From: Ammoniphilus oxalaticus
Lineage (GTDB): Bacteria; Bacillota; Bacilli; Aneurinibacillales; RAOX-1
Length of the DNA: 64,000 bases
Assembly (NCBI RefSeq): GCF_003609605.1
Contig: NZ_MCHY01000008.1
Span: 868,001-932,000, forward strand
Direction of reading: 5' to 3'
Every line of letters starts with the position of its first letter. The first letter of the stretch is position 1. The notes beneath the pieces are model-generated. The model worked only from the letters and a program-made list of their open reading frames with translations, made no database searches and was not told the DNA's origin. Below, piece after piece: positions 1-64,000 of this stretch. The translations under genes were made by a program, and so were the position numbers.

Positions 1-121
1 CGGCCTGTTATGTATGATGATTGCATGCAGGATGACATAAGCGTGATTTTGAATCGAGGTAATTTTTATGTAAAGAAATAATTATTAGAATAAATGACCG
101 TCGAAAGGAGAGAGGAACGAC

Positions 122-310
122 ATGGATCTAGAGATACAATGGGGAACTATGATTTATTCGCTCGTTGTCTTTTTTATTGTACTGGTTGTTATCGTTGGTA
201 TTCCATGCTTGTTTATAATTCTATTTTTTCGAAGACGGAAAAATAGCGCAGCGGACTATGCAACGTTAGAAAAACGTGTGGAGCAGTTGGAAAAAGAGGT
301 GCGAAAGTAA
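122..310 (+). CDS. small single-pass membrane protein with coiled-coil tail
   Basis: A 62-residue protein with one hydrophobic segment (about residues 10-36), then a basic stop-transfer patch (RRRK) and a charged heptad-like tail ending in LEKRVEQLEKEV. This is the look of a small membrane-anchored coiled-coil protein such as the DUF4083-like proteins of bacilli, but the family match is only an impression. The start is set by a strong GAAAGGAGAGAGG ribosome site ending a few bases before ATG 122. Function unknown. Confidence 0.7.
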   Translation: MDLEIQWGTMIYSLVVFFIVLVVIVGIPCLFIILFFRRRKNSAADYATLEKRVEQLEKEVRK

Positions 311-541
311 TCATTTGTATAGGCGCTGCATTTAGGAAGACAATGTTTAGATTTTGTCTGGTTTGTTAAACACGGCGATGGAGCCGATCCCCTTGATTAC
401 ATAGGATTTCTAACGTCTAAAGAATCCGTTTGTTTATGCGGGATCTTATACATCGCCCCTTTGAGGGGAAACCTGGGTGTTTAAGCGGTGTAGCATAATG
501 GAAGGAGAAAGATTGGATTTACTTTAAAGAAAGGCAGTTGA

Positions 542-1144
542 ATGATGGCTAGAAAATGGTTGATTGGCATAATATCCGTTCTCATCGTTATTTTGGGGGG
601 GATTTATCTTACGGGTTATGGATTCAAGCCAACCCATGGGAATCCGCAAAAAGGTAACATCGTACGGACTTTGGAAATGGCCGATGGAATGGCTATGTTG
701 TTGGAAGATCCGGAAACTCACTCCTTTAGTGTCGCGCGAGTCAACCAAAAGCTTGGATTTCTTTATCGATTTGATGGCGGCTCCACCAATTGGTTAAAGA
801 AAGAAGAACCGTTTCAAGCGGCGGGAATCGCGTCGGGTACAGTGAAGAAAGACCGTTTTATTTTAGGGATCAAAATAGCTGAGGATGCTGAAATCCAACA
901 CATCGCGATTGGAAATAGCGAGTTAGGGATTCCGCTATATGAACCTTATTCTTTAACTTGGCATGAAGTAAAGGAACATCCGAACCAATATGAGACGCAA
1001 AAAGTTGTTGATGGGTACGCATTCTTTGTGTTCGATGACTTCACGGAAGATAAGTGGACGATTCGCGGCTTTGATGAACAGGGAAAATTAGTGGCCGACA
1101 AATTAAGCGGGGCCGATGCACGGTATATCGATTGGAATGAATAG
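542..1144 (+). CDS. membrane-anchored extracytoplasmic hypothetical protein
   Basis: A 200-residue protein. Residues 5-25 form one hydrophobic signal-anchor (WLIGIISVLIVILGGIYLTG) after a short basic start; the rest is soluble, without cysteines or a lipobox, and most likely lies outside the membrane. I recognise no catalytic motif. It starts with ATGATG (542 or 545) behind AAAGAAAGGCAG. It stands alone, with about 230 bases of featureless DNA before it. Confidence 0.7.
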   Translation: MMARKWLIGIISVLIVILGGIYLTGYGFKPTHGNPQKGNIVRTLEMADGMAMLLEDPETHSFSVARVNQKLGFLYRFDGGSTNWLKKEEPFQAAGIASGTVKKDRFILGIKIAEDAEIQHIAIGNSELGIPLYEPYSLTWHEVKEHPNQYETQKVVDGYAFFVFDDFTEDKWTIRGFDEQGKLVADKLSGADARYIDWNE

Positions 1145-1440
1145 GGGAAGGAGTTAATGTTACTCTCTAGAAAAATGAACGTAGGATCTCAAAGCCGACC
1201 GTCTTGGGTTTATTTGGTGTGCGGATATAGTGATTGATGGATGGATGATTTTGGAGTGAGATTGTTCGTCTGCTTCCTACGCCCCCTCCTCTTTTTCGGG
1301 AAAAATGAGGGGAAAACGGCGCTTATGTCCGGAACAGTGTTACTCAGTAACTATGGTGGAGAGGGGGGGGCACGAACATTGCTTGTCCAAGAAACTATCT
1401 TACGTGCTATCCGTCCTATTTTATTGAGGGGGGCTTCTTT
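1145..1440. other. intergenic stretch without a supported gene
   Basis: The 73-codon open frame at 1241-1462 has poor composition, no ribosome site and overlaps the start of the next lipoprotein, so it is treated as chance. Nothing else is evident apart from G-rich runs near 1362-1372 and the ribosome site AGGGGGG at 1427-1433. Confidence 0.5.
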
Positions 1441-1854
1441 CTGCGAAAATTATATTTCTTAGTTATAGCTTTGAGTATAGTTGTTGGTTGTTCATCAGGG
1501 GATCTTGAAAATATAAAAATTAATGAAATGAGTAGTTTTACGGAAATGAAAGAAAATTCGTTGATTACTTTTACAGACAAAAATATAGTTAACGATTTTA
1601 AGAAGGCATTCAAGGATGCTAAAAGGTTACCAGGAATGGTTAACGTAGTTGATCCTCAATATAGAGTTGAACTTGGAAGTGAAGCATATTTCCTATGGCT
1701 TAATGAGGCTGACGGGATGATTATGAATGTAGAAGAAACTCATACACTCCATATTATTTCAGAAAGTTCAACGGCTAAAATTAGAAACGTTACGACGATT
1801 AAGCCAAAACTAGAAATCAGGTCGACTAATCGCTTAATCTCACTTTTTATGTGA
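1441..1854 (+). CDS. small lipoprotein, YhfM-like
   Basis: Read from CTG 1441 the protein begins LRKLYFLVIALSIVVGC: a complete lipoprotein signal with lipobox VVGC. A strong AGGGGGG site at 1427-1433 stands 7 bases before that CTG. A start at TTG 1471 would lose most of the signal peptide. The mature part carries VDPQYRVELGSEAYFLW and a Met-Asn-Val-x-x-T-H segment that recall the Bacillus YhfM lipoproteins. The last 20 residues (after IRNVTT) do not resemble that family and may come from a frameshift. Function unknown; membrane-attached, outward facing. Confidence 0.6.
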   Translation: MRKLYFLVIALSIVVGCSSGDLENIKINEMSSFTEMKENSLITFTDKNIVNDFKKAFKDAKRLPGMVNVVDPQYRVELGSEAYFLWLNEADGMIMNVEETHTLHIISESSTAKIRNVTTIKPKLEIRSTNRLISLFM

Positions 1855-2115
1855 TCGAATCGGTTAAAAGTGGCTCACTTTTAAGTTATCAATGCGAATG
1901 GTATATAGTTCTAATAATAATACCCAAAATAGAGAAGATGTTTCATGAATACCCCTTAAAAGTGAAGAGAATGAAGACGTTTATTTCCTTAATAATCCAT
2001 AAAGTGGTTCGTTCTCAAGGTGGTTACACTGCGCTTTGTATTTTGGCTTTCTTGATTTTCCATTCATCAACACTCCTTAACCAGAAATCCTCAGAGTTAC
2101 TAATCCTTACTACAT

Positions 2116-2154
2116 AAAAAGTCGCTTTCCCTTACGTTAGGAAAGCGACTTTTT
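2116..2154 (+). terminator. intrinsic terminator
   Basis: A perfect 15-base stem (2116-2130 with 2140-2154) around a 9-base loop, ending in TTTTT. It is symmetric enough to work in both directions and closes the lipoprotein region before padR. Confidence 0.85.
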
Positions 2155-2226
2155 AGATTGATATTTCCCCTGTGATCATGCTTTTTACTTTTAAGTTCCT
2201 TTGATTGATTTTGAAAAAAATGTTGA

Positions 2227-2286
2227 CTATTCAGTTGAACTGTATTAACTTATTATTAAGTTGAACTATATAGTAGAACTGAATAG
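2227..2286 (+). promoter_or_regulatory. candidate PadR autoregulatory operator and promoter
   Basis: CTATTCAGTT (2227-2236) and AACTGAATAG (2277-2286) are perfect inverted copies flanking the promoter region of the PadR gene. Inside lie the palindrome ACTATATAGT (2265-2274) and two direct AGTTGAACT copies (2233, 2259). PadR proteins commonly bind dyad sites at their own promoters, so this is the likely operator; a TTGACT -35-like element is at 2223. Confidence 0.5.
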
Positions 2287-2297
2287 AGGCTGAGAAT

Positions 2298-2615
2298 ATG
2301 AAACATAAATTATTGCCGTTGTCCGAAACCATGCACTATATTTTATTAGCTCTACGTGAGCCACTTCACGGCTATGCCGTAATGCAGAAAATAGAACAAA
2401 TGAGTAATGGCAACGTTATTTTAGCGGCTGGTACATTATACGGCGCGATTGACAACTTGAACAAACATGGTTGGATAGAACCTGTTGGAGAGTCAGGTCG
2501 GAGAAAAGTTTATACGATAACTGCGGAAGGAAACGCCATTTTGAAAATAGAACAAAATCGGTTGCTGCATATTTTATCCCTATACGAAGGAAGTGAATCG
2601 AATGAAGAAATGTAA
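2298..2615 (+). CDS. PadR family transcriptional regulator
   Basis: A 105-residue winged-helix regulator. It shows the PadR hallmarks: an N-terminal helix before LREPLHGYAVMQKIE (helix-turn-helix), then GTLYGAIDNLNKHGWIEPV (recognition helix) and the wing GRRKVYTITAEG. The short C-terminal helix places it in the small PadR subfamily, which acts as a dimeric repressor. It starts at ATG 2298. The next gene encodes a DUF2812 membrane protein and overlaps its end; PadR+DUF2812 is a recurring pair in Firmicutes, so the regulator probably controls that gene. Confidence 0.9.
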   Translation: MKHKLLPLSETMHYILLALREPLHGYAVMQKIEQMSNGNVILAAGTLYGAIDNLNKHGWIEPVGESGRRKVYTITAEGNAILKIEQNRLLHILSLYEGSESNEEM

Positions 2616-3171
2616 CACGTTTTTTGATATAGAAAAAGAGGAGAAATGGCTGAACGATCATTTACAAAAAGGCTATCGTTGCACAAATATTAGTGGATTA
2701 GGAATATACACTTTCGAAAAAACCGACAAGAGATATGTAATGCGTCTGGATTATCAAGATTATTTATCAAAGAATAGATTCGTGGAATACAAAGTGATTT
2801 ATGAGGATTTCGGTTGGAACTGTATAAAGGGGTCGCAATTTGGTGGAAAACACTATTGGCAAAAAGAAGATGATAATCAAAATGAAATCTTTTCAGATCG
2901 CCAATCAACTAGTAATTATTATAAAAGATTGATGGATTATTCATCAAGTTTCGCTATACTGTCATTGATTTTTTCATATATGATTTTAAAAGATTCTGGC
3001 TTATATTTAACGGAAGGTCTTTGGAATATGAAAGGTTCATTATTTTGGAAAGCATTTTTATTCGAAACGCCATTTGCCCTTTTAAGGTTGCTTCCCGTCT
3101 TTATGTTTGTTTTCTTTGGTATCAGTTTCTATAAAGCTTATCGAAAGTATTCATTGTTAAAAGAAAAATAA
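2602..3171 (+). CDS. DUF2812 domain membrane protein
   Basis: A 189-residue protein. The N-terminal soluble domain carries the DUF2812 pattern: FFDIEKEEKWLNDHLQKGY, then YTFEK, with W and Y residues in a beta-rich fold. Two or three hydrophobic segments follow (about residues 108-126 and 148-175). ATG 2602 was chosen over GTG 2593 because AAGGAAG at 2586-2592 would overlap the GTG but stands 9 bases from the ATG. It overlaps the padR stop, so the two are translationally coupled. The family's role is unknown; the partner regulator suggests a response to membrane or envelope conditions. Confidence 0.8.
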   Translation: MKKCNTFFDIEKEEKWLNDHLQKGYRCTNISGLGIYTFEKTDKRYVMRLDYQDYLSKNRFVEYKVIYEDFGWNCIKGSQFGGKHYWQKEDDNQNEIFSDRQSTSNYYKRLMDYSSSFAILSLIFSYMILKDSGLYLTEGLWNMKGSLFWKAFLFETPFALLRLLPVFMFVFFGISFYKAYRKYSLLKEK

Positions 3172-3311
3172 TACGAGAATTAGAAAATAAGCAGACAGGG
3201 ATCGGGTTGATTATTACATATGAATTGAGTCACATAAGCGGAGTTTTAAGCCAGTCAGTGCGGAAGAGCGAGCCACCTTCAGTCGGAGTTAGGTCCCAAA
3301 ATCTACTGATC

Positions 3312-3375
3312 GGGCGCTATGCCTCTATCGAATATCCGATCTATTCAATAGCTATTCGACAGAGGACTAGCGCCC
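3312..3375. repeat. long interrupted hairpin
   Basis: Three consecutive stem blocks pair in register: GGGCGCTA 3312-3319 with 3368-3375, CCTCT 3322-3326 with 3361-3365, and CGAATA 3329-3334 with 3353-3358. They are separated by 2-base internal loops and close an 18-base apical loop. No T-run follows on either strand, so it is not a standard terminator. It lies beyond the end of the minus-strand YvrJ gene. Confidence 0.6.
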
Positions 3376-3406
3376 TTAGGCGCTTGAGCGTGAAAAGGTC
3401 CCCCGT

Positions 3407-3574
3407 CTACGTTTCCTTTTGCGCAGTGCCTTGGCTTTGGATCGCCTGGGTCATTGCGGTGATCGAGGCGGTGAGCGTTTCGATGCGGCTTTCGACGCGG
3501 GTGAGCAAATACCAGGAAACGAAGATGGGGAAACCTAGGTTGCTGATCAGCTGGATAAGATCCAGATGTTCCAT
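3407..3574 (-). CDS. YvrJ family small membrane protein
   Basis: A 55-residue protein too short for many gene callers. It reads MEHLDLIQLISNLGFPIF, a hydrophobic segment (about residues 8-24), then LLTRVESRIETLTASI and a polar tail. This is the YvrJ family pattern: one membrane helix containing a GFP motif, followed by an R-x-E amphipathic helix. Start ATG 3574 has GGGGGGACC upstream. It follows DUF2922 and DUF1659 genes on the same strand, the usual company of YvrJ in spore formers. Function unknown. Confidence 0.8.
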   Translation of the reverse strand: MEHLDLIQLISNLGFPIFVSWYLLTRVESRIETLTASITAMTQAIQSQGTAQKET

Positions 3575-3623
3575 GCGTGTAGGTCCCCCCTTTGTTTTTG
3601 GGTTGTTTTAGATTTTTATTAAA

Positions 3624-3854
3624 TTACGCTTCTTGCACATCAAACGGTGTGACTGTGCGATGCGTGATCGCGGCTCCTTTGATCGAGACGATGCCGAATA
3701 GATCGGCGCCAATTTCGAGGACTTCTTCCATTTGCTGTTTGACTTCAGCGTCCGTTACATCTTCCCTTGCGGCGGGAACTTCAAATTTCACCGTCGTTCC
3801 ATCGTCTTTTGCAAAATACAAAGCGATAACGGTTTCGTCAATTTCACGAGGCAT
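3624..3854 (-). CDS. DUF2922 family protein
   Basis: A 76-residue protein starting at ATG 3854 behind AAAGGAGGTGCG. The pattern of an N-terminal strand (VIALYFAKDDGTTVKFEVP), a helix with D-V-T-x-A-E-V and the end GIVSIKGAAITHRTV matches DUF2922. It lies between DUF1659 upstream and YvrJ downstream, as in many spore formers. Function unknown. Confidence 0.85.
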   Translation of the reverse strand: MPREIDETVIALYFAKDDGTTVKFEVPAAREDVTDAEVKQQMEEVLEIGADLFGIVSIKGAAITHRTVTPFDVQEA

Positions 3855-3944
3855 GAGGCGCACCTCCTTTCGTGAGGAAATAGTCGTGAGGCGGGTCAAC
3901 CGAGGCGGTTAACGGAAGGACATGGGACTTAGTTTGGATTTCAG

Positions 3945-4169
3945 TTACATGCGAATGACTTCGGATTCAGTCGCTAAGATCACGCGATCCAGCGGCAATT
4001 CAGATAGGACGGCGAGGGCGTCGCCAAAGGCTTGGACATTATCCAATGTCGCAAATTCGGAGTCGACGTTTTTGTATGAGCGGCTTTTGAAGATCGGTTT
4101 GCCTAAATCGCTGACTCCGACGAGAAACCCAAGCTTAATTTGCTTATTGTCTTTTGTCGTGTACATCAT
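3945..4169 (-). CDS. DUF1659 family protein
   Basis: A 74-residue protein with G-x-x-x-x-G-K-P-I-F-K-S-R-S-Y near the centre, followed by VQAFGDALAVLSELP, the DUF1659 arrangement of beta strands and one helix. The start ATG 4169 has GGGAGGTG at 7 bases. It is first of the minus-strand set DUF1659-DUF2922-YvrJ; the spacing to DUF2922 is about 90 bases. Function unknown. Confidence 0.85.
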   Translation of the reverse strand: MMYTTKDNKQIKLGFLVGVSDLGKPIFKSRSYKNVDSEFATLDNVQAFGDALAVLSELPLDRVILATESEVIRM

Positions 4170-4369
4170 CTTGTTTCACCTCCCTTCAATCGGTTTTCTG
4201 AAGCTTATTGGGATACGGATACCCCTAGAGGAACGGGTCTGACCCCGGTCGGAACTTGTTGAACCTTGTCGACCAACCTCCTCTCACTTCATTGATTTAA
4301 GTATAGCGCCTTTCGTGTTGCTTGTAAACAATTGTTTTGAAATAATTTATTATTTTGAGTACAAAGGCA

Positions 4370-5041
4370 TCACCTCCTTAAATTGACACGTCGAGCGAGT
4401 TCTTCCCATTTGACGTCATAGCCTAACGCCTCCGCGACTTTGCGGATCGGGGCGTAGGTCAGTCCATTTTCAATAAACCCCATCGCGATCGGGCGGCCAT
4501 TGTCACAAATCGAAACGAGCGATTTTTCTGTTTGCAAATCTTTCATGAGTAGCGTCCATGGAAAAAGCGGACCCGGGCAATACACTTTGTTCACGGAATC
4601 GATTTCGTTGTGTCCGATGATGTAATCGCGGGTGAGCGGGACCTGCCAGCGGGCGGCGATCTGTTTGATCAGCCAAAGTCCCGCCTGGTATTGCGCTTCA
4701 TCGAGCGTGCCGCCGCGGTCTTTTCCTTCAAATTCAATCGTGATCGTGTAACGATTCGGATTGCCGCGCCGTTGTAAAATAAGCGGAGCGGTTGGCTTCA
4801 GGACCCGCCCGTTCGTCCAGGCGCCGTCCGTTTCTTTGACGTATTGATGGATCTCGCCGTTGCGCCCGACACCGTAATGGCTGCTCACTTGGGTGGTCGG
4901 ATTTTGAAAATGGGCGAGCGTGCCCGCCATAAACCCGGCCATCGTATGCAACACGATTAGCGGTGGGGTCGGCGGCAGGGTGGTTATGGAACGGACATTG
5001 GGCGTGAAGTTTGGGCTCGGTTTCCAGACAATAGGATGCAT
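4370..5041 (-). CDS. N-acetylmuramoyl-L-alanine amidase (Amidase_2) with C-terminal stalk-like domain
   Basis: A 223-residue amidase that should cut the bond between MurNAc and L-alanine in peptidoglycan. Zinc ligands are visible: His32 in LIVLHTM, the His in IIGHNEID, and the Cys in VYCPGPLFPW. The IEFEGKDRG and SSHYGVGRNG segments also fit Amidase_2. The last 50 residues (NGRPIAMGFIENGLTYAPIR then VAEALGYDVKW) look like half a copper-amine-oxidase-N-like repeat, found on secreted Bacillales proteins. No signal peptide is visible, so export may rely on a holin, as with phage lysins. ATG 5041 follows AAAGGAGGACTC. It sits downstream of phage-like genes. Confidence 0.9.
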   Translation of the reverse strand: MHPIVWKPSPNFTPNVRSITTLPPTPPLIVLHTMAGFMAGTLAHFQNPTTQVSSHYGVGRNGEIHQYVKETDGAWTNGRVLKPTAPLILQRRGNPNRYTITIEFEGKDRGGTLDEAQYQAGLWLIKQIAARWQVPLTRDYIIGHNEIDSVNKVYCPGPLFPWTLLMKDLQTEKSLVSICDNGRPIAMGFIENGLTYAPIRKVAEALGYDVKWEELARRVNLRR

Positions 5042-5098
5042 TGAGAGTCCTCCTTTTAGTGTTGGCTTTGTTCTGTATAGGATGGATAGCTGAAAGAG

Positions 5099-5284
5099 TT
5101 AACGTGATCGATCGGTCGGTTGCCGCGCCTCAGTCGGCGGATGTCTGCACCCAAAATGATAAAAAGCGGGCGGTCCATACGGACAAGGGACAAGGTCGCC
5201 ATTGAGAAACAGAGCAACGGTCAGACCACAGGCAGGGCAACGTTTATCGCCGTATGTGGGTTGCTTTGAAAGATACGGATTCAT
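5099..5284 (-). CDS. small zinc-ribbon protein
   Basis: A 61-residue protein with CPACG and, further on, a Cys-Pro-Tyr-Gly and an H-F-G-C-R-H cluster, which could hold one zinc ion. The gene overlaps the stop of the upstream replication-like gene by 4 bases (ATGA), so the two are co-translated. This suggests a role beside that protein in a phage or plasmid remnant. No family is recognised. Confidence 0.65.
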   Translation of the reverse strand: MNPYLSKQPTYGDKRCPACGLTVALFLNGDLVPCPYGPPAFYHFGCRHPPTEARQPTDRSR

Positions 5285-6216
5285 GAGCCTAACGCCTCCA
5301 ATTTTCGTAAGAGATCAGCTGCGATTGCTTGTTGTTCGGGCGAGAGCTTGTCCTCTTTGTCGGTAGCGAGACCGAGCTCTTGCCGCTGTTGTTGCTTGAT
5401 GACCCATTCGGGCAGATCAGAACCACGCCGTTGTGAGGATCTGGAAGAAGGTCGAGTTGGACCTATTCCCGTGATTGGCCCCCTTGGCAGAGAAGCCTCT
5501 CTCGCGCCGAGCGTTTGCGATGATCGTTGTGGCTGCGCCTGCATCGACTTTTTCCTGTTGGATGAAGCACTGTTCCATTCGTTATGTAAAGATTTCAAAA
5601 GATACGCCCCAAAGTTTTTTACGTGACGGTATTGGAGACAAGCATAGATTTTCTCTAGAAATTGCGGTTCATTGAATAGCGGATGATCTTTGCAGTCGTT
5701 GAAGGCTTGGACGATCGTTTCTTTTTTGTCTGACAGTTGATCGTCTTGATCAATAATTGCTTCCATCGTTGCAGGGAGCGGCTCAGCAGGTTTTTCAACA
5801 GTCTGCTTTGACTCCCCTTTTTCTAGTGTAACGGTTGGCGTTTGTTCATCGAGATTGGGAGTAGCGGCGACAATGACGTAAGGTTGCGGTTGCACAGGCG
5901 CATTGTGGACAATGAGACGCAGTTCTTGTTTGGAATGAGGCGCTCGTTGCAAATAAACGAGTCCAAACGAAAGCAAAGGATGAAGAATTTTTCCGTAAAA
6001 AGTTGATTTTCCTGTCTGCAATTTTTGGATGATTTTGTTCAGGGAGGTAGGGATCAGGTGTGACGTTAGCTCTCCCTCGCTCTCATTCATTTCGGTAACC
6101 CAGCCTTGAAATTGGATCCAGGCAAGCAAAGCTTTTTCACCTAATTTTGGAAGCCACTCAGCTAAAACAACAGGATCGAGTAGAGGACGAGGACCATGTA
6201 CTGTTTGTGAGTTCAT
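5281..6216 (-). CDS. phage/plasmid replication-like protein, unrecognised family
   Basis: A 311-residue protein started at ATG 6216 because GGAGG lies 10 bases before it. The first 110 residues are helical with a winged-helix look (SLNKIIQKLQTGKSTFYGK then LLSFGLVYLQ), as in DnaD-like or RepA-type initiators. The middle is low in complexity, and the C-terminal third is basic with Q/R runs (KQQQRQE). The setting, between an XRE regulator and a zinc-ribbon protein with a lysin downstream, suggests a decayed prophage replication module. The assignment is contextual. Confidence 0.6.
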   Translation of the reverse strand: MNSQTVHGPRPLLDPVVLAEWLPKLGEKALLAWIQFQGWVTEMNESEGELTSHLIPTSLNKIIQKLQTGKSTFYGKILHPLLSFGLVYLQRAPHSKQELRLIVHNAPVQPQPYVIVAATPNLDEQTPTVTLEKGESKQTVEKPAEPLPATMEAIIDQDDQLSDKKETIVQAFNDCKDHPLFNEPQFLEKIYACLQYRHVKNFGAYLLKSLHNEWNSASSNRKKSMQAQPQRSSQTLGAREASLPRGPITGIGPTRPSSRSSQRRGSDLPEWVIKQQQRQELGLATDKEDKLSPEQQAIAADLLRKLEALGS

Positions 6217-6284
6217 GAGATGATAACCTCCATAGCGGATTAAATTTGTTTGGTACATGTGATGGAGGGAGGATGGACCCTACC

Positions 6285-6605
6285 CTAGTTCATCTTTCTT
6301 TTACACGAATGATAAGCATCAACAATCGAGACTACAAATTCAGGATCTGTTTCCATGATAACAATGACGTCCTGTAATAATTGGGATTGATATTCAAAAT
6401 GATCTGATCCGTAAGTGTATACTTCTCCAGGTGTCAGACCTAACACATCTATTATCTTTTGAAGTGTTTCTTGACTCGGCGACTTCCTCCTTTGTTCAAT
6501 CTTCTGAATGTGAGAGTAACTGCAACCTGTCCTTTCCGCTAGTTGTTCCTGGGTAAGCTGCTTGGCCATTCTGGCTCGTCGAATGTAAAACCCAATATGC
6601 TTCAT
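6285..6605 (-). CDS. XRE family transcriptional regulator
   Basis: A 106-residue protein whose first 60 residues are a Cro/CI-type helix-turn-helix (IRRARMAKQLTQEQLAERTG, then SYSHIQKIEQ and L-G-L-T-P). The C-terminal 40 residues are helical with no known ligand pocket. ATG 6605 has AGGGAG 7-8 bases upstream; TTG 6608 directly before it is possible. It is the first gene of the phage-like minus-strand group and is the likely repressor of that group. Confidence 0.85.
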   Translation of the reverse strand: MKHIGFYIRRARMAKQLTQEQLAERTGCSYSHIQKIEQRRKSPSQETLQKIIDVLGLTPGEVYTYGSDHFEYQSQLLQDVIVIMETDPEFVVSIVDAYHSCKRKMN

Positions 6606-7254
6606 CAAATCACTCCCTTTAATTTAAGTGTAAACAATGAAAGAAGATCTGAACAGGCACCACAGGTGTGAGTTTTCGCTAAAAAAGGTGATTGTCTCAC
6701 ACTTTCTAGGTGTAACGCATTGTCGAATTGAGTCTGTCCTCCCACATCTCTTTTAATTTACCAAATGTAGGACTTTTGCGCTGGGGAAAAACAGGAATAA
6801 TGTGACAATTATATGAAGATCATAGATCAATCTATCTCTTTTAATCTTATAAATCTTTATAGATCTAACGGACTGGTTTTAAATCGGGACTAGTTCTCGT
6901 TTGGACCAGTTTGTCTATAACAAGGAAACATGCCTAGCCCCCGTCAAATGAGGGTTGGCGTTATTTAAATTAAATGGCGGTTTTAAAAAAGACTGGTTTT
7001 GGATTAGAACCAGTCCAAGGGAGGGGAGGGGGCAGCCGCTCGGCGGATATGAGCGATCTTATGCTTGTAGCGTTTGTAAGAAAGAGGCGCATATCGTAAT
7101 CGTCGGGCCAACTTTGTTGTGAATATTTACCTTAAATGATCAAATGATATAGATGAAATTCCCAAAGTAAGCTACAGTATTTCTATTGACCATGTATGGT
7201 TCGTTTGCGCCGCGCGAATTAAAGCGGGAGCAATATGGAAGAGAGGGTACGACA
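6606..7254. other. intergenic region with repeated GACTGGTTTT hairpin arms
   Basis: No supported gene in about 650 bases. GACTGGTTTT occurs at 6871 and again at 6991. The second copy pairs with AGAACCAGTC (7006-7015) to make a 9 of 10 base stem; the first is followed by a related ACCAGT at 6905. These may be remnants of mobile-element ends. The XRE promoter must also lie here, reading leftward from about 6640. Confidence 0.4.
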
Positions 7255-8112
7255 TTGAGTGATAAGCAAGTAGCGCAACCAGATCATACGGCAGTAAGGG
7301 TGGCTTTGTGGCGCGCGATGCACCTACAAGTGGATTCGCCGCCCTATGTATTTGAAGACAATATCGGACTGGAATTGATTGCGCCGAAAGAAGATTGGCG
7401 TCAACGCCCAGATATGGATCCAGTGGGTACCAGTGGTTTTCGAGCATCTATCGTGGCCCGCGCGCGTTTTGTTGAGGATATCGTTTTAGAGCGGCTCGCT
7501 CAAGGGATTACGCAATATGTTATCCTTGGGGCGGGATTGGACACTTTTGCTCAAAGGAGACCAGAGCTTTCCTCGAAGTTGAAAATCTTTGAAGTGGATG
7601 CTCCAAGCACGCAAGCATGGAAAAAGCAACGCCTTATGGAATTGGGTTTTGGAGTACCTGACTCGTTACACTTTGCCCCCGTTGATTTCGAAAAGGGCGC
7701 GTCTTGGTGGGAGCAGCTAACAAGCGTCGGCTTTGACACAAATAAGCCCGCTGTGCTTGCAGCCACAGGGGTCACGCAGTACCTTACACACGATGCGATT
7801 GTTTCGATGTTGCGTCGGACGGCGCAGCTTGCCCCAGGCTCCACATTGGCTATGACATTTCTACTGCCGTTAGAGCAGACCGACTCTGAAATCCGATCCG
7901 AAGTGGAGGAGGCCAAGCAAGGAGCGCGCGCGAGCGGCACACCTTTTATTAGCTTTTTCACACCTTCAGAAATGACAGCGTTGGCGCGTGAGCTCCGGTT
8001 CCGCGACGTTTGCCATGTATCTGCCGCAGATTTAAACGAACGCTATTTTAGCGACCGAACAGACAATCTACGGTTGCCGAGCGGGGAGGAATTTTTACTT
8101 GCGATGACATAG
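7255..8112 (+). CDS. class I SAM-dependent methyltransferase (leucine carboxyl methyltransferase-like)
   Basis: A 285-residue protein of the TIGR00027/LCM-like family, common in Gram-positive bacteria and probably acting on small molecules. Motif I is YVILGAGLDTFAQRRP, followed by the FEVDAP acidic strand that binds SAM, and ARFVEDIVLERL upstream of it. TTG 7255 has GAGAGGG 8 bases before it; the longer open frame back to 7186 has no ribosome site. The substrate cannot be told from the sequence. It is monocistronic, convergent with the transporter that follows. Confidence 0.85.
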   Translation: MSDKQVAQPDHTAVRVALWRAMHLQVDSPPYVFEDNIGLELIAPKEDWRQRPDMDPVGTSGFRASIVARARFVEDIVLERLAQGITQYVILGAGLDTFAQRRPELSSKLKIFEVDAPSTQAWKKQRLMELGFGVPDSLHFAPVDFEKGASWWEQLTSVGFDTNKPAVLAATGVTQYLTHDAIVSMLRRTAQLAPGSTLAMTFLLPLEQTDSEIRSEVEEAKQGARASGTPFISFFTPSEMTALARELRFRDVCHVSAADLNERYFSDRTDNLRLPSGEEFLLAMT

Positions 8113-8232
8113 CGTTGATCATAGAAGGATTTAACCGCTCAGGGCGCACCGCTTTGGCGCTTCACCTAGCTAAGGGGGCTAGGCCCCCTCAAAACGAGTA
8201 ACCGAATGCATCGGGTAGTTAGTAATAGTCTG

Positions 8233-9216
8233 CTATTTTTTTTCATTTGTAAATAATAAAAGCTGAGTGATGAGAGCTAGAATGGGTAATTCCAATAATG
8301 GTCCTATAACGAGTGTTAAAGCGATTAAGGGTTGATTTGGAAAAGCGGTCATAGCAATGGCTAAGGCAATGGGCGAATTTCTTGCTAAGATCGTTAAATT
8401 CAGACTGGCTCTGTCCTTGTATGGGAACTTCATAAACTGTCCGACCTTTTGTCCGACAACAAAATTAATAATGAAAAATAAAAGGATCGGGACGGTGATT
8501 TGCCACATTAGATCTAAGTGATCTAGCAATAGTTGACCTTGAGTAGCAAACATAGCAACGATGGCGAGACTAAGCAAAACAATCGGTAACATGCTGAGAT
8601 GAGAGATGAGATAATCCCTAAACTGTTGCTTGTTTCTCAAGACGATTTTTGTAAGAAAAGCTAAAATGAAAGGTAAGAATAAAGTAATTAAAATACTTTT
8701 GATCAGCAATGAAAATTCTATAACCCCTGTCGTTCCTCCGAAAACAAGAAGATAAATAGGCAACAAAGTGACTTGCAAGACGAGGTTTAGAGGTAAAATA
8801 GCTGTTGCTAATGCCACATTTCCTTTGGCTATTCCTGTGAAAATTAAGTACCAATCCGTACATGGTGTAACCATCAGCATCATAAATCCAAGATAGAGCG
8901 CAGGATTGTCACTTAAAAATAATAATGCAAGAAGCCACGCTAACACGGGGGTCCAAACAAAGTTAATGATCGCTGCAGTGTACGTAAACTTCATGTTTTT
9001 AAAAGCCTTTTTTATTTCTTCGATTGGAATCTGTAAGAAGGTAATATACAGCATAGCTACTAATAGTGGGACAATGAAATTATCCGCATTCGCTCGTATT
9101 AGTTCTACTTGTCCTATACTTATCCCCATCATTACGGCTACGAAAATAATAAGGGTGTATAGCTTTTCGAATAATCCCATTGATGCAATCACACCTGACG
9201 ATAACAATTTAAACAC
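8233..9216 (-). CDS. ACR3/bile acid:sodium symporter family transporter, possibly arsenite efflux
   Basis: About ten hydrophobic segments over 327 residues. The segment with VTPCTDWYLIFTGIA, then LATAILPLNL, is characteristic of ACR3-type arsenite carriers, whose conserved Cys lies in this TPC motif. The related bile acid:sodium symporter fold is the alternative. No ArsR or ArsC gene is nearby, so the substrate is not supported by context. The start is GTG 9216 or ATG 9180; neither has a strong ribosome site. Confidence 0.8.
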   Translation of the reverse strand: MFKLLSSGVIASMGLFEKLYTLIIFVAVMMGISIGQVELIRANADNFIVPLLVAMLYITFLQIPIEEIKKAFKNMKFTYTAAIINFVWTPVLAWLLALLFLSDNPALYLGFMMLMVTPCTDWYLIFTGIAKGNVALATAILPLNLVLQVTLLPIYLLVFGGTTGVIEFSLLIKSILITLFLPFILAFLTKIVLRNKQQFRDYLISHLSMLPIVLLSLAIVAMFATQGQLLLDHLDLMWQITVPILLFFIINFVVGQKVGQFMKFPYKDRASLNLTILARNSPIALAIAMTAFPNQPLIALTLVIGPLLELPILALITQLLLFTNEKK

Positions 9217-9332
9217 ATATCATCTTATCATTCCTTAGAACGGATAAAAAGGTGTTGGCTAGTGGAAAGTAAGCTCTAAACTAGCAAGGCGAATGAACGA
9301 AATTGAGGAAATAGTGTAGCTCGTTTCCCGCC

Positions 9333-9361
9333 TTGACATAAATATCTATTAACTATATATT
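9333..9361 (+). promoter_or_regulatory. sigma-A type promoter of the riboswitch operon
   Basis: TTGACA (9333-9338), a 17-base spacer and TATATT (9356-9361): a near-consensus vegetative promoter whose start point would lie about 15 bases before the riboswitch aptamer. Confidence 0.8.
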
Positions 9362-9379
9362 AAATATAGCTTTAATAGA

Positions 9380-9465
9380 TGCACTAGGGGTGTTATTTAA
9401 CTGAGATGAGTTTGAACTCAAACCCTTTGAACCTGAACTATTTGAAACTAGCGTAGGAAAGTGTA
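9380..9465 (+). ncRNA. TPP riboswitch (THI element)
   Basis: Conserved TPP aptamer blocks occur in order: ACTAGGGGTG (9383), ACTGAGA (9400), ACCCTTTGAACCTGA (about 9422-9436) and AGCGTAGGAAAG (9450-9461). The CACT/AGTG bases close P1, and TGAGTT/AACTCA forms P3. It follows a sigma-A promoter and precedes the SDR and flavin monooxygenase genes, so their expression should fall when thiamine pyrophosphate is plentiful. Downstream, ACATAC-TTAA (about 9476) can pair with TTAATATGT before a T-run at 9519-9527, a possible AU-rich terminator arm of the expression platform. Confidence 0.9.
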
Positions 9466-9622
9466 ACTTCTAATACATACTTAAAGAGTGGTCAGTCTTA
9501 TTCTTAATATGTAGTTATTTTTTTACGCAATTTTCCTATGGGGAGGTTGTGTATTTTTTATTTTATCGATCATTTTGTTTATTGAGTTTCATCAAAAAAG
9601 TAAAAATAGAGGAGTGGGTACG

Positions 9623-10375
9623 ATGAGTAGGACGGTTCTCGTAACAGGTGGAAGCAGAGGTTTAGGGGCGGCGATTGTAAAGACATTGGCGGATCAAGGA
9701 TTTAATGTAGTGATCAATTATTATCAAAGCAAAGAGGCTGCTGAAAAGCTTGCTTCCGAAATTGGCTCAGAAAAAGCGGTTGCTATTCAGGCCGATGTAA
9801 CCAATCGCGCGGAAGTAGATCGTCTCATAAAACAGGGAACGGAACATTTTGGCCAGATCGATGTTGTCGTTAACAATGCGTTGGTAGATTTCAAATTTGA
9901 TCCAACGGAACAGAAGCCTTTTCCAGAACTTTCCTGGGAAGACTACCAAAAACAAATTGATGGCACGTTAAAAGCGGCATTTAATATCGCTCAAAGTGTA
10001 ATCCCTCAATTTATTGATCGAAAAAATGGAGGCATCATCAGCATAGGTACTAACTTATATCAAAATCCTGTTGTGCCTTATCATGAGTATACGACGGCTA
10101 AAGCTGGACTGATCGGATTCACGCGTAATATCGCTGTTGAGTTGGGCCAATATGGGATCCGAGCGAATGTCGTTTCAGGCGGATTATTAAAAACGACGGA
10201 CGCCAGCGCGGTGACCACGCCAGAAGTATTCGATCTGATTGCGCAATCAACGCCATTGAGAAAAGTGACGACACCGCAAGATGTAGCCAACATGGTCGCT
10301 TATTTAGCTTCGGAAAATGCGGACGGAGTGACAGGTCAAAATATTACTGTTGACGGTGGATTGACAATGAACTAA
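9623..10375 (+). CDS. SDR family NAD(P)-dependent oxidoreductase under TPP riboswitch control
   Basis: A 250-residue short-chain dehydrogenase. The cofactor motif VTGGSRGLGAAI is at the N-terminus, NNALVD sits in the middle, and the active-site Tyr-x-x-x-Lys is in YHEYTTAKAGL. VDGGLTMN is the usual C-terminal seal. ATG 9623 is chosen for its AGAGGAGTGGG site. FabG-like by appearance. Its location behind a TPP riboswitch and before an NtaA/DmoA-type monooxygenase suggests a role in thiamine precursor salvage or degradation, but this is inference. Confidence 0.9.
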   Translation: MSRTVLVTGGSRGLGAAIVKTLADQGFNVVINYYQSKEAAEKLASEIGSEKAVAIQADVTNRAEVDRLIKQGTEHFGQIDVVVNNALVDFKFDPTEQKPFPELSWEDYQKQIDGTLKAAFNIAQSVIPQFIDRKNGGIISIGTNLYQNPVVPYHEYTTAKAGLIGFTRNIAVELGQYGIRANVVSGGLLKTTDASAVTTPEVFDLIAQSTPLRKVTTPQDVANMVAYLASENADGVTGQNITVDGGLTMN

Positions 10376-10461
10376 TCGCGCTTCAAACACAATAGACACC
10401 CCCTTTTTTAATAAAGAGTAGACGAGACAATTTATCATGATGTGTTTTGAGGTGTAAACAA

Positions 10462-11763
10462 ATGATAGATAAGAAAAAACAATTGCACATCGGTGTTTTG
10501 CTAATTGGATGTGGACACCACCAAGCTGCGTGGTTAATGCCTGACTCAAGTGTTGAAGATATCGGAGATGTTTCCTATTACCAATACTTGGCTCAAGTAG
10601 CGGAAAAGGGGCTCTTTGACGCCGTCTTTTTTGCTGATAATCAATCCTTTCCAGCTAATGATCCGAGTGTAATGCCTATGTTTTGGTTGGATCCGATTGT
10701 CAATTTAACAGCGATCTCCCAAGTGACTAGTCATGTGGGATTAGTATCAACGATCTCAAGCACTTTCGCTAATCCATTCACCGCCGCGCGCCAACTTTTA
10801 AGTTTGGACCATATTACAAAAGGACGCATCGGTTGGAATCTCGTGACATCCATGACAGATTTAGAGGCATTCAATCATGGTATGGATGGATTGCCTCCCC
10901 ATGAACAACGCTACGAGAAGGCGGATGAATTCGCGACTGTTATGAATAAACTATTTGATTCGTGGGACACTGAAGATTTTATACACGATCGAGCAGGAAA
11001 TCGATTGATCAATTCATCAAACATTCAGCCGATTCATCACGAAGGCGCCCATTTTAAAGTGCATGGTCCACTGACCACGCCAAAAAGTCCGTATGGCAGA
11101 CCGGTAGCGATGCAAGCGGGCGCCTCTGAATATGGCGTTGCCTTAGCGGCGAAATATGCCGATGCCGTCTATTCCGTGTCGTGGAACTTAAAGCAAGCCA
11201 AAAGATTCCGCGCAAGATTAGATGAACAATTGCGACAAAACGGAAGTGATCGACATATTAAGGTGTTTCCAGGCTTAGTCACTTATGTCGGTCACACGCG
11301 TGAAGAAGCTCTAGCTAAAAAAGCGGCCTTAGATGAGCGGCTACCGATTGAAACAGGTTTAAAACAATTGAGTTTCTTTGTGCGACAAGATTGTTTAAAC
11401 TGGGACATCGACAAACCTGTGCCAACCTTACCGCCAGTCGAAGAATTTACAGGACCGAGTGGACGTTATCAAACGATCCTAGAAATTATCAACGATAGAC
11501 AGCCGACAGTAAGAGAGTTGCTAGGCTATTTAAGCGCAGGCGGCGGACATCGCACGTTGATCGGCACACCCGAGGAAATTGTGGATGAGATGGAGATGTG
11601 GCTTGAAGAGGGCGTGGCGGACGGATTTAATCTCATGCCTCCGACATTTCCTGGTAGTTTAGAAGACTTTGTTGAACTGATCGTACCCGAAATGCAAAAA
11701 AGAGGCATATACAGAGAAAAATATGAAGGTCATACCTTCCGCGAACATCTAGGATTAGCATAA
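10462..11763 (+). CDS. NtaA/DmoA family FMN-dependent monooxygenase
   Basis: A 433-residue bacterial-luciferase-like (LLM) flavoprotein of the nitrilotriacetate monooxygenase component A subfamily. Typical segments are AWLMPDSSVEDIGD near the N-terminus, FDAVFFADN, GRIGWNLVTS, NHGMDGLPPHEQRYEKADEF and AMQAGASEYGV. Such enzymes use FMNH2 from a separate reductase to oxidise small N-, S- or amine-containing molecules. ATG 10462 is preferred, with GAGGTG 7 bases away. It shares the TPP-riboswitch transcript with the SDR 86 bases upstream; no flavin reductase is visible nearby. Confidence 0.9.
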   Translation: MIDKKKQLHIGVLLIGCGHHQAAWLMPDSSVEDIGDVSYYQYLAQVAEKGLFDAVFFADNQSFPANDPSVMPMFWLDPIVNLTAISQVTSHVGLVSTISSTFANPFTAARQLLSLDHITKGRIGWNLVTSMTDLEAFNHGMDGLPPHEQRYEKADEFATVMNKLFDSWDTEDFIHDRAGNRLINSSNIQPIHHEGAHFKVHGPLTTPKSPYGRPVAMQAGASEYGVALAAKYADAVYSVSWNLKQAKRFRARLDEQLRQNGSDRHIKVFPGLVTYVGHTREEALAKKAALDERLPIETGLKQLSFFVRQDCLNWDIDKPVPTLPPVEEFTGPSGRYQTILEIINDRQPTVRELLGYLSAGGGHRTLIGTPEEIVDEMEMWLEEGVADGFNLMPPTFPGSLEDFVELIVPEMQKRGIYREKYEGHTFREHLGLA

Positions 11764-11772
11764 TACATGATG

Positions 11773-11808
11773 AACCCCCTCACTAATGTGGTAGTGAGGG
11801 GGTTTTTG
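11773..11808 (+). terminator. intrinsic terminator of the riboswitch operon
   Basis: A 13-base perfect stem AACCCCCTCACTA (11773-11785) with 11792-11804, six-base loop, then a run of T. Confidence 0.9.
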
Positions 11809-12012
11809 CGTACATTTCGTTAGGGAATTGGGATATGAGCGAGAATTTTAGGATATGGGCGACTTTATCGCCTCACTTTACGATGAGGATCGCCCTCAAA
11901 GTTTTTCACTATCCATTTTCGTTTTTCTTTTAAAATAAATGTCACAAAACAGGATACTGGTTTGTTATAAGGGTACAGTCGACTGAAAAACAATAGAGGG
12001 GGTGATCGGACT

Positions 12013-12546
12013 GTGCAGGACCTGGGTCAAAGGTTTGTGGTTGGTGGGGAAGATGAGCTTGAAGAGATCATGAGTCTTTACGGAGAAAAACTGCTGCGTT
12101 ATGCGACGGCTATTTTATGTGATTATTATGAGGCGGAAAATATCGCGCAGGAAGTTTTTCTGTCAGCCTATCAAAATCGAAATACGTTTGATGGCAACAA
12201 TCTTTCCGCGTGGTTGTACAAAATGACCTACCATCGTTGTTTAAATCAACGAAAAAGGTTTCGTAGAATCCTATATTTTCACGAAGTTCGCGTTAAAGAC
12301 ATTTCAGCTGAGCAGGATAAAGGGTTGAGTGATGAGACGCTTCGCGCTTTACAGAAGCTGAAACCGAAGGAGCGGGCGCTCGTATATGGACGGATCATAG
12401 AGGAGCAAAGTTACGAAGAATTATCTTTGTTGACGGGAAGTTCTCCCGTTGCTTTAAGGAAGCGGTACCAGCGAGCGAAGGAGAAACTACTTCACTATTT
12501 GAATGCTGAATATGGTAGAGAGGAGTCTCGATATGGACAAATATGA
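12013..12546 (+). CDS. RNA polymerase sigma factor, ECF subfamily
   Basis: A 177-residue sigma-70 group 4 protein. Region 2 spans about residues 20-85 (EKLLRYATAIL, AENIAQEVFLSAYQN, LSAWLYKMTYHRCLN). Region 4 spans about 110-160 (LKPKERALVYGRIIEEQSYE, then ALRKRYQRAKEKL). It starts at GTG 12013 with AGAGGGGGTG before it. Its 3' end overlaps a gene for a single-pass membrane protein, as ECF sigma factors often do with their anti-sigma partners. Confidence 0.9.
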   Translation: MQDLGQRFVVGGEDELEEIMSLYGEKLLRYATAILCDYYEAENIAQEVFLSAYQNRNTFDGNNLSAWLYKMTYHRCLNQRKRFRRILYFHEVRVKDISAEQDKGLSDETLRALQKLKPKERALVYGRIIEEQSYEELSLLTGSSPVALRKRYQRAKEKLLHYLNAEYGREESRYGQI

Positions 12547-13957
12547 TAGGGATGAACAAGAAATCCATCAGCTGCTTTCTCAAATTACGGTCGATTCAAG
12601 TCAACTGGCGGAACAGGTGAAAGATAGATTACAGGAGGAAAAGGAGGTCGTCGGCATGAGGCGTCAAAGATGGTGGACAAGGCCAGCGCTTGTAGGCGGA
12701 TTGATGTCGGTCCTACTGATTGCGGGCACGGCTGCTGCTTTAGGGAATTTTGATTGGTTTATGCAGAGATTTAATCCTTCTTTTGGCGAAATTGTTGAAT
12801 CGGTCGAAGCTTATAGTGAAGATGAAGGCATCCGAATGGAAGTGATCGGGGCCCAGAAATACGATAATCGGGCGATCGTCTATCTCTCTTTGCAGGATCT
12901 AACAGGGAAAAATCGGCTGACGGAACAGACGGATTTTAGAGAGGGGTTCGGTGTGAAAGTAAATCCACAGAGGGTGAACGGACAACAAGAGGTCGCCACG
13001 GGTTTTTCATATAGTCAAAACGTGATCTTTTTCGATGAGGATACGAACACGATTTATTACGAGTTTAATATCACGGCTGACGCTACCGCCCCGATGCAAG
13101 ATCCGTTAGAGTTAGGTAGTTTCTTGATTTATTTTGACGGAAGAGATTATATGGAAGAACCGATTTCAGTAACTCTTTCTGAAGTTGAAAAAGCCAACAT
13201 CGTCCCTATAAAAGAAGCGCAAATTTGGGGAGGAAGTAATCTAGGAGATGATTGGAGTTTCGTAACGAAGGTTCTCAATCCAGGGAATTATGCTGCTATG
13301 CCGCATGGGGAACAAGATCAATGGGTTTCTAATATCGGGAAGAGTGATGGGAAATTACATGTTCAGATTGGCAAGATCTATAACCAAGAGTTTGGTTCTA
13401 CTGACGCGAATCTTTCATTAAAAGGTCCGAATGGTCAACTCATCCCTCCCGAATATAGTGTCGTATTGCTTGGTGATGATGAAGGCAACTTCGTTGATAT
13501 TCAAAAAGGCGACTATAGCGATGCTCGATATAAATATGAAGAATTCATTTTTCCCGTAGATACAAAGGATCTCAGCGAATATACGCTTCTTTATACAGGC
13601 GCGGTCTACTCCGGTGTAAAAGGAAAATGGAAGGTAGCGGCGCATGTGAATGATCCGAGCCGATTACGCACGTGGAAAAATGACATTCCAGTTGAAGGAC
13701 ATCTATTCGAAATGATTACGCTTAGCCCGTTAGGGGTTGAAATCATCGGGACGTATCAGGGTGATCATTTCGTGTTCAGTGACATGTCGCTCGAAGTTGA
13801 AATGGTAGATGAGCTACTCATCCCGTTAAAAGGGGGAGGAGGTAGCGAGGATTCGAATAAACAGACCTTCCATGCGAGTTGGAGTACGAGTGAGCCACTC
13901 GCTGTTGAACAAGTGACAGCGATCCTGATCAATGGTGTTCGCATTCCTGTTCAATAG
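12533..13957 (+). CDS. DUF4179-like membrane protein, putative anti-sigma factor
   Basis: A 474-residue protein with an N-terminal cytosolic helix bundle of about 45 residues, one membrane segment (LVGGLMSVLLIAGTAAAL) and a large extracytoplasmic beta-rich domain that begins NFDWFMQRFNPSFGEIVES, the DUF4179 arrangement. ATG 12533 is set by GAGAGGAG 6 bases upstream, inside the end of the sigma gene, so the two are translationally coupled. The topology and coupling make it the likely partner that holds the sigma factor until an envelope signal arrives. Confidence 0.8.
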   Translation: MDKYDRDEQEIHQLLSQITVDSSQLAEQVKDRLQEEKEVVGMRRQRWWTRPALVGGLMSVLLIAGTAAALGNFDWFMQRFNPSFGEIVESVEAYSEDEGIRMEVIGAQKYDNRAIVYLSLQDLTGKNRLTEQTDFREGFGVKVNPQRVNGQQEVATGFSYSQNVIFFDEDTNTIYYEFNITADATAPMQDPLELGSFLIYFDGRDYMEEPISVTLSEVEKANIVPIKEAQIWGGSNLGDDWSFVTKVLNPGNYAAMPHGEQDQWVSNIGKSDGKLHVQIGKIYNQEFGSTDANLSLKGPNGQLIPPEYSVVLLGDDEGNFVDIQKGDYSDARYKYEEFIFPVDTKDLSEYTLLYTGAVYSGVKGKWKVAAHVNDPSRLRTWKNDIPVEGHLFEMITLSPLGVEIIGTYQGDHFVFSDMSLEVEMVDELLIPLKGGGGSEDSNKQTFHASWSTSEPLAVEQVTAILINGVRIPVQ

Positions 13958-14002
13958 AAATTTTACAGATTGGTTGAACGAGATTATTTCATGAGAATTT
14001 AG

Positions 14003-14044
14003 AAATTCCCTCCCAGGCGCAACACAAGGGGAGGGAATTTTTTT
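14003..14044 (+). terminator. intrinsic terminator
   Basis: A 12-base perfect stem (14003-14014 with 14029-14040) followed by seven T: ends the sigma/anti-sigma transcript. Confidence 0.9.
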
Positions 14045-14152
14045 ATAATGTGTAACAACTTTCCAACTGGACTTTCGCAAATCGCCGCCATTTTCCCCTT
14101 TTTTCAGACGAGAAAATGACTCGGGGACACTTATTGGCTCCCCAACTTGCTT

Positions 14153-14788
14153 TTATAATAAGTACATCACGGAAAAGAAATGGCAGATGGTAGCGGCTAA
14201 AACGAATAAATGCCAAACGGCATGATGAAATTTAAAGCCTCTCCACATATAAAAGACCGCTCCGACTGTATAGAGAATGCCCCCGATCACGAGAAAACGC
14301 AGACTCATCACGGAAATGTTGGCGACCAACGTGTTCCAGGCGAACACAATCAACCAACCCATGATGACATACAGCACGGTAGACATGAACAGATATTTTT
14401 TAACGAAAAATGATTTGAACACGGTCCCGCCTAAGGCAATCCCCCACACGATTCCGAACAAGGTCCAGCCTAATCCATTGTTGACAGCGGTAAAAAGAAA
14501 AGGCGTGTATGTGCCCGCAATAAAGAAATAGATCGAGGAATGATCCAAGATCTCAAAGACATCTTTCGCTTTTCCCTCTGGAAGAGCATGAACAAAGGTG
14601 GATGAAAAGTATAACATGACCATTGTTGCTCCAAAGAGGCTAAAACTGACCACATGCCAAGCGTTACCGTATAAAGATGAAAAAATAATCAGGAGGACGA
14701 GGGCGGCGATACTTAATAAAGCGCCGATACCGTGGGTAATTGCATTCACGATTTCCTCCCCTTTGGAGAAAACATGCGTACTTGCCAT
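14153..14788 (-). CDS. hemolysin III family (PAQR-like) membrane protein
   Basis: A 211-residue protein with seven hydrophobic segments. The family's metal-binding elements are present: the SSTFVHALP segment, DHSSIYFFIAGTYTPF, and the C-terminal HAVWHLF with a further His in TICHF. Homologues include Bacillus YqfA; the cellular role is unsettled and haemolysis is rarely relevant. ATG 14788 stands about 11 bases from AAGGAAG, whereas GTG 14800 would be too close to that site. Monocistronic. Confidence 0.88.
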   Translation of the reverse strand: MASTHVFSKGEEIVNAITHGIGALLSIAALVLLIIFSSLYGNAWHVVSFSLFGATMVMLYFSSTFVHALPEGKAKDVFEILDHSSIYFFIAGTYTPFLFTAVNNGLGWTLFGIVWGIALGGTVFKSFFVKKYLFMSTVLYVIMGWLIVFAWNTLVANISVMSLRFLVIGGILYTVGAVFYMWRGFKFHHAVWHLFVLAATICHFFSVMYLL

Positions 14789-15037
14789 CGGGCGACACAC
14801 TTCCTTTCATCGATCCTAACGGGTTGATCTCCTAACTCTACCATTTACGAGGGGGATCATCAACTTTTAATTAGGATTGACAAACCATATCGATTTTAGA
14901 CGAATTCTGTTCTAAAGCACTGCTGAAACTCATAGTGTAAAAGACACAGTAAAATGTTTTGAGGAAATAATTGGAGTTAAAAGGTTAATTGTGGTACAAT
15001 AAAAATATTCAGAATATTTTAAAAGTGAGGAGATGTC

Positions 15038-15157
15038 ATGCGAGAAGCGTTGGTTCTCTTTCAACCCATTTTATACGTGTTTGGCGGGTATATTTTGTTC
15101 AGTGTGATTCGGTCGATGTTCCAGAAGCAAAAGAATGAAAATCAAAAAAAGAATTAG
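15038..15157 (+). CDS. 39-residue single-pass membrane protein
   Basis: A short gene with a strong GTGAGGAGATG ribosome site before ATG 15038. It encodes about 20 hydrophobic residues (LYVFGGYILFSVI), then a basic, Gln/Lys/Asn-rich tail. A possible promoter lies near the AT-rich 14990-15020. No family is recognised. Confidence 0.55.
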   Translation: MREALVLFQPILYVFGGYILFSVIRSMFQKQKNENQKKN

Positions 15158-15244
15158 GAATTCAGCGTTGAAAAGCATGACTCTTGTAGCAAAAAGGTGA
15201 TTAGCCCATAAGATGATAGGGATCATGAAGTAAAGGAGCATATT

Positions 15245-15964
15245 ATGTATCATTATTATTCAAGGGCTAATCAAGTTCAACCGAGTGTCGTCGCGTATGC
15301 AGTAGGGGATGTAACGGGGGATCGTGTGCCGGATCATGTTTATTTAACGGGAACCAAAGCTTCAGACAGTCCATATATACAAAATATTACGCTTGTTGTC
15401 CGAGATGGACGAACGGGAAGTTCCGTAAGCGCGCCTCTGCGTGAAAACGCGGGCTACAACCCGACTCTTTTTTTAGGGGATTTTACGGGGAATGGGGTTG
15501 CCGATATTTTGGTAAGCAGCGCGACTGGCGGGAGCGGGGGAATCATGAATGAGTACATTTATTCTTTCATGAATAACCAAGCGCAATTGCTGTTTGACTC
15601 TAATGTATACAACGAACAATATCGTTATCAGGTTCATTATCGAGATCATTATAAAGTGGAATTCATTAGCGAAAATAATCGAAAAAGATACATGATCGAT
15701 ATTTCATTAAGAGATGCGCAATATTTGAATGAGATCTATGACAAGAATGGTAAATTGAAACAGCCGATCAGCGGCTTCGTCAATCCATTAAGCGGACTGT
15801 ACCCTGTCGATTTTGACTCCAATGGCGTTTATGAGTTATTGGCGTACCAAAGAATCGCGGGGAGATACAATGCTGACGGCCTAGGCTATGTGTTAAACAA
15901 ATTAGGCTGGAATGGAAATCGTTTTGTTTTACAAGATCAAAATGTCGCTATTTTTGGAACATAG
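15245..15964 (+). CDS. VCBS/FG-GAP-like repeat protein
   Basis: A 239-residue beta-propeller-like protein. Repeated blades contain D-x-T-G-D/N-x-x-x-D signatures: GDVTGDRVPDHVYL, GDFTGNGVADILV and FDSNGVYELL, which resemble the calcium-binding FG-GAP/VCBS blades of surface proteins. No signal peptide is visible, a feature shared with mother-cell-made spore surface proteins. The start ATG 15245 follows AAAGGAGCAT. It is followed by a terminator. Confidence 0.75.
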   Translation: MYHYYSRANQVQPSVVAYAVGDVTGDRVPDHVYLTGTKASDSPYIQNITLVVRDGRTGSSVSAPLRENAGYNPTLFLGDFTGNGVADILVSSATGGSGGIMNEYIYSFMNNQAQLLFDSNVYNEQYRYQVHYRDHYKVEFISENNRKRYMIDISLRDAQYLNEIYDKNGKLKQPISGFVNPLSGLYPVDFDSNGVYELLAYQRIAGRYNADGLGYVLNKLGWNGNRFVLQDQNVAIFGT

Positions 15965-15973
15965 ATAGAGGGG

Positions 15974-16003
15974 GGAGCAGTCGATGGGACTGCTCCTTTT
16001 TTT
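15974..16003 (+). terminator. intrinsic terminator
   Basis: GGAGCAGTC (15974-15982) pairs with GACTGCTCC (15988-15996), followed by seven T. Confidence 0.9.
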
Positions 16004-16022
16004 ATAGCCGACCAGCCGCGGG

Positions 16023-16212
16023 AATAGTCGGAGAAACTCCGCTTAAACCTATCTTTTTCGTTAGTCCATCTCCTTCTCTCGCGTTCCCTGTCTCAGCTCC
16101 ACGAAATAGTCGGAGAAACTCCGCTTAAATCTATCTTTTTCGTTAGTGCTTCCGCTTCTCTCGCGATTCTTGGTTCGATTCCATGAAATAGTCGGAGAAA
16201 CTCCGCTTAAAA
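16023..16212. repeat. 82-bp tandem repeat, three heads
   Basis: AATAGTCGGAGAAACTCCGC, followed by TTAAA, occurs at 16023, 16105 and 16187, exactly 82 bases apart. Between the heads, TCTATCTTTTTCGTTAGT and a CTTCTCTCGCG block are also repeated with small changes. Each head contains the mini-hairpin CGGAG-AAA-CTCCG. The array lies between two convergent genes and encodes nothing evident. Confidence 0.85.
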
Positions 16213-16302
16213 TCATCATCTATCCGCGCCCTCGAACCCCAACGAAGTGAAGCGAAGACATGATGGCCTTCGCTTCCCCCGATTTTTATTCTCTTCTCCT
16301 AT

Positions 16303-17820
16303 TTAAGTCGTAAGTCCCAACAGTTCCGCCATTTTCGTTCTTTGTATTTTGCCCGTGGCGCCTCTTGGAATTTCTTCTAACAGATGAAATTTAACAGGTA
16401 CTTTAAAGCGAGCCAGATAGTCGGAACAGAACGTTTTTAGCTCATCTTCATTTACTTTTTCTTTCAAAAGGAGGGCTGCGTGGACCTCCTCACCGTACAT
16501 TTTACTTGGGGCGCCGAATGAAACCGCTTCAACAACGGAGGGATGGCGCAACAGCACATCATCAATTTCAAAAGGTGAGATTTTTTCACCGCCGCGATTA
16601 ATGAGTTCTTTCAAACGACCGGTTAGGAACAGATACCCTTCCTCATCTTTCATGCCTTGGTCCCCTGTGCGGAACCACCCATCGGTAAAAGATTCTTCAT
16701 TCGCTTCTTGGTTTTCATCATAGCCGTTAAAAACATTGGCTCCTCTTATGACCACTTCGCCGATTTCTCCATCCGGTAAAAGATTGCCTTCTTCGTCCAT
16801 TATTCCGATATCAACGCCGAATCCAATGCCGACGCTGCCAGATTTATGACTTTTAGGGGGCAGTGGATTCGACGTCATTTGGTGCGCGGCTTCCGACATG
16901 CCGTAAGCTTCGAGTACGGGCGCGTTATACGCTTTTTCCATTCGTTCTAAAACAACAGGCGGCAGTGAGGAGCTGCATGAACGAACAAACCGAAACGGAT
17001 TGTTTTTCACGATCTCTTCATGTTCTTCCACTCTCGTTAAAATAATTTGGTGGATCGTTGGCACAGCCGTGTACCACGTCGGTTTGTATGTATGGACCAA
17101 ATCCCAAAAACGTCTGGCGCTAAATCCTTTTGGACAAATGAGCGTTCCGCCCGACGCAAGCGTCGAAAGAGCAGAGGCGACGATGCCATGAATATGAAAC
17201 AACGGCAAAATACATAATGATCGATCTTGCGATGTTAATTCATAGGTGGATACGATATTTGATGTGGAAGCGATTAAATTGGCATGGGATAGTGGAACGC
17301 GTTTTGGTCTACCCGTCGTGCCACTCGTATGTAAAAGCATGGCTACATCATCGGCGCCAGCCCATTGTTCAGGACGAGCAGGCAACTCACCTTTGATCAG
17401 CTCAAATGTTAGCGAGCCATTTGCTTGAGGATTGGCCTGAATGATGACCATGCCAGGTTTCGCCAGTTTTAGAGCCAACTCATTTGCTTCTGGAAGCGTT
17501 ATCAAAGCGCGGGCTTCAATGTCTTCCAAATAGAAAGCAAACTCTTCCTCCTTATACATCGGGTTCAGTGGAAATGCGGTTGCTTTCATCGTTGTCGCTA
17601 GGAAGCTTAAAATTAATTCCGGTCCATTCTCCATGATGATCGCAACTCGGTCCCCGAGCCCAATTCCAAATTGATTCAAAGCGGCAGATAAATCACCAGC
17701 ATACTCATAGATTTGCTTATATGTTAATGATGGTTTATCTGGGGCCATGATAGCGATTTCATTATTATCTTTTTGTGAGTCTAGCAATTCGCGCATTGTC
17801 CTGTTTGAATGATTGTTCAT
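16303..17820 (-). CDS. acyl-CoA synthetase (AMP-binding), Pcs60/AAE3 oxalyl-CoA synthetase-like
   Basis: A 505-residue ANL-superfamily enzyme that activates a carboxylic acid as an adenylate and transfers it to CoA. Motifs in order: LLHTSGTTGRPKRVPLSH (P-loop), FWDLVHTYKPTWYTAVPTIH, YGMSEAAHQM, GWFRTGDQG, the hinge GRLKELINRGGEKISP and the catalytic Lys in GATGKIQRTKM. The WYTAVPTIHQ segment resembles the oxalate-CoA ligase (AAE3/Pcs60) branch, but the substrate is not certain. ATG 17820 follows GGAGGAAG; the longer frame to 17859 lacks a site. Confidence 0.88.
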   Translation of the reverse strand: MNNHSNRTMRELLDSQKDNNEIAIMAPDKPSLTYKQIYEYAGDLSAALNQFGIGLGDRVAIIMENGPELILSFLATTMKATAFPLNPMYKEEEFAFYLEDIEARALITLPEANELALKLAKPGMVIIQANPQANGSLTFELIKGELPARPEQWAGADDVAMLLHTSGTTGRPKRVPLSHANLIASTSNIVSTYELTSQDRSLCILPLFHIHGIVASALSTLASGGTLICPKGFSARRFWDLVHTYKPTWYTAVPTIHQIILTRVEEHEEIVKNNPFRFVRSCSSSLPPVVLERMEKAYNAPVLEAYGMSEAAHQMTSNPLPPKSHKSGSVGIGFGVDIGIMDEEGNLLPDGEIGEVVIRGANVFNGYDENQEANEESFTDGWFRTGDQGMKDEEGYLFLTGRLKELINRGGEKISPFEIDDVLLRHPSVVEAVSFGAPSKMYGEEVHAALLLKEKVNEDELKTFCSDYLARFKVPVKFHLLEEIPRGATGKIQRTKMAELLGLTT

Positions 17821-18070
17821 TGTTTTCTTCTTCCTCCAGTCGAAGTTCAGTACGTCCAAATTTGAATATAAAGACCACGTATGAAGATCATATTATATTA
17901 TTGTATCAATTTATTCCCACAATGAGAAGGAAGAAAAAATGGAAGGAATCCCCATGCGTCGTAAAAGGGGATTTCAACATACTTTGGATGGGGTAAATGC
18001 TTAGAATTCTAGCATTCGCTCCGTGTTAAAAATGAGGTGATTGGGTGTTTGAAAAGAAGCCCGGCTCCTT

Positions 18071-18649
18071 TTAGCGAGGAAAGCGGGCTGCGACATGTTG
18101 TAAATCTTCTAAAAAGAAACGATATAGCGCGGGTCTGCGGCGAACAGCAAGCGGATGATAGGAAAAGGCAATTGGGATCGAATCTTGAAACAGATGCCAC
18201 GATCCGCGGAGCCCCTTCACATCGACGTTTTCATCGGAAAACAGTGTTTGGGCAACGGTGTTCCCTAAGCCAAGCATGAATTGCGGTTTCTTTTCCATCA
18301 GTTGAAATTGAAGGTGAGAGAAACACGTTTGACGAGCGAGCGGTTTATCATAGGCTTTTTTCGGACGGCATTTAAGCAAGTAGGTGATATAAACCGAATC
18401 CAAGTCTAGCCCTGCTTCAAGCAAGCCGCGTTGCAACGTTTGACGCGTGCCGCAAACAAACGGTTGCCCCTCCTTATTTTCGCGCAAGCCCGGATTATCG
18501 AGCAGGATGAAGAGAGGAGCGGTTGGATTGCCTTCGCCCCAAACGACCCGTTGACGATGTGTTGACAACTCGCATTTTTCGCAGGCGCGAGCGTCGGGCG
18601 GAGCGGTTTCCTCGGGTAAAATGACGGCCTGAAATTCAGTCAAATCCAA
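18071..18649 (-). CDS. uracil-DNA glycosylase family 4/5-like protein
   Basis: A 192-residue protein of the uracil-DNA glycosylase superfamily. The Fe-S type pattern is present: CEKCELS at the N-terminus and LLKCRPKKAYDKPLARQTC in the centre, then LGLGNTVAQTL and SYHPLAVRRRP. The usual motif GEAPG-x-x-E is changed to LLDNPGLRENKEGQPFV, so the water-activating residue differs from classical type 4. It should excise uracil or a related base; specificity is open. Starts at TTG 18649 (or TTG 18643). Confidence 0.8.
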   Translation of the reverse strand: MDLTEFQAVILPEETAPPDARACEKCELSTHRQRVVWGEGNPTAPLFILLDNPGLRENKEGQPFVCGTRQTLQRGLLEAGLDLDSVYITYLLKCRPKKAYDKPLARQTCFSHLQFQLMEKKPQFMLGLGNTVAQTLFSDENVDVKGLRGSWHLFQDSIPIAFSYHPLAVRRRPALYRFFLEDLQHVAARFPR

Positions 18650-18815
18650 CGCGCCCCCTTTTGATCAAGCGTTTTGTTTTTCGTAGTATCGGGTCGCGGT
18701 TTCTAAATTATTCTCGTCGGCTTTCCTTTAAAGGGTTCGTGTCTGAAACGGGCTATTTTGCTAATCCTTCCAATTATAATATAATAGATAAAATCATATA
18801 AGCTGGGGGAGTTCA

Positions 18816-20015
18816 ATGAAGTTTAGTCATTTAGGCTCGTTATTCGGGCGTGTTTTTCAAGCTACTGCTTCAGCGTGGATCTCGAATCGGCTAGAACGCC
18901 GAAGCAGGACAAGTCAATTGGTCATCGGAATGCTGATGATGGTGGCCGTTGTTCTTAGCGGTTGCGCGGTGGAACCGGGCGGAGGCATCTCGGCAACCGA
19001 GGTTTCAACGGATGGGAAACTGATTGCTCATTTTATTGATGTGGATCAAGGGGATGCGACGCTGTTGCAAGGACCTGATTTTACGATCCTAATCGATACG
19101 GGGCGACACGATCGGGATGAACTCGTTCCGTATTTGCAGTCCAGCGGAATTAAGGCATTGGACTTACTTGTCGTTACCCATCCGCATGCTGATCATCTTG
19201 GACAATTCGAAAAGGTGATGAGCCACTTTGAGGTGTCAGAAGTGTGGATGAGCGGAGATGAGCATACGTCGAAAACGTTTGAACGGGCGCTCGAAACGGT
19301 TCTGTCTTCCGACGCAGGGTATCATGAACCGCGGGCAGGAGAAACGTTTACGATCGGCTCCGCGCATCTCGAAGTCATTCACCCGCAAACCGTGACGGGC
19401 CATCTCAACAACGGTTCGATTTCGACGCGGGTGACATTTGGAGATGTTGTGTTTTTATTTAGCGGGGATGCGGAAAAAGAAGCGGAACAAGAAATGCTGA
19501 ATCGGGGGCGCAACATCCAAGCCGATATTTTTCAATTAGGGCATCATGGGTCATCCACTTCGAACACGCAACCATTTTTGGAGGCGATCAAACCAAAGGT
19601 GGGTATCTACTCCGCGGGCAGGGAAAATGAATACGGTCACCCGCACCGAGAAGTGGTCGATCTGTTCAGTCGCTTGAATATCCCACTTTATGGAACCGAC
19701 CGCAATGGAACGATGTTAGTCGTCACTGATGGACAAACGTATCAAGTAAAAGGCGCTCAGGGCGCGGAGCTTATTCAGACGAAATCTGAAACGCCTTTGG
19801 ATGAAGGGCCGCAATCCCTTGGCGATTGCATCGATATCAATACCGCGTCAAAAGAGGAATTAATTCAAATTAAACATATTGGTACCGACTATGCCGATCA
19901 GTTAATTGCGTTGCGTCCGTTTGGCTCAGTGGATGAGTTAACGCGGATCAAGGGCATAGGCGAAGGTCGGTTGAAAGATATTAAAGCGGAAGGACTCGCT
20001 TGTGTAAGGAGGTAA
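18816..20015 (+). CDS. ComEC-like MBL-fold lipoprotein fused to a ComEA-like HhH domain
   Basis: A 399-residue protein. The long basic N-terminus leads to a lipobox (VVLSGC, Cys50), so it is probably tethered outside the membrane. Residues about 68-315 form a metallo-beta-lactamase fold of the ComEC/Rec2 type: FIDVDQGDATLL, IDTGRHD, VVTHPHADHLGQ, LFSGDA and LGHHGSSTS. The last 60 residues are a helix-hairpin-helix pair (INTASKEELIQIKHIG then LTRIKGIGEGRL) as in ComEA. It is likely an extracellular DNA-acting nuclease. The DUF3006 gene follows in 4 bases, a recurring pair. Confidence 0.88.
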   Translation: MKFSHLGSLFGRVFQATASAWISNRLERRSRTSQLVIGMLMMVAVVLSGCAVEPGGGISATEVSTDGKLIAHFIDVDQGDATLLQGPDFTILIDTGRHDRDELVPYLQSSGIKALDLLVVTHPHADHLGQFEKVMSHFEVSEVWMSGDEHTSKTFERALETVLSSDAGYHEPRAGETFTIGSAHLEVIHPQTVTGHLNNGSISTRVTFGDVVFLFSGDAEKEAEQEMLNRGRNIQADIFQLGHHGSSTSNTQPFLEAIKPKVGIYSAGRENEYGHPHREVVDLFSRLNIPLYGTDRNGTMLVVTDGQTYQVKGAQGAELIQTKSETPLDEGPQSLGDCIDINTASKEELIQIKHIGTDYADQLIALRPFGSVDELTRIKGIGEGRLKDIKAEGLACVRR

Positions 20016-20019
20016 GCCG

Positions 20020-20286
20020 ATGAAAGAAGCTGTGGTGGATCGCATCGTTGATGGCAAGCATCTTGTTTTATTGATTGGGGACGAAGAAAAGGAATGCGTC
20101 GTTCCGCTTTCAAAGATGACAGAGCAGTTAAAAGAGGGGGATTGGGTGACCCTTTCATTCGATGCCAACGACGAGATTGTCGATATTACGTCGAATCCAG
20201 CAAAAACATCCCAAAAACAGGATTCAATTCAAGCGAAAATGGCCAAGCTACGGGCAAAAAAAGGAAGTCGCTTCCAATCAGATTAA
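20020..20286 (+). CDS. DUF3006 family protein
   Basis: An 88-residue protein. The first 55 residues match DUF3006 (VVDRIVDGKHLVLLIGDEE, then VPLSKMTEQLKEGDWV), a small beta-barrel; the tail is helical and basic. It begins 4 bases after the stop of the ComEC-like gene, with AAGGAGGTAAGCCG as ribosome site. DUF3006 proteins regularly accompany such MBL proteins; the role is unknown. Confidence 0.85.
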   Translation: MKEAVVDRIVDGKHLVLLIGDEEKECVVPLSKMTEQLKEGDWVTLSFDANDEIVDITSNPAKTSQKQDSIQAKMAKLRAKKGSRFQSD

Positions 20287-20382
20287 CCCTCCATAGGATC
20301 AAATTGAGAGAAAACTCATTTTCAGAATAGGAAGTATAGTTACATAAGACTTGCGTAGAATCGACATCATTGGAGGAGAACG

Positions 20383-20565
20383 TTGCATAATACCATCTTG
20401 TTAGCCATTATCATCTGTGTGCTCGGAACAGCGGCATGGAGTCAGTCAGATTCACTTAGCGACACCGTTAAAACAAGTTATTTTAAAACCGCGATGGTCG
20501 TGTTGTTCACGTTCGGACTGATGGGTTTCTATCAGCGTCTAGCAAAACGAATGCGCGATAAATAA
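20383..20565 (+). CDS. small two-helix membrane protein
   Basis: A 60-residue protein with two hydrophobic stretches (about residues 4-19 and 35-49) and a basic end (RLAKRMRDK). TTG 20383 is preceded by GGAGGAGAACG, a strong ribosome site. No family recognised. Confidence 0.65.
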   Translation: MHNTILLAIIICVLGTAAWSQSDSLSDTVKTSYFKTAMVVLFTFGLMGFYQRLAKRMRDK

Positions 20566-20647
20566 TCGTATATCAGGTTGAGTCACTGTGATATATTGGA
20601 AGAGTAACAATCGGCGGGAAACTATAAAAAATGGGGAGGTTTTACAC

Positions 20648-21100
20648 ATGTCAATCATGAATTTTAAAATAGAAGGAACAGGGACAGGCATGCGGTTTGA
20701 CGCGGTGGCGGACGGTAAGCATAAAGTAACGATCGATGAACCTGCGTCGCTTGGCGGAAAAGATACAGCGGCCAATCCGATTTCAACCCTGCTTGCCTCT
20801 TTGCTCGGGTGCGAAAATGTGATGGCTCAAATCATCGCTAAAGAAATGAACTTTGACTTACAAGGAATTTCATTTGAGGTCGACGCCACGTTAGACACGC
20901 GCGGCTTGATGGGCGACCCGAATGTGGACCCTAAATTGCAAACGGTCATCGTCAAGGCATTCCTCCAAACTTCCGAATCTAGCGAACGTATTCAACAATT
21001 ACAAGATACAGTGGACGCCCGCTGTCCCATCTATCAGATCATCAAATCAGCGGGCATTTTGATTCGAAATGAATGGAGCAAGGCGGAAGTAGGGGTATAG
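20648..21100 (+). CDS. OsmC/YhfA family protein
   Basis: A 150-residue OsmC-like protein with both conserved cysteines: one in LLGCENVMAQ and one in DARCPIYQI. Members reduce organic hydroperoxides or protect thiols; the YhfA-like branch, which this resembles, has no settled substrate. ATG 20648 follows GGGGAGG. Cytosolic. Monocistronic with a terminator downstream. Confidence 0.88.
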   Translation: MSIMNFKIEGTGTGMRFDAVADGKHKVTIDEPASLGGKDTAANPISTLLASLLGCENVMAQIIAKEMNFDLQGISFEVDATLDTRGLMGDPNVDPKLQTVIVKAFLQTSESSERIQQLQDTVDARCPIYQIIKSAGILIRNEWSKAEVGV

Positions 21101-21147
21101 GATACCGCGATAGCGCGGCGCTCTGTCGTAAGAGGCGGAGGAAGGAA

Positions 21148-21177
21148 GCGGGTGTGTCAGTCAGCGCCCGCTTTTTT
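21148..21177 (+). terminator. intrinsic terminator
   Basis: GCGGG (21148-21152) pairs with CCCGC (21167-21171), followed by six T. Confidence 0.75.
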
Positions 21178-21304
21178 CGTGTTAGGCGCCAATCAAGCGG
21201 GTGATCGGTCAGTAATGGGTCGCGCTATTCCCTTTAAAAAGGAGTACAACTTTTCCATGTCGGACAAACTGAGTGTAAGTATATGGAAAAGGGACGAGTG
21301 ATCA

Positions 21305-21787
21305 TTGGATAATAAATATCGAAAACAAAATTTGTGGTCGGGCTTTCTATTCGGAATGGGGTTCATTGCTTTTGTGGATGAGGCGGTGTTCCATCAATTG
21401 CTGCAATGGCATCACTTTTATGATCGGGAAACGACACGTATTGGTTTAATTTCGGACGGGTTGTTTCATGCGTTTAGTTGGTTTGCGACGATTGGAGGCT
21501 TGTTTATGTTTGCTGATCTTCGTCGTCGAAATGCGGTTTGGATGAGGCGGTGGTGGGGTGGAGTCTGGCTTGGGGCTGGCGCTTTTCAATTGTATGACGG
21601 GATCATTCAACATAAATTGATGCGCCTCCATCAAATTAGGTACGTGAACAATCTGCTTGTCTATGACGTCATTTGGAATTTAACGGGCGCGCTGATGCTT
21701 GTGATCGGGTTGGTCTTGGTCAAACAGCTTCAGCAAGGGTCACAGCGAGAAGGGGAACCGCGAAAACGTGAACGCGCATCTACATAA
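21305..21787 (+). CDS. DUF2243 membrane protein
   Basis: A 160-residue protein with four hydrophobic segments and the DUF2243 signatures GFIAFVDEAVFHQLLQWHHF, LISDGLFHAF and LYDGIIQHKLMRLHQI; the many His residues suggest haem or copper handling. It starts at TTG 21305. It overlaps the CtaG gene by 20 bases; DUF2243+CtaG is a recurring pair linked to terminal oxidase assembly. Confidence 0.85.
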   Translation: MDNKYRKQNLWSGFLFGMGFIAFVDEAVFHQLLQWHHFYDRETTRIGLISDGLFHAFSWFATIGGLFMFADLRRRNAVWMRRWWGGVWLGAGAFQLYDGIIQHKLMRLHQIRYVNNLLVYDVIWNLTGALMLVIGLVLVKQLQQGSQREGEPRKRERAST

Positions 21788-22577
21788 TTTTTTGTTTGAT
21801 CCCATAGTTGTCGCTCAATGGATTTTGGCATTTCCTTTTTTGCTCGGGATTTTTGTTTATGCGTTGGCGGTCCTTTTTTCCAATCGAAAATATAGACGTT
21901 GGCCACTCTTACGTACCTTCTTTTGGCTGCTTGGCAGCGTTTGCTCCCTTGTCGCCGTAATCGGTCCCTTAGCTTCAAAAGCGTATGTTGATTTTTTCGC
22001 ACATATGATCGGCCATTTATTGCTTGGGATGTTGGGGCCGTTGTTGATGGCGCTTGGGGCACCGCTTACCCTTATCTTACGGACGCTTCCGATCCATCTG
22101 GCGAGACGGCTCACTGCGTTATTAAGAAAGAAACTGTTGCGGATGATCTCCGATCCCGTGGTGGCTGCATTGCTCAATATTGGCGGGTTATGGATTCTCT
22201 ATATGACGAATTTGTACGCCATGATGCATGAATATACAATACTGCATGTGTTGATTCATTTGCATGTCTTTTTAGCCGGGTATGTGTTTACGACGGCGAT
22301 GATTGAGATTGACCCAAACCCGCATCGAGCCAGTTACACGTATCGGATGACTGTGTTGGTTTCGGCTTTAGCCGCGCATTGCATTTTATCTAAGTACATT
22401 TACGCCGATCCGCCACAAGGCGTTTTGCGATCGGAAGCGGAACGAGGAGGGATGCTGATGTTTTACGGAGGGGATGTGGTCGATGCCCTGATTATCCTGA
22501 TCCTTTGTCTGCAATGGTATCGAGCGAGTCGTCCCATAAAAGTTGTAACCGCTTCCAAATCCTCGAACGAAATGTGA
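21768..22577 (+). CDS. ctaG: CtaG family cytochrome c oxidase assembly protein
   Basis: A 269-residue membrane protein (caa3_CtaG type) with about seven hydrophobic segments. Typical features are HMIGHLLLGMLGPLLMALGA, the HEYTILHVLIHLHVFLAG His-rich helix and a late DPPQG...GGMLMFYGGD region. It helps insert copper into cytochrome caa3 oxidase in bacilli. It starts at GTG 21768 inside the DUF2243 gene, so the two are coupled. No oxidase genes are in the window. Confidence 0.88.
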   Translation: MNAHLHNFLFDPIVVAQWILAFPFLLGIFVYALAVLFSNRKYRRWPLLRTFFWLLGSVCSLVAVIGPLASKAYVDFFAHMIGHLLLGMLGPLLMALGAPLTLILRTLPIHLARRLTALLRKKLLRMISDPVVAALLNIGGLWILYMTNLYAMMHEYTILHVLIHLHVFLAGYVFTTAMIEIDPNPHRASYTYRMTVLVSALAAHCILSKYIYADPPQGVLRSEAERGGMLMFYGGDVVDALIILILCLQWYRASRPIKVVTASKSSNEM

Positions 22578-22608
22578 TAAAATGGGATCATAAAAGGAGG
22601 TGGGGTGG

Positions 22609-23178
22609 ATGGTCGCTCGTCCACAACCGAATCAACGCTATACGTATGCTGACTATCTTTTATGGCCTGACAATGAACGTTGGGAATTGATCGATGGAAT
22701 CGCCTATAACATGACGCCCGCTCCTTCAACCGAACATCAAAGAGTTTTGTTACGTTTAACTAGAAAATTTGCTGACTACTTCGAAGATCATTCGTGTGAA
22801 GTGTTCATTGCCCCATTCGATGTCCGTTTGTTTCCCGATCAAAAGAAGCAAGATGAACACGTTGTACAACCCGACTTGACTGTGGTTTGCGATTCGAACA
22901 AAATTACCGCAACAGGGTGTGAGGGTGTTCCCGATTTTGCGCTTGGAGTATTATCTCCATGGACAGCAAAAAAAGACAGAGGGCTGAAAAAACAATTATA
23001 TGAGCGAGCCGTTATAAAAGAGTATTGGATCGTGGATCCGTTAAACCAAACGATTGAAACGTTTCTTCTATCTGAGCAAGGAACATACGAGGCTGGGCCA
23101 TGCTATGGAAAAGGAGACGTGATCGACGTTCCGTTATTTGAGGGGCTTGTTATCAACCTAACCGCTGTGTTTACGTAA
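22609..23178 (+). CDS. Uma2 family (DUF820) nuclease-like protein, one acidic residue changed
   Basis: A 189-residue PD-(D/E)xK-like protein: YADYLLWPDNERWELIDG, VQPDLTVVCD, and YERAVIKEYWIVDP fit Uma2. In most members the second strand reads F-V-V-E-I-L-S-P. Here it reads FALGVLSP, so the usual Glu is Gly and cutting activity is doubtful. ATG 22609 has AAGGAGG 8 bases upstream. Such genes are often multi-copy and of unknown role. Confidence 0.8.
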   Translation: MVARPQPNQRYTYADYLLWPDNERWELIDGIAYNMTPAPSTEHQRVLLRLTRKFADYFEDHSCEVFIAPFDVRLFPDQKKQDEHVVQPDLTVVCDSNKITATGCEGVPDFALGVLSPWTAKKDRGLKKQLYERAVIKEYWIVDPLNQTIETFLLSEQGTYEAGPCYGKGDVIDVPLFEGLVINLTAVFT

Positions 23179-23254
23179 GAAATATCGGGGGGAGTCCCCG
23201 CCTATAAGCGCTCATTCCGTCGCTGCGTTCTATCGCGCGGCCCCCCCAAAAAAA

Positions 23255-23286
23255 AACGCTGACCCCACGGGGATCAGCGTTTTTTG
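23255..23286. terminator. bidirectional terminator
   Basis: AACGCTGA (23255-23262) pairs with TCAGCGTT (23274-23281), extended by CCCC/GGGG with one bulge. A-run on the left and T-run on the right serve both convergent genes; the stop codon of the minus-strand glycosyltransferase lies inside the hairpin. Confidence 0.85.
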
Positions 23287-24386
23287 ACGGAGTAAGGGGT
23301 TACTTTGAGTAACCGTGGGTATAGCTTTTTGACGTGGGTTGGTTTCTTTTTATAGAGTTGTAAGAGCGCTTTTCCAATGACTTGAGCGCCGTTTACGCGT
23401 ACTTTGGAGTAGGCGCGCGTGTAGCGTTTCCGATTTTTGTCTACTTTATTGATTCGTTTTTGCAGTTGACGCGTGGACATTCCGTTGCGGAGGATGCACA
23501 TGTTTGAGCCGATTAAGCGACGTAGCATGTCGTTTTTGACGACGCGCTCGCGGCTGTCGGCGGGTAGCATCAGAAGGGGTGTTTTGGAGGCAATGCAATC
23601 GGTTAGCACACCCATGCCCGGTTTGGAAATAACGATATGGGCGGCATTGATTAGATCTCTGCCATTCGGAAACAACGGCGCTTTGATGATGCGTTTATTT
23701 TTGAAGGAATAGCCTTTGCCGCGATTCAGTTGGCCGGCAATCACGATTCGATGCTTCGTTTTCAAGCGGTCGATTCGTTTATACCACTGATTAATATGCT
23801 GATAGCGATATTTCCCTTTGCCGCCGCCCATCTGGACCAAAATAAACCGTTCATTCGGTTTAAGACCCAGCTTCCTTTTCACTTTTTGGGCGGACTGACT
23901 GATCGGTCTAACGATCAATGGGATCGGGACATAGCGGGTTCCTTTCATTTTCGGAATATAGCTTGGCTGGCCAAGCGTCATGTGGAAGAAGACATCGGTC
24001 GTTTGGTTGGCGTCGCGGATGACTTCTTTTTTAAATTTGATCGCTCGCTTGGAATCGGACTTGCGTATTTTTAAGTCACTGTGATAGATGCCGCAGATGA
24101 TCGGTCGTCTCTTTTTTGGGATCGATTTAAGCGGCTTCATCTCTTTGCGCCAATCATGGACAATTAGACGCGAGCGCAACAATCGTTTACGATGAACCCC
24201 TTTGATTTGCTTTCCTGAACACGGTCTCAATTTGGTAGCGGATGAACCGAGATTCGATCTCAACCATCTATGAACCCCGCCGAATGAGTAGACAGTGACT
24301 CTTTTCCCTTTTTTCTTTAAGTATCTCACATTCGGAACACAGCGGCTTAAATGGCCAAAATTGCGGCCGACGACATAGCTGATCAC
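23274..24386 (-). CDS. GT-B fold glycosyltransferase (MurG/UDP-glycosyltransferase-like)
   Basis: A 370-residue enzyme that should move a sugar from a nucleotide donor. The N-terminus has SYVVGRNFGHLSRC, the glycine-rich acceptor-side loop of GT28/GT1-like enzymes. The C-terminal donor domain has FILVQMGGGKGKY, IVIAGQLNRGKG, and the diagnostic AHIVISKPGMGVLTDCIASK with PLLMLP. GTG 24386 is preferred because AAAGGGTGGG is 6 bases away; ATG 24392 would touch that site. It is divergent from the GT4 genes and unusually rich in Lys and Arg. It probably contributes to a spore or cell surface glycan. Confidence 0.8.
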   Translation of the reverse strand: MISYVVGRNFGHLSRCVPNVRYLKKKGKRVTVYSFGGVHRWLRSNLGSSATKLRPCSGKQIKGVHRKRLLRSRLIVHDWRKEMKPLKSIPKKRRPIICGIYHSDLKIRKSDSKRAIKFKKEVIRDANQTTDVFFHMTLGQPSYIPKMKGTRYVPIPLIVRPISQSAQKVKRKLGLKPNERFILVQMGGGKGKYRYQHINQWYKRIDRLKTKHRIVIAGQLNRGKGYSFKNKRIIKAPLFPNGRDLINAAHIVISKPGMGVLTDCIASKTPLLMLPADSRERVVKNDMLRRLIGSNMCILRNGMSTRQLQKRINKVDKNRKRYTRAYSKVRVNGAQVIGKALLQLYKKKPTHVKKLYPRLLKVTPYSVKKR

Positions 24387-24556
24387 GAACATCCCACCCT
24401 TTATCGTTTGGTCTATTGTATGAGCGCGACGGCGATTTGCAGGCGGCATTCGTCTATTTTTGGGTGATTTAGGCGAATGGACCGGGCGAACTCGCCTGGC
24501 GGCTCATATACATACAAAAGATTGCTCAAACTCGAAAATAAAAATGAGGTGACAGG

Positions 24557-25666
24557 ATGAAAAGGGTGGCTGTCATCAGAAGTAATTTCTTGCCCCCAAC
24601 AGAAACGTTTATATATGAAGAGTTGAAAAGGTTGAAAAGGTATCGAGCCTATGTGCTGGCGAAAAAACGTTCAAACCGAAAGAAGTTTCCGTATCCGCGC
24701 GTCACGGTCATCAACAAAAAGAAAGGCTGGCGACATTATCTTCGGAAAAATAAGATTGACCTGATCCATGCTCGTTTTGGGCATGCAGGGATCGACTTGC
24801 TTGACACGAAGCGTAAAACAGGGTTGCCGATGATCACGTCCTTCCACGGTCATGATAATCCGCGTAATCGTAAAAACCGAAAAAAGTATAGAAATTTAAA
24901 GAAATTGTTCCGTCATGGCGAGAAATTCACCGTCACGAATCGGCAGATGGGCCGTATTTTACGCGAATACGGTTGTCCCAAGAGAAAAATTCACGTGCAG
25001 CATAGTGGAATAGATCTAGCAAAATTCCGCTTTAAAGCGCGTAAACGTCCCAAAAAGGGTCCGATTAAAATTTTATATGTCGGGCGGTTCGTCGAGAAAA
25101 AAGGGGCGAAGTATCTCGTGCGCGCCTTCAAAAGGGTGACGAAACGGGTCCCGAATGTAAAATTAACGATGATTGGAGACGGCAGTCAACGCAATCAAAT
25201 CAAAAGACTCGTCCGAAAACTAGGTTTAAGCAAAAAAGTGAACATGATTCGCACATTGCCTCATCAGCAGGTCGTGAAACAGATGCGCCATACACATCTT
25301 TTCTGCCTGCCCAGTGTGACCGGTAAAAATCGGGACCAGGAAGGGATTCCCAACGTATTGAAAGAAGCGATGGCCAGCGGGGTCCCAGTCATTTCTACGA
25401 GACATGCGGGGATACCCGAGTTGGTTACGCACAAAAAAACAGGTTTTCTCGTGCGTGAGCGGGATTCAAAGGCATTGGCGAAGATGTTGTTGTATGTCAT
25501 TCGTCGTCCGAACAAATGGAAAGGAGTCGGAATCCGCGCTAGGCGGAAAATCGCCCGGGATTTCGATAGTCGGAAGCAGACGGCGCGTTTAGAAAGATTG
25601 TATGATGAAGTGTTAAGAAACAGAAAAAGGAAGAAGAAAAAACGAAAACGGGGGGTTAAGCGATGA
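24557..25666 (+). CDS. glycosyltransferase family 4, Lys/Arg-rich
   Basis: A 369-residue GT-B enzyme. The N-terminal acceptor domain has NFLPPTETFIYEEL and SFHGHD; the donor domain has KILYVGRFVEKKGAKYLV and the GT4 E-x7-E motif in PNVLKEAMASGVPVISTRH, then GIPELV. The start is ATG 24557 with GAGGTGACAGG. The end is a block of almost pure Lys/Arg (RKRKKKKRKRGVKR). It overlaps the next glycosyltransferase by 4 bases (ATGA). The charge is far from the usual for this family and might fix the enzyme to an anionic polymer or membrane. Confidence 0.9.
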   Translation: MKRVAVIRSNFLPPTETFIYEELKRLKRYRAYVLAKKRSNRKKFPYPRVTVINKKKGWRHYLRKNKIDLIHARFGHAGIDLLDTKRKTGLPMITSFHGHDNPRNRKNRKKYRNLKKLFRHGEKFTVTNRQMGRILREYGCPKRKIHVQHSGIDLAKFRFKARKRPKKGPIKILYVGRFVEKKGAKYLVRAFKRVTKRVPNVKLTMIGDGSQRNQIKRLVRKLGLSKKVNMIRTLPHQQVVKQMRHTHLFCLPSVTGKNRDQEGIPNVLKEAMASGVPVISTRHAGIPELVTHKKTGFLVRERDSKALAKMLLYVIRRPNKWKGVGIRARRKIARDFDSRKQTARLERLYDEVLRNRKRKKKKRKRGVKR

Positions 25667-26805
25667 AAATAGCGATGATCTGTTCGGATCGCGGTCCTTG
25701 TCCTCCTGTGAAGGGGGGCGCGATTCAGCTTTATATCGCTAAGGTCGCTCCGATCCTCGCCAAGAAGCACAAAGTGACTGTATTTTCCATCTCGGACACA
25801 TCTTTACCGAACCGTGAAAATCGCGGCGGCGTGACGTACGTTCGTTATCCTAAAAGCAAATTTGAACAAAAAGTATTGAAAAAAATAAAAAAGGATCACT
25901 ATGATATTGCCCAAGTGTTTAATCGTCCGACCTTAGTGACCCAAGTGAAGAAGGCGAGTCCGAAAACAAAGGTCGTCCTCAGTTTGCACAATCTTTTTTT
26001 CGGAACGAAGCGGCTTAAAGATAAAGATGCGCGCGCTTGTTTGAAGCATGTCGATTACATTGTGACGGTCAGCCGTTTTGTGGCCAGACATGTGACGCGC
26101 TATGGGTTTTCAAGTTCAAAAATCCGTCCTGTTTATTCGGGCGTTGATTTAAAGGACTACCCAAAACGAGGTTCGGCTCGTTGGAAAAAGTGGCGCAAAT
26201 CCGTTCGCAAACGTTGGCGGATTCCCAAAAAGTCAAAAGTGGTCTTATTCGTTGGCCGTTTGGTCCCCGACAAAGGCTCTCATGTTGTCCTCAAAAGCAT
26301 GAAATCCGTCATCAAAAAGCATCGCAATGTCCGTTTGCTTGTCGTCGGCAGCAAGTGGTACGCGCAACATGAACGGACCCCTTATATTCGCAAATTGTAT
26401 CGCGAAGCCGCTAAGTTAAATCCGCATGTCACGTTCACTTCGTATATCCCCGTCAATAAAATGCCCCGCTATTACGCGGCTGCAGACGTATTCGTGTGCG
26501 CTTCTCAATGGAAAGAACCGCTCGCGCGTGTTCACTATGAAGCGATGGCAGCGAGTCTGCCCATCGTTACAACCCGACGCGGCGGAAACGCGGAGGTCAT
26601 GATCGAAGGAAAGAATGGCTATTCCCTTCGCGCTTACAGAAGTTCAAAAGCATTTTCAACAGCGTTAAATAAGCTGTTAAGAAACCGTCAACGAGCGAAG
26701 AAAATGGGGCGGTATGGTCGAAAGTTAACCGAACGGAAGTATACGTTTACTCGCGTCGCCCGCGATTTACAGGGGATTTATCGAAAATTGGATAAAAATA
26801 AATAA
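25663..26805 (+). CDS. glycosyltransferase family 4, CotSA-like
   Basis: A 380-residue GT4 enzyme. The start, GGAIQLYIAKVAPILAKKH followed by VTVFS and a D-x-x-x-P-N-R segment, resembles the Bacillus spore coat protein CotSA. The donor part has VVLFVGRLVPDKGSHVVL and the E-x7-E motif in EPLARVHYEAMAASLPIV. It is translationally coupled to the preceding GT4 gene and followed by a terminator. Lys/Arg-rich like its neighbour. A role in spore surface polysaccharide is inferred from the CotSA likeness and neighbours. Confidence 0.9.
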   Translation: MKIAMICSDRGPCPPVKGGAIQLYIAKVAPILAKKHKVTVFSISDTSLPNRENRGGVTYVRYPKSKFEQKVLKKIKKDHYDIAQVFNRPTLVTQVKKASPKTKVVLSLHNLFFGTKRLKDKDARACLKHVDYIVTVSRFVARHVTRYGFSSSKIRPVYSGVDLKDYPKRGSARWKKWRKSVRKRWRIPKKSKVVLFVGRLVPDKGSHVVLKSMKSVIKKHRNVRLLVVGSKWYAQHERTPYIRKLYREAAKLNPHVTFTSYIPVNKMPRYYAAADVFVCASQWKEPLARVHYEAMAASLPIVTTRRGGNAEVMIEGKNGYSLRAYRSSKAFSTALNKLLRNRQRAKKMGRYGRKLTERKYTFTRVARDLQGIYRKLDKNK

Positions 26806-26832
26806 ACTCCGGGAGAGCCCGGGGTTTTTCTT
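26805..26832 (+). terminator. intrinsic terminator
   Basis: AACTCCGGG (26805-26813) pairs with CCCGGGGTT (26818-26826), with one T-G wobble, followed by a T-rich tract. Confidence 0.85.
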
Positions 26833-26844
26833 TTTGTCGCATAT

Positions 26845-26925
26845 TGTGAATATGTGTGAATGGGTGTGAATGATCAGGATGGGGGATTGTGTCGCCTTGT
26901 GTGGAATAATGTGAATTGATGTGAA
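26845..26925 (+). promoter_or_regulatory. helically phased TGTGAA array
   Basis: TGTGAA occurs at 26845, 26855, 26865, 26910 and 26920, with TGTG variants at 26888 and 26898. Within each group the spacing is exactly 10 bases, so the motifs face the same side of the helix. The array occupies the otherwise empty gap between the GT4 operon and the next glycosyltransferase. It may be a regulator binding platform. Confidence 0.5.
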
Positions 26926-27108
26926 CTTATGCGGATGAAAGGCGAAAGGTGTAAGAACACGCGCCGTTTTTCCTTCCAAAAGTGGGATTGCCCTTTTACT
27001 ATGTATGAAAAGCTCCGCTCGATTATGAACAGGAAACGTTCTGGATGATGCTGTCAAGAATGGTCAGATGTCGAGGGACAACCGCCGTTTCCTTCCTGTC
27101 CATGATTA

Positions 27109-27117
27109 CATAATCTA
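27109..27117 (+). promoter_or_regulatory. candidate sigma-K/E -10 box
   Basis: CATAATCTA fits CATANNNTA, 31 bases before the glycosyltransferase start at 27148. Confidence 0.45.
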
Positions 27118-27147
27118 TAAGTAAATCATGGAATGAAGAGGTGAACT

Positions 27148-28329
27148 ATGAAAATCGCCATCATCAGTCCAGGTCCATTTTCCGTCCCTCCTGTCATTGG
27201 AACAAGTGTGGAGCACGATATTCAAATGGTCGCTGAACAGTTGAAAGAACAGCATGAAGTCACGGTCTACACGCGAAAATGCCCCGAGTATCGGCGATCG
27301 AGCAGTGAGGGCAACTTACGATATAAAAGATATACGTATTCCCATCCAGCTCGCTATCTTCGGAAAGTGATCCGTCATATAAAAAAACAAAAACCAGACA
27401 TCATTATGGTCGAGAATCGTCCGTCATACGTGTTGCGGATTAAGGCAAACATCAAACATATTCCTGTTGCGCTCAACATGCATTCGATGTTATTTGCATC
27501 CCCGCCGCAAATCAATCGCGAAAAAATGAATCAGGTCGCGGAAAAGGTAGATGGTTTGATTACGAACAGTCGATATCTATTGAGTGAATATGAATCCCGC
27601 TTCCCCGCTTTTAAAGGAAAAGGGGTCGCTGTTCATCTTGGCATCCACCCTGATCCGTTCGAGCTTGCTCAGCAACGCGCGGAGAAAATTGAGGGTCTGA
27701 GGAAGAAGCTGAGCATTCAAGAAGGGGATCAGACGATTCTGTTTGTCGGTCGCCTTATGAAGGAAAAAGGGATTCACATGATTCTCGATGTGATGCCGAA
27801 ATTAATCAAGAAGTATCCGAAATTGAAATTGATCATCACAGGCTCCGCTCGCTATGGACGGAACGCGTCCACGCCGTACGTTCGTAAACTCAATCGACAG
27901 GCCGCGAAGTTGCGTAAGCATGTCGTATTCACTCAGTTTGTGCGACCAAATGAAATTCCCTATGTTTACCAATTGGCTGATATCGTCGTGATTCCTTCTT
28001 TTTGGCAAGAGCCATTTGGCAGGGTTAACTTAGAAGCGATGGCATCGAGTAAAGCGATTGTTGCCTCCGATCGCGGCGGCATTCCTGAGGTCGTCAAGCA
28101 TGAAGAGAACGGATTCGTATTTCCGCTAAAAAATTACAAAGAGGACTTATACGAATCGATTAGCCAGTTGCTCGAAGATGAAGATCTCCGCGCTGAATTT
28201 GGTCAAAAAGGGTTAGAGCGGGTCAAACAATTCACGTGGGCGAGAACAGCGGAACAGTACTTGCAGCTATTTCAAACGTTGGCGCCAAATGAACAGCTCG
28301 ATTCGGGAAAAGAATCGTGTTCCCAATAA
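27148..28329 (+). CDS. glycosyltransferase family 4, CotSA-like paralogue
   Basis: A 393-residue GT4 enzyme related to the one ending at 26805: both share P-Y-x-R-K-L-x-R-x-A-A-K-L and the W-x-E-P-x-x-R-V segment. Donor motifs are ILFVGRLMKEKGIHMILDV and EPFGRVNLEAMASSKAIVAS (E-x7-E). ATG 27148 follows GAAGAGGTG. It has its own sigma-K-like -10 box and a terminator, so it is expressed alone. The composition is less basic than the two upstream enzymes. Confidence 0.9.
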   Translation: MKIAIISPGPFSVPPVIGTSVEHDIQMVAEQLKEQHEVTVYTRKCPEYRRSSSEGNLRYKRYTYSHPARYLRKVIRHIKKQKPDIIMVENRPSYVLRIKANIKHIPVALNMHSMLFASPPQINREKMNQVAEKVDGLITNSRYLLSEYESRFPAFKGKGVAVHLGIHPDPFELAQQRAEKIEGLRKKLSIQEGDQTILFVGRLMKEKGIHMILDVMPKLIKKYPKLKLIITGSARYGRNASTPYVRKLNRQAAKLRKHVVFTQFVRPNEIPYVYQLADIVVIPSFWQEPFGRVNLEAMASSKAIVASDRGGIPEVVKHEENGFVFPLKNYKEDLYESISQLLEDEDLRAEFGQKGLERVKQFTWARTAEQYLQLFQTLAPNEQLDSGKESCSQ

Positions 28330-28338
28330 TAGTAGATA

Positions 28339-28371
28339 GCGCCTTATCCGTTTAAGGGAGAGGGCGTTTTT
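28339..28371 (+). terminator. intrinsic terminator
   Basis: CGCCTTATCC pairs with GGAGAGGGCG with one mismatch, followed by TTTTTT. Confidence 0.7.
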
Positions 28372-28557
28372 TATTGTCTCTCACTCGCATCCTCTTAATC
28401 TTCTTGCTACTCTAGTAAAAAAAGTTTATGAAAACAACGCTGAATTTGCCCTTATTTTATAGACGAACCGCAGCATTCAACTATTTCAACAAAACTAGTT
28501 TGCTACCTATTTTAAGAGTCTATGACTATATTCGTCCAATCGCTTTCTAGCTCAAAA

Positions 28558-28566
28558 CATATAATA
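28558..28566 (+). promoter_or_regulatory. candidate sigma-K/E -10 box
   Basis: CATATAATA fits CATANNNTA, upstream of the YheC/YheD operon that starts at 28635. Confidence 0.5.
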
Positions 28567-28634
28567 AAAGAAGATGACAGCCTAAATAAAAAAGTGAAAC
28601 TGTTAGATTGATCGATCAAAAAGGAGTGGAAAAG

Positions 28635-29993
28635 GTGGGTACAAAAGTTCAACTCGTGGCCAAGCAACTGGAGTCCCATTCTATGGTCATTCCCCCTGGT
28701 CTGGCCAAAGCCTTAGGAATGGATGCTTCAACCGCCCAAGTAAGACTCCATTTCGGAGTCTCCTCACAAAAGATGAACATCCGTGTTTCTAGTCAACTTC
28801 GGCAAGGAGAGATTCACATCTCAACCGATAGCGTCGACCGTCTAGCGATTCCGTTGCAACCTCGCTATGAACTGAGACGAAACGAAAATGGCATTTATCT
28901 TGGACCCTTCATCGGTTTTCTTCTCACTCATCCATCTAAAAATGTGGAGCAATACCTTCCTTATCTGAACGATTATCTCCCGCTTTATGATCAAGTTGGC
29001 GGCGCGATCGTCGCATTTGCATTGGGCGATGTCGATCGGCAAACCGATCGTCTGCGCGGATTTGTTTATGATCCTGACAAAAAAGGGTGGGAGAGTGGGG
29101 TCTATGGGGTCCCGTCTTCCCTGTTCATAAAGACTGCGATGCTTTCGCCACGTGATTTGCGCTATTTTGAAACGAAAATGGGCAAGACGGTCTTTAACAA
29201 CTTTAATCTTAATAAATGGGAAATGGATCAGGTATTGTCGCAAACGGGACTAAAGAAGCACTTGCCAAAAAGCAAACTTTATAAGCAAGTTGAAGATCTT
29301 CAATCCCTATTAAAAAGCAAGCAGCCCGTGTATCTGAAGCCGATCAACGGCTCCAGAGGTTATGCGGTGGCTCGAATCAGCAAAAATAAAAAAGGAATCT
29401 CGATGCGCTTTAGGTCCGATCAGAAAAACGAGAAGCTTGTTTTTAAAACGTTCGATGATCTACACAAGTTCTTACGACGATCCATCCGTCCAAAAACGTT
29501 TATGATTCAACGAGCGGTTGATCTACTCGTTGAAGGAGGAAGAATCATTGATTTCCGCATGATCATGGTAAAGGACGAGCGAGGGAAATGGGAGGATGTC
29601 GGGCTTGTTTCCCGCTTTGGACCTACGAACAGTGTTGTTAGTAATATTTCCGCGGGCGGCACAGCGGAACTTGGCGAACAAACATTGCAGCGACTTTTTA
29701 ATTTATCGGCTGACGAGTTAATCGAGTGGCGCAAGCGGCTCAGTCGGATTGCCCATCAGGTCGGGCGTTGCCTAGACAAATCAGGTCTGCATTGTGGAAA
29801 TATGGGCGTCGACTTTGGCATTGATAAAAAAGGCCGCATTTGGATTTTAGAAATTCAACATAACAATCCAGATCATACGCTTGCGCTAGATGCTAGCGCA
29901 TTCGAGCTGTATGAGCAGATTTTACGCAAGCATTTACTTTATTTGAAGGGCTTAGCCGGATTTTCGGCTCGGGAGCGAGCGGAAGATGGGTAA
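28635..29993 (+). CDS. YheC/YheD family ATP-grasp protein
   Basis: A 452-residue protein of the endospore coat-associated YheC/YheD family. The N-terminal half is the family-specific domain (GPFIGFLLT, GFVYDPDKKGW). From about residue 200 there is an ATP-grasp fold: NKWEMDQVLS, YLKPINGSRGYAV, FMIQRAVDLL, IDFRMIMVKDERG, AGGTAELGE and the C-terminal IWILEIQHNNPDH. The usual metal-binding Glu-x-Asn is Glu-Ile-Gln here. ATP-grasp enzymes join a carboxylate to an amine. GTG 28635 has AAGGAG 9 bases away. It overlaps the racemase gene by 8 bases. Substrate unknown. Confidence 0.88.
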   Translation: MGTKVQLVAKQLESHSMVIPPGLAKALGMDASTAQVRLHFGVSSQKMNIRVSSQLRQGEIHISTDSVDRLAIPLQPRYELRRNENGIYLGPFIGFLLTHPSKNVEQYLPYLNDYLPLYDQVGGAIVAFALGDVDRQTDRLRGFVYDPDKKGWESGVYGVPSSLFIKTAMLSPRDLRYFETKMGKTVFNNFNLNKWEMDQVLSQTGLKKHLPKSKLYKQVEDLQSLLKSKQPVYLKPINGSRGYAVARISKNKKGISMRFRSDQKNEKLVFKTFDDLHKFLRRSIRPKTFMIQRAVDLLVEGGRIIDFRMIMVKDERGKWEDVGLVSRFGPTNSVVSNISAGGTAELGEQTLQRLFNLSADELIEWRKRLSRIAHQVGRCLDKSGLHCGNMGVDFGIDKKGRIWILEIQHNNPDHTLALDASAFELYEQILRKHLLYLKGLAGFSARERAEDG

Positions 29994-30702
29994 AATCATC
30001 GGGATCATAGGTGGAATGGGTCCGCTGGCTACTGTTGATATTTTTGAAAAAATCGTAAAGATGACACCCGCAGCCACAGATCAGGAGCATCACCGTATGA
30101 TGATTTACAACAACCCGAAAATTCCGAGTCGAATGGAGGCGGGGTTGGGCCACGGGGTTTCCCCCCTTGCTGAACTAATCGATACAGCGCGTCGCTTGGA
30201 GCGAGCAGGAGCCGATTTTCTCATTATGCCTTGTCACACAGCGCATATCTGGTTAAATCAGATTCGGCGGGAAGTTAGAATCCCGATCATCAGTATCGTT
30301 GAGACGACTGTGTCGGCGATCGAACAAGAGCATGACCCCCGCTTGGGACAGATTCTGTTGCTTAGTTCGCAAGCGACGATTCGACATGGCCTTTACCAAG
30401 AAGCGTTTCAAGAGAGGAATATGTCCATTCAACTGCCGACAGTCGAAGATCAACAATTTATCGAGGTTGTCATCCAGCAAGTGAAAGCGTCGGCGATTGA
30501 TCATGCCTTAATCAACAAACTAAACAGTCGTTTGCAGTTTTATTTCGCTAGAGGAACCCGGGCTTTACTCGGTGGCTGTACGGAGATTCCGTTATTGTTT
30601 CCACTGCTTCAAGTTCAGATGAAAAAATGGGATCCCACGTTGATGCTCGCGCAGCGGGCAATTGAACTTGCAAAGGAAAAAGATGGAGGCGAAGCTTCTT
30701 GA
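29986..30702 (+). CDS. aspartate/glutamate racemase family protein
   Basis: A 238-residue enzyme of the PLP-independent Asp/Glu racemase family, which makes D-aspartate or D-glutamate. Both catalytic cysteines are present: one in LIMPCHTAH and one in GGCTEIPLL. The N-terminus GIIGGMGPLATVD is standard. The usual Asn after the first Cys is His here. The gene overlaps the YheC/YheD gene in front and shares 4 bases with the MurF-like gene behind, so all three are translationally coupled. The product, a D-amino acid, may be the building block used by those ligases. Confidence 0.9.
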   Translation: MGKIIGIIGGMGPLATVDIFEKIVKMTPAATDQEHHRMMIYNNPKIPSRMEAGLGHGVSPLAELIDTARRLERAGADFLIMPCHTAHIWLNQIRREVRIPIISIVETTVSAIEQEHDPRLGQILLLSSQATIRHGLYQEAFQERNMSIQLPTVEDQQFIEVVIQQVKASAIDHALINKLNSRLQFYFARGTRALLGGCTEIPLLFPLLQVQMKKWDPTLMLAQRAIELAKEKDGGEAS

Positions 30703-32099
30703 AAAAGTTAAAGTTAAAGAAGGTCGTAAAAAAGATGGGAGGGGAGATCGTTTGGGGCAGTAAGGAGGCTAAGATTAGGCATGTGAGCTATTTTCCAAGA
30801 AGCTTTAGAAAGCACACCCTTTATTTCGATATGCCACATCCTTATTCCAAACGGTCGCTCGGCTCCTTGAAAGGAAAACCGAGTATTATTGTTAGTTCTT
30901 CCCCGCATCGGTTTGAAAAACTATTCGATAAAAATACAACGGTTATAAAAGTAAAAAATTCAATTAGAGCCTATTGGGACTTTGTGCGTTATTATCGCAC
31001 ACGATTCAAAATACCTGTCATCGGCGTGACTGGGACATGCGGGAAAACAACGACGACGGAAATGATCAAGACGATTCTCGCGAAACGTTATCGGGTACAT
31101 GGAACGGTCGATGGAAAGAACAATCTGAACAATAATTTACCTTATTTATTAGGATTCAATGAACAAACGGAAGCGGCCGTATTTGAAATGGGTGTATCTC
31201 ATCCCGGCTGCGTTGCCGACAGTTGTCGCCATTTTCGTCCCCAAGTGGGAATTATTTTAAACATAGGCGTTTATCATTTGCTCGGTTGTAAAACATTCGA
31301 TCAATACGTTCGAGCCAAAGCGGAGATGATCGCTGGGATTGAGCCAGGCGGGACGCTTATACTGAATGCGGACGATAAGCATGTTCGAAGCCTCGATGTG
31401 AGCTCCTTTAAGGGACAGATCGTCACCTTTGGAGTGGGTGAAAACGCCGATTTTCGCGCGACAGATATTCGTTATATAGAAGGGGGAATGGCTTTTACCT
31501 TGCATGCGGCGGGGCAGAGCCTTCCATTGATCGTTCATGGTTATGGAGAGGAAAATGTATACAATGCCATTGCCGCCCTTGCTGCCGCTCATGCGATTGG
31601 CATGAATTTAAAAGAAGCGGGCGCGGGGTTGGCCAAATTTGAACAAGTGCGTCAACATCTTGAAAAGCGTCAAGGTCCGAATGGCAGCGAGATTATTGAT
31701 GACACTTGGAATTGCACTCCTCCTTCAGTCCATGCTTCATTGAAGGTGTTGGATGCGTTGGCAGGGGCCCGAAGGAAAGTAGCGCTGCTTGGTTATATGC
31801 CGCAATTAGGAACGGAAGGCCAACGCGAATATGACAAGATAGCGCAGCGGGTGATGGAAGTCGGGGTCGATCATTTGATTGTGATTGGCGAAGCGAACAG
31901 AATCGGGCAAAGAGTAACTGAACTGGGTATGGATCCGAATCGGATTGATTACTGTCGTTCAGGTCATGAGGTTGCCCAAGCCCTTACGCCTTTTTTGAAT
32001 GACCAACATCTCATATTGTATAAATTCCCCTACAAATATCGTCTTGCCGCCTTTGCTCCGTTCCGCCAATTGATGAAAGAGACGCTCGGTTATTCATAA
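30699..32099 (+). CDS. MurF-like Mur ligase family protein A
   Basis: A 466-residue ATP-dependent amide ligase. The central domain has GVTGTCGKTTTTEMI (P-loop), FEMGVSHPGC, NIGVYHLLGCKTFDQYVRAK, ILNADD and HGYGEENVYNAIAALAAA. The C-terminal domain has IIDDTWNCTPPSVHASLKVLD, similar to the MurF dipeptide-adding region. The N-terminal 100 residues are short and unlike MurF's UDP-binding domain, so the acceptor is probably not a normal peptidoglycan precursor. It starts at TTG 30699, overlapping the racemase. It likely attaches an amino acid or peptide to a surface polymer. Confidence 0.88.
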   Translation: MKKLKLKKVVKKMGGEIVWGSKEAKIRHVSYFPRSFRKHTLYFDMPHPYSKRSLGSLKGKPSIIVSSSPHRFEKLFDKNTTVIKVKNSIRAYWDFVRYYRTRFKIPVIGVTGTCGKTTTTEMIKTILAKRYRVHGTVDGKNNLNNNLPYLLGFNEQTEAAVFEMGVSHPGCVADSCRHFRPQVGIILNIGVYHLLGCKTFDQYVRAKAEMIAGIEPGGTLILNADDKHVRSLDVSSFKGQIVTFGVGENADFRATDIRYIEGGMAFTLHAAGQSLPLIVHGYGEENVYNAIAALAAAHAIGMNLKEAGAGLAKFEQVRQHLEKRQGPNGSEIIDDTWNCTPPSVHASLKVLDALAGARRKVALLGYMPQLGTEGQREYDKIAQRVMEVGVDHLIVIGEANRIGQRVTELGMDPNRIDYCRSGHEVAQALTPFLNDQHLILYKFPYKYRLAAFAPFRQLMKETLGYS

Positions 32100-32112
32100 G
32101 TAGACGTCACTA

Positions 32113-32148
32113 AAAAAGACGACCTTCACATGGTGGAAGTCGTCTTTT
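32113..32148. terminator. bidirectional terminator
   Basis: AAAAGACGAC (32114-32123) pairs with GTCGTCTTTT (32139-32148), further extended by TTC/GAA; serves the convergent Mur ligase and YheC/YheD genes. Confidence 0.85.
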
Positions 32149-32158
32149 CATGTTTAAG

Positions 32159-33526
32159 TTATGTTCCATTTCTGGGGAATCCAGCTAGTCTTTTTGCGTA
32201 GAGCAGATTCGCTGAGCGCGCTTGTAAAAACTTATCGGTTCTTCCTGCGACAACAGCAATGAAGTGGTCGGGATTTTGGTTATTGATCTCGATCAACCAC
32301 AGCTTTTTATTTTTATCAATCGCTAAATCGAAACCGAGATTGGCGCAGTGGATGCCGCGTTTTTCAAGTTCTAGCGCGGCGTGGCGCGCGATCATCGTCA
32401 TTTTATTGTTCCATTGATTCGCTTTCCGACGGTTGATGTCGAGCGTTTGTTTTAACCCTTTTTTACCCCATTCGGCATAACCGCCAGAAGTAATGTTGCT
32501 AATAATGCTGCGTTTCGCCCCATATCGAGCAAACAGTCCAATGTTTGCCCATTGATTGGTATCGTCTTTCACTAACGTTAAGCGAAAATCAATCACCCTT
32601 CCCTTTAGCGTTAATAACGGGATGGCCTGTTGAATTAAATATTTTTCCGAGGCGGTTACGGTTTGCAAGTAAGAAATAAACCGTTTGTGATCCGCGAAGA
32701 TATGTTTGATGTTTTGGCCATAGACCCTTGTTTTCACGATCACTTTTGGGCGGTCAAAGGTGGCTTCGATGACCCCCGCTCCGAGTCGGCCAACAACAGG
32801 TTTAATGAAGATTTTTCCGTATTTTTTTAACATTCGTTTCACATCGGAGGAGTCGTTTAATAAGACGGTTTCGGGTAAATGGTGTTTGAGATTGGGGTGA
32901 CGGCGCAACCATCGATACATTTCCCATTTATCGAAAATCGGATAGTTGAAAATGCGCGGACCTAGCGTTTGGTAAAAATGAGTGGATAATTCCTGAAATA
33001 AATTCCATTTATCGGTCAGACTCACTTCCACGATCGATAGGATTGCCGCTGGATACGCGTATGTTCCTTTTTCCCAACGGTTGTATGTTGGATTGAAGAT
33101 CCATCCTTGAATCGTTTGCGAGCCTGGATCTACACCTTCAAGAGAGAAGATGAGCAAGGCGCCACCGATTTGCTCGTAATTTGCGGTAAAGCTCGCTAGA
33201 TAGTTTTCGTTATTTTCTAGTTGATTATCGGATACAGCGGCTAAGACCCCGATAAAGGGCCCGATGATCAGGCTATTTCCTTGTCGTTTGACTTCGTACT
33301 CCACCGTTGTTGGAAGATGTAAATGGGATAACGTGTCCGAACAAACCCGCAGCATATTCAAATCCAGGTCGGGATCCAACGCAAGCGTGACCTCTTCATA
33401 AACATTGCCAAAAACGAGTGTTACTTGCTCTCCCTTTTCTAAATTTAGGTGGGCGAGTGTTTGAGGATGAGCTGTCAGACAAGCGGAAGCGCTAGATTCT
33501 GATATAATCTTGACTCTTCTAATCAA
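32159..33526 (-). CDS. YheC/YheD family ATP-grasp protein, second copy
   Basis: A 455-residue paralogue of the protein encoded at 28635-29993 with the same two-part layout. ATP-grasp landmarks are FIKPVVGRLGAGVIEA, YLIQQAIPLLTL, IDFRLTLVKDD, GGYAEWGKKG, IHCANLGFDLAID and LWLIEINNQNPDH with an intact Glu-x-Asn. TTG 33526 is set by GGGAGGG 7 bases upstream. It points away from the second Mur ligase and carries its own sigma-K-like box at 33570-33578. Confidence 0.88.
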   Translation of the reverse strand: MIRRVKIISESSASACLTAHPQTLAHLNLEKGEQVTLVFGNVYEEVTLALDPDLDLNMLRVCSDTLSHLHLPTTVEYEVKRQGNSLIIGPFIGVLAAVSDNQLENNENYLASFTANYEQIGGALLIFSLEGVDPGSQTIQGWIFNPTYNRWEKGTYAYPAAILSIVEVSLTDKWNLFQELSTHFYQTLGPRIFNYPIFDKWEMYRWLRRHPNLKHHLPETVLLNDSSDVKRMLKKYGKIFIKPVVGRLGAGVIEATFDRPKVIVKTRVYGQNIKHIFADHKRFISYLQTVTASEKYLIQQAIPLLTLKGRVIDFRLTLVKDDTNQWANIGLFARYGAKRSIISNITSGGYAEWGKKGLKQTLDINRRKANQWNNKMTMIARHAALELEKRGIHCANLGFDLAIDKNKKLWLIEINNQNPDHFIAVVAGRTDKFLQARSANLLYAKRLAGFPRNGT

Positions 33527-33569
33527 GTGAAATCCCTCCCGCGGGAAAACGTCAGGCAAGTGTAGTAGC

Positions 33570-33578
33570 TAGTATATG
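33570..33578 (-). promoter_or_regulatory. candidate sigma-K/E -10 box
   Basis: Minus-strand CATATACTA (CATANNNTA) about 43 bases before the second YheC/YheD start. Confidence 0.45.
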
Positions 33579-33711
33579 AAATTGTCATGCAAGTGACTAG
33601 ACAGAAGGGAGGGTAACCTCAAAATTAAGCCAATGCCCCGCCGCAAACGCTCAAGCCAAGTCCTATCTTTGTTAATACAATAGAGTAGGTTAACGCTAGG
33701 GAGGAATGAAC

Positions 33712-35103
33712 TTGAAAACATTAACTGTTCAAGATATTTTGGGACCGCTTAAAGGGACTTTGGTCCGCGGGAGCCGAACTGAGCCGATACGGGATGCCGT
33801 TGAACATCCTTCGCAAATTCGGAGAAGAAACACGTTAGTGTTTGACCGTTACGATAAATATTTGCTGCCGCGCGCGTGGCGGATGTTTCCCAGGGGGGTC
33901 ATTGTCACCGACACGCCGCCGATGTTTTTGGGCAACGACTGTCGCTGGACGATCATATACGTGAAAGATATGGAACAAGCTTTCTGGGACTTTGTAGAGT
34001 ATTATCGCGGACTGTGGGACATCCCTGTCATCGGTGTAACCGGCACATGCGGGAAAACAACGGTGAAGGAAATGGTCAGCTATATTTTGAGTGAATCGAT
34101 GCGAACGCAATCGACCTATAAAACATACAACGGACTCGTCTACAATTTGCGTTATTTGATTGGGATCGATGAACGAACCGATGCGGCTGTAATGGAAATG
34201 AAAGTCGCCGTGCCTGGCGATCTGTTGCATACGTGCCGCGTGTTTAAACCGCAAATAGGGATCTTTACTAACATTGGTACGGATCATTTAGAACACTGTG
34301 GGACGATGGAAAATTATATCCGAGAGAAGGCGCGGTTAATCGATGGGTTAGATCCGCGGGGCGTCCTTATTTTGAACTGGGACGACGCGAATATTCGGAA
34401 CCTGGACACGTCCTCTTTTCAAGGAAAGATCCTAACATATGGAAAAGGAGAGGGTGTGGATTATCGGATTACGCAGATCAGTTATCGAAACGAGGGCATG
34501 CGCTTTACTTTTTCCAGCAATGGAAGGTCGTATGAAGCCTCGACGCACGGGTACGGGGAACATACGGTTTACAATGCGGTTGCCGCGCTGATTGCCTGTG
34601 AAGCCGTTGGGGTTGATCTGCAGACTGCGATCAGACGTTTGGCGTCCTACCGTCAGCTAGAGGCGCATCTACAAACACGCGTAGGGATTAATGGATGTCT
34701 GTTATTAGATGATACATGGAGTTCCAATCCGACTTCGGCGGAGGCGGCTTTGAAAGTGTTGCATGAGTTGGCGCAAGGGAAGCAAACGGTCGCGATCATG
34801 GGGCGAATCGGCATGCTAGGGGAACATACAGACGAACAACATCAGATGCTAGGGGATAAAGTTGTTGAGAATCAGGTCGACGCTTTAATTACGATCGATC
34901 CAACCGCCGATTTGATCGGGAAGCGCGCGATTGAGCTTGGTATGGATCCTCGTAGAGTATTCTCGTGTCATTCCCCGCATCAAGTGTACGGACGGTTTCG
35001 TCAATTAGTAGATAAAGACGCTGTTGTCCTCCTAAAGACATCGATGATGGATCGCGTCGATCAAATTAAAAAATTGATCATCAAGGAGGGGGATCGTCCT
35101 TGA
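33712..35103 (+). CDS. MurF-like Mur ligase family protein B
   Basis: A 463-residue paralogue of Mur ligase A with the same reduced N-terminal domain. Motifs: GVTGTCGKTTVKEMV, MEMKVAVPGDLL, NIGTDHLEHCGTMENYIREK, ILNWDD, HGYGEHTVYNAVAALIA and LLLDDTWSSNPTSAEAALKV. TTG 33712 is used because GGGAGG is 7 bases away, while ATG 33706 directly abuts that site. It overlaps the DUF2156-type gene by 4 bases. The repeated design (Mur ligase beside an ATP-grasp or acyltransferase gene) suggests two rounds of amide formation on the same polymer. Confidence 0.87.
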   Translation: MKTLTVQDILGPLKGTLVRGSRTEPIRDAVEHPSQIRRRNTLVFDRYDKYLLPRAWRMFPRGVIVTDTPPMFLGNDCRWTIIYVKDMEQAFWDFVEYYRGLWDIPVIGVTGTCGKTTVKEMVSYILSESMRTQSTYKTYNGLVYNLRYLIGIDERTDAAVMEMKVAVPGDLLHTCRVFKPQIGIFTNIGTDHLEHCGTMENYIREKARLIDGLDPRGVLILNWDDANIRNLDTSSFQGKILTYGKGEGVDYRITQISYRNEGMRFTFSSNGRSYEASTHGYGEHTVYNAVAALIACEAVGVDLQTAIRRLASYRQLEAHLQTRVGINGCLLLDDTWSSNPTSAEAALKVLHELAQGKQTVAIMGRIGMLGEHTDEQHQMLGDKVVENQVDALITIDPTADLIGKRAIELGMDPRRVFSCHSPHQVYGRFRQLVDKDAVVLLKTSMMDRVDQIKKLIIKEGDRP

Positions 35104-36083
35104 TCAAGTGGGGAGAACAGCCAAGGAAAATCAAGTTAGGTGATCAGACGTTTCGTCAGATTCGCTTAAGAGACAAAGAGATGTTTGAATCGTACACGAA
35201 ACGCTGTGACTATCCGACCAATTTATGGTCGATGAACTTTGCGTTTCTTTGGGCAGACGCTAAAGGGGATCAGAAGCTTGTTTTCTGGAAAATCATCGAT
35301 GATCTGCTCGTCCCGTTTGTTCTATATCGGAAAGAAGGATTGCATCTCCTTTGTTTGCCGTTAGGAGCGGGGGGACCCGATCGTATATTATATGTTGCTT
35401 ATCAATGCTTAAAGTTCTGCAATACTTGGAATCGAAAAAACCGCTACTATCCAGCGACAATCCGCACGGTCAATCGGGATCAGCTCACTTTTTTGCAACG
35501 TAGTTCCGAGTTTCAAAAATACTTTGAATACCGAGAGATGAACGGGCGAGAACGGCATTTCAGCATTGAAAAGATTACCGAATTGAAGGGAAAGGACTTT
35601 CAACGAATACGCAATCAACTAAACCGCTTTAACCGCGACTATCCTAATGCGGTGATTCGTCCCTACGAACATCGTGATTATGAGGCTGTGTTGCGTGTAA
35701 ACAACAACTGGTTGAAAAAAGCGAAGCAGCAGTATTCGGTTATCTTCGACCAACTGTACTTTCGGGAAATCATGAAACAGCATGAAGAACTGGAACACGC
35801 AATCCTTGTCGTTGAAATTGATCACGAAATTGTCGGGATGGTGAGCGCAGGATTGACCGCGGAAGGCCAGTCATGGGGCTGCCTGATTAAGAAAATGGCC
35901 GATGTTGACGGTCTGAATGAAGTGATGATTGTAGAAATGGCGCGCGCAGTTCAACGTCTCTATCCGACGGTGGAACTACTCAATGTCGGCAGTGATTTAG
36001 GGGTGGAGGGGCTTAGCAAGTTTAAGGAAAAGTTTCGACCTGCGCTCAGTTTAGAACGGTATCGCGTACGCTTGAAAAAATAA
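35100..36083 (+). CDS. DUF2156/GNAT-type acyltransferase (aminoacyl transferase-like)
   Basis: A 327-residue protein with two GNAT-like halves as in the C-terminal part of phosphatidylglycerol lysyltransferases and FemX-like enzymes: WSMNFAFLWA near residue 45, RNQLNRFNRDYPNAVIRPYE near 180 and VVEIDHEIVGMVSAGL near 245. Such enzymes transfer an aminoacyl or acyl group. TTG 35100 overlaps the stop of Mur ligase B, so the two are made together. No membrane segment is present. It may add an amino acid to the polymer. Confidence 0.75.
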   Translation: MIKWGEQPRKIKLGDQTFRQIRLRDKEMFESYTKRCDYPTNLWSMNFAFLWADAKGDQKLVFWKIIDDLLVPFVLYRKEGLHLLCLPLGAGGPDRILYVAYQCLKFCNTWNRKNRYYPATIRTVNRDQLTFLQRSSEFQKYFEYREMNGRERHFSIEKITELKGKDFQRIRNQLNRFNRDYPNAVIRPYEHRDYEAVLRVNNNWLKKAKQQYSVIFDQLYFREIMKQHEELEHAILVVEIDHEIVGMVSAGLTAEGQSWGCLIKKMADVDGLNEVMIVEMARAVQRLYPTVELLNVGSDLGVEGLSKFKEKFRPALSLERYRVRLKK

Positions 36084-36092
36084 GAGGAACGT

Positions 36093-36121
36093 AAAAGCAT
36101 AGACTTGATCTATGCTTTTTT
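36093..36121 (+). terminator. intrinsic terminator
   Basis: AAAAGCATAGA (36093-36103) pairs perfectly with TCTATGCTTTT (36109-36119), followed by T. Confidence 0.9.
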
Positions 36122-36254
36122 ATACTCTGACTCGACCTATCAATCATTTGTAGTCACTCTATTAAAATGTGCAAATGGATGAGGACGAGCGCTTAGTCAA
36201 TAAGCTTCTCTCTAACATATAAATATACTAGATCAAATGAAAGAGGTGAATATA

Positions 36255-36695
36255 ATGGGAATTCGAAAACATGATCAATGCTTTGTTGAAACGCATAAAG
36301 CCTATCTAGATTTTGCTCTCGGTTACAACAATACCCCCGCGCCGGCCCCTTCCGGATCAATGCCGATTAATAGTGTTGTAGATTACGGCAGAGTCTTTTT
36401 TGAAGACAAGACTCACAATCATAACAAAGCGTTAATCGTTGTAAAACGGACAGATGCGGATCCTTGCAAGTTACGCTTATTTGTAAAGACGCGTGATAGA
36501 AATGAACCATTTTCACAGTTAATCCCTGCCGCAGTCGTTAATGAATATGACCATCCCGGTAGTTATGCGATGCAAGTTGAAAATGTAGAGTGGGTTTCGT
36601 TAGCTTGTGAGCCGACAGGTGGTGTCCCTGGATATTGTGTTGGAAAACTTATTATCCAAAAGACATTCTGCATTTGTTGCAAAAATAACGGCTAA
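36255..36695 (+). CDS. Cys-containing hypothetical surface-type protein
   Basis: A 146-residue protein, ATG 36255 with AGAGGTG. It has a Pro/Ala linker (NNTPAPAPSGSMP), a beta-rich middle and cysteines at both ends: one in HDQCFVE, one in ACEPTGG, and the C-terminal TFCICCKNNG. Cys-rich termini around a beta domain are common in disulfide-linked spore coat or appendage proteins, but I cannot place it in a family. CATATAAATA at 36216 is a near-miss to the sigma-K box. Confidence 0.65.
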   Translation: MGIRKHDQCFVETHKAYLDFALGYNNTPAPAPSGSMPINSVVDYGRVFFEDKTHNHNKALIVVKRTDADPCKLRLFVKTRDRNEPFSQLIPAAVVNEYDHPGSYAMQVENVEWVSLACEPTGGVPGYCVGKLIIQKTFCICCKNNG

Positions 36696-36706
36696 TCACT
36701 GTTGAG

Positions 36707-36755
36707 AGGCTGACTCAATCAGGGTACGACCCTTCGTATTGGGTCAGTCTTTTTA
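36707..36755 (+). terminator. intrinsic terminator
   Basis: GCTGACTCAAT and ATTGGGTCAGT form an imperfect stem around a GGGTACGACCC inner hairpin, followed by TTTTTATTTTT. Confidence 0.75.
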
Positions 36756-36806
36756 TTTTTATCATTGCTTTATTTTTCTAATAAAAAAAGAAAGGAGGCG
36801 CATTCA

Positions 36807-38126
36807 ATGAATGTACAGATCCAACGTTGTTACCATCTCTCTCCCGATCAAGTCCTTATTTCAAAGAAGTGGCGGAGCAGTCGATTTCCAAGAGAACTAA
36901 CCTTGAATCTTGGCGCCTGGAGAAAACGTATGCAAGTCGTGTTTAGTGACCGTTTAGCCTCTGATACAATTGGCATCTCCACTGCCTTATTTCCAAGTCT
37001 AACCATTCCAGCGAACCTCTATTACGAGAGTCGATGGATGGGGACGCAGTTGATCGTTGGCCCGGTTATCGCTCTGATCGTTGGCAAGCAAGAGTTAAAT
37101 CAAGATGCATTCGATGAATTCGAAACCTACTTACAAGATTATGCGTCAATCAACGGCCTTGTCTATATTTGCGCGGAAAGCGGAATTAATACGCAGGCAA
37201 AAACGATCGAGGGATACTACTATGATCCACAGGCGAGTGAGGAAGAAGAATGTTGGAAGCAAGGTGTGTTTCCATATCCAGGATCGGTTTTTCGCCGCGT
37301 TCTTTTACAAGATCGGATTCATTATGATCTTGTTACTACGTTACAAGGGAGACTCTTTAATGGCTATTTATTCAACAAATATGAAATGTGGGACGCGTTG
37401 TCAAAGGTTCCTTCTCTGCGTAATCATCTGCCTGAAACCGCGTTGTTCATTGGGGTGGAGGATGTCAATCGGATGTTAGCGCGCTATCCGTCGGTGTATT
37501 TGAAACCGATGTTTGGCGGGTACGGGATCGGGATTTTAAAAATAGATCAGACGGCAGACGGGTATCGGTTGTATGATGGCGACAAAGTTGACAAGTCGTT
37601 TCAAGCTGTGGCAGAAATTGCAGACGACCTCAATCCGTTGATTATGCAGCATTATATTATTCAGCAAGCGGTCCCCCTTTTATATGAAGATCGACATGTA
37701 GATTTTAGAATCATCTTGCAAAAAGACGGTTCACAAAGTTGGAAGTCATCGGCGGTGTTAGCGAAGTTCGGTCGGGTTGATCAGATCTTCACGAATGATG
37801 CGAGCGCAGTTATGACAGGGATGGAAGCGTTAATGGAAATTTTTGAGCTTACGGAACAGGAAGCGGAGGCGAAAGAGCAACAGATCATTGATCTATGCAT
37901 CCAAGCCAGTCACGTTATGGAACAACGTTACGCGCGTTTTGGGATGTATGGGGATTTTGGATTTGATGTGATCATCGATCAATCCAAGCGGATCTGGCTG
38001 TTAGAAATCAACAAATTTCATCAGTATGAAATAGGATTATATGTAGATGACAATCCTGATGAACTGTACGAAAAATTTGTGACAACACCGCTTGCTTATG
38101 CTAAAGCGCTGGCTGGTTTTGGATAG
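36807..38126 (+). CDS. YheC/YheD family ATP-grasp protein, third copy (divergent)
   Basis: A 439-residue member with the N-terminal family domain (GPVIALIVGKQELN, GYYYDPQ) and an ATP-grasp half: FNKYEMWDALS, YLKPMFGGYGIGI, YIIQQAVPLLYED, VDFRIILQKDG and IWLLEINKFHQYEIG. The two other long copies end this motif in N-N-P-D-H or N-Q-N-P-D-H; here it is K-F-H-Q-Y, so its substrate pocket probably differs. ATG 36807 has AAAGGAGG. It stands between two terminators' worth of space and 84 bases before the TupA-like gene. Confidence 0.87.
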   Translation: MNVQIQRCYHLSPDQVLISKKWRSSRFPRELTLNLGAWRKRMQVVFSDRLASDTIGISTALFPSLTIPANLYYESRWMGTQLIVGPVIALIVGKQELNQDAFDEFETYLQDYASINGLVYICAESGINTQAKTIEGYYYDPQASEEEECWKQGVFPYPGSVFRRVLLQDRIHYDLVTTLQGRLFNGYLFNKYEMWDALSKVPSLRNHLPETALFIGVEDVNRMLARYPSVYLKPMFGGYGIGILKIDQTADGYRLYDGDKVDKSFQAVAEIADDLNPLIMQHYIIQQAVPLLYEDRHVDFRIILQKDGSQSWKSSAVLAKFGRVDQIFTNDASAVMTGMEALMEIFELTEQEAEAKEQQIIDLCIQASHVMEQRYARFGMYGDFGFDVIIDQSKRIWLLEINKFHQYEIGLYVDDNPDELYEKFVTTPLAYAKALAGFG

Positions 38127-38168
38127 AACGATGGGGTGATTGACTGAGAGCAAGACTATTTCCCCTAG

Positions 38169-38177
38169 CATATAATA
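38169..38177 (+). promoter_or_regulatory. candidate sigma-K/E -10 box
   Basis: CATATAATA (CATANNNTA), 34 bases before the TupA-like gene. Confidence 0.5.
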
Positions 38178-38210
38178 TGATAGAACGTTTATGAGTAGGG
38201 GGGGCGCTAA

Positions 38211-39041
38211 ATGAAGAAGGCTTTGACTCGGAAGCAAATTGAATCATTGAAAAGAAGTTTTAAAAAAAAACTAGGATATGAATGTGATCTAAAAGACCCC
38301 AAAACAATCCAAGAGAAAATACAATGGATTAAGATATATGGAAAGTTAGAAAGGTTTGCCAAATATACAGATAAGGTTGAGGTTCAAACGTTTATAATAG
38401 AGACAATCGGTGAAGCTTATCTTATTCCAACGATTGGTGTGTATGAGCATCTGGAGGAGATTGAATTTGAACAACTCCCGCAGTCCTTTGTCATAAAAGC
38501 AACGCATGGTTCAAGCTGGTATAAGATTGTAAAGGACAAAACCCAGATTGACTGGATGGAGATCCAGCAATTGCTAGGAGAGTGGCTTGAGTCTAGCTGG
38601 TTCTCGAAATCAAAGGAATCGAATTATAAACCATTGCCGAAGAGGATTTTGATTCAAGAGTATTTACCCCGCGCGCCGAAAACCTTTTCAGAATACTCTT
38701 TTCATTGTTTCCATGGAGAGCCTCAGTTTGTTCGGATCGACGGATATCAAAGCCTCGGCATCTATTCTATGGACTGGCAGCCGCTCCTCGAGCGGGTCGA
38801 GACGACGCCGTCGAATAACGATGAGAAGAGCATAGCGAAACCAGCTACCTTCGCGGAAATGGAACGCGTTGCCCGCGCCCTTGCCAAAGATTTACGATAC
38901 GTACGGGTTGATCTATTTGATGCTGCGGGGCGTGTCTATTTTAATGAAATGACCTTCGCTCCGGGCGGCGGCTTTCTGCAAACATCTGAAGAATTTGGTC
39001 TTTGGATTGGGTCCTTGCTAGACTTGAAGAAGTATGTATGA
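38211..39041 (+). CDS. TupA-like ATP-grasp protein
   Basis: A 276-residue protein matching the ATPgrasp_TupA family. Seen are DPKTIQEKIQWIKIYGKL near the start, KYTDKVEVQTFI, FVIKATHGSSW, RILIQEYL, SEYSFHCFHGEPQFVRID, and the metal-binding end VDLFDAAGRVYFNEMTFAPGGGF. TupA takes part in making teichuronopeptide, a co-polymer of polyglutamate and polyglucuronate in alkaliphilic Bacillus (established knowledge). It lies beside Mur ligases and a racemase, and a UDP-sugar dehydrogenase lies further on, so the same class of polymer is plausible here. ATG 38211 follows GGGGGGG. Confidence 0.87.
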   Translation: MKKALTRKQIESLKRSFKKKLGYECDLKDPKTIQEKIQWIKIYGKLERFAKYTDKVEVQTFIIETIGEAYLIPTIGVYEHLEEIEFEQLPQSFVIKATHGSSWYKIVKDKTQIDWMEIQQLLGEWLESSWFSKSKESNYKPLPKRILIQEYLPRAPKTFSEYSFHCFHGEPQFVRIDGYQSLGIYSMDWQPLLERVETTPSNNDEKSIAKPATFAEMERVARALAKDLRYVRVDLFDAAGRVYFNEMTFAPGGGFLQTSEEFGLWIGSLLDLKKYV

Positions 39042-39062
39042 ATCAAAGCGCAAACAAATAGA

Positions 39063-39104
39063 AAGGGCCTCTTAGCATGGGAGCTGAAGAAGCCCTTTTT
39101 CTAT
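39063..39104. terminator. bidirectional terminator
   Basis: AAAGGGC-CTCTT-AGC pairs with GCTGAAGAAGCCCTTT with small mismatches; T-run on the right and A-rich tract on the left. Between convergent genes. Confidence 0.8.
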
Positions 39105-39598
39105 TATTTTTGTTTTTTCGACGCTGCAAGTCTGGTGATCGCGCCGATTTCAATTCCATTAGCATAGGGTGGCACTTGAAAAATGTTGAGAAATAATTGA
39201 CCGCAATCGTCGTTATCAAATCCACTCGCTTTGAAATAGTAGGTTTTTCCCGCTAGCGCCTCAAAAAATACTAAGGAAGTATAACCAGGTCCATCGTCGT
39301 CACTACAAGCGACCTCTGTTAAATTAGCGCAGGTTCCCGTGTAAACACCCAATATTGTATCGTAATTGCTATGAATCGTGTTGGCACCAATTGTCATATT
39401 GCGCGGCGCGGTGAATTTGAACCAAACTGAAAAGTATTCATCGGTGACGCAAGTTGGATCCAGTGGGTTTTGTGTCGCATCGCAGGTGAGCTCAATCGCT
39501 GAGAAAGGTAATCTACGGATGGTTGTCGCTGTAACGCATTCGTCATTAACAGGACAGGCAATGAATTGTGATTTACGTGGACGATGAATCATTCCCAT
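39104..39598 (-). CDS. PPC-like beta-sandwich surface protein
   Basis: A 164-residue protein resembling bacterial pre-peptidase C-terminal (PPC-like) domains: an N-terminal NDECVTATTI-type strand with Cys, VWFKFTAP, YDTILGVYTGTC, SDDDGPGYTSLVFFEALAGK, TYYFKASGF, and a closing DCGQLFLNIF. There are six or so cysteines in pairs. No signal peptide. ATG 39598 gives 7 bases to GGGGG; ATG 39604 would be too close. It is paralogous to the gene immediately upstream on the same strand. Confidence 0.75.
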   Translation of the reverse strand: MGMIHRPRKSQFIACPVNDECVTATTIRRLPFSAIELTCDATQNPLDPTCVTDEYFSVWFKFTAPRNMTIGANTIHSNYDTILGVYTGTCANLTEVACSDDDGPGYTSLVFFEALAGKTYYFKASGFDNDDCGQLFLNIFQVPPYANGIEIGAITRLAASKKQK

Positions 39599-39625
39599 TT
39601 TCATTCCCCCTCTATTAAATTATTT

Positions 39626-40003
39626 CTAAAGAACTCCGGAATCAATCACTGGAAAAACGGCAAGGTAAAGCATTCCACAAGCGTTGCGACCATAGCCTGC
39701 AACAGAAACGGTATAGGTTTCCCCAGCGACAGCCTCAAAGAATACGGGAGTCTCATCGCTTTTCCCGCAACTTACATTTGTTAGCGCATGGCAAGCGCCT
39801 GTATAAATACATACCTTTGTAGCGTAATCGGTATGGGCGGTACTTACGGCGAGCGTACCTGTATATTCAGAAATGAACGTATACCAAACCGTGTGGTTTT
39901 TCGCTCCGCATGTGAAGGAATTCGCGCTGAAGGGGATTGTCTGAAATACTGTAGCCCTGCTGCATTGATCATTTAAGGGACGACAAAATCCTTTTCTCAA
40001 CAT
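39626..40003 (-). CDS. PPC-like beta-sandwich surface protein, paralogue
   Basis: A 125-residue shorter relative of the neighbour at 39104-39598. Corresponding parts are LNDQCSRATVFQ, TVWYTFIS, YATKVCIYTGAC, VFFEAVAGETYTVSVAGYG and ACGMLYLAVFPV. The start ATG 40003 has GGGAGG at 6 bases. The two genes are probably a tandem duplication; cysteine content and lack of a signal peptide fit a spore coat or exosporium component, inferred from context. Confidence 0.75.
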   Translation of the reverse strand: MLRKGFCRPLNDQCSRATVFQTIPFSANSFTCGAKNHTVWYTFISEYTGTLAVSTAHTDYATKVCIYTGACHALTNVSCGKSDETPVFFEAVAGETYTVSVAGYGRNACGMLYLAVFPVIDSGVL

Positions 40004-40035
40004 GTTCGACCTCCCATCATTTTGTGTAGGGAAAA

Positions 40036-40064
40036 AAGAATCCCTCGCGCGAACACGAGGGATT
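40036..40064 (-). terminator. intrinsic terminator (minus strand)
   Basis: AATCCCTCG (40039-40047) pairs with CGAGGGATT (40056-40064); on the minus strand a T-run follows, ending the gene at 40075-40413. Confidence 0.8.
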
Positions 40065-40074
40065 ACAAAATCTC

Positions 40075-40413
40075 TTATAAACCCATCATTCTATTTCGTA
40101 ATTGCTCAAGAACTAGAGGTTCTGGCATTTGACCGTAGTCAAAGGATACGATTGAGCCAATCGCGCAGATTGAAACTTCAAACGTGATATCCGGGAACCC
40201 GCCGTTAACCGCATTTCTAGGTCCATTGGTCGGTGGGAATTGTAGAACTACTTTGGAATGCTCAATATCTGTAATCGTTCCCACTCCTAGAAATCCGCCA
40301 TTGTTACCTAGAAGCAACACGAAATTGCCAGGTTGCCCCATACTAAAGTGTTCTCTTAAATTCCTCTTCATGTTTGCAACACAGTCACAAAAACAATCTT
40401 TTCGAACTCCCAT
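40075..40413 (-). CDS. small Cys-rich-start hypothetical protein
   Basis: A 112-residue protein starting MGVRKDCFCDCVAN: a CxCxC cluster, then a beta-rich core (FVLLLGNNGGFLGVGTI, KVVLQFPP) and a helical end. ATG 40413 follows AAAAAGGAGGAA. Promoter-proximal CATATCTTA on the minus strand at 40444-40452 fits the sporulation -10 pattern. Probably a spore coat-type protein; no family recognised. Confidence 0.7.
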   Translation of the reverse strand: MGVRKDCFCDCVANMKRNLREHFSMGQPGNFVLLLGNNGGFLGVGTITDIEHSKVVLQFPPTNGPRNAVNGGFPDITFEVSICAIGSIVSFDYGQMPEPLVLEQLRNRMMGL

Positions 40414-40443
40414 AATTAATTCCTCCTTTTTGTTTGGTTAATA

Positions 40444-40452
40444 TAAGATATG
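40444..40452 (-). promoter_or_regulatory. candidate sigma-K/E -10 box
   Basis: Minus-strand CATATCTTA (CATANNNTA), about 30 bases before the Cys-rich gene at 40075-40413. Confidence 0.5.
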
Positions 40453-40627
40453 CTTGTTTCTCGTAACTGGTATCGGCGTTTTTCTTGGTAGATTCGTATA
40501 TTTTTAAAGGAAGGAAATGATGAATGCTTTCGCCTGTATCCTATGCCATCGCACAAACAGAAGAATGAAGCAAGGAATAGAATGAATAGATGCTTGTTAG
40601 TTCAATCCGAGAGAGGGGATCGACCGA

Positions 40628-40879
40628 ATGGTTTCTATTATTTGTTGTACGATGCGTCAGCATTTTATGGAGAATGCATTTCGAAACTATGAAAGTCAGG
40701 ATTATCGTGAAAAAGAGCTTATTATTATATTAAATCGGGATGACATGGATCGCAGCGTTTGGGAGGCGAGAGCGAGACGATCGTCAAATGTCACTGTGTT
40801 TCAATTGCCGGAATCGATGACGTTAGGAGAGTGTTTGAACTTTGGGGTTGAACAGGCCAAATATCCGTATGTCGCCAAT
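40628..40879 (+). pseudogene. glycosyltransferase family 2, truncated by the mobile segment
   Basis: The first 84 or so residues of a GT2 enzyme: MVSIICCTMRQHF, FRNYESQDYREKELIIILNR, MTLGECLNFGVEQAKYPYVA. The nucleotide-binding strand normally continues K-F-D-D-D-D. Here the frame instead runs into foreign AT-rich DNA at about 40879 and stops 8 codons later. The catalytic Asp residues are therefore lost and no remainder was found in the window. The start ATG 40628 follows GAGAGGGG. Interpreted as a gene cut by a rearrangement at the left end of the mobile segment. Confidence 0.75.
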
Positions 40880-40890
40880 AAACAGGGATT

Positions 40891-42837
40891 TTGGAATGGC
40901 TGAAAAAAAGAGATTGCTCTATCGGCGAAAAGAGATTTGGGCAACTTTATAAAGTATTTGGGAACGACACAATTGAATGTTTAATTAAGACACCTGAGCT
41001 AATAAGACAAATATTGCCCTTTAGTGATGTAAGTTATAGTCTCTATCAAGAATTTAAGGAAGTACAAAAGAAAAACAACTTTGCAGAGCTACTAGCGTAT
41101 GAACTAGGAAAGCCCATGGTGCATTTGGCAGGTGCGATTGCAAAGATTGAACAGGAGCAAAAAAGCAATATTTTTTCAATAATTTGCGATTCCCCATATC
41201 TACTATATAAATATATAGATGTTGATTTAGCGATATATGATGAATTTGCAATTGGAAATTTAAATATAACACCTGAAAATACTATGAGGATTGAACAATG
41301 GGCGCTGGATATATTGGTCAACAATACTAATCAGGGAAATACTGCGATGGATATTCAGGAATTTTATTGTGAAATGGAAATTAAGCTGCAACTTAGTAAA
41401 AAGTTAATAGCTGAAGAAATAACAAAAATGCAATCTCGAGAATTTAAGATTGAAGGCAACTATATTGTTCTTTATAAGGAAAATAAAATTGAAAAAGAAC
41501 TTGCCTACCACGCTCACCGCATTGCAACTAAAAAGTTAGAAATATATCCTTCCAATATCGAGAAGCATTGTAAACCACTCAATACAGAACAAAGAAAGGC
41601 TGTTGAGACTGTATTCAGTGAGAATGGTGCTTTAAGTATTGTAACTGGCAATCCAGGTACTGGAAAGACAACTTTGATTTCCTCGATAGTGAATATTGCG
41701 TCAGAAGCAAATCTTCAAGTGAGGCTTGTTGCATTTACTGGTAGGGCAAGTGAGAAATTAAATGCTGCAACAGGTGCCCCCGCTACCACTATTCATAGTC
41801 TGATTGAGGAAATACGTTCCTATTGTAAAGAAACTGTTCAAGCAGACATCATAGTAATTGATGAAGCTAGCATGATAGACAATATTTTAGCCAATAAGCT
41901 TTTTAGAGTTTTACCAAGTGGTTGTCGTGTAATCATTGTCGGCGACATAAATCAGGTTGAAAGCATAGGAGCAGGAAGCTTTCTAAGGGACATTGTTGAT
42001 AGTAAGAGATTTGTACATACGGTATTAACACGTATACATAGGCAAGCAAGTGATAGCTTGATAAGGATTAATTCAGACCGTTTATTAGTGGGTAAAGAAT
42101 TTATTGAGAGTCCATTTGATTCAGACTTTGCACTAATTGATGCTGACGATGGGAAGATAATTTCCGAACTGGAATATGTTTTTCATGACCTTTGGAGAAA
42201 GGGATATAACCCGTTAACAGATATTCAGATATTAACACTTTTTAGTTCAGAAGAATATCGTTTTGGATGCATTAATGTAAGTCGCCTAATACAGAAATGG
42301 ACTACCAAGCTTAGATGGTCTAGTAATCCCCCACCATTTGGACAAGATTTGGGCATAGGTCTAGGCGATAAAGTTGTTCAAAACGCCAACAACAAAGAAA
42401 AAGGTGTTTTGAACGGAGAGATTGGTTTTGTTGTAGGTATTTGTCCTGAACGTGAAATCCTCACAATAGATTATGGGAATCAAAATGATAAATTTATTAC
42501 TTATAGATTCGATGAATTAAATCAAATCACCTTGGGCAGTTGCTTAACGGTTCATAAAGCCCAAGGTAATGAATACCGTATAGTAATTCTATTGGTACCT
42601 ACGGAAAGCGAGCATCTAATAAGACGTGATGTGATTTACTCCGCTATCACCAGAGCCAAAGAAAAGCTATACATTGTAGGTAATTTAAATACATTGTACA
42701 GAAACCTTTATGAGTTGAAGATAAAAACAAGAACAACATTATTAACAAAATATGTTATGGAGCGATTTCAAAATGAAAATGATGAACCAGAAGAAATTTT
42801 TGGAGATAAAAATACAATTGAATTTTACTGGAATTAA
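40891..42837 (+). CDS. RecD2-like ATP-dependent helicase, N-terminally truncated
   Basis: A 648-residue SF1B helicase. It opens with the helix-hairpin-helix region of RecD2 (RFGQLYKVFGNDTIECLIKT), so the family's N-terminal domain is missing. Helicase motifs: GNPGTGKTTLI (Walker A), VIDEASMID (Walker B), GDINQVESIGAGSFLRDI, and in the C-terminal UvrD_C_2 part TVHKAQGNEYRIVI with YSAITRAKEKLYIVG. It uses ATP to unwind DNA. The frame is open only from 40882, just right of the broken GT2, and TTG 40891 has no good ribosome site; expression is doubtful. Confidence 0.82.
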   Translation: MEWLKKRDCSIGEKRFGQLYKVFGNDTIECLIKTPELIRQILPFSDVSYSLYQEFKEVQKKNNFAELLAYELGKPMVHLAGAIAKIEQEQKSNIFSIICDSPYLLYKYIDVDLAIYDEFAIGNLNITPENTMRIEQWALDILVNNTNQGNTAMDIQEFYCEMEIKLQLSKKLIAEEITKMQSREFKIEGNYIVLYKENKIEKELAYHAHRIATKKLEIYPSNIEKHCKPLNTEQRKAVETVFSENGALSIVTGNPGTGKTTLISSIVNIASEANLQVRLVAFTGRASEKLNAATGAPATTIHSLIEEIRSYCKETVQADIIVIDEASMIDNILANKLFRVLPSGCRVIIVGDINQVESIGAGSFLRDIVDSKRFVHTVLTRIHRQASDSLIRINSDRLLVGKEFIESPFDSDFALIDADDGKIISELEYVFHDLWRKGYNPLTDIQILTLFSSEEYRFGCINVSRLIQKWTTKLRWSSNPPPFGQDLGIGLGDKVVQNANNKEKGVLNGEIGFVVGICPEREILTIDYGNQNDKFITYRFDELNQITLGSCLTVHKAQGNEYRIVILLVPTESEHLIRRDVIYSAITRAKEKLYIVGNLNTLYRNLYELKIKTRTTLLTKYVMERFQNENDEPEEIFGDKNTIEFYWN

Positions 42838-42887
42838 CTTTGTAAATAAAAACTTAGAGACACCTCAAACAAACTTTAATTGTTTTA

Positions 42888-43421
42888 TTGGATTATCTTT
42901 TAGCCCTTGACCCTGCAACGGTCACTGGTTACGCCATTTTTAGGATAAACGGAGAAAATGCGAAGTTAATTGAATACGGTACATGCAAATTAAATGATAA
43001 AAAAGAAAAAGGAATCGAAAAAGCACTTAATATCAAAGTATTATTATCGGATATCTTTGCTCGATTTAACATTTCAATTGTGGCTGGAGAGGACGTAGTA
43101 TTCGTACGTAATTTCGACAGCGCAGTAGACCTTTTAAAGCTACAGGCGGTAATTGAACTCTTCTGTATAGGCAAAGGCGTAAAGTATGCTTACAAAGCAT
43201 TTAAACCACGCAGTTGGAGGGGGAGGGCAAATGGTGTTGGGGCACTTTTGGAAGTGGAGAAGGGAAATGTTAGTCAAACTGTTTGGCATGGCTATATGAA
43301 GAATATTGTCGCTTCTGATATCGATGGAAATGCTGCGGATGCTATTGGGATTGGAATGTGTTACTTATACAGGGAATTGCAGATACCATTTGCAAATATA
43401 ATGTTGAAAGATAATAAATGA
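42888..43421 (+). CDS. RuvC-like Holliday junction nuclease
   Basis: A 177-residue RNase H-fold protein of the phage RuvC-like type. Acidic catalytic residues are Asp in LLALDPATVTGYAI, Glu in VAGEDVVF, and the pair in DIDGNAADAIGIG. It should cut branched DNA intermediates. The start is TTG 42888 without a clear ribosome site, 50 bases after the helicase, so re-initiation is possible. Followed by a terminator. The pairing with a RecD2-like helicase points to a phage- or ICE-type recombination module. Confidence 0.78.
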   Translation: MDYLLALDPATVTGYAIFRINGENAKLIEYGTCKLNDKKEKGIEKALNIKVLLSDIFARFNISIVAGEDVVFVRNFDSAVDLLKLQAVIELFCIGKGVKYAYKAFKPRSWRGRANGVGALLEVEKGNVSQTVWHGYMKNIVASDIDGNAADAIGIGMCYLYRELQIPFANIMLKDNK

Positions 43422-43423
43422 AG

Positions 43424-43456
43424 AGGCTGTGGTGGTGCCATGTCACAGCCTTTTAT
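43424..43456 (+). terminator. intrinsic terminator
   Basis: AGGCTGTG (43424-43431) pairs with CACAGCCT (43444-43451) and is followed by a T-rich tract. Confidence 0.8.
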
Positions 43457-43512
43457 TTTGAAGAAAACCAAACGTCATATAAAATTAATAAAATACAAAC
43501 TTGGAGGTAATT

Positions 43513-43830
43513 ATGAAATTCGTTATCTATACACCAAAAAATATCTTATTGGAAAAGGTCATACAAGTTATCGAAAAGGAAGTCATATACGCATCTTATC
43601 AGGCAACGATTAAAGGGGTTAATTTTACAATTTTATCGAATATCAGGTTAGGAATAATTCGGACAGAGAGTGGCTTTGTAAGGTTAAATTTAGGTGGACG
43701 TTATGATAGAACGAGTTTAAGTAATTTTAACACGGTCAAAATACAGGTAATGGATGCTTTAACAAGGAATCGCATTCCATACATGGAGCGCAATGAGTTC
43801 AGTGAAGTGAGAAGGAGGGAAGTCGTATGA
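43513..43830 (+). CDS. hypothetical mobile-element protein
   Basis: A 105-residue protein starting at ATG 43513, with GGAGGTAATT ahead. Alternating hydrophobic strands (FVIYTPKNILLEKVIQVI, YQATIKGVNFTILSNIRLG) suggest a small alpha/beta fold. It has no recognised domain. It shares its last 4 bases (ATGA) with a 35-codon gene that follows. Confidence 0.6.
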   Translation: MKFVIYTPKNILLEKVIQVIEKEVIYASYQATIKGVNFTILSNIRLGIIRTESGFVRLNLGGRYDRTSLSNFNTVKIQVMDALTRNRIPYMERNEFSEVRRREVV

Positions 43831-43934
43831 ACACGTTAATAACAAATGATATGCATTCCATGCAACTTGCTGTCTTAGTAGAGAAAAAACTATTGACTTT
43901 AAAAATACCATATGCTAGATTGATAGTACTTTAA
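43827..43934 (+). CDS. 35-residue protein, translationally coupled
   Basis: ATG 43827 lies inside the stop of the preceding gene, with GAAGGAGGGAAG as a strong ribosome site. The product is a short peptide with helical character (MHSMQLAVLVEKKLLTL). Function unknown. Confidence 0.5.
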   Translation: MNTLITNDMHSMQLAVLVEKKLLTLKIPYARLIVL

Positions 43935-44052
43935 TTATGAAAGGTGGTTAGTCTAGAAATTAAAAGTCGAACTTAATTTTATTTTAATCGAACCAACTTA
44001 TTCCAATGCCCAGCCAATTGCTTGGCATTGTGACGAAAATCTTTGTGTAATA

Positions 44053-44211
44053 GCAAAAAAAGTAGAATATGCAAAGCCACTTTAGACGTTGCAACCAGCA
44101 CGGAAGCCTTTAAATAGGTATGGTCATCGAACCAGGTTCTAATGTAGGGGCGCTATGCTCGTAATTCCTGTTAGGTTGCAATTAGGAAGCTACTTTGCAC
44201 TTCTATTTTGC
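44053..44211 (+). ncRNA. candidate structured RNA with long-range closing stems
   Basis: Four collinear pairings enclose one region of the mobile segment: GCAAAA 44053-44058 with TTTTGC 44206-44211; TAGAA 44063-44067 with TTCTA 44201-44205; GCAAAG 44071-44076 with CTTTGC 44193-44198; and TTGCAACC 44089-44096 with GGTTGCAA 44174-44181. Inside are TGGT/ACCA and GGAA/TTCC arms. The region codes for nothing evident. I could not match it to a known RNA class. It could also be one arm of a DNA recombination or replication site. Confidence 0.5.
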
Positions 44212-44385
44212 TTTAAACACATCAGATTTATTTTGAATTGAATAGTGTAATGATTACTTTTTCCCTTTATAAGGGACAAGTATGTAAACTTTGATGTTTC
44301 CTATCCACGGGATAGGTGTGTCAACTTACACTAAAGCAGTTCAGCGTCGCAGGTATTGGAATAGTTTGGTTCTTTTTTGTGCCAT

Positions 44386-44420
44386 AGGGATTCCATTACG
44401 ACAAAATGGAATCCCTTTTT
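44386..44420 (+). terminator. intrinsic terminator
   Basis: AGGGATTCCATT (44386-44397) pairs with AATGGAATCCCT (44405-44416), followed by TTTT. It ends whatever is transcribed from the non-coding stretch after 43934; smaller hairpins CCCTTTATAAGGG and CCTATCCACGGGATAGG precede it. Confidence 0.8.
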
Positions 44421-44573
44421 GTCGTTCCTTGTACATTGATAACTTCATAATGAACGAAACAATACAATGTGCCCTTTTCGGAAGGGGTATTGGGCGAAAG
44501 CGCAAAATAGCATAACACCTATTCACATAGGTGCCGCATTGTAATGCAATTAAAAAATTTGGAGGTAAATAAC

Positions 44574-44900
44574 ATGAAACAATTATCGTACAATATTATT
44601 AGCAAAGAAGAACAAACGGTAGGAGAAAATATAAATCTCATAAATGTTGATTTCACTGTTGAAGTGGAGAGTCAATTATTAGCGGTTAGCAATCACCCCA
44701 TATACTTTACGGTTGTTTATTATGTCAATAAGATTTCAAATGAAATTGACCATGTTGAATACGTTGGAACAAGTTCTGCCAACTGGGAAGCTTTTATCGT
44801 AGAAATCCCCGATGAAGAATACCTAATGATAGATAAAATTATGTTTCATATTTGCGAGCAAATAGACAAGTTGGAACTAGCAAAAGTATTCCATTCATAA
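44574..44900 (+). CDS. hypothetical mobile-element protein
   Basis: A 108-residue acidic protein with ATG 44574 after TTGGAGGTAAATAAC. Strands VDFTVEVESQLLAVSN and PIYFTVVYYVNKIS followed by a C-terminal helix suggest a small alpha/beta protein resembling phage SecB-like or immunity proteins, though no family is recognised. Confidence 0.6.
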   Translation: MKQLSYNIISKEEQTVGENINLINVDFTVEVESQLLAVSNHPIYFTVVYYVNKISNEIDHVEYVGTSSANWEAFIVEIPDEEYLMIDKIMFHICEQIDKLELAKVFHS

Positions 44901-44969
44901 AATAGGGGTTGGGGTATTTATGTTTGAAGTTGCCCCTGTATCTTATTCCATTTCACGGAGGTAATTTTA

Positions 44970-45350
44970 ATGTGGAAAAATGAAGGTCATATGAAAATAA
45001 ATTTATACGGTTACAAATGTAATAATGGGCAAGCGCTAATTGAAAAAGAAGAAGCAAAAGTAGTACGCAAGATTTTCCAGCTAAGAAGTGAAGGTATGGA
45101 ATATAGCTTAATTTCAAGACATTTGAATGAATCAGGATACATTATGGACAGAGGAAGGGCATTTACTGCACAAAGGGTTTCAATAATATTGCAAAACGTA
45201 TTTTACGTAGGATTTGTTGAATTTGCTGATATTAAGACAAAAGAATTTCAACTAGTCAAAGGAACGCATTTGCCAATTATTACAAAGGATATATGGAATG
45301 AAGTGCAGAAAGTGGAGCACAAGCAAAAGCTGCAGAATAAGGATAATTAA
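44970..45350 (+). CDS. stand-alone Recombinase domain (PF07508-like) protein without catalytic domain
   Basis: A 126-residue protein that matches only the DNA-binding 'Recombinase' domain of large serine recombinases: YGYKCNNGQALIEKEEAKVV, RKIFQLRSEGMEYSLISRHL, then the G-x-x-x-x-R-G-R-A-F-T-A-Q-R-V-S-I-I-L-Q-N and YVGFVEFADI segment. There is no resolvase domain with its catalytic serine and no zinc ribbon. ATG 44970 has CACGGAGGTAA, so it is a complete gene and not a remnant. It sits 240 bases before the full recombinase and may compete for, or modulate, attachment-site binding. Confidence 0.75.
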   Translation: MWKNEGHMKINLYGYKCNNGQALIEKEEAKVVRKIFQLRSEGMEYSLISRHLNESGYIMDRGRAFTAQRVSIILQNVFYVGFVEFADIKTKEFQLVKGTHLPIITKDIWNEVQKVEHKQKLQNKDN

Positions 45351-45357
45351 TTGAAAT

Positions 45358-45395
45358 GAAATGCTTGGGCTAATTTATTCAAGTTCAAGCATTTC
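45358..45395 (+). terminator. possible terminator hairpin
   Basis: GAAATGCTTG (45358-45367) pairs with CAAGCATTTC (45386-45395) across an 18-base loop; only a weak T-tract follows. Confidence 0.45.
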
Positions 45396-45424
45396 TAAAA
45401 TACATAGTAAGGGAACGATTGGAC

Positions 45425-45541
45425 ATGAGTAACAAAACAATAATAAAACCAACAGAAGAAGAAATTAAAAAGCAGGAATTACTTGAGACTTTAGTTAAAA
45501 TGATTAGTGAGTATTCGAAAAGTAAATCAAAAAAAGCTTAG
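45425..45541 (+). CDS. 38-residue charged protein before the recombinase
   Basis: ATG 45425 opens a short reading frame with AAGGGAACG upstream. The product is a Lys/Glu-rich helix (PTEEEIKKQELLETLVKMI) with a basic end. Its stop codon lies in the left arm of the terminator at 45533-45562. It could act as a leader or a small regulator of the recombinase. Confidence 0.45.
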   Translation: MSNKTIIKPTEEEIKKQELLETLVKMISEYSKSKSKKA

Positions 45542-45562
45542 GATTCACGTCCTAAGCTTTTT
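45533..45562 (+). terminator. terminator between small ORF and recombinase
   Basis: AAAAGCTTAGGA (about 45533-45544) pairs with TCCTAAGCTTTT (45551-45562), loop TTCACG, T-run after. It lies 28 bases before the recombinase start, so recombinase expression depends on read-through or on a promoter hidden in the gap. Confidence 0.8.
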
Positions 45563-45589
45563 CACTACAAAATTATGGAGGAATTAAAT

Positions 45590-47233
45590 ATGAGTACAAA
45601 TTTAATTAAATGTTGTGGGTATGTTAGAGTGAGCACGGAAGAGCAATTGGAAGGTTACTCTCTTGAATTTCAAGCAGACGAGATAAGAAAATATGCAAGC
45701 TTAAACGGATATGAAATAGTGGATATATATGAGGAGCGGGGAGAATCAGCGAAAAATTTAAACCGTACCCAATTCCAAAGAATGGTGAAAGATTTATATG
45801 AGAATAAATTTGAAGTAATATTAGCTTGGAAAGTTGATAGAATCAGCCGAGATGTTGTTGATTTAATGCAATTAATAAAAGAACTAAACGGGAAAGATAA
45901 AAAGCTTGTAATTACCTCCACAAATTCAGATTCTACAAAAGAGAATGATGACATTGTGTTTCTTTTACAGGGGTACTTTTCTGAATTGGAAAGAAAAAAG
46001 ATACTTGAAAGAACAAGTTTGGGTATGAAAAAGAGGGCCTTAGAAGGGTATCGTAATGGCGGTAAAGTTTTTGGTTACGATATGGTTAACAAACATTTGG
46101 TTGTAAATGAAGATGAAAGTAAGATAGTCCAAGAGATATTTGAACTAAGAGCTCTTGGAAAAGGATATAAATATATTGCCCTACAATTGAATGCAAGAGG
46201 AATTAAAACAAAAAGGAACAACTCCTTTTCTATAGCTGGAATAAAGGGAATCCTGAATAATGTGATATATATAGGTCTAATAAAATATGGAGAGTATGTT
46301 AATTGGAATGAAAAGAGAAGGGCAGGAAGAGCAGAGCCTGAGATTGTAATAGGCCAGCATAAAAAGATTATTTCACAGGAGTTATGGGATAATGTACAAG
46401 AGATAAATAAAAAGTATAGAGAAAAAAGGTTAGTGAATAGAACTGTGAAAGGGGAATTACTGCTTACTGGTGTCCTTAGGTGCCCTGTTTGTAATTACGG
46501 TACTGTTATGCATAAAAGTAAAGGGCACTTCTATTATATGTGTGGACAATATCACAATAAAGGAATTACAGTATGCAGAAGTAATCTTGTTAAAAGGGAC
46601 TTTATAGAAAAACACGTTGAAAATGTGGTACTACAAATAATTAATAATGAGGAAATAATACAAGAAATGATTGAGTATCACGAAAAAACTAGTAATGCAA
46701 ATACTGATTTAGCTGAGAGTCAATTGAAAAGTATTATAAATAAAATTGAACTTACAAATAAGAGACTTACAAAACTTGAAGAAGAATATCTAAATGATTT
46801 ATTGAATGACTACGCTAGGGAACGTAATAATAAGCTAGCTGAAAAAGTTTCTAAAGAACTTCAAGAACTAGAGATTAACAAAGGATTTTTAGAGGAAGAG
46901 ATAGCTGAAAAGGAAAATAAGCAAATTAATGAAAAAGGAATAAGAGAAGCCTTTAAAGACTTTGAATCAGTTTATTTCTCGGCGGATAGGTTGTTAAAGA
47001 AATCGTTATTAAGGGCACTGATAAAAAGGATTGAAGTCTCAAAGGACAGAAAAAGACTTGAATCTATAGAGTTTTGGTTTTTTCCTGACTATCGTTTGCC
47101 ATTAGGTGAGTTAAGGCGAAGGTCAGTTTATTCTCAACGGATCGTTAAAACAATTGAAGGTAGGCGACGTTGTAACGATTCCCGCGGGCAGCGCGCATAC
47201 GATTCGGGCTACAACAGAGCTGGAATTTATTGA
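45590..47233 (+). CDS. large serine recombinase
   Basis: A 547-residue site-specific integrase/excisionase (SpoIVCA/SprA type). The catalytic resolvase domain has GYVRVSTEEQLEGYSLEFQ (Ser nucleophile), RTQFQRM and WKVDRISRDVVDLMQ. The Recombinase domain has IFELRALGKGYKYIALQL. The zinc ribbon has RCPVCNYGTVMH with later YYMCGQY and TVC. A coiled coil spans about residues 370-450. ATG 45590 has ATGGAGGAATT. The last 20 or so codons (after GELRRRSVYSQR) run into foreign cupin DNA in another frame, so the natural end is altered. Confidence 0.88.
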   Translation: MSTNLIKCCGYVRVSTEEQLEGYSLEFQADEIRKYASLNGYEIVDIYEERGESAKNLNRTQFQRMVKDLYENKFEVILAWKVDRISRDVVDLMQLIKELNGKDKKLVITSTNSDSTKENDDIVFLLQGYFSELERKKILERTSLGMKKRALEGYRNGGKVFGYDMVNKHLVVNEDESKIVQEIFELRALGKGYKYIALQLNARGIKTKRNNSFSIAGIKGILNNVIYIGLIKYGEYVNWNEKRRAGRAEPEIVIGQHKKIISQELWDNVQEINKKYREKRLVNRTVKGELLLTGVLRCPVCNYGTVMHKSKGHFYYMCGQYHNKGITVCRSNLVKRDFIEKHVENVVLQIINNEEIIQEMIEYHEKTSNANTDLAESQLKSIINKIELTNKRLTKLEEEYLNDLLNDYARERNNKLAEKVSKELQELEINKGFLEEEIAEKENKQINEKGIREAFKDFESVYFSADRLLKKSLLRALIKRIEVSKDRKRLESIEFWFFPDYRLPLGELRRRSVYSQRIVKTIEGRRRCNDSRGQRAYDSGYNRAGIY

Positions 47234-47327
47234 AGTTCAGTTGGGCAGAAAACTAATTGAAGAAGATATTGTCCGCATCCATACGGAGTGGGATCAGATA
47301 TTAAAACAGATAAAAGAGAACAAATAA
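47148..47327 (+). pseudogene. cupin (mannose-6-phosphate isomerase-like) C-terminal fragment
   Basis: In the +1 frame relative to the recombinase end, the sequence reads KVGDVVTIPAGSAHTI, then TELEFIEVQLGRKLIEEDIV up to TAA 47325. This is the C-terminal half of a sugar-phosphate isomerase-type cupin as found in polysaccharide clusters. The N-terminal half is absent. It marks the right boundary of the mobile segment and shows that at least one flanking gene was lost. Confidence 0.7.
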
Positions 47328-47436
47328 GCATGAAAAAGAAGAATCGCACAAGCTTCATAAATCGCATAATTTCTAATGAAGGGGTTGAAAGTTGGTTTTG
47401 GGCTAGAGTTCCCCAGGATGATGTTGTGAAAAGACT

Positions 47437-47575
47437 TGCCTTACGCGCGAGTTGATCTATTTGATGCTGCGGAGTGTGTCTATTTTGCCGTTTGGGTAGG
47501 ATTATAACTAGATTTGGCTAAGTATGTATGAACATGTAAAAGCGCTTCTTGGTGTGGTTGCTAAGGGGCGCTTTT
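47437..47575 (+). pseudogene. decayed 3' end of a second tupA-like gene
   Basis: GTTGATCTATTTGATGCTGC at 47452 is identical to the segment near 38905 of the TupA-like gene. The following GTGTCTATTTT and the AAGTATGTATGA end also match, but the middle is deleted and frameshifted. A terminator-like hairpin (AAGCGC/GCGCTTTTTCTATT) follows, as it does after the intact gene. This is a remnant of a duplicated tupA. Confidence 0.75.
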
Positions 47576-47700
47576 TCTATTGAATCTTTAAGTTACCGTC
47601 AAACTTTGCGCCTGCCAAACCATTTCTTTCTTTGGGATCATCATCCTCTATTAATAGCCTGTTTTCATATGTGATAGGTAATTAAACAATCAGTGTGATG

Positions 47701-47740
47701 CTCCTTTCAATAGAAATAAGAGTAAGTCTATTGAAAGGAG
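47701..47740 (+). promoter_or_regulatory. hairpin sequestering the ribosome binding site
   Basis: CTCCTTTCAATAGA (47701-47714) and TCTATTGAAAGGAG (47727-47740) are perfect inverted copies around a 12-base loop. AAAGGAG, the ribosome site for ATG 47750, lies in the right arm. In the folded RNA the site would be blocked. Confidence 0.6.
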
Positions 47741-47749
47741 TCAAAGTAT

Positions 47750-48247
47750 ATGAGAAATCAATGCAAGGAAAAAGGTAAAAGCTATTCAAAGGAATTAGAC
47801 AAACGATATCCTGAGCTTAAATGTTATATCTATTGGCAAAGGAAACAGTTAGAGAGGGCATTTGAGAGGGAGATTAGGAGGGAGCGTCAAAGATTACTTT
47901 GGTATTTTGGAAGAATGTTGCGCTATCAAACTTATGATCTAGAGAATCGAATGTATGATCTGGAGAATCGATTAAGAAAACAGGCGCGAAGAGAGTTGCA
48001 AAATGAGTTGTATTCAGCGCGCTATGCCGAATGGTTAAAAGAGGTCCTACAAGCCGAGCGTGGGCAAGGTGATTTCAAAGAAATTGCTCAACGATTTCTA
48101 AATGAGGATGTTGAAGTGCTTACACATGCGGGAGCCCTCTATGGAACAATAACGGATGTGGAAGACGGTTATCTTGTCTTGCGTGAAACGGAGTCAACGA
48201 TTGTAATCGTTCCCTTTGGAAATGTGACCTCTATTCGACCGCAATAA
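47750..48247 (+). CDS. coiled-coil protein with DUF2642-like C-terminal domain
   Basis: A 165-residue protein. The first 100 residues are a charged Arg/Glu-rich coiled coil including a duplicated Y-D-L-E-N-R heptad. The last 55 residues (VEVLTHAGALYGTITDVEDG and VIVPFGNVTSI) form a small beta-barrel like the next gene product and DUF2642/YuzF proteins. AAAGGAG precedes ATG 47750 but lies in a hairpin. Such proteins are found in spore coats; here it heads a polysaccharide operon. Confidence 0.7.
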   Translation: MRNQCKEKGKSYSKELDKRYPELKCYIYWQRKQLERAFEREIRRERQRLLWYFGRMLRYQTYDLENRMYDLENRLRKQARRELQNELYSARYAEWLKEVLQAERGQGDFKEIAQRFLNEDVEVLTHAGALYGTITDVEDGYLVLRETESTIVIVPFGNVTSIRPQ

Positions 48248-48273
48248 AATTTTGAATAGAAAGGAGTAGTATT

Positions 48274-48471
48274 ATGTTTATTGATGAATTGAGAAGGCAT
48301 ATAAACAGTCAGATCCAAGTTGCCACACCTGGTCAGGTTTTAGCGGGAGTTTTAGCGGCAGTTAATGCAGAAGTGATCACACTAAGGACATCTACTTTTC
48401 CGGGGTATGACGGAGCGGAGGACGTAATGATCCGGATCGAAAACATTGGCTACGTCAGAGTGTTCGAGTGA
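48274..48471 (+). CDS. DUF2642/YuzF-like small beta-barrel protein
   Basis: A 65-residue protein: LRRHINSQIQVATPGQVLAG then VITLRTSTFPGY and MIRIENIGYVRVFE, an LSm-like barrel similar to the end of the upstream protein. ATG 48274 has GAAAGGAGTAG. Its stop overlaps the GTG of the following glycosyltransferase (GTGA), so they are coupled. Confidence 0.7.
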   Translation: MFIDELRRHINSQIQVATPGQVLAGVLAAVNAEVITLRTSTFPGYDGAEDVMIRIENIGYVRVFE

Positions 48472-50003
48472 GTAAACTGTCAATTATAATTCCGACTCAA
48501 GATGAAGAACAAACAATCTCATCGGTAATCGAAGAGGCAAAAAAGCTATCGCCGTTGGAAATAATTGTCGTTATCAACGGTTCCAGTGACAATACGAAAC
48601 AAATCGTTCAATCCCACCAATGTAAAATTATCGAGTATCCATTTTCAATCGGAAATGATGTTGGAAGAGCAATTGGCGCGCTTCATGCCAACGGGGATAT
48701 CCTCTTATTTATAGACGGGGATATCCCTATCCCTTCAAATAAGCTTTTTCCTTTTGTTCGTGAAATCCAATCGGGCTCTGATATCGCCCTAAATAATCTC
48801 CGCTGGACAGCGCAACTTCCTATTCGTCCTCATACAACAACTGTTTCCAAAATCGCAGTGAATCATTTTTTACGCGCATCGTCGCTGTCGGTTAATTCAC
48901 TAATAGCGATTCCTCATGCTATGAGTAAAGTCGCTCTAGAAAAAATTGGCTGGCATCATCTTGCTGATCCGGTGTTAGCTCAAGCGATCGCTATAGAAAA
49001 AAAGTTAAAAATCGCATCGCCTATCGATGTAGATGTTATCGGTACGAATCGCATTCGGCCTGTTCACTCCGCTCCTTCTGTAGGATCACCGTATCCGCAA
49101 TCAACTAGTCGAATACTAGGAGATCACCTTCGGGCTATCCAGTATTTAATTGAGAAAAAAGGGCCGCGTGGTGGCTTTACGGATGGAAATCGAAATCGCA
49201 AACTTTTACAACGATTTGTTCCTCACTCCTTTGCTAAAAGAGCGAAAAGGAGCGCAGTGATTCCTGTCGGCGAGGAAAAACGAACCATCAGCCAAGTTAT
49301 TTCTTCCGTACGCCAAGCGGGCGTGGATGAAATCATCGTCGTCGCCAATGGCGCGGATCGGGATACGCTCCATTTTGCTCAGCAGGAAAAAGTGTTGTTG
49401 GTCCCGTTTGGGAAACAGCTGGGACACAATGTGGGAAGAGCGATAGGAGCCGCATATGCGACAGGGGAGATTTGCTTGTTTATAGACGGAGATTTTGTTA
49501 TTCCACCCGATGATTTAATTCCTTTTATTCAAGCTGTAGAAGGCGGCGTCGATATTGCTCTCAATAATCTGGAGTTTTTGATGGACCAATTTCATCCGAT
49601 GGATACGATCAGTGTTGTCAAGTACTTTCTTAACTTGTCAGCAGGAAGGCCAGATCTACTAAATAATTCGCTTACCGCTGTTCCGCACGCCATGCATAGA
49701 AGAGTGATTGATAAGATTGGATTTAAATCTTTGATGATTCCACCTAAAGCGCAAGTCGAGGCGTTGCAACAGGGATTTAAGATCCAGGCGACTCATGTTG
49801 TAGATGTGGTAAAGCCAAATCGGATACGTCAAGATCACGTTTCAACGCAAGGGAAAATACCAGCTTTTGAAAGAATTATAGGTGATCATGTCGAGGCGCT
49901 AGGTCATCTTCTTCATCTTACAAATCATAGAGGCTTGTTTACCGATGGAAATCGAAAGCGAGAACTCTTAAAAATGGAGGATAAGGAAAATGACAACATC
50001 TAA
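48468..50003 (+). CDS. tandem double-GT2 protein A
   Basis: A 511-residue protein with two copies of a GT-A fold in one chain, about residues 1-245 and 262-505. Copy 1 has LSIIIPTQDEEQTISSVI, VINGSSDNT, GNDVGRAIGA and DGDIPIPS; copy 2 has AVIPVGEEKRTISQVI, VVANGADRD, GHNVGRAIGA and DGDFVIPPDD. Each ends in an N-R-x-R followed by G-D-H segment, then G-G-F-T-D-G-N or G-L-F-T-D-G-N. The internal duplication is unusual. Likely adds sugars from a nucleotide donor to a surface glycan. The next gene overlaps by 14 bases. Confidence 0.85.
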   Translation: MSKLSIIIPTQDEEQTISSVIEEAKKLSPLEIIVVINGSSDNTKQIVQSHQCKIIEYPFSIGNDVGRAIGALHANGDILLFIDGDIPIPSNKLFPFVREIQSGSDIALNNLRWTAQLPIRPHTTTVSKIAVNHFLRASSLSVNSLIAIPHAMSKVALEKIGWHHLADPVLAQAIAIEKKLKIASPIDVDVIGTNRIRPVHSAPSVGSPYPQSTSRILGDHLRAIQYLIEKKGPRGGFTDGNRNRKLLQRFVPHSFAKRAKRSAVIPVGEEKRTISQVISSVRQAGVDEIIVVANGADRDTLHFAQQEKVLLVPFGKQLGHNVGRAIGAAYATGEICLFIDGDFVIPPDDLIPFIQAVEGGVDIALNNLEFLMDQFHPMDTISVVKYFLNLSAGRPDLLNNSLTAVPHAMHRRVIDKIGFKSLMIPPKAQVEALQQGFKIQATHVVDVVKPNRIRQDHVSTQGKIPAFERIIGDHVEALGHLLHLTNHRGLFTDGNRKRELLKMEDKENDNI

Positions 50004-51240
50004 ATTAGCTGTGATTGGTTTGGGTTATGTCGGATTGCCTTTGGCCGTTCATTTTGCAGAACACGGATTTGAGGTGATCGGCAAGGATAAGGATGGACAG
50101 AAGATCGCTCGTCTGATGAAGGGCGAAACCTATATTAGTGATGTCACGGAGCAAGCCATACGAGAAGCGTTGAAAAAAGGGAGACTAACCCCCTCGTTGC
50201 CAAATAAAAACCTGCTGCAATCAGCGGATTATATCATCGTCGCCGTTCCAACTCCGATTTTAAATGAGCAACCCGATTTATCAGCAGTAGAAGAAGCGTG
50301 TCAATTGATTGCCGAACAGTTAAGAGAAGGGCAGACAATCATATTAGAAAGCACAACATTCCCTGGGACGCTAGAGGAGGTGATTCTCCCTATTATGAGT
50401 CGTACCGGGTTAACGGTCGGAAAAGACTTTTTCCTAGGCTATTCGCCTGAACGAATTGATCCTGGAAACACCGAATATTCCTTACAACGAATACCGAAGG
50501 TTGTTAGCGGGCAAACAGCAGCCTGCTTGAAGAAAGTAACGGAGTTATATGAAGTGGCGTTCGAACAGGTCGTTCCGGTCAGCTCACCTCGCGTTGCGGA
50601 AATGTGTAAATTGTTTGAGAATATTCAAAGGCTTGTCAATATTTCATTAGTTAATGAGATCGATCAATTGTGCCAACAGCTTAATATAAATTTTAGAGAA
50701 TCATTGCGAGCGGCGGCTACTAAACCTTTTGGCTTCACTCCTTATTGGCCTGGTCCTGGGGTGGGAGGCCATTGTATCCCTGTCGATCCGATGTATTTCC
50801 AATGGAAAGCAAAGAAACAAGGATTATCCAGTCAACTTATTGAGCAGGCATTACAAATTAATCGGGTGATGCCTCAAGTCGTGGTAGACAGGGTAAACGA
50901 GGAATTAGGGAGCGTAGATAAGACAGAAGCGCAAATCTTACTCATCGGCCTCACTTATAAAAAAGATGTCAATGATCTAAGAGAATCGCCTGCTCTCGAT
51001 ATTCTTAAATTACTGTTAATGCATGGATATAAGGTGAAATATAGCGATCCACACGTCCCTGTCGTAGACATGAATCAAGAGCAGCTTACGTCTTGTCCGT
51101 TATCAGCAAACCTGTTGCGCGCTATGGACGTTATTGTCATCTTAACGGATCATTCAGCTATCGATTGGAAGATGATTAAGGAGCATGGTCAACGAATCAT
51201 AGATATGCGAGGTGTTTACGATAATCATGAAGAAAGGTGA
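49990..51240 (+). CDS. UDP-sugar 6-dehydrogenase (UDP-Glc/UDP-GlcNAc/ManNAc dehydrogenase family)
   Basis: A 416-residue NAD-dependent enzyme that oxidises C6 of a UDP-hexose to a uronic acid. Motifs: VIGLGYVGLPLAVHFAEHGF (NAD binding), VAVPTP, SPERIDPGN, CKLFENIQRLVNISLVNE, the catalytic Cys in GVGGHCIPVDP, and GLTYKKDVNDLRESPA. It is nearer the WbpA/WecC branch than TuaD, so UDP-N-acetyl-hexosaminuronate is more likely than UDP-glucuronate, though both are possible. It provides the acidic sugar for the surface polymer. It overlaps the upstream GT2 gene. Confidence 0.9.
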   Translation: MTTSKLAVIGLGYVGLPLAVHFAEHGFEVIGKDKDGQKIARLMKGETYISDVTEQAIREALKKGRLTPSLPNKNLLQSADYIIVAVPTPILNEQPDLSAVEEACQLIAEQLREGQTIILESTTFPGTLEEVILPIMSRTGLTVGKDFFLGYSPERIDPGNTEYSLQRIPKVVSGQTAACLKKVTELYEVAFEQVVPVSSPRVAEMCKLFENIQRLVNISLVNEIDQLCQQLNINFRESLRAAATKPFGFTPYWPGPGVGGHCIPVDPMYFQWKAKKQGLSSQLIEQALQINRVMPQVVVDRVNEELGSVDKTEAQILLIGLTYKKDVNDLRESPALDILKLLLMHGYKVKYSDPHVPVVDMNQEQLTSCPLSANLLRAMDVIVILTDHSAIDWKMIKEHGQRIIDMRGVYDNHEER

Positions 51241-51244
51241 TTCG

Positions 51245-52231
51245 ATGCAAATGATTAGACGGAAGTACCTGGTGACAGGCGGCGCAGGTTTTATCGGTTC
51301 TCATCTTGCTGAGGGATTGCTTGAACGGGGTTATAAAGTCACGGTCCTGGACAATTTAGAGAATTCGATTGCTGATCCCGATTTAGACCAGAACTCGCAG
51401 CTTTCTTTTGTAAAAGGGAGTGTAACTGATCGTTCTTTGGTTCGGGAGCTAGTTGCTGAACACGATGCTGTGTTTCATTTGGCTGCGATGTTAGGCGTCA
51501 AGACGACGATGACCCATACGATCGAAATGGTTCAAAATAATCTAGCGGGAACATCGATTATTTTAGAAGAAGCGATGAGGACAGGAAAAAAGGTTGTCTT
51601 TGCTTCGACTTCAGAAGTGTATGGTAAAGGGGAACCGCCCTTCTCCGAAAATATGGATCTGCGCTTTGGCAACACGACAAAATTGCGCTGGAGTTATGCG
51701 CTTGGAAAATCGTTAGAAGAGTGTCTTTGTCTTGCGTACGGGCGCAAAAAGTTACCAATTACGATTGTTCGCTATTTTAATATATTTGGACCGAGACAAA
51801 AAGATGGGTCATATGGTGGTGTTGTATCCCGCTTTATTAAAGCCGCCCTGACAGGCGAGGATCTATTAGTCTACGGAGATGGCAGTCAAACACGTAGTTT
51901 TACCTATGTCAGTGATGCTGTCGAAGGAACGATCAGATGCTTAGAAGAGAAAGCCGATCAAGAGATCTTTAACGTTGGTAGTCGGAATGAGATCACAATC
52001 CTTGGTCTAGCAACTAAAATTAAAAACCTCACTAAATCTTCCTCAAATATCGTACACATTCCTTTTGATAAAGTATATCCTCATGGTTTCGAAGAAATCC
52101 CCAAACGATCTCCAGATATTAATAAGATTGAAACGATCCTGCAATATGAACCGCAAGTCAAATTGGAACAAGGATTGAAAGAATCGATCGGTTGGTATCG
52201 TCGAAAACTAGCGAGAGGAGAGTTGAGTTAA
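51245..52231 (+). CDS. NAD-dependent epimerase/dehydratase (UDP-glucuronate decarboxylase-like)
   Basis: A 328-residue extended SDR. Motifs: VTGGAGFIGSHLAEGL (NAD), FASTSEVYGKG, SYALGKSLEE (Tyr-x-x-x-Lys), and RYFNIFGPRQKDGSYGG. The SEVYG form is common in UDP-glucuronic acid decarboxylases and ArnA-type enzymes, which would turn the uronic acid from the previous gene product into UDP-xylose or a related sugar; epimerisation is the alternative. ATG 51245 follows AAAGGTGATTCG. Operon with the dehydrogenase and both double-GT2 genes. Confidence 0.85.
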   Translation: MQMIRRKYLVTGGAGFIGSHLAEGLLERGYKVTVLDNLENSIADPDLDQNSQLSFVKGSVTDRSLVRELVAEHDAVFHLAAMLGVKTTMTHTIEMVQNNLAGTSIILEEAMRTGKKVVFASTSEVYGKGEPPFSENMDLRFGNTTKLRWSYALGKSLEECLCLAYGRKKLPITIVRYFNIFGPRQKDGSYGGVVSRFIKAALTGEDLLVYGDGSQTRSFTYVSDAVEGTIRCLEEKADQEIFNVGSRNEITILGLATKIKNLTKSSSNIVHIPFDKVYPHGFEEIPKRSPDINKIETILQYEPQVKLEQGLKESIGWYRRKLARGELS

Positions 52232-52233
52232 TC

Positions 52234-53790
52234 GTGAGTAAGCAGGTTTCAATTATTATTCCAGCATGTAATGAAGAAAGTACGCTTCCTGGCGTACTTT
52301 CTTCCTGCCAACAACTAGATCCGCATGAGATCATTGTAGTCGCGAATGGTTGTACGGATCGGACCGTGGAAATTGCTAGGAAATTTAATTGTCAAATCAT
52401 TGTAGAATCGCTAGCTTTGGGAAATGATGTCGGTCGAATGATAGGCGCCCGTCAAGCAACTGGGGAAATTCTTCTGTTTTTAGATGCGGATTTTGCGATT
52501 AATCCGAGTGAATTGAGAGAGATGTTAAGGCCTCTATTAACGGGGTCAGTAGATGTGATCCTAAATGACTTTGACTTTTTGTTTAAAGAAAAGAAATTTC
52601 CACACTCTACCACCATTTGGAGGCAAGTGTTTAATGAATTACTAGGTAGAAAAGAGTTAGGGATTGATTCGGTTTTATCGGTGCCTCACGCTTTTACTAG
52701 ACAGGTTCTCGAGTTAATCGGGGTTGAATCTTTAGCAAATCCGATTGTGGCTCAAATGAAACTAATTACAGGCGGATTTCGAATCGCCCATGATTATGGA
52801 ATTGATGTGATTAGGCTAAACCGTTTTCGTCCGGAAGAGCATGCGACGTCTTCCGCGATTCTTTCTCGTTCGGAAAAGAGAATCATTGGTGATCATCTTG
52901 AAGCGCTATCAATTTCGTCTGCATTGCAGTCAACGCGCGGTGGATTTCCCGACGGAGGGAGAAGGAGAGATATCGTTCGCGAAATACAAAACGGGCAACG
53001 TACGTTAACTGTTTATCCTGGCTGGGGAACGCAACGTTCCTCACTCTATAGGGGCCAACAAGTATCCGTTATTATTCCAGCTCAAAATGAACAGTTTACG
53101 ATCGGTGATGTGATTAAAAATGTAAGGAAGATTGAACCGAAAGAAGTTCTGGTCATAGTCAATGGTTCAACGGATCAAACGGAGAGGATCGCTAGACAAT
53201 GTGGAGCAACAACGATCGTTGTTGAAGAACCACTTGGCAATGACGTTGGTCGGGCGATTGGAGCCGAGTTCGCAACTGGGGATATCCTCTTGTTTCTAGA
53301 TGGCGATTTTGTTTTAGAACCAGAACAACTATTCCCATTTACTCAGGCGATCGCAAGGGGAAAGCATGTCGCCTTAAATGATTTAAACTATTATTTAACG
53401 CTTAGGTTGCCATTGAACTTTGTCACCGCTTTAAAATATGCGATTAATCTAGCGGCCAATCGGAAGGAGCTAGGTGTTGGGTCGCTCGTAGCTGTCCCTC
53501 ATGCGCTTAGTCGAACGGCGTTAGATCATATCCATTGGACTGCGCTCGTTTCTCCCGTTTTGGCTCAAATGAAAGCAATGTTAAGTCCTCCTTTGCAGAT
53601 AGAATGCGTCCATCTTGTCGATGTCGATCGGATCAATCGAATTCGACCGGATCAACATTTTGCTACTGAAGGTTACCCACCCGCGGTGGATAGAATCATT
53701 GGAGATCATCTTGAAGCGTTGTCCTATTTAATTAAACGAGAGGGACAAAGAGGTGTTTTTAAGCAAAATTACCGTCGACTTCCCCATTAA
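52234..53790 (+). CDS. tandem double-GT2 protein B
   Basis: A 518-residue paralogue of the protein encoded at 48468-50003, again with two GT2 units: unit 1 has VSIIIPACNEESTLPGVLS, VANGCTDRT, GNDVGRMIGA and DADFAINPSE; unit 2 has VSVIIPAQNEQFTIGDVI, VNGSTDQTE, GNDVGRAIGA and DGDFVLEPEQ. GTG 52234 is preceded at a distance by GAGAGGAG. The two double proteins bracket the sugar nucleotide enzymes and probably make a repeating disaccharide or alternate linkages. A terminator follows. Confidence 0.85.
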   Translation: MSKQVSIIIPACNEESTLPGVLSSCQQLDPHEIIVVANGCTDRTVEIARKFNCQIIVESLALGNDVGRMIGARQATGEILLFLDADFAINPSELREMLRPLLTGSVDVILNDFDFLFKEKKFPHSTTIWRQVFNELLGRKELGIDSVLSVPHAFTRQVLELIGVESLANPIVAQMKLITGGFRIAHDYGIDVIRLNRFRPEEHATSSAILSRSEKRIIGDHLEALSISSALQSTRGGFPDGGRRRDIVREIQNGQRTLTVYPGWGTQRSSLYRGQQVSVIIPAQNEQFTIGDVIKNVRKIEPKEVLVIVNGSTDQTERIARQCGATTIVVEEPLGNDVGRAIGAEFATGDILLFLDGDFVLEPEQLFPFTQAIARGKHVALNDLNYYLTLRLPLNFVTALKYAINLAANRKELGVGSLVAVPHALSRTALDHIHWTALVSPVLAQMKAMLSPPLQIECVHLVDVDRINRIRPDQHFATEGYPPAVDRIIGDHLEALSYLIKREGQRGVFKQNYRRLPH

Positions 53791-53843
53791 TATAAACGAT
53801 TGGCTCGTTTGACGCCCGTCTTATCTCTATAACAAAAATGTCT

Positions 53844-53887
53844 GCGCTTGATTGGATGTAAATAGATTACCCAGTCAAGCGCTTTTT
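53844..53887 (+). terminator. intrinsic terminator
   Basis: GCGCTTGA (53844-53851) pairs with TCAAGCGC (53875-53882), extended by TGG/CCCA, then T6. Confidence 0.85.
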
Positions 53888-53913
53888 TGCTACACATATT
53901 CAGACCTGCTGTT

Positions 53914-53922
53914 CATAAAATA
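53914..53922 (+). promoter_or_regulatory. candidate sigma-E/K promoter
   Basis: CATAAAATA fits CATANNNTA, and ACATATT about 14 bases upstream (near 53893) resembles a sigma-E -35; the start codon is at 53940. Confidence 0.5.
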
Positions 53923-53939
53923 ATATAGGGTGAAAGAAG

Positions 53940-56033
53940 ATGAATGAACCTTCTTTAAAAACTTCAAAGTGGACGTCTCGGGCGCGTTATTTATGGGAAA
54001 AAGGAAAATTGCCTCGTCCGACGGATGAGCGGATTACGATTATTATGCGAGGGACGAAACTCGCTTGGACACAGCATGCGTTAGCTTGCATCGAGCGGCA
54101 TACAGAACAACCAGCCATTGTTTACCTTGTCCCAGAAGGGGAGTTGTACCAATATGTCGGGGAACAATGGTTGGCAAACCCACGCTTGGATGCTGACACC
54201 TTGCTAGCTCCGCTTACTTATTCCTTTCCAATGAAACTAATGGCGCCGTTGCCAGGCGTTGATTCATTGAATCAAGCGTTAAGCGAAGTAACCGATTCTT
54301 TTTTCGTTGTTCTTGAAGATGCCGTTACCGTTGGCCCTCATTGGCTGACGAATCTGTTATGGCCTTTTTTTGATAATTCCACCGTAATGGGAAGCGCGCC
54401 GTTGACGAATTTAACGACACAAACACCTAATTTTGAGACGATGGCGCAACTGGTCGCTTATCAAAACCAACTTGGGATCGAACAATGCGGATCCTGGGAG
54501 TTTACGCCGCGTTTAACTTGGCCATGCGTTGTTTTGCGTAGAAGCGTTTTGGATGTGATTGGCGGGGTGAATTCGGAGATAGCAGACAAGCGCCAGGGAA
54601 TTTCCGACTGGCTAGGACGGGCCGAAGCCGCGCAAGGAAAATTTGTGATATGCCATGATAGTTACGCGCTCGTTTTGGTGAAAGGGCCTGAGCGTTTTAC
54701 CATTGAGGTGGATCAACATCAAAAACAACAGCCACCTGCGTATGTTCCATTATCCGCTTCGATTCAAACGTCAGAGATGAAACAAACGCCGATTGCGTTA
54801 GACGTCGTCTTGTTTAGCGGAGGAGAACAATGGAGCGATCTTAAGCGCCGTTGGATCGAGTTATTGCCAGTGAACGGCAAGCGTTATGTAGTCGGAAGGC
54901 AGACGACTGGAACAGAGTCGTTTACCCCGATGTCCTTAGAGCAATTAGAACAATTAGATCCATCTAAGACGCTTGTTTTCGTCAGTGATCCGCTTTGGGG
55001 CGCGATGGTTAAAAAATTTGGACCAAGAATATGGCTGCAATTATTGCCCGCTCGACTAGGTGAACAAGATGATCTATTCTATAAAAAATGTTATGATTTT
55101 GCGGCTCATCAGGCCACGCTAATTTTGACCACATCAGAGCAGGCGTATCTTGAACAAACTTTTCGTAGAGATGGTGTGTTTTTCTTAAATGGGGAAGATG
55201 AAGCTGCCTATGATATGGCAATTTATGAACGAGAAACTTTCTTTTTAAAAGATTATGAAGTGGTGTTTGTGGAGGTGATTCGAGATCTAGTCGAAGGCGA
55301 AAGTCCAACGGAATCAGTTCAAAAACAGTGGCGGTTACGTCGGCGACATTACTTAAATTTACTTAAAAAGATGGGTGAACAAGAAACAGTATTGTTTTTG
55401 CTTGCGGTGTATCATTATTTTTTGGAGTATTCAGAAGAGGCTGAGCGGTATTTGTTGCAGTCTTATCAGCTTGCCGAGGCGGCGGGTCACGCCAATGCGC
55501 GACAAACTCACTACCGATTTCGGTCCGCGATTCAGGCGCAACGTGGGGAGTTGGATGAGGCGGTTGCTACTTTTGGGGAGTCCATGAATAAAGAATTAGA
55601 GCAGCGCGCTTATCAGGCGCTGGTAGACCGCTTGCAAAGAGGGGAGCGTTCGTTAGCTAAGGTTGAACTGTTTGCCTTGAATGATGATTTGAAAATGGCC
55701 ACGCGTATGTTACAAGAGATGTCGGGGAGGGAATCGCGTGATGTACTGTATCGTTTGTATGTAAAGTTGGGTAGGTTTGATCAGGCTGTCCAACTTGTAG
55801 CGAAAGATGAATTAAGCGCGCCTGAACAGCAAGCTGAATATGAGACATTGCTCGGTTGGAGTAAAATGATGGAAGGTGATCATCAAGGCGCCATCCAACA
55901 TTTTTTACAAGCGGCGGAGCATGATGAAGGGGTGCTGAAGCAGATTAATTTGTTGCAATCAGCGGAACAGCGAATTCAGGAGTTGTTGCGTGAGGAAGAT
56001 TTAGATCGAGAGGAGGGAAGCAAAGGGAGTTAA
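53940..56033 (+). CDS. GT2-like glycosyltransferase with TPR tail
   Basis: A 697-residue protein in three parts. Residues 30-245 are GT2-like (ITIIMRGTKLAWTQHALACI, FFVVLEDAVTVGPHWL). About 285-450 is a second alpha/beta region that could be a GT-B half or an inactive domain (LDVVLFSGGEQWSDLKRRW). From about 480 to the end are helical TPR-like repeats (YLLQSYQLAEAAGHANARQT). Such proteins in spore formers link glycan synthesis to a scaffold. ATG 53940 follows AGGGTGAAAGAAG. It ends at a perfect palindrome. Confidence 0.75.
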   Translation: MNEPSLKTSKWTSRARYLWEKGKLPRPTDERITIIMRGTKLAWTQHALACIERHTEQPAIVYLVPEGELYQYVGEQWLANPRLDADTLLAPLTYSFPMKLMAPLPGVDSLNQALSEVTDSFFVVLEDAVTVGPHWLTNLLWPFFDNSTVMGSAPLTNLTTQTPNFETMAQLVAYQNQLGIEQCGSWEFTPRLTWPCVVLRRSVLDVIGGVNSEIADKRQGISDWLGRAEAAQGKFVICHDSYALVLVKGPERFTIEVDQHQKQQPPAYVPLSASIQTSEMKQTPIALDVVLFSGGEQWSDLKRRWIELLPVNGKRYVVGRQTTGTESFTPMSLEQLEQLDPSKTLVFVSDPLWGAMVKKFGPRIWLQLLPARLGEQDDLFYKKCYDFAAHQATLILTTSEQAYLEQTFRRDGVFFLNGEDEAAYDMAIYERETFFLKDYEVVFVEVIRDLVEGESPTESVQKQWRLRRRHYLNLLKKMGEQETVLFLLAVYHYFLEYSEEAERYLLQSYQLAEAAGHANARQTHYRFRSAIQAQRGELDEAVATFGESMNKELEQRAYQALVDRLQRGERSLAKVELFALNDDLKMATRMLQEMSGRESRDVLYRLYVKLGRFDQAVQLVAKDELSAPEQQAEYETLLGWSKMMEGDHQGAIQHFLQAAEHDEGVLKQINLLQSAEQRIQELLREEDLDREEGSKGS

Positions 56034-56049
56034 TTCCTCCGTTTTGTCC

Positions 56050-56085
56050 AACAAAGCTGTCCTTAAGCTTAAGGACAGCTTTGTT
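56050..56085. terminator. perfect 18-bp palindrome, terminator-like
   Basis: The arms 56050-56067 and 56068-56085 are exact inverted copies with no spacer, so the hairpin loop must come from the inner stem. A T-rich tract follows on the plus strand. It ends the GT2-TPR gene. Confidence 0.75.
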
Positions 56086-56156
56086 GTTTTAAAAACATTA
56101 AAAGTCGTTGAAGGTCGCCGGACTAGTATGAAAGCTGCGATTTTCTCGCGATGGCT

Positions 56157-57233
56157 TTAAGTTCCTTGGGCGTTAAAATAGATGTCAAGCGTCGTCGGAT
56201 TGTCGTCAACACTTGAGCGATAGGCGAGGCGCGTATATTTTAGAAAACGCATCGGAACCAACACATCAACAGCGCCTGCGGGAATTCCAGTAGATGTGCT
56301 CGCATCTGGATACCAATTGGTTCCATCCGCGCTAATTTCAACACGAACATCAGCCGCATTATCTGCTCCACTGTTATAGATGAAGAATGAGTATTTACCG
56401 AGTGTCGCTGTTTCAATCGGTTCTGTGCCAACATAGGTGTCTCCCGTTGTTATGTCCGGAAACACCTGTTCTGTAAAACTTTTTTGTGAAATAGAGGTTA
56501 CACTAGACAATGTTCCTCCTGTAATGTTTCCGATATTGGCTACATTTCCGATGGTTCCCACGGAAGATAGTGTTCCATCCGCAATGTTGCCTACGCTTCC
56601 GACATTCTCAACAGTGGATAGGGCCCCTCCGGTGATATTGCCGATGTTCGCGACGTTCCCGATCGTTTCAACATTGGTCAACGTTCCTCCTGCAATGCTC
56701 CCGATGCTCTCGACCGTGTTCAGCGTCCCGCCCGCCACATTGTCGATGGTTCCGACGGTATCGACGCTAGACAACGCCCCCCCTGTAATGTTTCCGATAT
56801 TGCTCACTGTTCCGATGGTTCCCACGGAAGATAGCGTTCCATCCGCAATGTTGCCTACGCTTCCGACAGTTTCCACGGTAGATAGGGCTCCCCCGGTGAT
56901 ATTGCCGACGTTCGCGACGTTCCCGATCGTTTCAACATTGGTTAACGTTCCATCCGCAATGTTTGCAACAGTACCGACATTTTCGACGGTTGATAAGGCT
57001 CCACCGGTAATATTCCCGACATTAGCAATATTTCCGATGTTTTCAACTGTATTCAAGGTTCCACCCGCGATATTTCCAACATTTTCGACAGTCGTTAATG
57101 TTCCGCCGACAATACTGGCGCCGATGTTCCCTTCCGCATCGGTTCTGACGGGCACGGTCCCCGTTCCATCGCTACCATAGATAAGCGTTCGTAATTCATC
57201 TGGATTCGTGTTAAATGCGGCAAAGTTTGGCAC
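56157..57233 (-). CDS. solenoid-like repeat protein with DUF6385-like C-terminal domain
   Basis: A 358-residue protein. Residues about 8-40 hold a module D-E-L-R-T-L-I-Y-G then V-P-V-R-T-D-A-E-G-N-I. Residues 40-260 are near-perfect repeats of the type G-N-I-x-G-G-x-L-S-T-V-E-x-V-G, 15-18 residues each, dominated by Gly, Asn, Val and Ile, which would fold as a thin beta-solenoid. The last 95 residues resemble DUF6385 (FFIYNSGADNAADVRVEIS, YTRLAYRSS, DIYFNAQGT). It lacks a signal peptide. GTG 57233 follows AAGGGAG. Probably a spore surface fibre or adhesin. Confidence 0.75.
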   Translation of the reverse strand: MPNFAAFNTNPDELRTLIYGSDGTGTVPVRTDAEGNIGASIVGGTLTTVENVGNIAGGTLNTVENIGNIANVGNITGGALSTVENVGTVANIADGTLTNVETIGNVANVGNITGGALSTVETVGSVGNIADGTLSSVGTIGTVSNIGNITGGALSSVDTVGTIDNVAGGTLNTVESIGSIAGGTLTNVETIGNVANIGNITGGALSTVENVGSVGNIADGTLSSVGTIGNVANIGNITGGTLSSVTSISQKSFTEQVFPDITTGDTYVGTEPIETATLGKYSFFIYNSGADNAADVRVEISADGTNWYPDASTSTGIPAGAVDVLVPMRFLKYTRLAYRSSVDDNPTTLDIYFNAQGT

Positions 57234-57263
57234 TCTCGATCGTTCTCCCTTCGGATAAATGTA

Positions 57264-58055
57264 TTATTGTTGGGCCTGAAAATAAATGTCGACTGCAGAG
57301 TGTCGATCTTGATCCGCGCTTTTAACGGCAATTCGCGAGTAATGCAGGAAATAGGCTGGAACAACAATGCCCACCTCTCTCGGCGCAATTTCCCAAGAGC
57401 GATGGAATTGGAATATGACGTTATTTGGACTTAATTCAAGTTTGATTTGAACCGCCGAATCCCCCTGATTAACAACCGCGTAAGTGTAGGTGATAAGTTG
57501 TGATGTGTCCTGGGCAGGTAGATAAGTCCATTCTTGCGCCGCGGTTACATCTGTAAATGTTATTTCTTTGTAATTTCGGTTTTGTGACGGATCGGTGAGG
57601 TTAGTTGTGATGATTAAGCGTCCGTCGGAATCAGTCAGTAGCGGCGTTGGGGCTGAACCGTATACTTGAACGCCATCTGTTACTGGATTTAATGGTCGAA
57701 TATCTAAACGGTCGGCCTCGATATCTAACGGGCTGGCAAGTTTTATGGGTTGTTTCACTTTATCAATCGTAATCGGTTGTTTAATTTTAACGGGTTGTTG
57801 GATGTTCTTAATGCGAAGCGGTCTAATCACTTTTCCAATTGTATATACTCTTCGTTGGGTTCTTCTCTTACGCGGACGGGATGAGTAGTAACAGTTGCAA
57901 GAGGTATTGCCGCATTGTCGACAGATCGCCTTGCGCGGATACATTGCGGTGAAGGGGCGATAAGTTTTCGAACGGACAATTTTTGTTTTTTTGCAATGAC
58001 AGTGAAAAAGGTAGCAAATGTTGCAACGAATCAATGGCCGCATGTGTAATCTCAT
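57264..58055 (-). CDS. Cys-cluster protein with DUF6385-like C-terminal domain
   Basis: A 263-residue protein. The N-terminus has paired cysteine clusters (RCNICYLFHCHCKK and ICRQCGNTSCNCYY), then a basic linker of K-x-I-x-Q-P-V/I repeats. The module V-Q-V-Y-G and L-L-T-D-S-D-G-R-L-I follows, and a DUF6385-like end (VNQGDSAVQIKLELS, HYSRIAVKSA, DIYFQAQQ) shared with the downstream gene. ATG 58055 follows AGAGGGG. It is the first of a two-gene operon with a -10 box at 58085-58093. Cys clusters may cross-link it in the spore coat. Confidence 0.78.
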   Translation of the reverse strand: MRLHMRPLIRCNICYLFHCHCKKTKIVRSKTYRPFTAMYPRKAICRQCGNTSCNCYYSSRPRKRRTQRRVYTIGKVIRPLRIKNIQQPVKIKQPITIDKVKQPIKLASPLDIEADRLDIRPLNPVTDGVQVYGSAPTPLLTDSDGRLIITTNLTDPSQNRNYKEITFTDVTAAQEWTYLPAQDTSQLITYTYAVVNQGDSAVQIKLELSPNNVIFQFHRSWEIAPREVGIVVPAYFLHYSRIAVKSADQDRHSAVDIYFQAQQ

Positions 58056-58084
58056 AAAGACCCCTCTTTCAACCTAATTGTGGT

Positions 58085-58093
58085 TAGTGTATG
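58085..58093 (-). promoter_or_regulatory. candidate sigma-E/K -10 box
   Basis: Minus-strand CATACACTA fits both CATANNNTA (sigma-K) and CATACANT (sigma-E), 30 bases before the Cys-cluster gene. Confidence 0.55.
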
Positions 58094-58200
58094 AGTCGAA
58101 TTTCGGCATTGATACTGTGGGAAGGGCATTTGGGTGAACGTCTAGGAAACCGGTGAATACACTGTTTACTTATAGATTGATTTTGGGGGTGGCGTTCTTG

Positions 58201-59700
58201 ATGGATGAGGAACGTAAACGACGAAAATTTGAACTCAAAAAGCTTGAATTGGAGTTAAAGATAAAAGAGTCGGAATTAAAAGCAAGGGAATTAGAATTAC
58301 AGATTGTCCGTGAAAAGCAAAAAGGGGGAGGGAAAATGGAGCTGCTTTCACAGGCGCAGGGTAGCGGGGAAGAGCTCGAACAGCTAGATTGGCTGAGAGA
58401 AGCGGCTGTTGGCAGTCCATCATTTACAAATAGCCCTTATGATTTAAAGTCGCTTGTTTATGGACTCCACGGACAAAATGCGGTTGCCTTAAACGTCGAC
58501 GCAGACGGAAATTTACGGATGGCGAATTCAGGAGGGGGCGAGCAGGTCCAGACTAGCCTTCCCCTAACATCCTATCACGATTTAAGCGCCTCTCCGTTTA
58601 CCCCAGATCTCGGTTGGACGACGCGTTATTCCATCAATTCGGAATTGTTAGCGGTCACTGCGACGGGCAGTGGTTCGGTGAAAGGCATTAATGGGAGCGC
58701 TGTTTTACAATCAGGAATGACCGGAAGCTCAACTGCCAATATGAGAACTCGGAAATATCTTCGGTATACGACGGGACTGGGGATTCGAACGATATTTAAT
58801 GCTCTTTTTACTTTGGGTATTGCCGGGACGAGGCAAATCATTGGACTTGGCGATCAGGGAGAAGGGTTATTTTTTGGTTACAACGGCGCCCGTTTTGGTA
58901 TCTTACGTAGATCCAACGGTGTGGACAATTGGACGGAACAATCGGCCTGGAATATGGATCGATTGGATGGGAGTGGCGGGAGTGGTGTTATGCTGGATCC
59001 AACAAAAGGGAATCTTTATCGAATTACGTACCAAGGGGATTATGGCGTGATTACTTTTTTTGTCGCTCACCCAAGTAGCGGGGTATGGATCCCTGTCCAT
59101 CAACAAGCAACTGGCAATGTCTCGACCGCTCCCGCAATATTTACGTTACACTTGCCGTTAATGGCTGCTGTAGATAATGGGTCAACGACAGCTAACCCCG
59201 TTTTGCGAACCTCTACCGCCATTGCTGGAGTAGAAGGTGTAGCGACAAAGGCAATTGCTACAAGGCAGGCTTTCTCTAATTCAAAAAGGATTGGATCAAG
59301 TAGTGAGGTCAATCTCTTCACGATTCAAAACAAAGATCTTTTCAATTCTGTAACCAATCGTAATTCGATACGCGTTTTCATGCTCTCAATCGCTGTCGAC
59401 GGAGAAGCTAAAAATATAGAATTTTCGCTTAGAAGAAACGCTGTCCTCACTGGGAATACTACATTTACGAATATCCATACTGAAAATAGCAGTGTTGCCT
59501 ACAATACCGAGGGGACATATACCCAGGGAACGGGAAGTGTAAAATTTTCATCCCATTTATCTAATACGGATTCAAATGTGATTGATCTAAGCTCATTAGA
59601 TATCCCGCTGCCCGTTGGTGAAACGATTACGGTAACGGCGCGTACGTCGGGAAGCACTTCCACATGCAGCGCTAGCCTTAATTGGATGGAATTTTATTAA
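58201..59700 (+). CDS. coiled-coil surface-type protein with jelly-roll-like body
   Basis: A 499-residue protein. Residues 1-40 are a charged coiled coil (EERKRRKFELKKLELELKIK). A module D-L-K-S-L-V-Y-G and V-A-L-N-V-D-A-D-G-N-L follows, the same pattern as in the two DUF6385-type proteins across the gap. The body (about 140-499) is beta-rich without signal peptide and resembles phage tail- or collagen-associated head domains. ATG 58201 follows GGGGGTGGCG. It may self-assemble as a trimeric spore surface protein. Confidence 0.72.
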   Translation: MDEERKRRKFELKKLELELKIKESELKARELELQIVREKQKGGGKMELLSQAQGSGEELEQLDWLREAAVGSPSFTNSPYDLKSLVYGLHGQNAVALNVDADGNLRMANSGGGEQVQTSLPLTSYHDLSASPFTPDLGWTTRYSINSELLAVTATGSGSVKGINGSAVLQSGMTGSSTANMRTRKYLRYTTGLGIRTIFNALFTLGIAGTRQIIGLGDQGEGLFFGYNGARFGILRRSNGVDNWTEQSAWNMDRLDGSGGSGVMLDPTKGNLYRITYQGDYGVITFFVAHPSSGVWIPVHQQATGNVSTAPAIFTLHLPLMAAVDNGSTTANPVLRTSTAIAGVEGVATKAIATRQAFSNSKRIGSSSEVNLFTIQNKDLFNSVTNRNSIRVFMLSIAVDGEAKNIEFSLRRNAVLTGNTTFTNIHTENSSVAYNTEGTYTQGTGSVKFSSHLSNTDSNVIDLSSLDIPLPVGETITVTARTSGSTSTCSASLNWMEFY

Positions 59701-59766
59701 TGATAGTCATCTGACCTTATTTTTAGCGCCTATCCATGTTTGTCTATACGCTTTCGTTCCCTCTTT

Positions 59767-59775
59767 CATACGATA
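59767..59775 (+). promoter_or_regulatory. candidate sigma-K/E -10 box
   Basis: CATACGATA fits CATANNNTA, 30 bases before the DUF1036 gene start. Confidence 0.5.
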
Positions 59776-59804
59776 AAAGTGTAAAGAGAGGAAGGAGTGT
59801 AAAG

Positions 59805-60323
59805 ATGGGATTATATTTCCAAAATAGTACGAATCGAACCGTGTATGTCACTTACGGTTATCCAAATCGTGGGTGTGGACCTGTGAATTACGCAAAAATT
59901 GGCTGGTACGCGATCGCGCCTGGGCAACGTCGCTTGCTATGGAGCGGATATGCCGGCGGAAATACGTTCTATTATTATGCGGAAGATGGTGTTGGACGCA
60001 CCTGGTCTGGCGTTTACTTCACGGATGTATCGAATCAAGCGTTCCATTGGTGTTGGGACACGCGTTGCGCGTCGTGCCGATCCGTCGGGATGCGACCGGT
60101 TTCGGTCCCGTTTTTTTACAGCGATTATACCGTCAATCTAATTTCGAGCAGCAGTCAACGCCGATCGAAAGCGGGCAATATTCGTTATGTCCTGCCATCC
60201 GCAAAAGGGGTCCGCGTTCAGGCGAAAAAGATCCCGTTGCTGGCAAAGAAAAGACGCGGAAAAGGGAAGCCAGTGTCTGTAAGACGTGTTTCTTTGCCGA
60301 AACGAACGGTTAGAAAAAAATAA
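59805..60323 (+). CDS. DUF1036 family protein with basic tail
   Basis: A 172-residue protein. The first 105 residues match DUF1036 (LYFQNSTNRTVYVTYGY, GWYAIAPGQRRLLWSG, YYYAEDGVGRTWSG, FHWCWDTRC). A Lys/Arg-rich tail of 50 residues follows (IPLLAKKRRGKGKPVSVRR). ATG 59805 follows AGGAAGGAG. The basic tail could bind anionic spore or cell-wall polymers. Function of the family is unknown. Confidence 0.8.
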   Translation: MGLYFQNSTNRTVYVTYGYPNRGCGPVNYAKIGWYAIAPGQRRLLWSGYAGGNTFYYYAEDGVGRTWSGVYFTDVSNQAFHWCWDTRCASCRSVGMRPVSVPFFYSDYTVNLISSSSQRRSKAGNIRYVLPSAKGVRVQAKKIPLLAKKRRGKGKPVSVRRVSLPKRTVRKK

Positions 60324-60351
60324 TAAAGTAGGGTCTAGCCAACCAAGCAAC

Positions 60352-60395
60352 AACAAGAGCTCATCTCGTCGTTAACACGAAGATGAGCTCTTGTT
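60352..60395. terminator. bidirectional terminator
   Basis: A 15-base perfect stem (60352-60366 with 60381-60395); it lies between the convergent DUF1036 and subtilase genes and covers the last codons of the latter. Confidence 0.85.
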
Positions 60396-61523
60396 CATTT
60401 TGCTTAAAGCGGCTAACAAGCGAGAAGCGGTGACGACGCCACGGCCTTGTTTGTTTAATGGCGCGCGAGGAATACGCCGCGCGGCTTGGTCCATTAGGCG
60501 TTTGATTTGGAGCGGTGTTAGTTCAGGGTTCTGGGCAAGTAAAAGGGCGCATAAGCCTGAGATGTGCGGCGCGGACATGGATGTGCCCGATAGGGTGTTG
60601 TACCCCGGCGGAACCGGCCATGTGGATAAAATATCGACGCCCGGAGCGACATAGTTCAATGTTTTTCCGTAGTTACTAAACGAAGCGACCCGATTTTGCG
60701 AATCGAGCGCTCCGATCGCAAGCGCTTCCGGGTAGCGGGCGGGATAATCGAGTGTTGCTGAACTGTTGCCAGCAGAAGCGACCATGATGATACCCGCTTG
60801 CAGAGCGGCCTTTATTGCTCGATGCAGCACAGGACTCGATTCAGCGGAGCCAAAACTCATATTTAACACACGAACCTGGTGGTGAATCGCCCAGTCGATT
60901 GCCTGAGCGATATCGACAAGATCAGCGGTTCCTTCCGGCGCAAAACATTTTAAAGCGTAGAGTTCCGCCCGTGGCGCCATTCCAACGACACCGAATGAAT
61001 TGTTTAAGGCGGCGATCGTACCCGCGACATGGGTGCCATGTCCATTATCATCAACAAATGGACTTGTTGAGTTGAACGTGTTGACTCCGCCTTTCACGTT
61101 CCCGTTTAAATCGGGGTGATGGGCATTAATTCCGGTGTCAATAACGCCCACTTTTACACCTGCGCCTTCGCTCGTTGTCCACACTTGCGGAGCTTGCAAA
61201 CGCGAAATTCCCCATGGAACCGTCTGTTTGGAAGCCCGATTTGCATCATGTAAGGTAAATTGGATATTGCTTTCAACCGTAATGCGCTGTTCCTCATCTT
61301 GGTCATTACTGATCAGCAATCGACTTTTTAATGTTTCATAATCTTCCTTTAATAGGGATAAACAATGCCATCGAGCGTAAAGTCGGAGTCTGCGCTTCGC
61401 CCGTTTCGGTAAATTGTCGTAACAGCGAAGCAATTGTCGTTCATTCGGATACATTAAAAATAAGTGTTCCTGCTCTCGTTTTTTTGCCACCTGCTCGCCA
61501 ACTCTCTTTCTTCTACTTTGCAT
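60372..61523 (-). CDS. S8 family subtilisin-like serine protease
   Basis: A 383-residue subtilase. The catalytic triad is Asp in VGVIDTGINAHHPDL, His in NGHGTHVAGTIA and Ser in LSGTSMSAPHISG; oxyanion Asn is in VASAGNSS. The N-terminal 100 residues (LLRCYDNLPKRAKRRLRLYA) have no signal peptide, so it acts in the mother cell or spore. A sigma-K-like -10 box at 61524-61532 abuts ATG 61523, so the real start may be GTG 61490 or ATG 61454. Possibly processes coat proteins. Confidence 0.88.
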   Translation of the reverse strand: MQSRRKRVGEQVAKKREQEHLFLMYPNERQLLRCYDNLPKRAKRRLRLYARWHCLSLLKEDYETLKSRLLISNDQDEEQRITVESNIQFTLHDANRASKQTVPWGISRLQAPQVWTTSEGAGVKVGVIDTGINAHHPDLNGNVKGGVNTFNSTSPFVDDNGHGTHVAGTIAALNNSFGVVGMAPRAELYALKCFAPEGTADLVDIAQAIDWAIHHQVRVLNMSFGSAESSPVLHRAIKAALQAGIIMVASAGNSSATLDYPARYPEALAIGALDSQNRVASFSNYGKTLNYVAPGVDILSTWPVPPGYNTLSGTSMSAPHISGLCALLLAQNPELTPLQIKRLMDQAARRIPRAPLNKQGRGVVTASRLLAALSKMNKSSSSC

Positions 61524-61532
61524 TATTGTATG
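61524..61532 (-). promoter_or_regulatory. candidate sigma-K/E -10 box
   Basis: Minus-strand CATACAATA fits CATANNNTA, immediately before the subtilase open frame. Confidence 0.4.
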
Positions 61533-61607
61533 AGGCGAGTGGGCCGTCGGTTCATTTACGAAAAAAAAAGACCGAAGTGTAGGCTTCAGTCTCCAATCCC
61601 GTTCAGT

Positions 61608-62363
61608 TTAATGTCGATTTAGCAACCGAAAATTGCGGACAATCCGTCTGTAAATGTTTTCATTCGGCAACGCTTTAAATAATTGATGTCCGGGCGTCGT
61701 ATTCACTTCAATGATCCATGCGTTTCCATGAATATCAATCCCGTAATCGATGCCAAGCTCCCGCAATCCGGGATATGTGTTTGTTAAATGATCGGCAATC
61801 ACTAAACTTAAATCGCGCAATTCATCCCTGCGTCTTTTAATTTCTGTAAAAGGGAGTTGCATCGTCTCCATCATCGCTTGACGAAATGAAATTGCTTTTC
61901 CCCCAGATGCAAAGTTGGTGATAATCCCGTTTTTGGCGCCTAGTTTTCCGACGATCCCACTGTAAACCCACTGTTCCATCGGCCGTTGCGCAAGTACGCG
62001 AAAGTCGATCGGCTGTTCGTTAAGCGTGAGCAGGGGGATCCCTTCTTGAATGATATATTTATAATTTTTGACCAAACTTTTAAGATAAACGGTTAGGCTG
62101 TCAAAAGTGTGAATGTGTTCAGTCGAGTCGCTAGAGCGAACAACGAACCCAAGAGGGGCGTGGGAGAGTTGAATAATCCCCCTTCCTTTCATCCCCGTAT
62201 CGGGCTTCATATATAAAACAGGATGATCGGTGAGCATCTCAATCAGGTTCTCTTTCGTTAACCATTTCATTTCTGGCATGTAGGATTGGATGATCTCATG
62301 TTCTTGGAGCAAGTTGTCTTTCTCCCATTTACTCATGACGTATTGATATCTACGTTTAATCAC
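61608..62363 (-). CDS. YheC/YheD family ATP-grasp protein, short form
   Basis: A 251-residue member with only the ATP-grasp half of the family. Landmarks are SKWEKDNLLQEHEIIQSYMP, LYMKPDTGMKGRGIIQL, YIIQEGIPLLTL, IDFRVLAQRPM, ASGGKAISFRQ and the metal-binding AWIIEVNTTPGHQLF with Glu-x-Asn. GTG 62363 follows AGGAGAGG. A -10 box at 62395-62403 suggests sporulation expression. The fourth YheC/YheD gene in the window, 24 kb from the other three. Confidence 0.88.
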   Translation of the reverse strand: MIKRRYQYVMSKWEKDNLLQEHEIIQSYMPEMKWLTKENLIEMLTDHPVLYMKPDTGMKGRGIIQLSHAPLGFVVRSSDSTEHIHTFDSLTVYLKSLVKNYKYIIQEGIPLLTLNEQPIDFRVLAQRPMEQWVYSGIVGKLGAKNGIITNFASGGKAISFRQAMMETMQLPFTEIKRRRDELRDLSLVIADHLTNTYPGLRELGIDYGIDIHGNAWIIEVNTTPGHQLFKALPNENIYRRIVRNFRLLNRH

Positions 62364-62394
62364 AGATATCCTCTCCTAGGTGTTGACATTACTT

Positions 62395-62403
62395 TATTCT
62401 ATG
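62395..62403 (-). promoter_or_regulatory. candidate sigma-K/E -10 box
   Basis: Minus-strand CATAGAATA fits CATANNNTA, 32 bases before the short YheC/YheD start. Confidence 0.5.
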
Positions 62404-62475
62404 TACGAGTTGGGAAATCGGTATGGATGAATGCCTAGAGAAGGGAAATTTGCAGAGATAAGAGGTGGAATCCCA

Positions 62476-63141
62476 TTGATAGCGGTTAAAAAAAGATGGC
62501 TATTTGGGGCCCTATTCGGTTGTTTGCTCGTCGTTTGGTTACTTTGGTTTTTTAAAGCGCAGTTGTTACTGATTAACTTGGATGGCATCGTTCTCTTCCT
62601 GCATGAACTTGGACCGTGGGCGTTCCTGTTTGGCAGCGGGCTGATCGTTGTTCAAACGTTTGCGCCGATTGTGCCCTTTTTAGTGTTGGTCGGGGCGAAC
62701 GTGTTCGTGTTTGGGTTATGGGGCGGATTTTTGTTGTCATGGATTGGCGCCGTCTGCGGGGCGATCTTGATGTTTATTGTGGCCAGAACGGTCGGGCGAA
62801 ATTGGGCTCAGCAAAAGCTAAGCGAGGCGCGGCATTGGCAAAAGCTTGATCACATTCTGGACAGAAACGGCTTTAAAACGGTATTCGCATTACGGCTTGT
62901 TCCGATTATTCCCGCGGTGGTTGTCAATTTGGCAGCGGGCTTATCGACGGTTCGAACGAGAATGTACATACTGGCGACCGCGCTTGGCAAAATTCCGTTG
63001 GTGTTTGCGCAATGTTTTATCGGACATGATTTGTTACATTTTTCAAACCATAAATCGCGGCTTATGTACGTTGCTGTTGGCTGCGTTTTGATTTTTGCGG
63101 TTGCTTTGGCTTACGCTCGAAAAAAATGGAAACTCTCATGA
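62476..63141 (+). CDS. TVP38/TMEM64 (DedA-like) family membrane protein
   Basis: A 221-residue protein with five or six hydrophobic segments and the SNARE-associated/TVP38 region: FAPIVPFLVLVGANVFVFG, LSWIGAVCGAILMFIVAR, FALRLVPIIPAVVVNLAAG and ALGKIPLVFAQCFIGHD. TTG 62476 is chosen because AAGAGGTGG lies 7 bases upstream; ATG 62431 has no site. The family is linked to lipid carrier or membrane homeostasis. Confidence 0.85.
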   Translation: MIAVKKRWLFGALFGCLLVVWLLWFFKAQLLLINLDGIVLFLHELGPWAFLFGSGLIVVQTFAPIVPFLVLVGANVFVFGLWGGFLLSWIGAVCGAILMFIVARTVGRNWAQQKLSEARHWQKLDHILDRNGFKTVFALRLVPIIPAVVVNLAAGLSTVRTRMYILATALGKIPLVFAQCFIGHDLLHFSNHKSRLMYVAVGCVLIFAVALAYARKKWKLS

Positions 63142-63202
63142 AAAACAAAAAGTTGGAGATTCTAAAAAGTAGCAAAACGATGTTGAAAAGGAGCGTGAGC
63201 AA

Positions 63203-63607
63203 ATGATTTCATTCCAGTCGGAAATTGAAGGAAAAGAAGCCCAATACGGCGCGATTGCCGAGCCGTTTGCTACTGAGGGATTTGTGCTTGGCGGCAACTG
63301 GGACTATGATGGTGGCTATTTTGACTGCGCCTTAGAAAAGGATGGGGACGGTGAAACGATTTATTTACGGTTACCCGCCCAAGTGACACGCGGTCAACTC
63401 GATGACGCCAAAGCAAACTTGAAATTTTTGCAACCGTTATTGGTGAGGCATGTCGTCCATACCGGGATCGCGGATGAAGTCGGATCGGCGGGAACACTCA
63501 ATCAGTTTCAATCTCCGATCGAAACAGACGGGGAAATCCATGCCGAAGATCATCGAGTTGCCAAAGCGGAACAAGCGATTCAACGGATTATGCCGTTTCT
63601 ATCTTAA
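63203..63607 (+). CDS. YugN-like family protein
   Basis: A 134-residue protein with the YugN pattern: GFVLGGNWDYDGGYFDCAL, IYLRLPAQ, LLVRHVVHTGIADE and a C-terminal helix ending in AEQAIQRIMPFL. ATG 63203 follows AAAAGGAGCGTG. The function of YugN is unknown. Followed by a strong terminator. Confidence 0.85.
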   Translation: MISFQSEIEGKEAQYGAIAEPFATEGFVLGGNWDYDGGYFDCALEKDGDGETIYLRLPAQVTRGQLDDAKANLKFLQPLLVRHVVHTGIADEVGSAGTLNQFQSPIETDGEIHAEDHRVAKAEQAIQRIMPFLS

Positions 63608-63632
63608 AAGCCCGATTTTCGGGCTTTTTCTT
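63606..63632 (+). terminator. intrinsic terminator
   Basis: AAAAGCCCGA (63606-63615) pairs perfectly with TCGGGCTTTT (63619-63628), three-base loop, T-run. Confidence 0.92.
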
Positions 63633-63653
63633 TGAAAAAAGGGGGGACGATTG

Positions 63654-64000
63654 ATGAAGCTAAGGAATATGGCGCGTTTGTTTGCGTTAGCCGCGGTTTG
63701 CTTACTGGTCATTTGTGGGATCCCAGAAGCGGGAGAAGCGAAAGAAACAGGTCGATTGACGATCCGTGTGAAATCGTCTCCTGACGCGGTGTTTGAAACG
63801 AAGCTAGAAACATTGAATAAATGGTTTGTTAATGAAATTAAGAAAGCCCCAAAACAACAAACAAAGGCGCAGCCTGAACTTCCATACGGGTATGTGACCT
63901 TGCATGGTGAACAACAGGATGTTGCGTATGTCGTTAGTTATGCCTTGAACTTATTCGACCTCGAGCGTGGCGTGAAGGTTAGACTTCCCCAAGAGGCGAA
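63654..64000 (+). CDS. secreted protein, partial (runs off the window)
   Basis: ATG 63654 after AGGGGGGACG opens a frame that continues to the window end without a stop. The first 30 residues are a signal peptide (KLRNMARLFALAAVCLLVIC, cut after EAGEA). The mature part has strands (GRLTIRVKS, GYVTLHG) and helices; no family can be assigned from the first 115 residues. Confidence 0.7.
   Translation, partial: MKLRNMARLFALAAVCLLVICGIPEAGEAKETGRLTIRVKSSPDAVFETKLETLNKWFVNEIKKAPKQQTKAQPELPYGYVTLHGEQQDVAYVVSYALNLFDLERGVKVRLPQEA

Follow-up and report, generated by a model that had tools for sequence, protein, structure and literature searches.

A sporulation-linked locus of YheC/YheD ATP-grasp proteins and MurF-derived ligases, predicted to form amide bonds, in Ammoniphilus oxalaticus

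The window analysed here is a 64,000-nucleotide stretch of the Ammoniphilus oxalaticus genome (contig NZ_MCHY01000008.1, positions 868,001 to 932,000). A sequence-only reading had recognised, at positions 23274-39041 of this window, four glycosyltransferases, three YheC/YheD (YheCD) ATP-grasp proteins, an Asp/Glu racemase, two MurF-like ligases, a DUF2156-type acyltransferase and a TupA-like ATP-grasp protein. All of these genes were confirmed through their Pfam and NCBIfam scores, the glycosyltransferases being one GT28-C-like protein (g1) and three GT4 proteins (g2, g3, g4). An unannotated gene inside the locus, g11 (36237-36695), was missing from that list. The genes are as follows.

g1, 23274..24449, minus strand: GT28-C/MurG-like glycosyltransferase, hyperbasic, pI 11.4 (PF04101, 27.4 bits)
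g2, 24557..25666, plus strand: GT4 glycosyltransferase, hyperbasic, pI 11.7 (PF00534, 137 bits)
g3, 25663..26805, plus strand: GT4 glycosyltransferase, hyperbasic, pI 10.7 (PF00534, 140 bits)
g4, 27148..28329, plus strand: GT4 glycosyltransferase (PF00534, 149 bits)
g5, 28608..29993, plus strand: YheCD-A, predicted ATP-grasp ligase (PF14398, 213 bits)
g6, 29986..30702, plus strand: predicted aspartate-family amino acid racemase (PF01177, 121 bits)
g7, 30699..32099, plus strand: MurF1, MurF-derived ligase (TIGR01143, 242.3 bits)
g8, 32159..33559, minus strand: YheCD-B, predicted ATP-grasp ligase (PF14398, 229 bits)
g9, 33706..35103, plus strand: MurF2, second MurF-derived ligase (TIGR01143, 228.7 bits)
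g10, 35100..36083, plus strand: LPG_synthase_C/DUF2156-type putative aminoacyl transferase (PF09924, 70.5 bits)
g11, 36237..36695, plus strand: small Cys-rich structural protein with a predicted Ena-like fold (AF2 model and PDB fold matches)
g12, 36765..38126, plus strand: YheCD-C, predicted ATP-grasp ligase (PF14398, 189 bits)
g13, 38211..39041, plus strand: TupA-like ATP-grasp protein (PF14305, 137 bits)

Neighbouring genes overlap by a few bases, as had been described (g2/g3 4 bp, g5/g6 8 bp, g6/g7 4 bp, g9/g10 4 bp). A single operon spanning 23274-39041 was rejected because the strand changes twice, g1 and g8 being on the minus strand, and because neither the glycosyltransferase block nor TupA follows the core in its conservation. 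The span comprises at least three units: the glycosyltransferase block g1-g4, a ligase core g5-g10, and g11-g13. The core (28608-36083) consists of a coupled YheCD-racemase-MurF1 unit opened by g5, a YheCD gene (g8), and MurF2 (g9) translationally coupled to the acyltransferase g10. Beyond the source genus (genome G000), the order and orientation of all six genes are kept in two further genera, represented by G005 from the same order and G177 from another order, at 38-57% identity, values that do not tell a horizontal acquisition of the core by G177 from vertical inheritance. In both genomes g8 occupies the identical place on the opposite strand, and g9 shares 46% identity with its homologue in G005 and 54% with that in G177. 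Such conservation in two other genera is more than would be expected by chance. The third YheCD protein, g12, is 34.7% identical to a YheCD protein encoded next to MurF in G002.

The MurF-like clade was found in 33 genomes of Bacillota, 28 of which encode an ATP-grasp ligase within 6 kb of it and five of which do not; none of ten control MurF loci had YheCD nearby. YheCD and a Mur ligase form one chain in nine genomes, two of which were checked with Pfam. This pairing supports the earlier proposal that YheC/YheD are ligases of the system, and homologous loci retain the ligases, whose consistent absence the same reading had named as a refutation. Other versions of the module have a GS-like COOH-NH2 ligase fused to or adjoining YheCD, LAL_C2 L-amino-acid ligases (13 genomes), or PEP mutase, phosphonopyruvate decarboxylase and AEP transaminase, all scoring above their NCBIfam cut-offs. 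The racemase is present in only 3/33 MurF-like genomes and LPGS in 5/33, so the chemistry of the module varies; five of the six genomes with a g10-family protein also carry the MurF-like clade. The neighbourhood that the sequence-only reading had put up for a conservation check is supported for YheCD and the Mur ligases, but not as stated for the racemase or for TupA, which lies outside the core.

The three YheCD proteins are clear members of PF14398, far above the curated cut-off of 26.8 bits, and all carry the ATP-grasp motifs (KPxxGxxG, DFR, and the D and E of the C-terminal Mg site). The Mg motif of g5 reads EIQ where EIN is expected, with Gln in place of the Asn of E-x-N. The AF2 model of g5 (pLDDT 91.8) has Ttl, Ddl, GshB, PsnB and ArgX as PDB fold neighbours, and the modelled fold of YheCD-A matches that of peptide-bond-forming ATP-grasps. 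By both sequence and fold, the nearest solved relatives of YheCD are TTLL6 and tubulin tyrosine ligase. Iyer, Aravind and colleagues reportedly predicted in 2009 that this family modifies spore-wall material. Our literature searches found nothing on YheCD as ligases, nor any association of YheCD with the MurF-derived clade, the racemase and the DUF2156 transferase, a tie which sets PF14398 here apart from PF14398 elsewhere. A coat location is on record only for YheD of B. subtilis, a protein of the basement layer that depends on SpoIVA and has no known function (PMC7911427, PMC3533761); the yheCD genes of this species belong to the sigma-E/SpoIIID programme (PMC517825).

MurF (UDP-MurNAc-tripeptide:D-Ala-D-Ala ligase) is the closest solved structure to the Mur ligases of the window, which share its fold and catalytic residues. 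The Mur catalytic set (P-loop Lys, Glu, His and carbamylated Lys) is kept, the retained residues being the P-loop GKT, E163, H193, K207, N289 and D335. Both proteins miss the murF cut-off of TIGR01143 (288.6 bits), and they differ from canonical MurF in the P-loop (GTCGKT against GSNGKT) and in W(N/S)xxP against YNASP. The UDP-MurNAc-binding motif DSR..GD.F...DGH, seen in most canonical MurF proteins of our set, is missing from both window proteins and from the consensus of the clade (50 sequences). MurF1 and MurF2 fall into separate supported clades with identical branching in each. A role as ordinary peptidoglycan enzymes was rejected on the absent motif together with a separate canonical MurF in the source genome (G000:C8:267274); a match to ordinary peptidoglycan precursors, which the sequence-only reading had given as a refutation, is not indicated.

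Both catalytic cysteines of the racemase g6 are kept (C83 and C198), and its closest solved structure is the aspartate racemase 1jfl (E 4e-47). The three racemases score 226.7 (G000), 208.5 (G005) and 228 bits (G177) against the NCBIfam equivalog CuyB (cysteate racemase; cut-off 190), which makes cysteate a candidate substrate. The Asp/Glu racemase of the sequence-only reading is therefore present with its catalytic residues, but in a small minority of the genomes with the MurF-like clade. The g10 protein has a FemX/MprF-like fold (match to 2hqy, E 3.5e-10) and is possibly an aminoacyl transferase with a tRNA-borne donor.

The glycosyltransferase genes form a second block that is conserved only within the source family. 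Homologues of g1 were found in G001-G003 of that family at 42-48% identity, g2 belongs to the block conserved in the same genomes, and g3 shares 49-57% identity with its counterparts there. For g4 the identity is 61-64% in G002 and G003, and in these two genomes a pair of YheCD genes sits inside the block, between g2/g3 and g4. G002 additionally holds the block, sugar-nucleotide genes and a MurF/YheCD/LPGS cluster within ~60 kb of one contig. These arrangements favour the model first drawn from the sequence, in which g1-g4 build a spore-surface glycan that the ligases then decorate with amino acids or a short peptide. However, glycosyltransferases lie near MurF-like genes in only 1/33 genomes, the source window itself, and the full cores of G005 and G177 are without them. 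A sugar backbone is therefore a family-level possibility and not a property of the module. Homologues of the TupA-like g13 were found only in G001 and G002, away from the module; G003, G005 and most other members of the order lack TupA, and its inclusion in the system was not supported. The likeness to teichuronopeptide synthesis in alkaliphilic Bacillus lies in the TupA-like ATP-grasp domain of g13, the difference in TupA standing outside the conserved core here. We consider the glycan model rather doubtful as a whole; attachment of the module product to a glycan is possible.

No Pfam or NCBIfam match was found for g11, and a PDB sequence search with its relatives returned no match. Its AF2 model is of moderate confidence (pLDDT 72.7), and the top five PDB folds are Ena2A (two chains), Ena3A, Ena1C and the pilin 7a02 (E 1.3e-5 to 1.6e-4). 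Cysteines lie close to both ends of the protein, the C terminus being KTFCICC; this motif differs from that of the endospore appendage (Ena) proteins, to which g11 is 9-12% identical. Encoded between ligase genes and with a predicted Ena-like fold, g11 is a candidate acceptor for a different chemistry, in which the ligases would attach amino acids, or short peptides as side chains, to carboxylates of coat or appendage proteins, as tubulin ligases do. The relationship of YheCD to TTLL6 and tubulin tyrosine ligase, and CotZ adjacent to the module in seven genomes, are consistent with this. Yet homologues of g11 are confined to the source family, and the fold likeness spans ATP-grasp ligases broadly, with Ddl and GshB scoring about equally. 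To our knowledge, moreover, every characterised Mur ligase acts on small soluble substrates. We regard such protein modification as unlikely.

The locus is genomically linked to sporulation. SpoIVA occurs in 31/33 genomes with the MurF-like clade, the two exceptions being 61% and 75% complete. YheCD was found in 66/70 SpoIVA-positive and 1/8 SpoIVA-negative genomes (p=1e-6). Across the class, SpoIVA has a background frequency of 74%, which makes 25/25 (5e-4, with no correction for phylogeny) modest evidence. The sigma-E/K-type -10 element CATANNNTA lies upstream of 32/83 core genes compared with 31/235 other genes (p=2e-6), and in the window it precedes g4 by ~40 bp, g5 by ~51 bp, g8 by ~20 bp (from the called start) and g13 by ~43 bp. 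The promoter case rests on the -10 element; no more than 11/83 core genes show a full sigma-K pattern, and the search for full sigma-E or sigma-K promoters at the window genes gave a single hit, a sigma-E pattern lying 158 bp upstream of g11. The spore association suggested earlier is thus supported by SpoIVA co-occurrence and by the CotZ and predicted Ena-like neighbours. These features, the -10 elements and the coat location of YheD (PMC7911427) all argue against a soluble secondary metabolite, such as a small peptide or phosphonopeptide, that plays no structural part in the spore. The LAL_C2 ligases and phosphonate enzymes that accompany the module would suit a metabolite of this kind, but the conserved neighbours included no recognisable gene for export or resistance, and we find it improbable.

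Taken together, the core (28608-36083) and g12 probably constitute a spore-coat amide/peptide-ligase module that acts in the mother-cell cytosol and makes a product for the surface of the forespore. The PLP-independent racemase would supply an acidic D-amino acid (D-Asp, D-Glu or D-cysteate), the YheCD and the two MurF-derived ligases, each a predicted amide ligase, would join amino acids stepwise via acyl-phosphates, and the DUF2156/FemX-like transferase may add a further residue, possibly tRNA-borne. The presumed peptide would then be laid onto the forespore surface from outside, so that no flippase or exporter would be needed. In the source family, it may be linked to a glycan from the adjacent glycosyltransferases, or to g11 with its predicted Ena-like fold. 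A simple hydropathy scan of g1-g15 found no strongly hydrophobic segment, in keeping with synthesis in the cytosol of the mother cell; by the same scan, none of these genes encodes membrane partners of the poly-gamma-glutamate (CapBCA) type. Of the first proposal, this explanation keeps the spore-linked system dedicated to amide ligation; the sugar backbone, the racemase and TupA find no support in the form first stated.

Cooperation of an ATP-grasp and a Mur ligase, in a single chain in nine relatives, is common to the module and to cyanophycin synthetase (CphA), and would suit a cyanophycin-like storage polymer serving the mother cell or spore as a nitrogen reserve. In contrast to CphA, the module has another ATP-grasp family, extra enzymes and, in the window, separate proteins. 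The cyanophycin synthetase model TIGR02068 gave only 67.9 and 59.9 against a cut-off of 850, and multiple ligase types with a source of D-amino acids are unexpected for a two-amino-acid storage polymer; a storage role is very improbable. Archaeal pseudomurein ligases (pMurC-E with an ATP-grasp protein) also build a cell-surface peptide outside peptidoglycan (PMC11915815). The pMur models match the window Mur ligases weakly, and the archaeal system differs in its Mur subfamilies, organisms and structure, the spore link belonging to the system of the window.

More broadly, we tentatively suggest, with less confidence than for the module itself, that the coats of spore-formers contain a peptide-like polymer, so far undescribed, which is made non-ribosomally in the mother-cell cytosol from lineage-specific monomers, with YheC/YheD and the MurF-derived clade as its ligases. 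YheCD-type genes occur in nearly all spore-formers sampled here, and their partnership with the MurF-derived clade offers a concrete, testable hypothesis for the role of YheD. If true, spore coats may hold amide-linked non-ribosomal material that is invisible to protein gels. The lineage variants point to D-Asp, D-Glu or D-cysteate and to 2-aminoethylphosphonate as candidate monomers. For the coat polymer, the monomers named are a D-acidic amino acid, 2-aminoethylphosphonate and possibly beta-amino acids.

Every gene that the sequence-only reading placed at 23274-39041, a candidate locus for a surface glycan decorated with amino acids or peptides, is present in the window (ORFs and start codons were called mechanically), and an additional gene, g11, lies at 36237-36695. 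The region as a single operon was rejected: g1 and g8 lie on the minus strand, gaps of ~150-340 bases each precede g4, g5, g9 and g11, and overlaps of 4-8 bases are found at g2/g3, g5/g6/g7 and g9/g10. Next to the module are two neighbouring small GBD_T9SS_assoc-type proteins (39104-40003, minus strand; 36% mutual identity).

A search profile (A1) built on the Mur-like proteins was run on 15 genomes of the window's order, on 400 of its class (25 positive at E<=1e-110) and on 300 of its phylum (9 positive); 33 distinct genomes with the MurF-like clade were examined in all. Gene roles at related loci were assigned by local clustering plus Pfam runs on representatives. An ATP-grasp ligase was found within 6 kb of the MurF-like gene in 28/33 genomes (YheCD in 20, a YheCD-Mur fusion in 9, the LAL_C2 type in 13), and YheCD at 0/10 control loci of canonical or short MurF proteins. 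Two genomes, G005 from the window's own order and G177 from a different one, share the arrangement YheCD-racemase-MurF1, opposite-strand YheCD, then YheCD-MurF2-LPGS. Gene order and orientation in the window match theirs, except that no YheCD stands ahead of MurF2, and the proteins are 38-57% identical. MurF1 and MurF2 formed separate clades in the tree (supports 0.985 and 0.924) with identical branching inside each.

The MurF-like clade retains the P-loop GTCGKT, the Mg-binding Glu, the His, the carbamylated Lys and the C-terminal Asp; compared with MurF, DSR..GD.F...DGH is gone and YNASP has become W(N/S)xxP. ATP-grasp motifs are intact in all three YheCD proteins of the locus, with Gln for Asn in g5, whose AF2 model (pLDDT 91.8) has as nearest folds tubulin tyrosine ligase, D-Ala-D-Ala ligase, glutathione synthetase, the graspetide ligase PsnB and ArgX. 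The g6 racemase keeps both catalytic Cys, and its nearest solved structure is an aspartate racemase. All three racemases (window, G005, G177) exceed the CuyB cut-off, so cysteate is also a possible substrate besides aspartate.

The module occurs in these lineage variants:

(a) Racemase and LPGS: window, G005 and G177; G002 and G611 have LPGS as well.
(b) PEP mutase, phosphonopyruvate decarboxylase and a nucleotidyltransferase-AEP transaminase fusion: G007, G096, G372 and G441; a single gene in G286.
(c) YheCD gene arrays, some of them accompanied by a separate COOH-NH2 ligase.
(d) MurF-like genes in pairs, a YheCD-Mur fusion of 707-744 aa, a LAL_C2 ligase, CotZ (in seven genomes) and NlpC/P60 (in nine); Pfam checks covered two fusions, one CotZ-cluster member and one NlpC-cluster member.
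(e) LAL_C2, two YheCD and LPGS with no MurF nearby: G330.

Since the accompanying enzymes differ, the ligase core is partnered by differing suppliers of unusual amino compounds. In G007 all three variant (b) enzymes exceed NCBIfam cut-offs, and Pfam shows the companion protein (880-908 aa) to be a fusion of a COOH-NH2 ligase with YheCD; its counterparts in G096 and G372 have comparable length and a YheCD match. Of the six LPGS genomes in the class search, five have the MurF-like clade as well (hypergeometric 3.7e-6, kinship not corrected for). A radical SAM protein resembling KamA-family aminomutases stands amid YheCD genes in G002 (L050:6604-7791) and could be a source of beta-amino acid. In three genomes an N-formylglutamate amidohydrolase-like gene (L196:5168-5992, L049:3782-4453, L198:4723-5406; PF05013, checked in two) runs divergently to the AEP-type module and possibly encodes a degrading or trimming enzyme. 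The window's own genome has 15 PF14398 matches and, at L063:3652-10566 (G000:C8), five YheCD genes arrayed on the minus strand.

Besides the ligase core, the family also conserves the glycosyltransferase block g1-g4 as a unit:

L235:8605-17402, L236:8534-18539 and L237:3999-10625: the block in three relatives; in G002 and G003 it encloses two YheCD genes.

Given these internal YheCD genes, the glycan model stays alive at family level. An APH-type kinase adjoins the g1 homologue in both genomes. Proteins g1-g3 (23274-26805) are extremely basic (pI 10.7-11.7, net charge ~+67 to +86 at pH 7), a property that, speculatively, might serve to bind an acidic polymer; their G001 homologues have just ~14-15% Lys+Arg, so the high charge is not required for the fold.

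SpoIVA was found in 31/33 genomes with the MurF-like clade, the remaining two assemblies being 61% and 75% complete. Taken alone, this co-occurrence is evidence of moderate weight, because the class background is already 148/201. In G005 a second, partial SpoIVA-like match lies apart from the main gene (G005:C1:1256002-1256640). Among 78 genomes tested, PF14398 was present in 66/70 SpoIVA-positive vs 1/8 SpoIVA-negative ones (p=1e-6, kinship not corrected for). The -10 element common to sigma-E and sigma-K promoters, CATANNNTA (PMC517825), stands upstream of 32/83 core genes vs 31/235 other genes (p=2e-6; genes not phylogenetically independent), vs a mean of 8.9 and a maximum of 18 in shuffles; window genes with this element upstream are g4, g5, g8 and g13. 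YheD of B. subtilis is a coat protein of unknown function (PMC7911427).

No strongly hydrophobic 19-residue segment was found in any of the proteins g1-g15. Building a surface polymer with soluble enzymes alone would be odd for a vegetative cell and natural for a spore coat, whose assembly proceeds from the cytosol of the mother cell.

The predicted fold of g11 is Ena-like, with Bacillus endospore appendage (Ena) subunits as best matches. Its family of small proteins ending in KTFCICC (36237-36695 in the window, L245:1516-1983, L246:1432-2154) has no Pfam match; the G002 relative adjoins a gene resembling UDP-galactopyranose mutase, and that of G001 is a tandem two-domain protein. Elsewhere in the window are a TPP riboswitch (9376-9476, 70.9 bits) and a fourth, short YheCD-type protein (61608-62363, minus strand, 251 aa) with a subtilase close by at 60372-61523.
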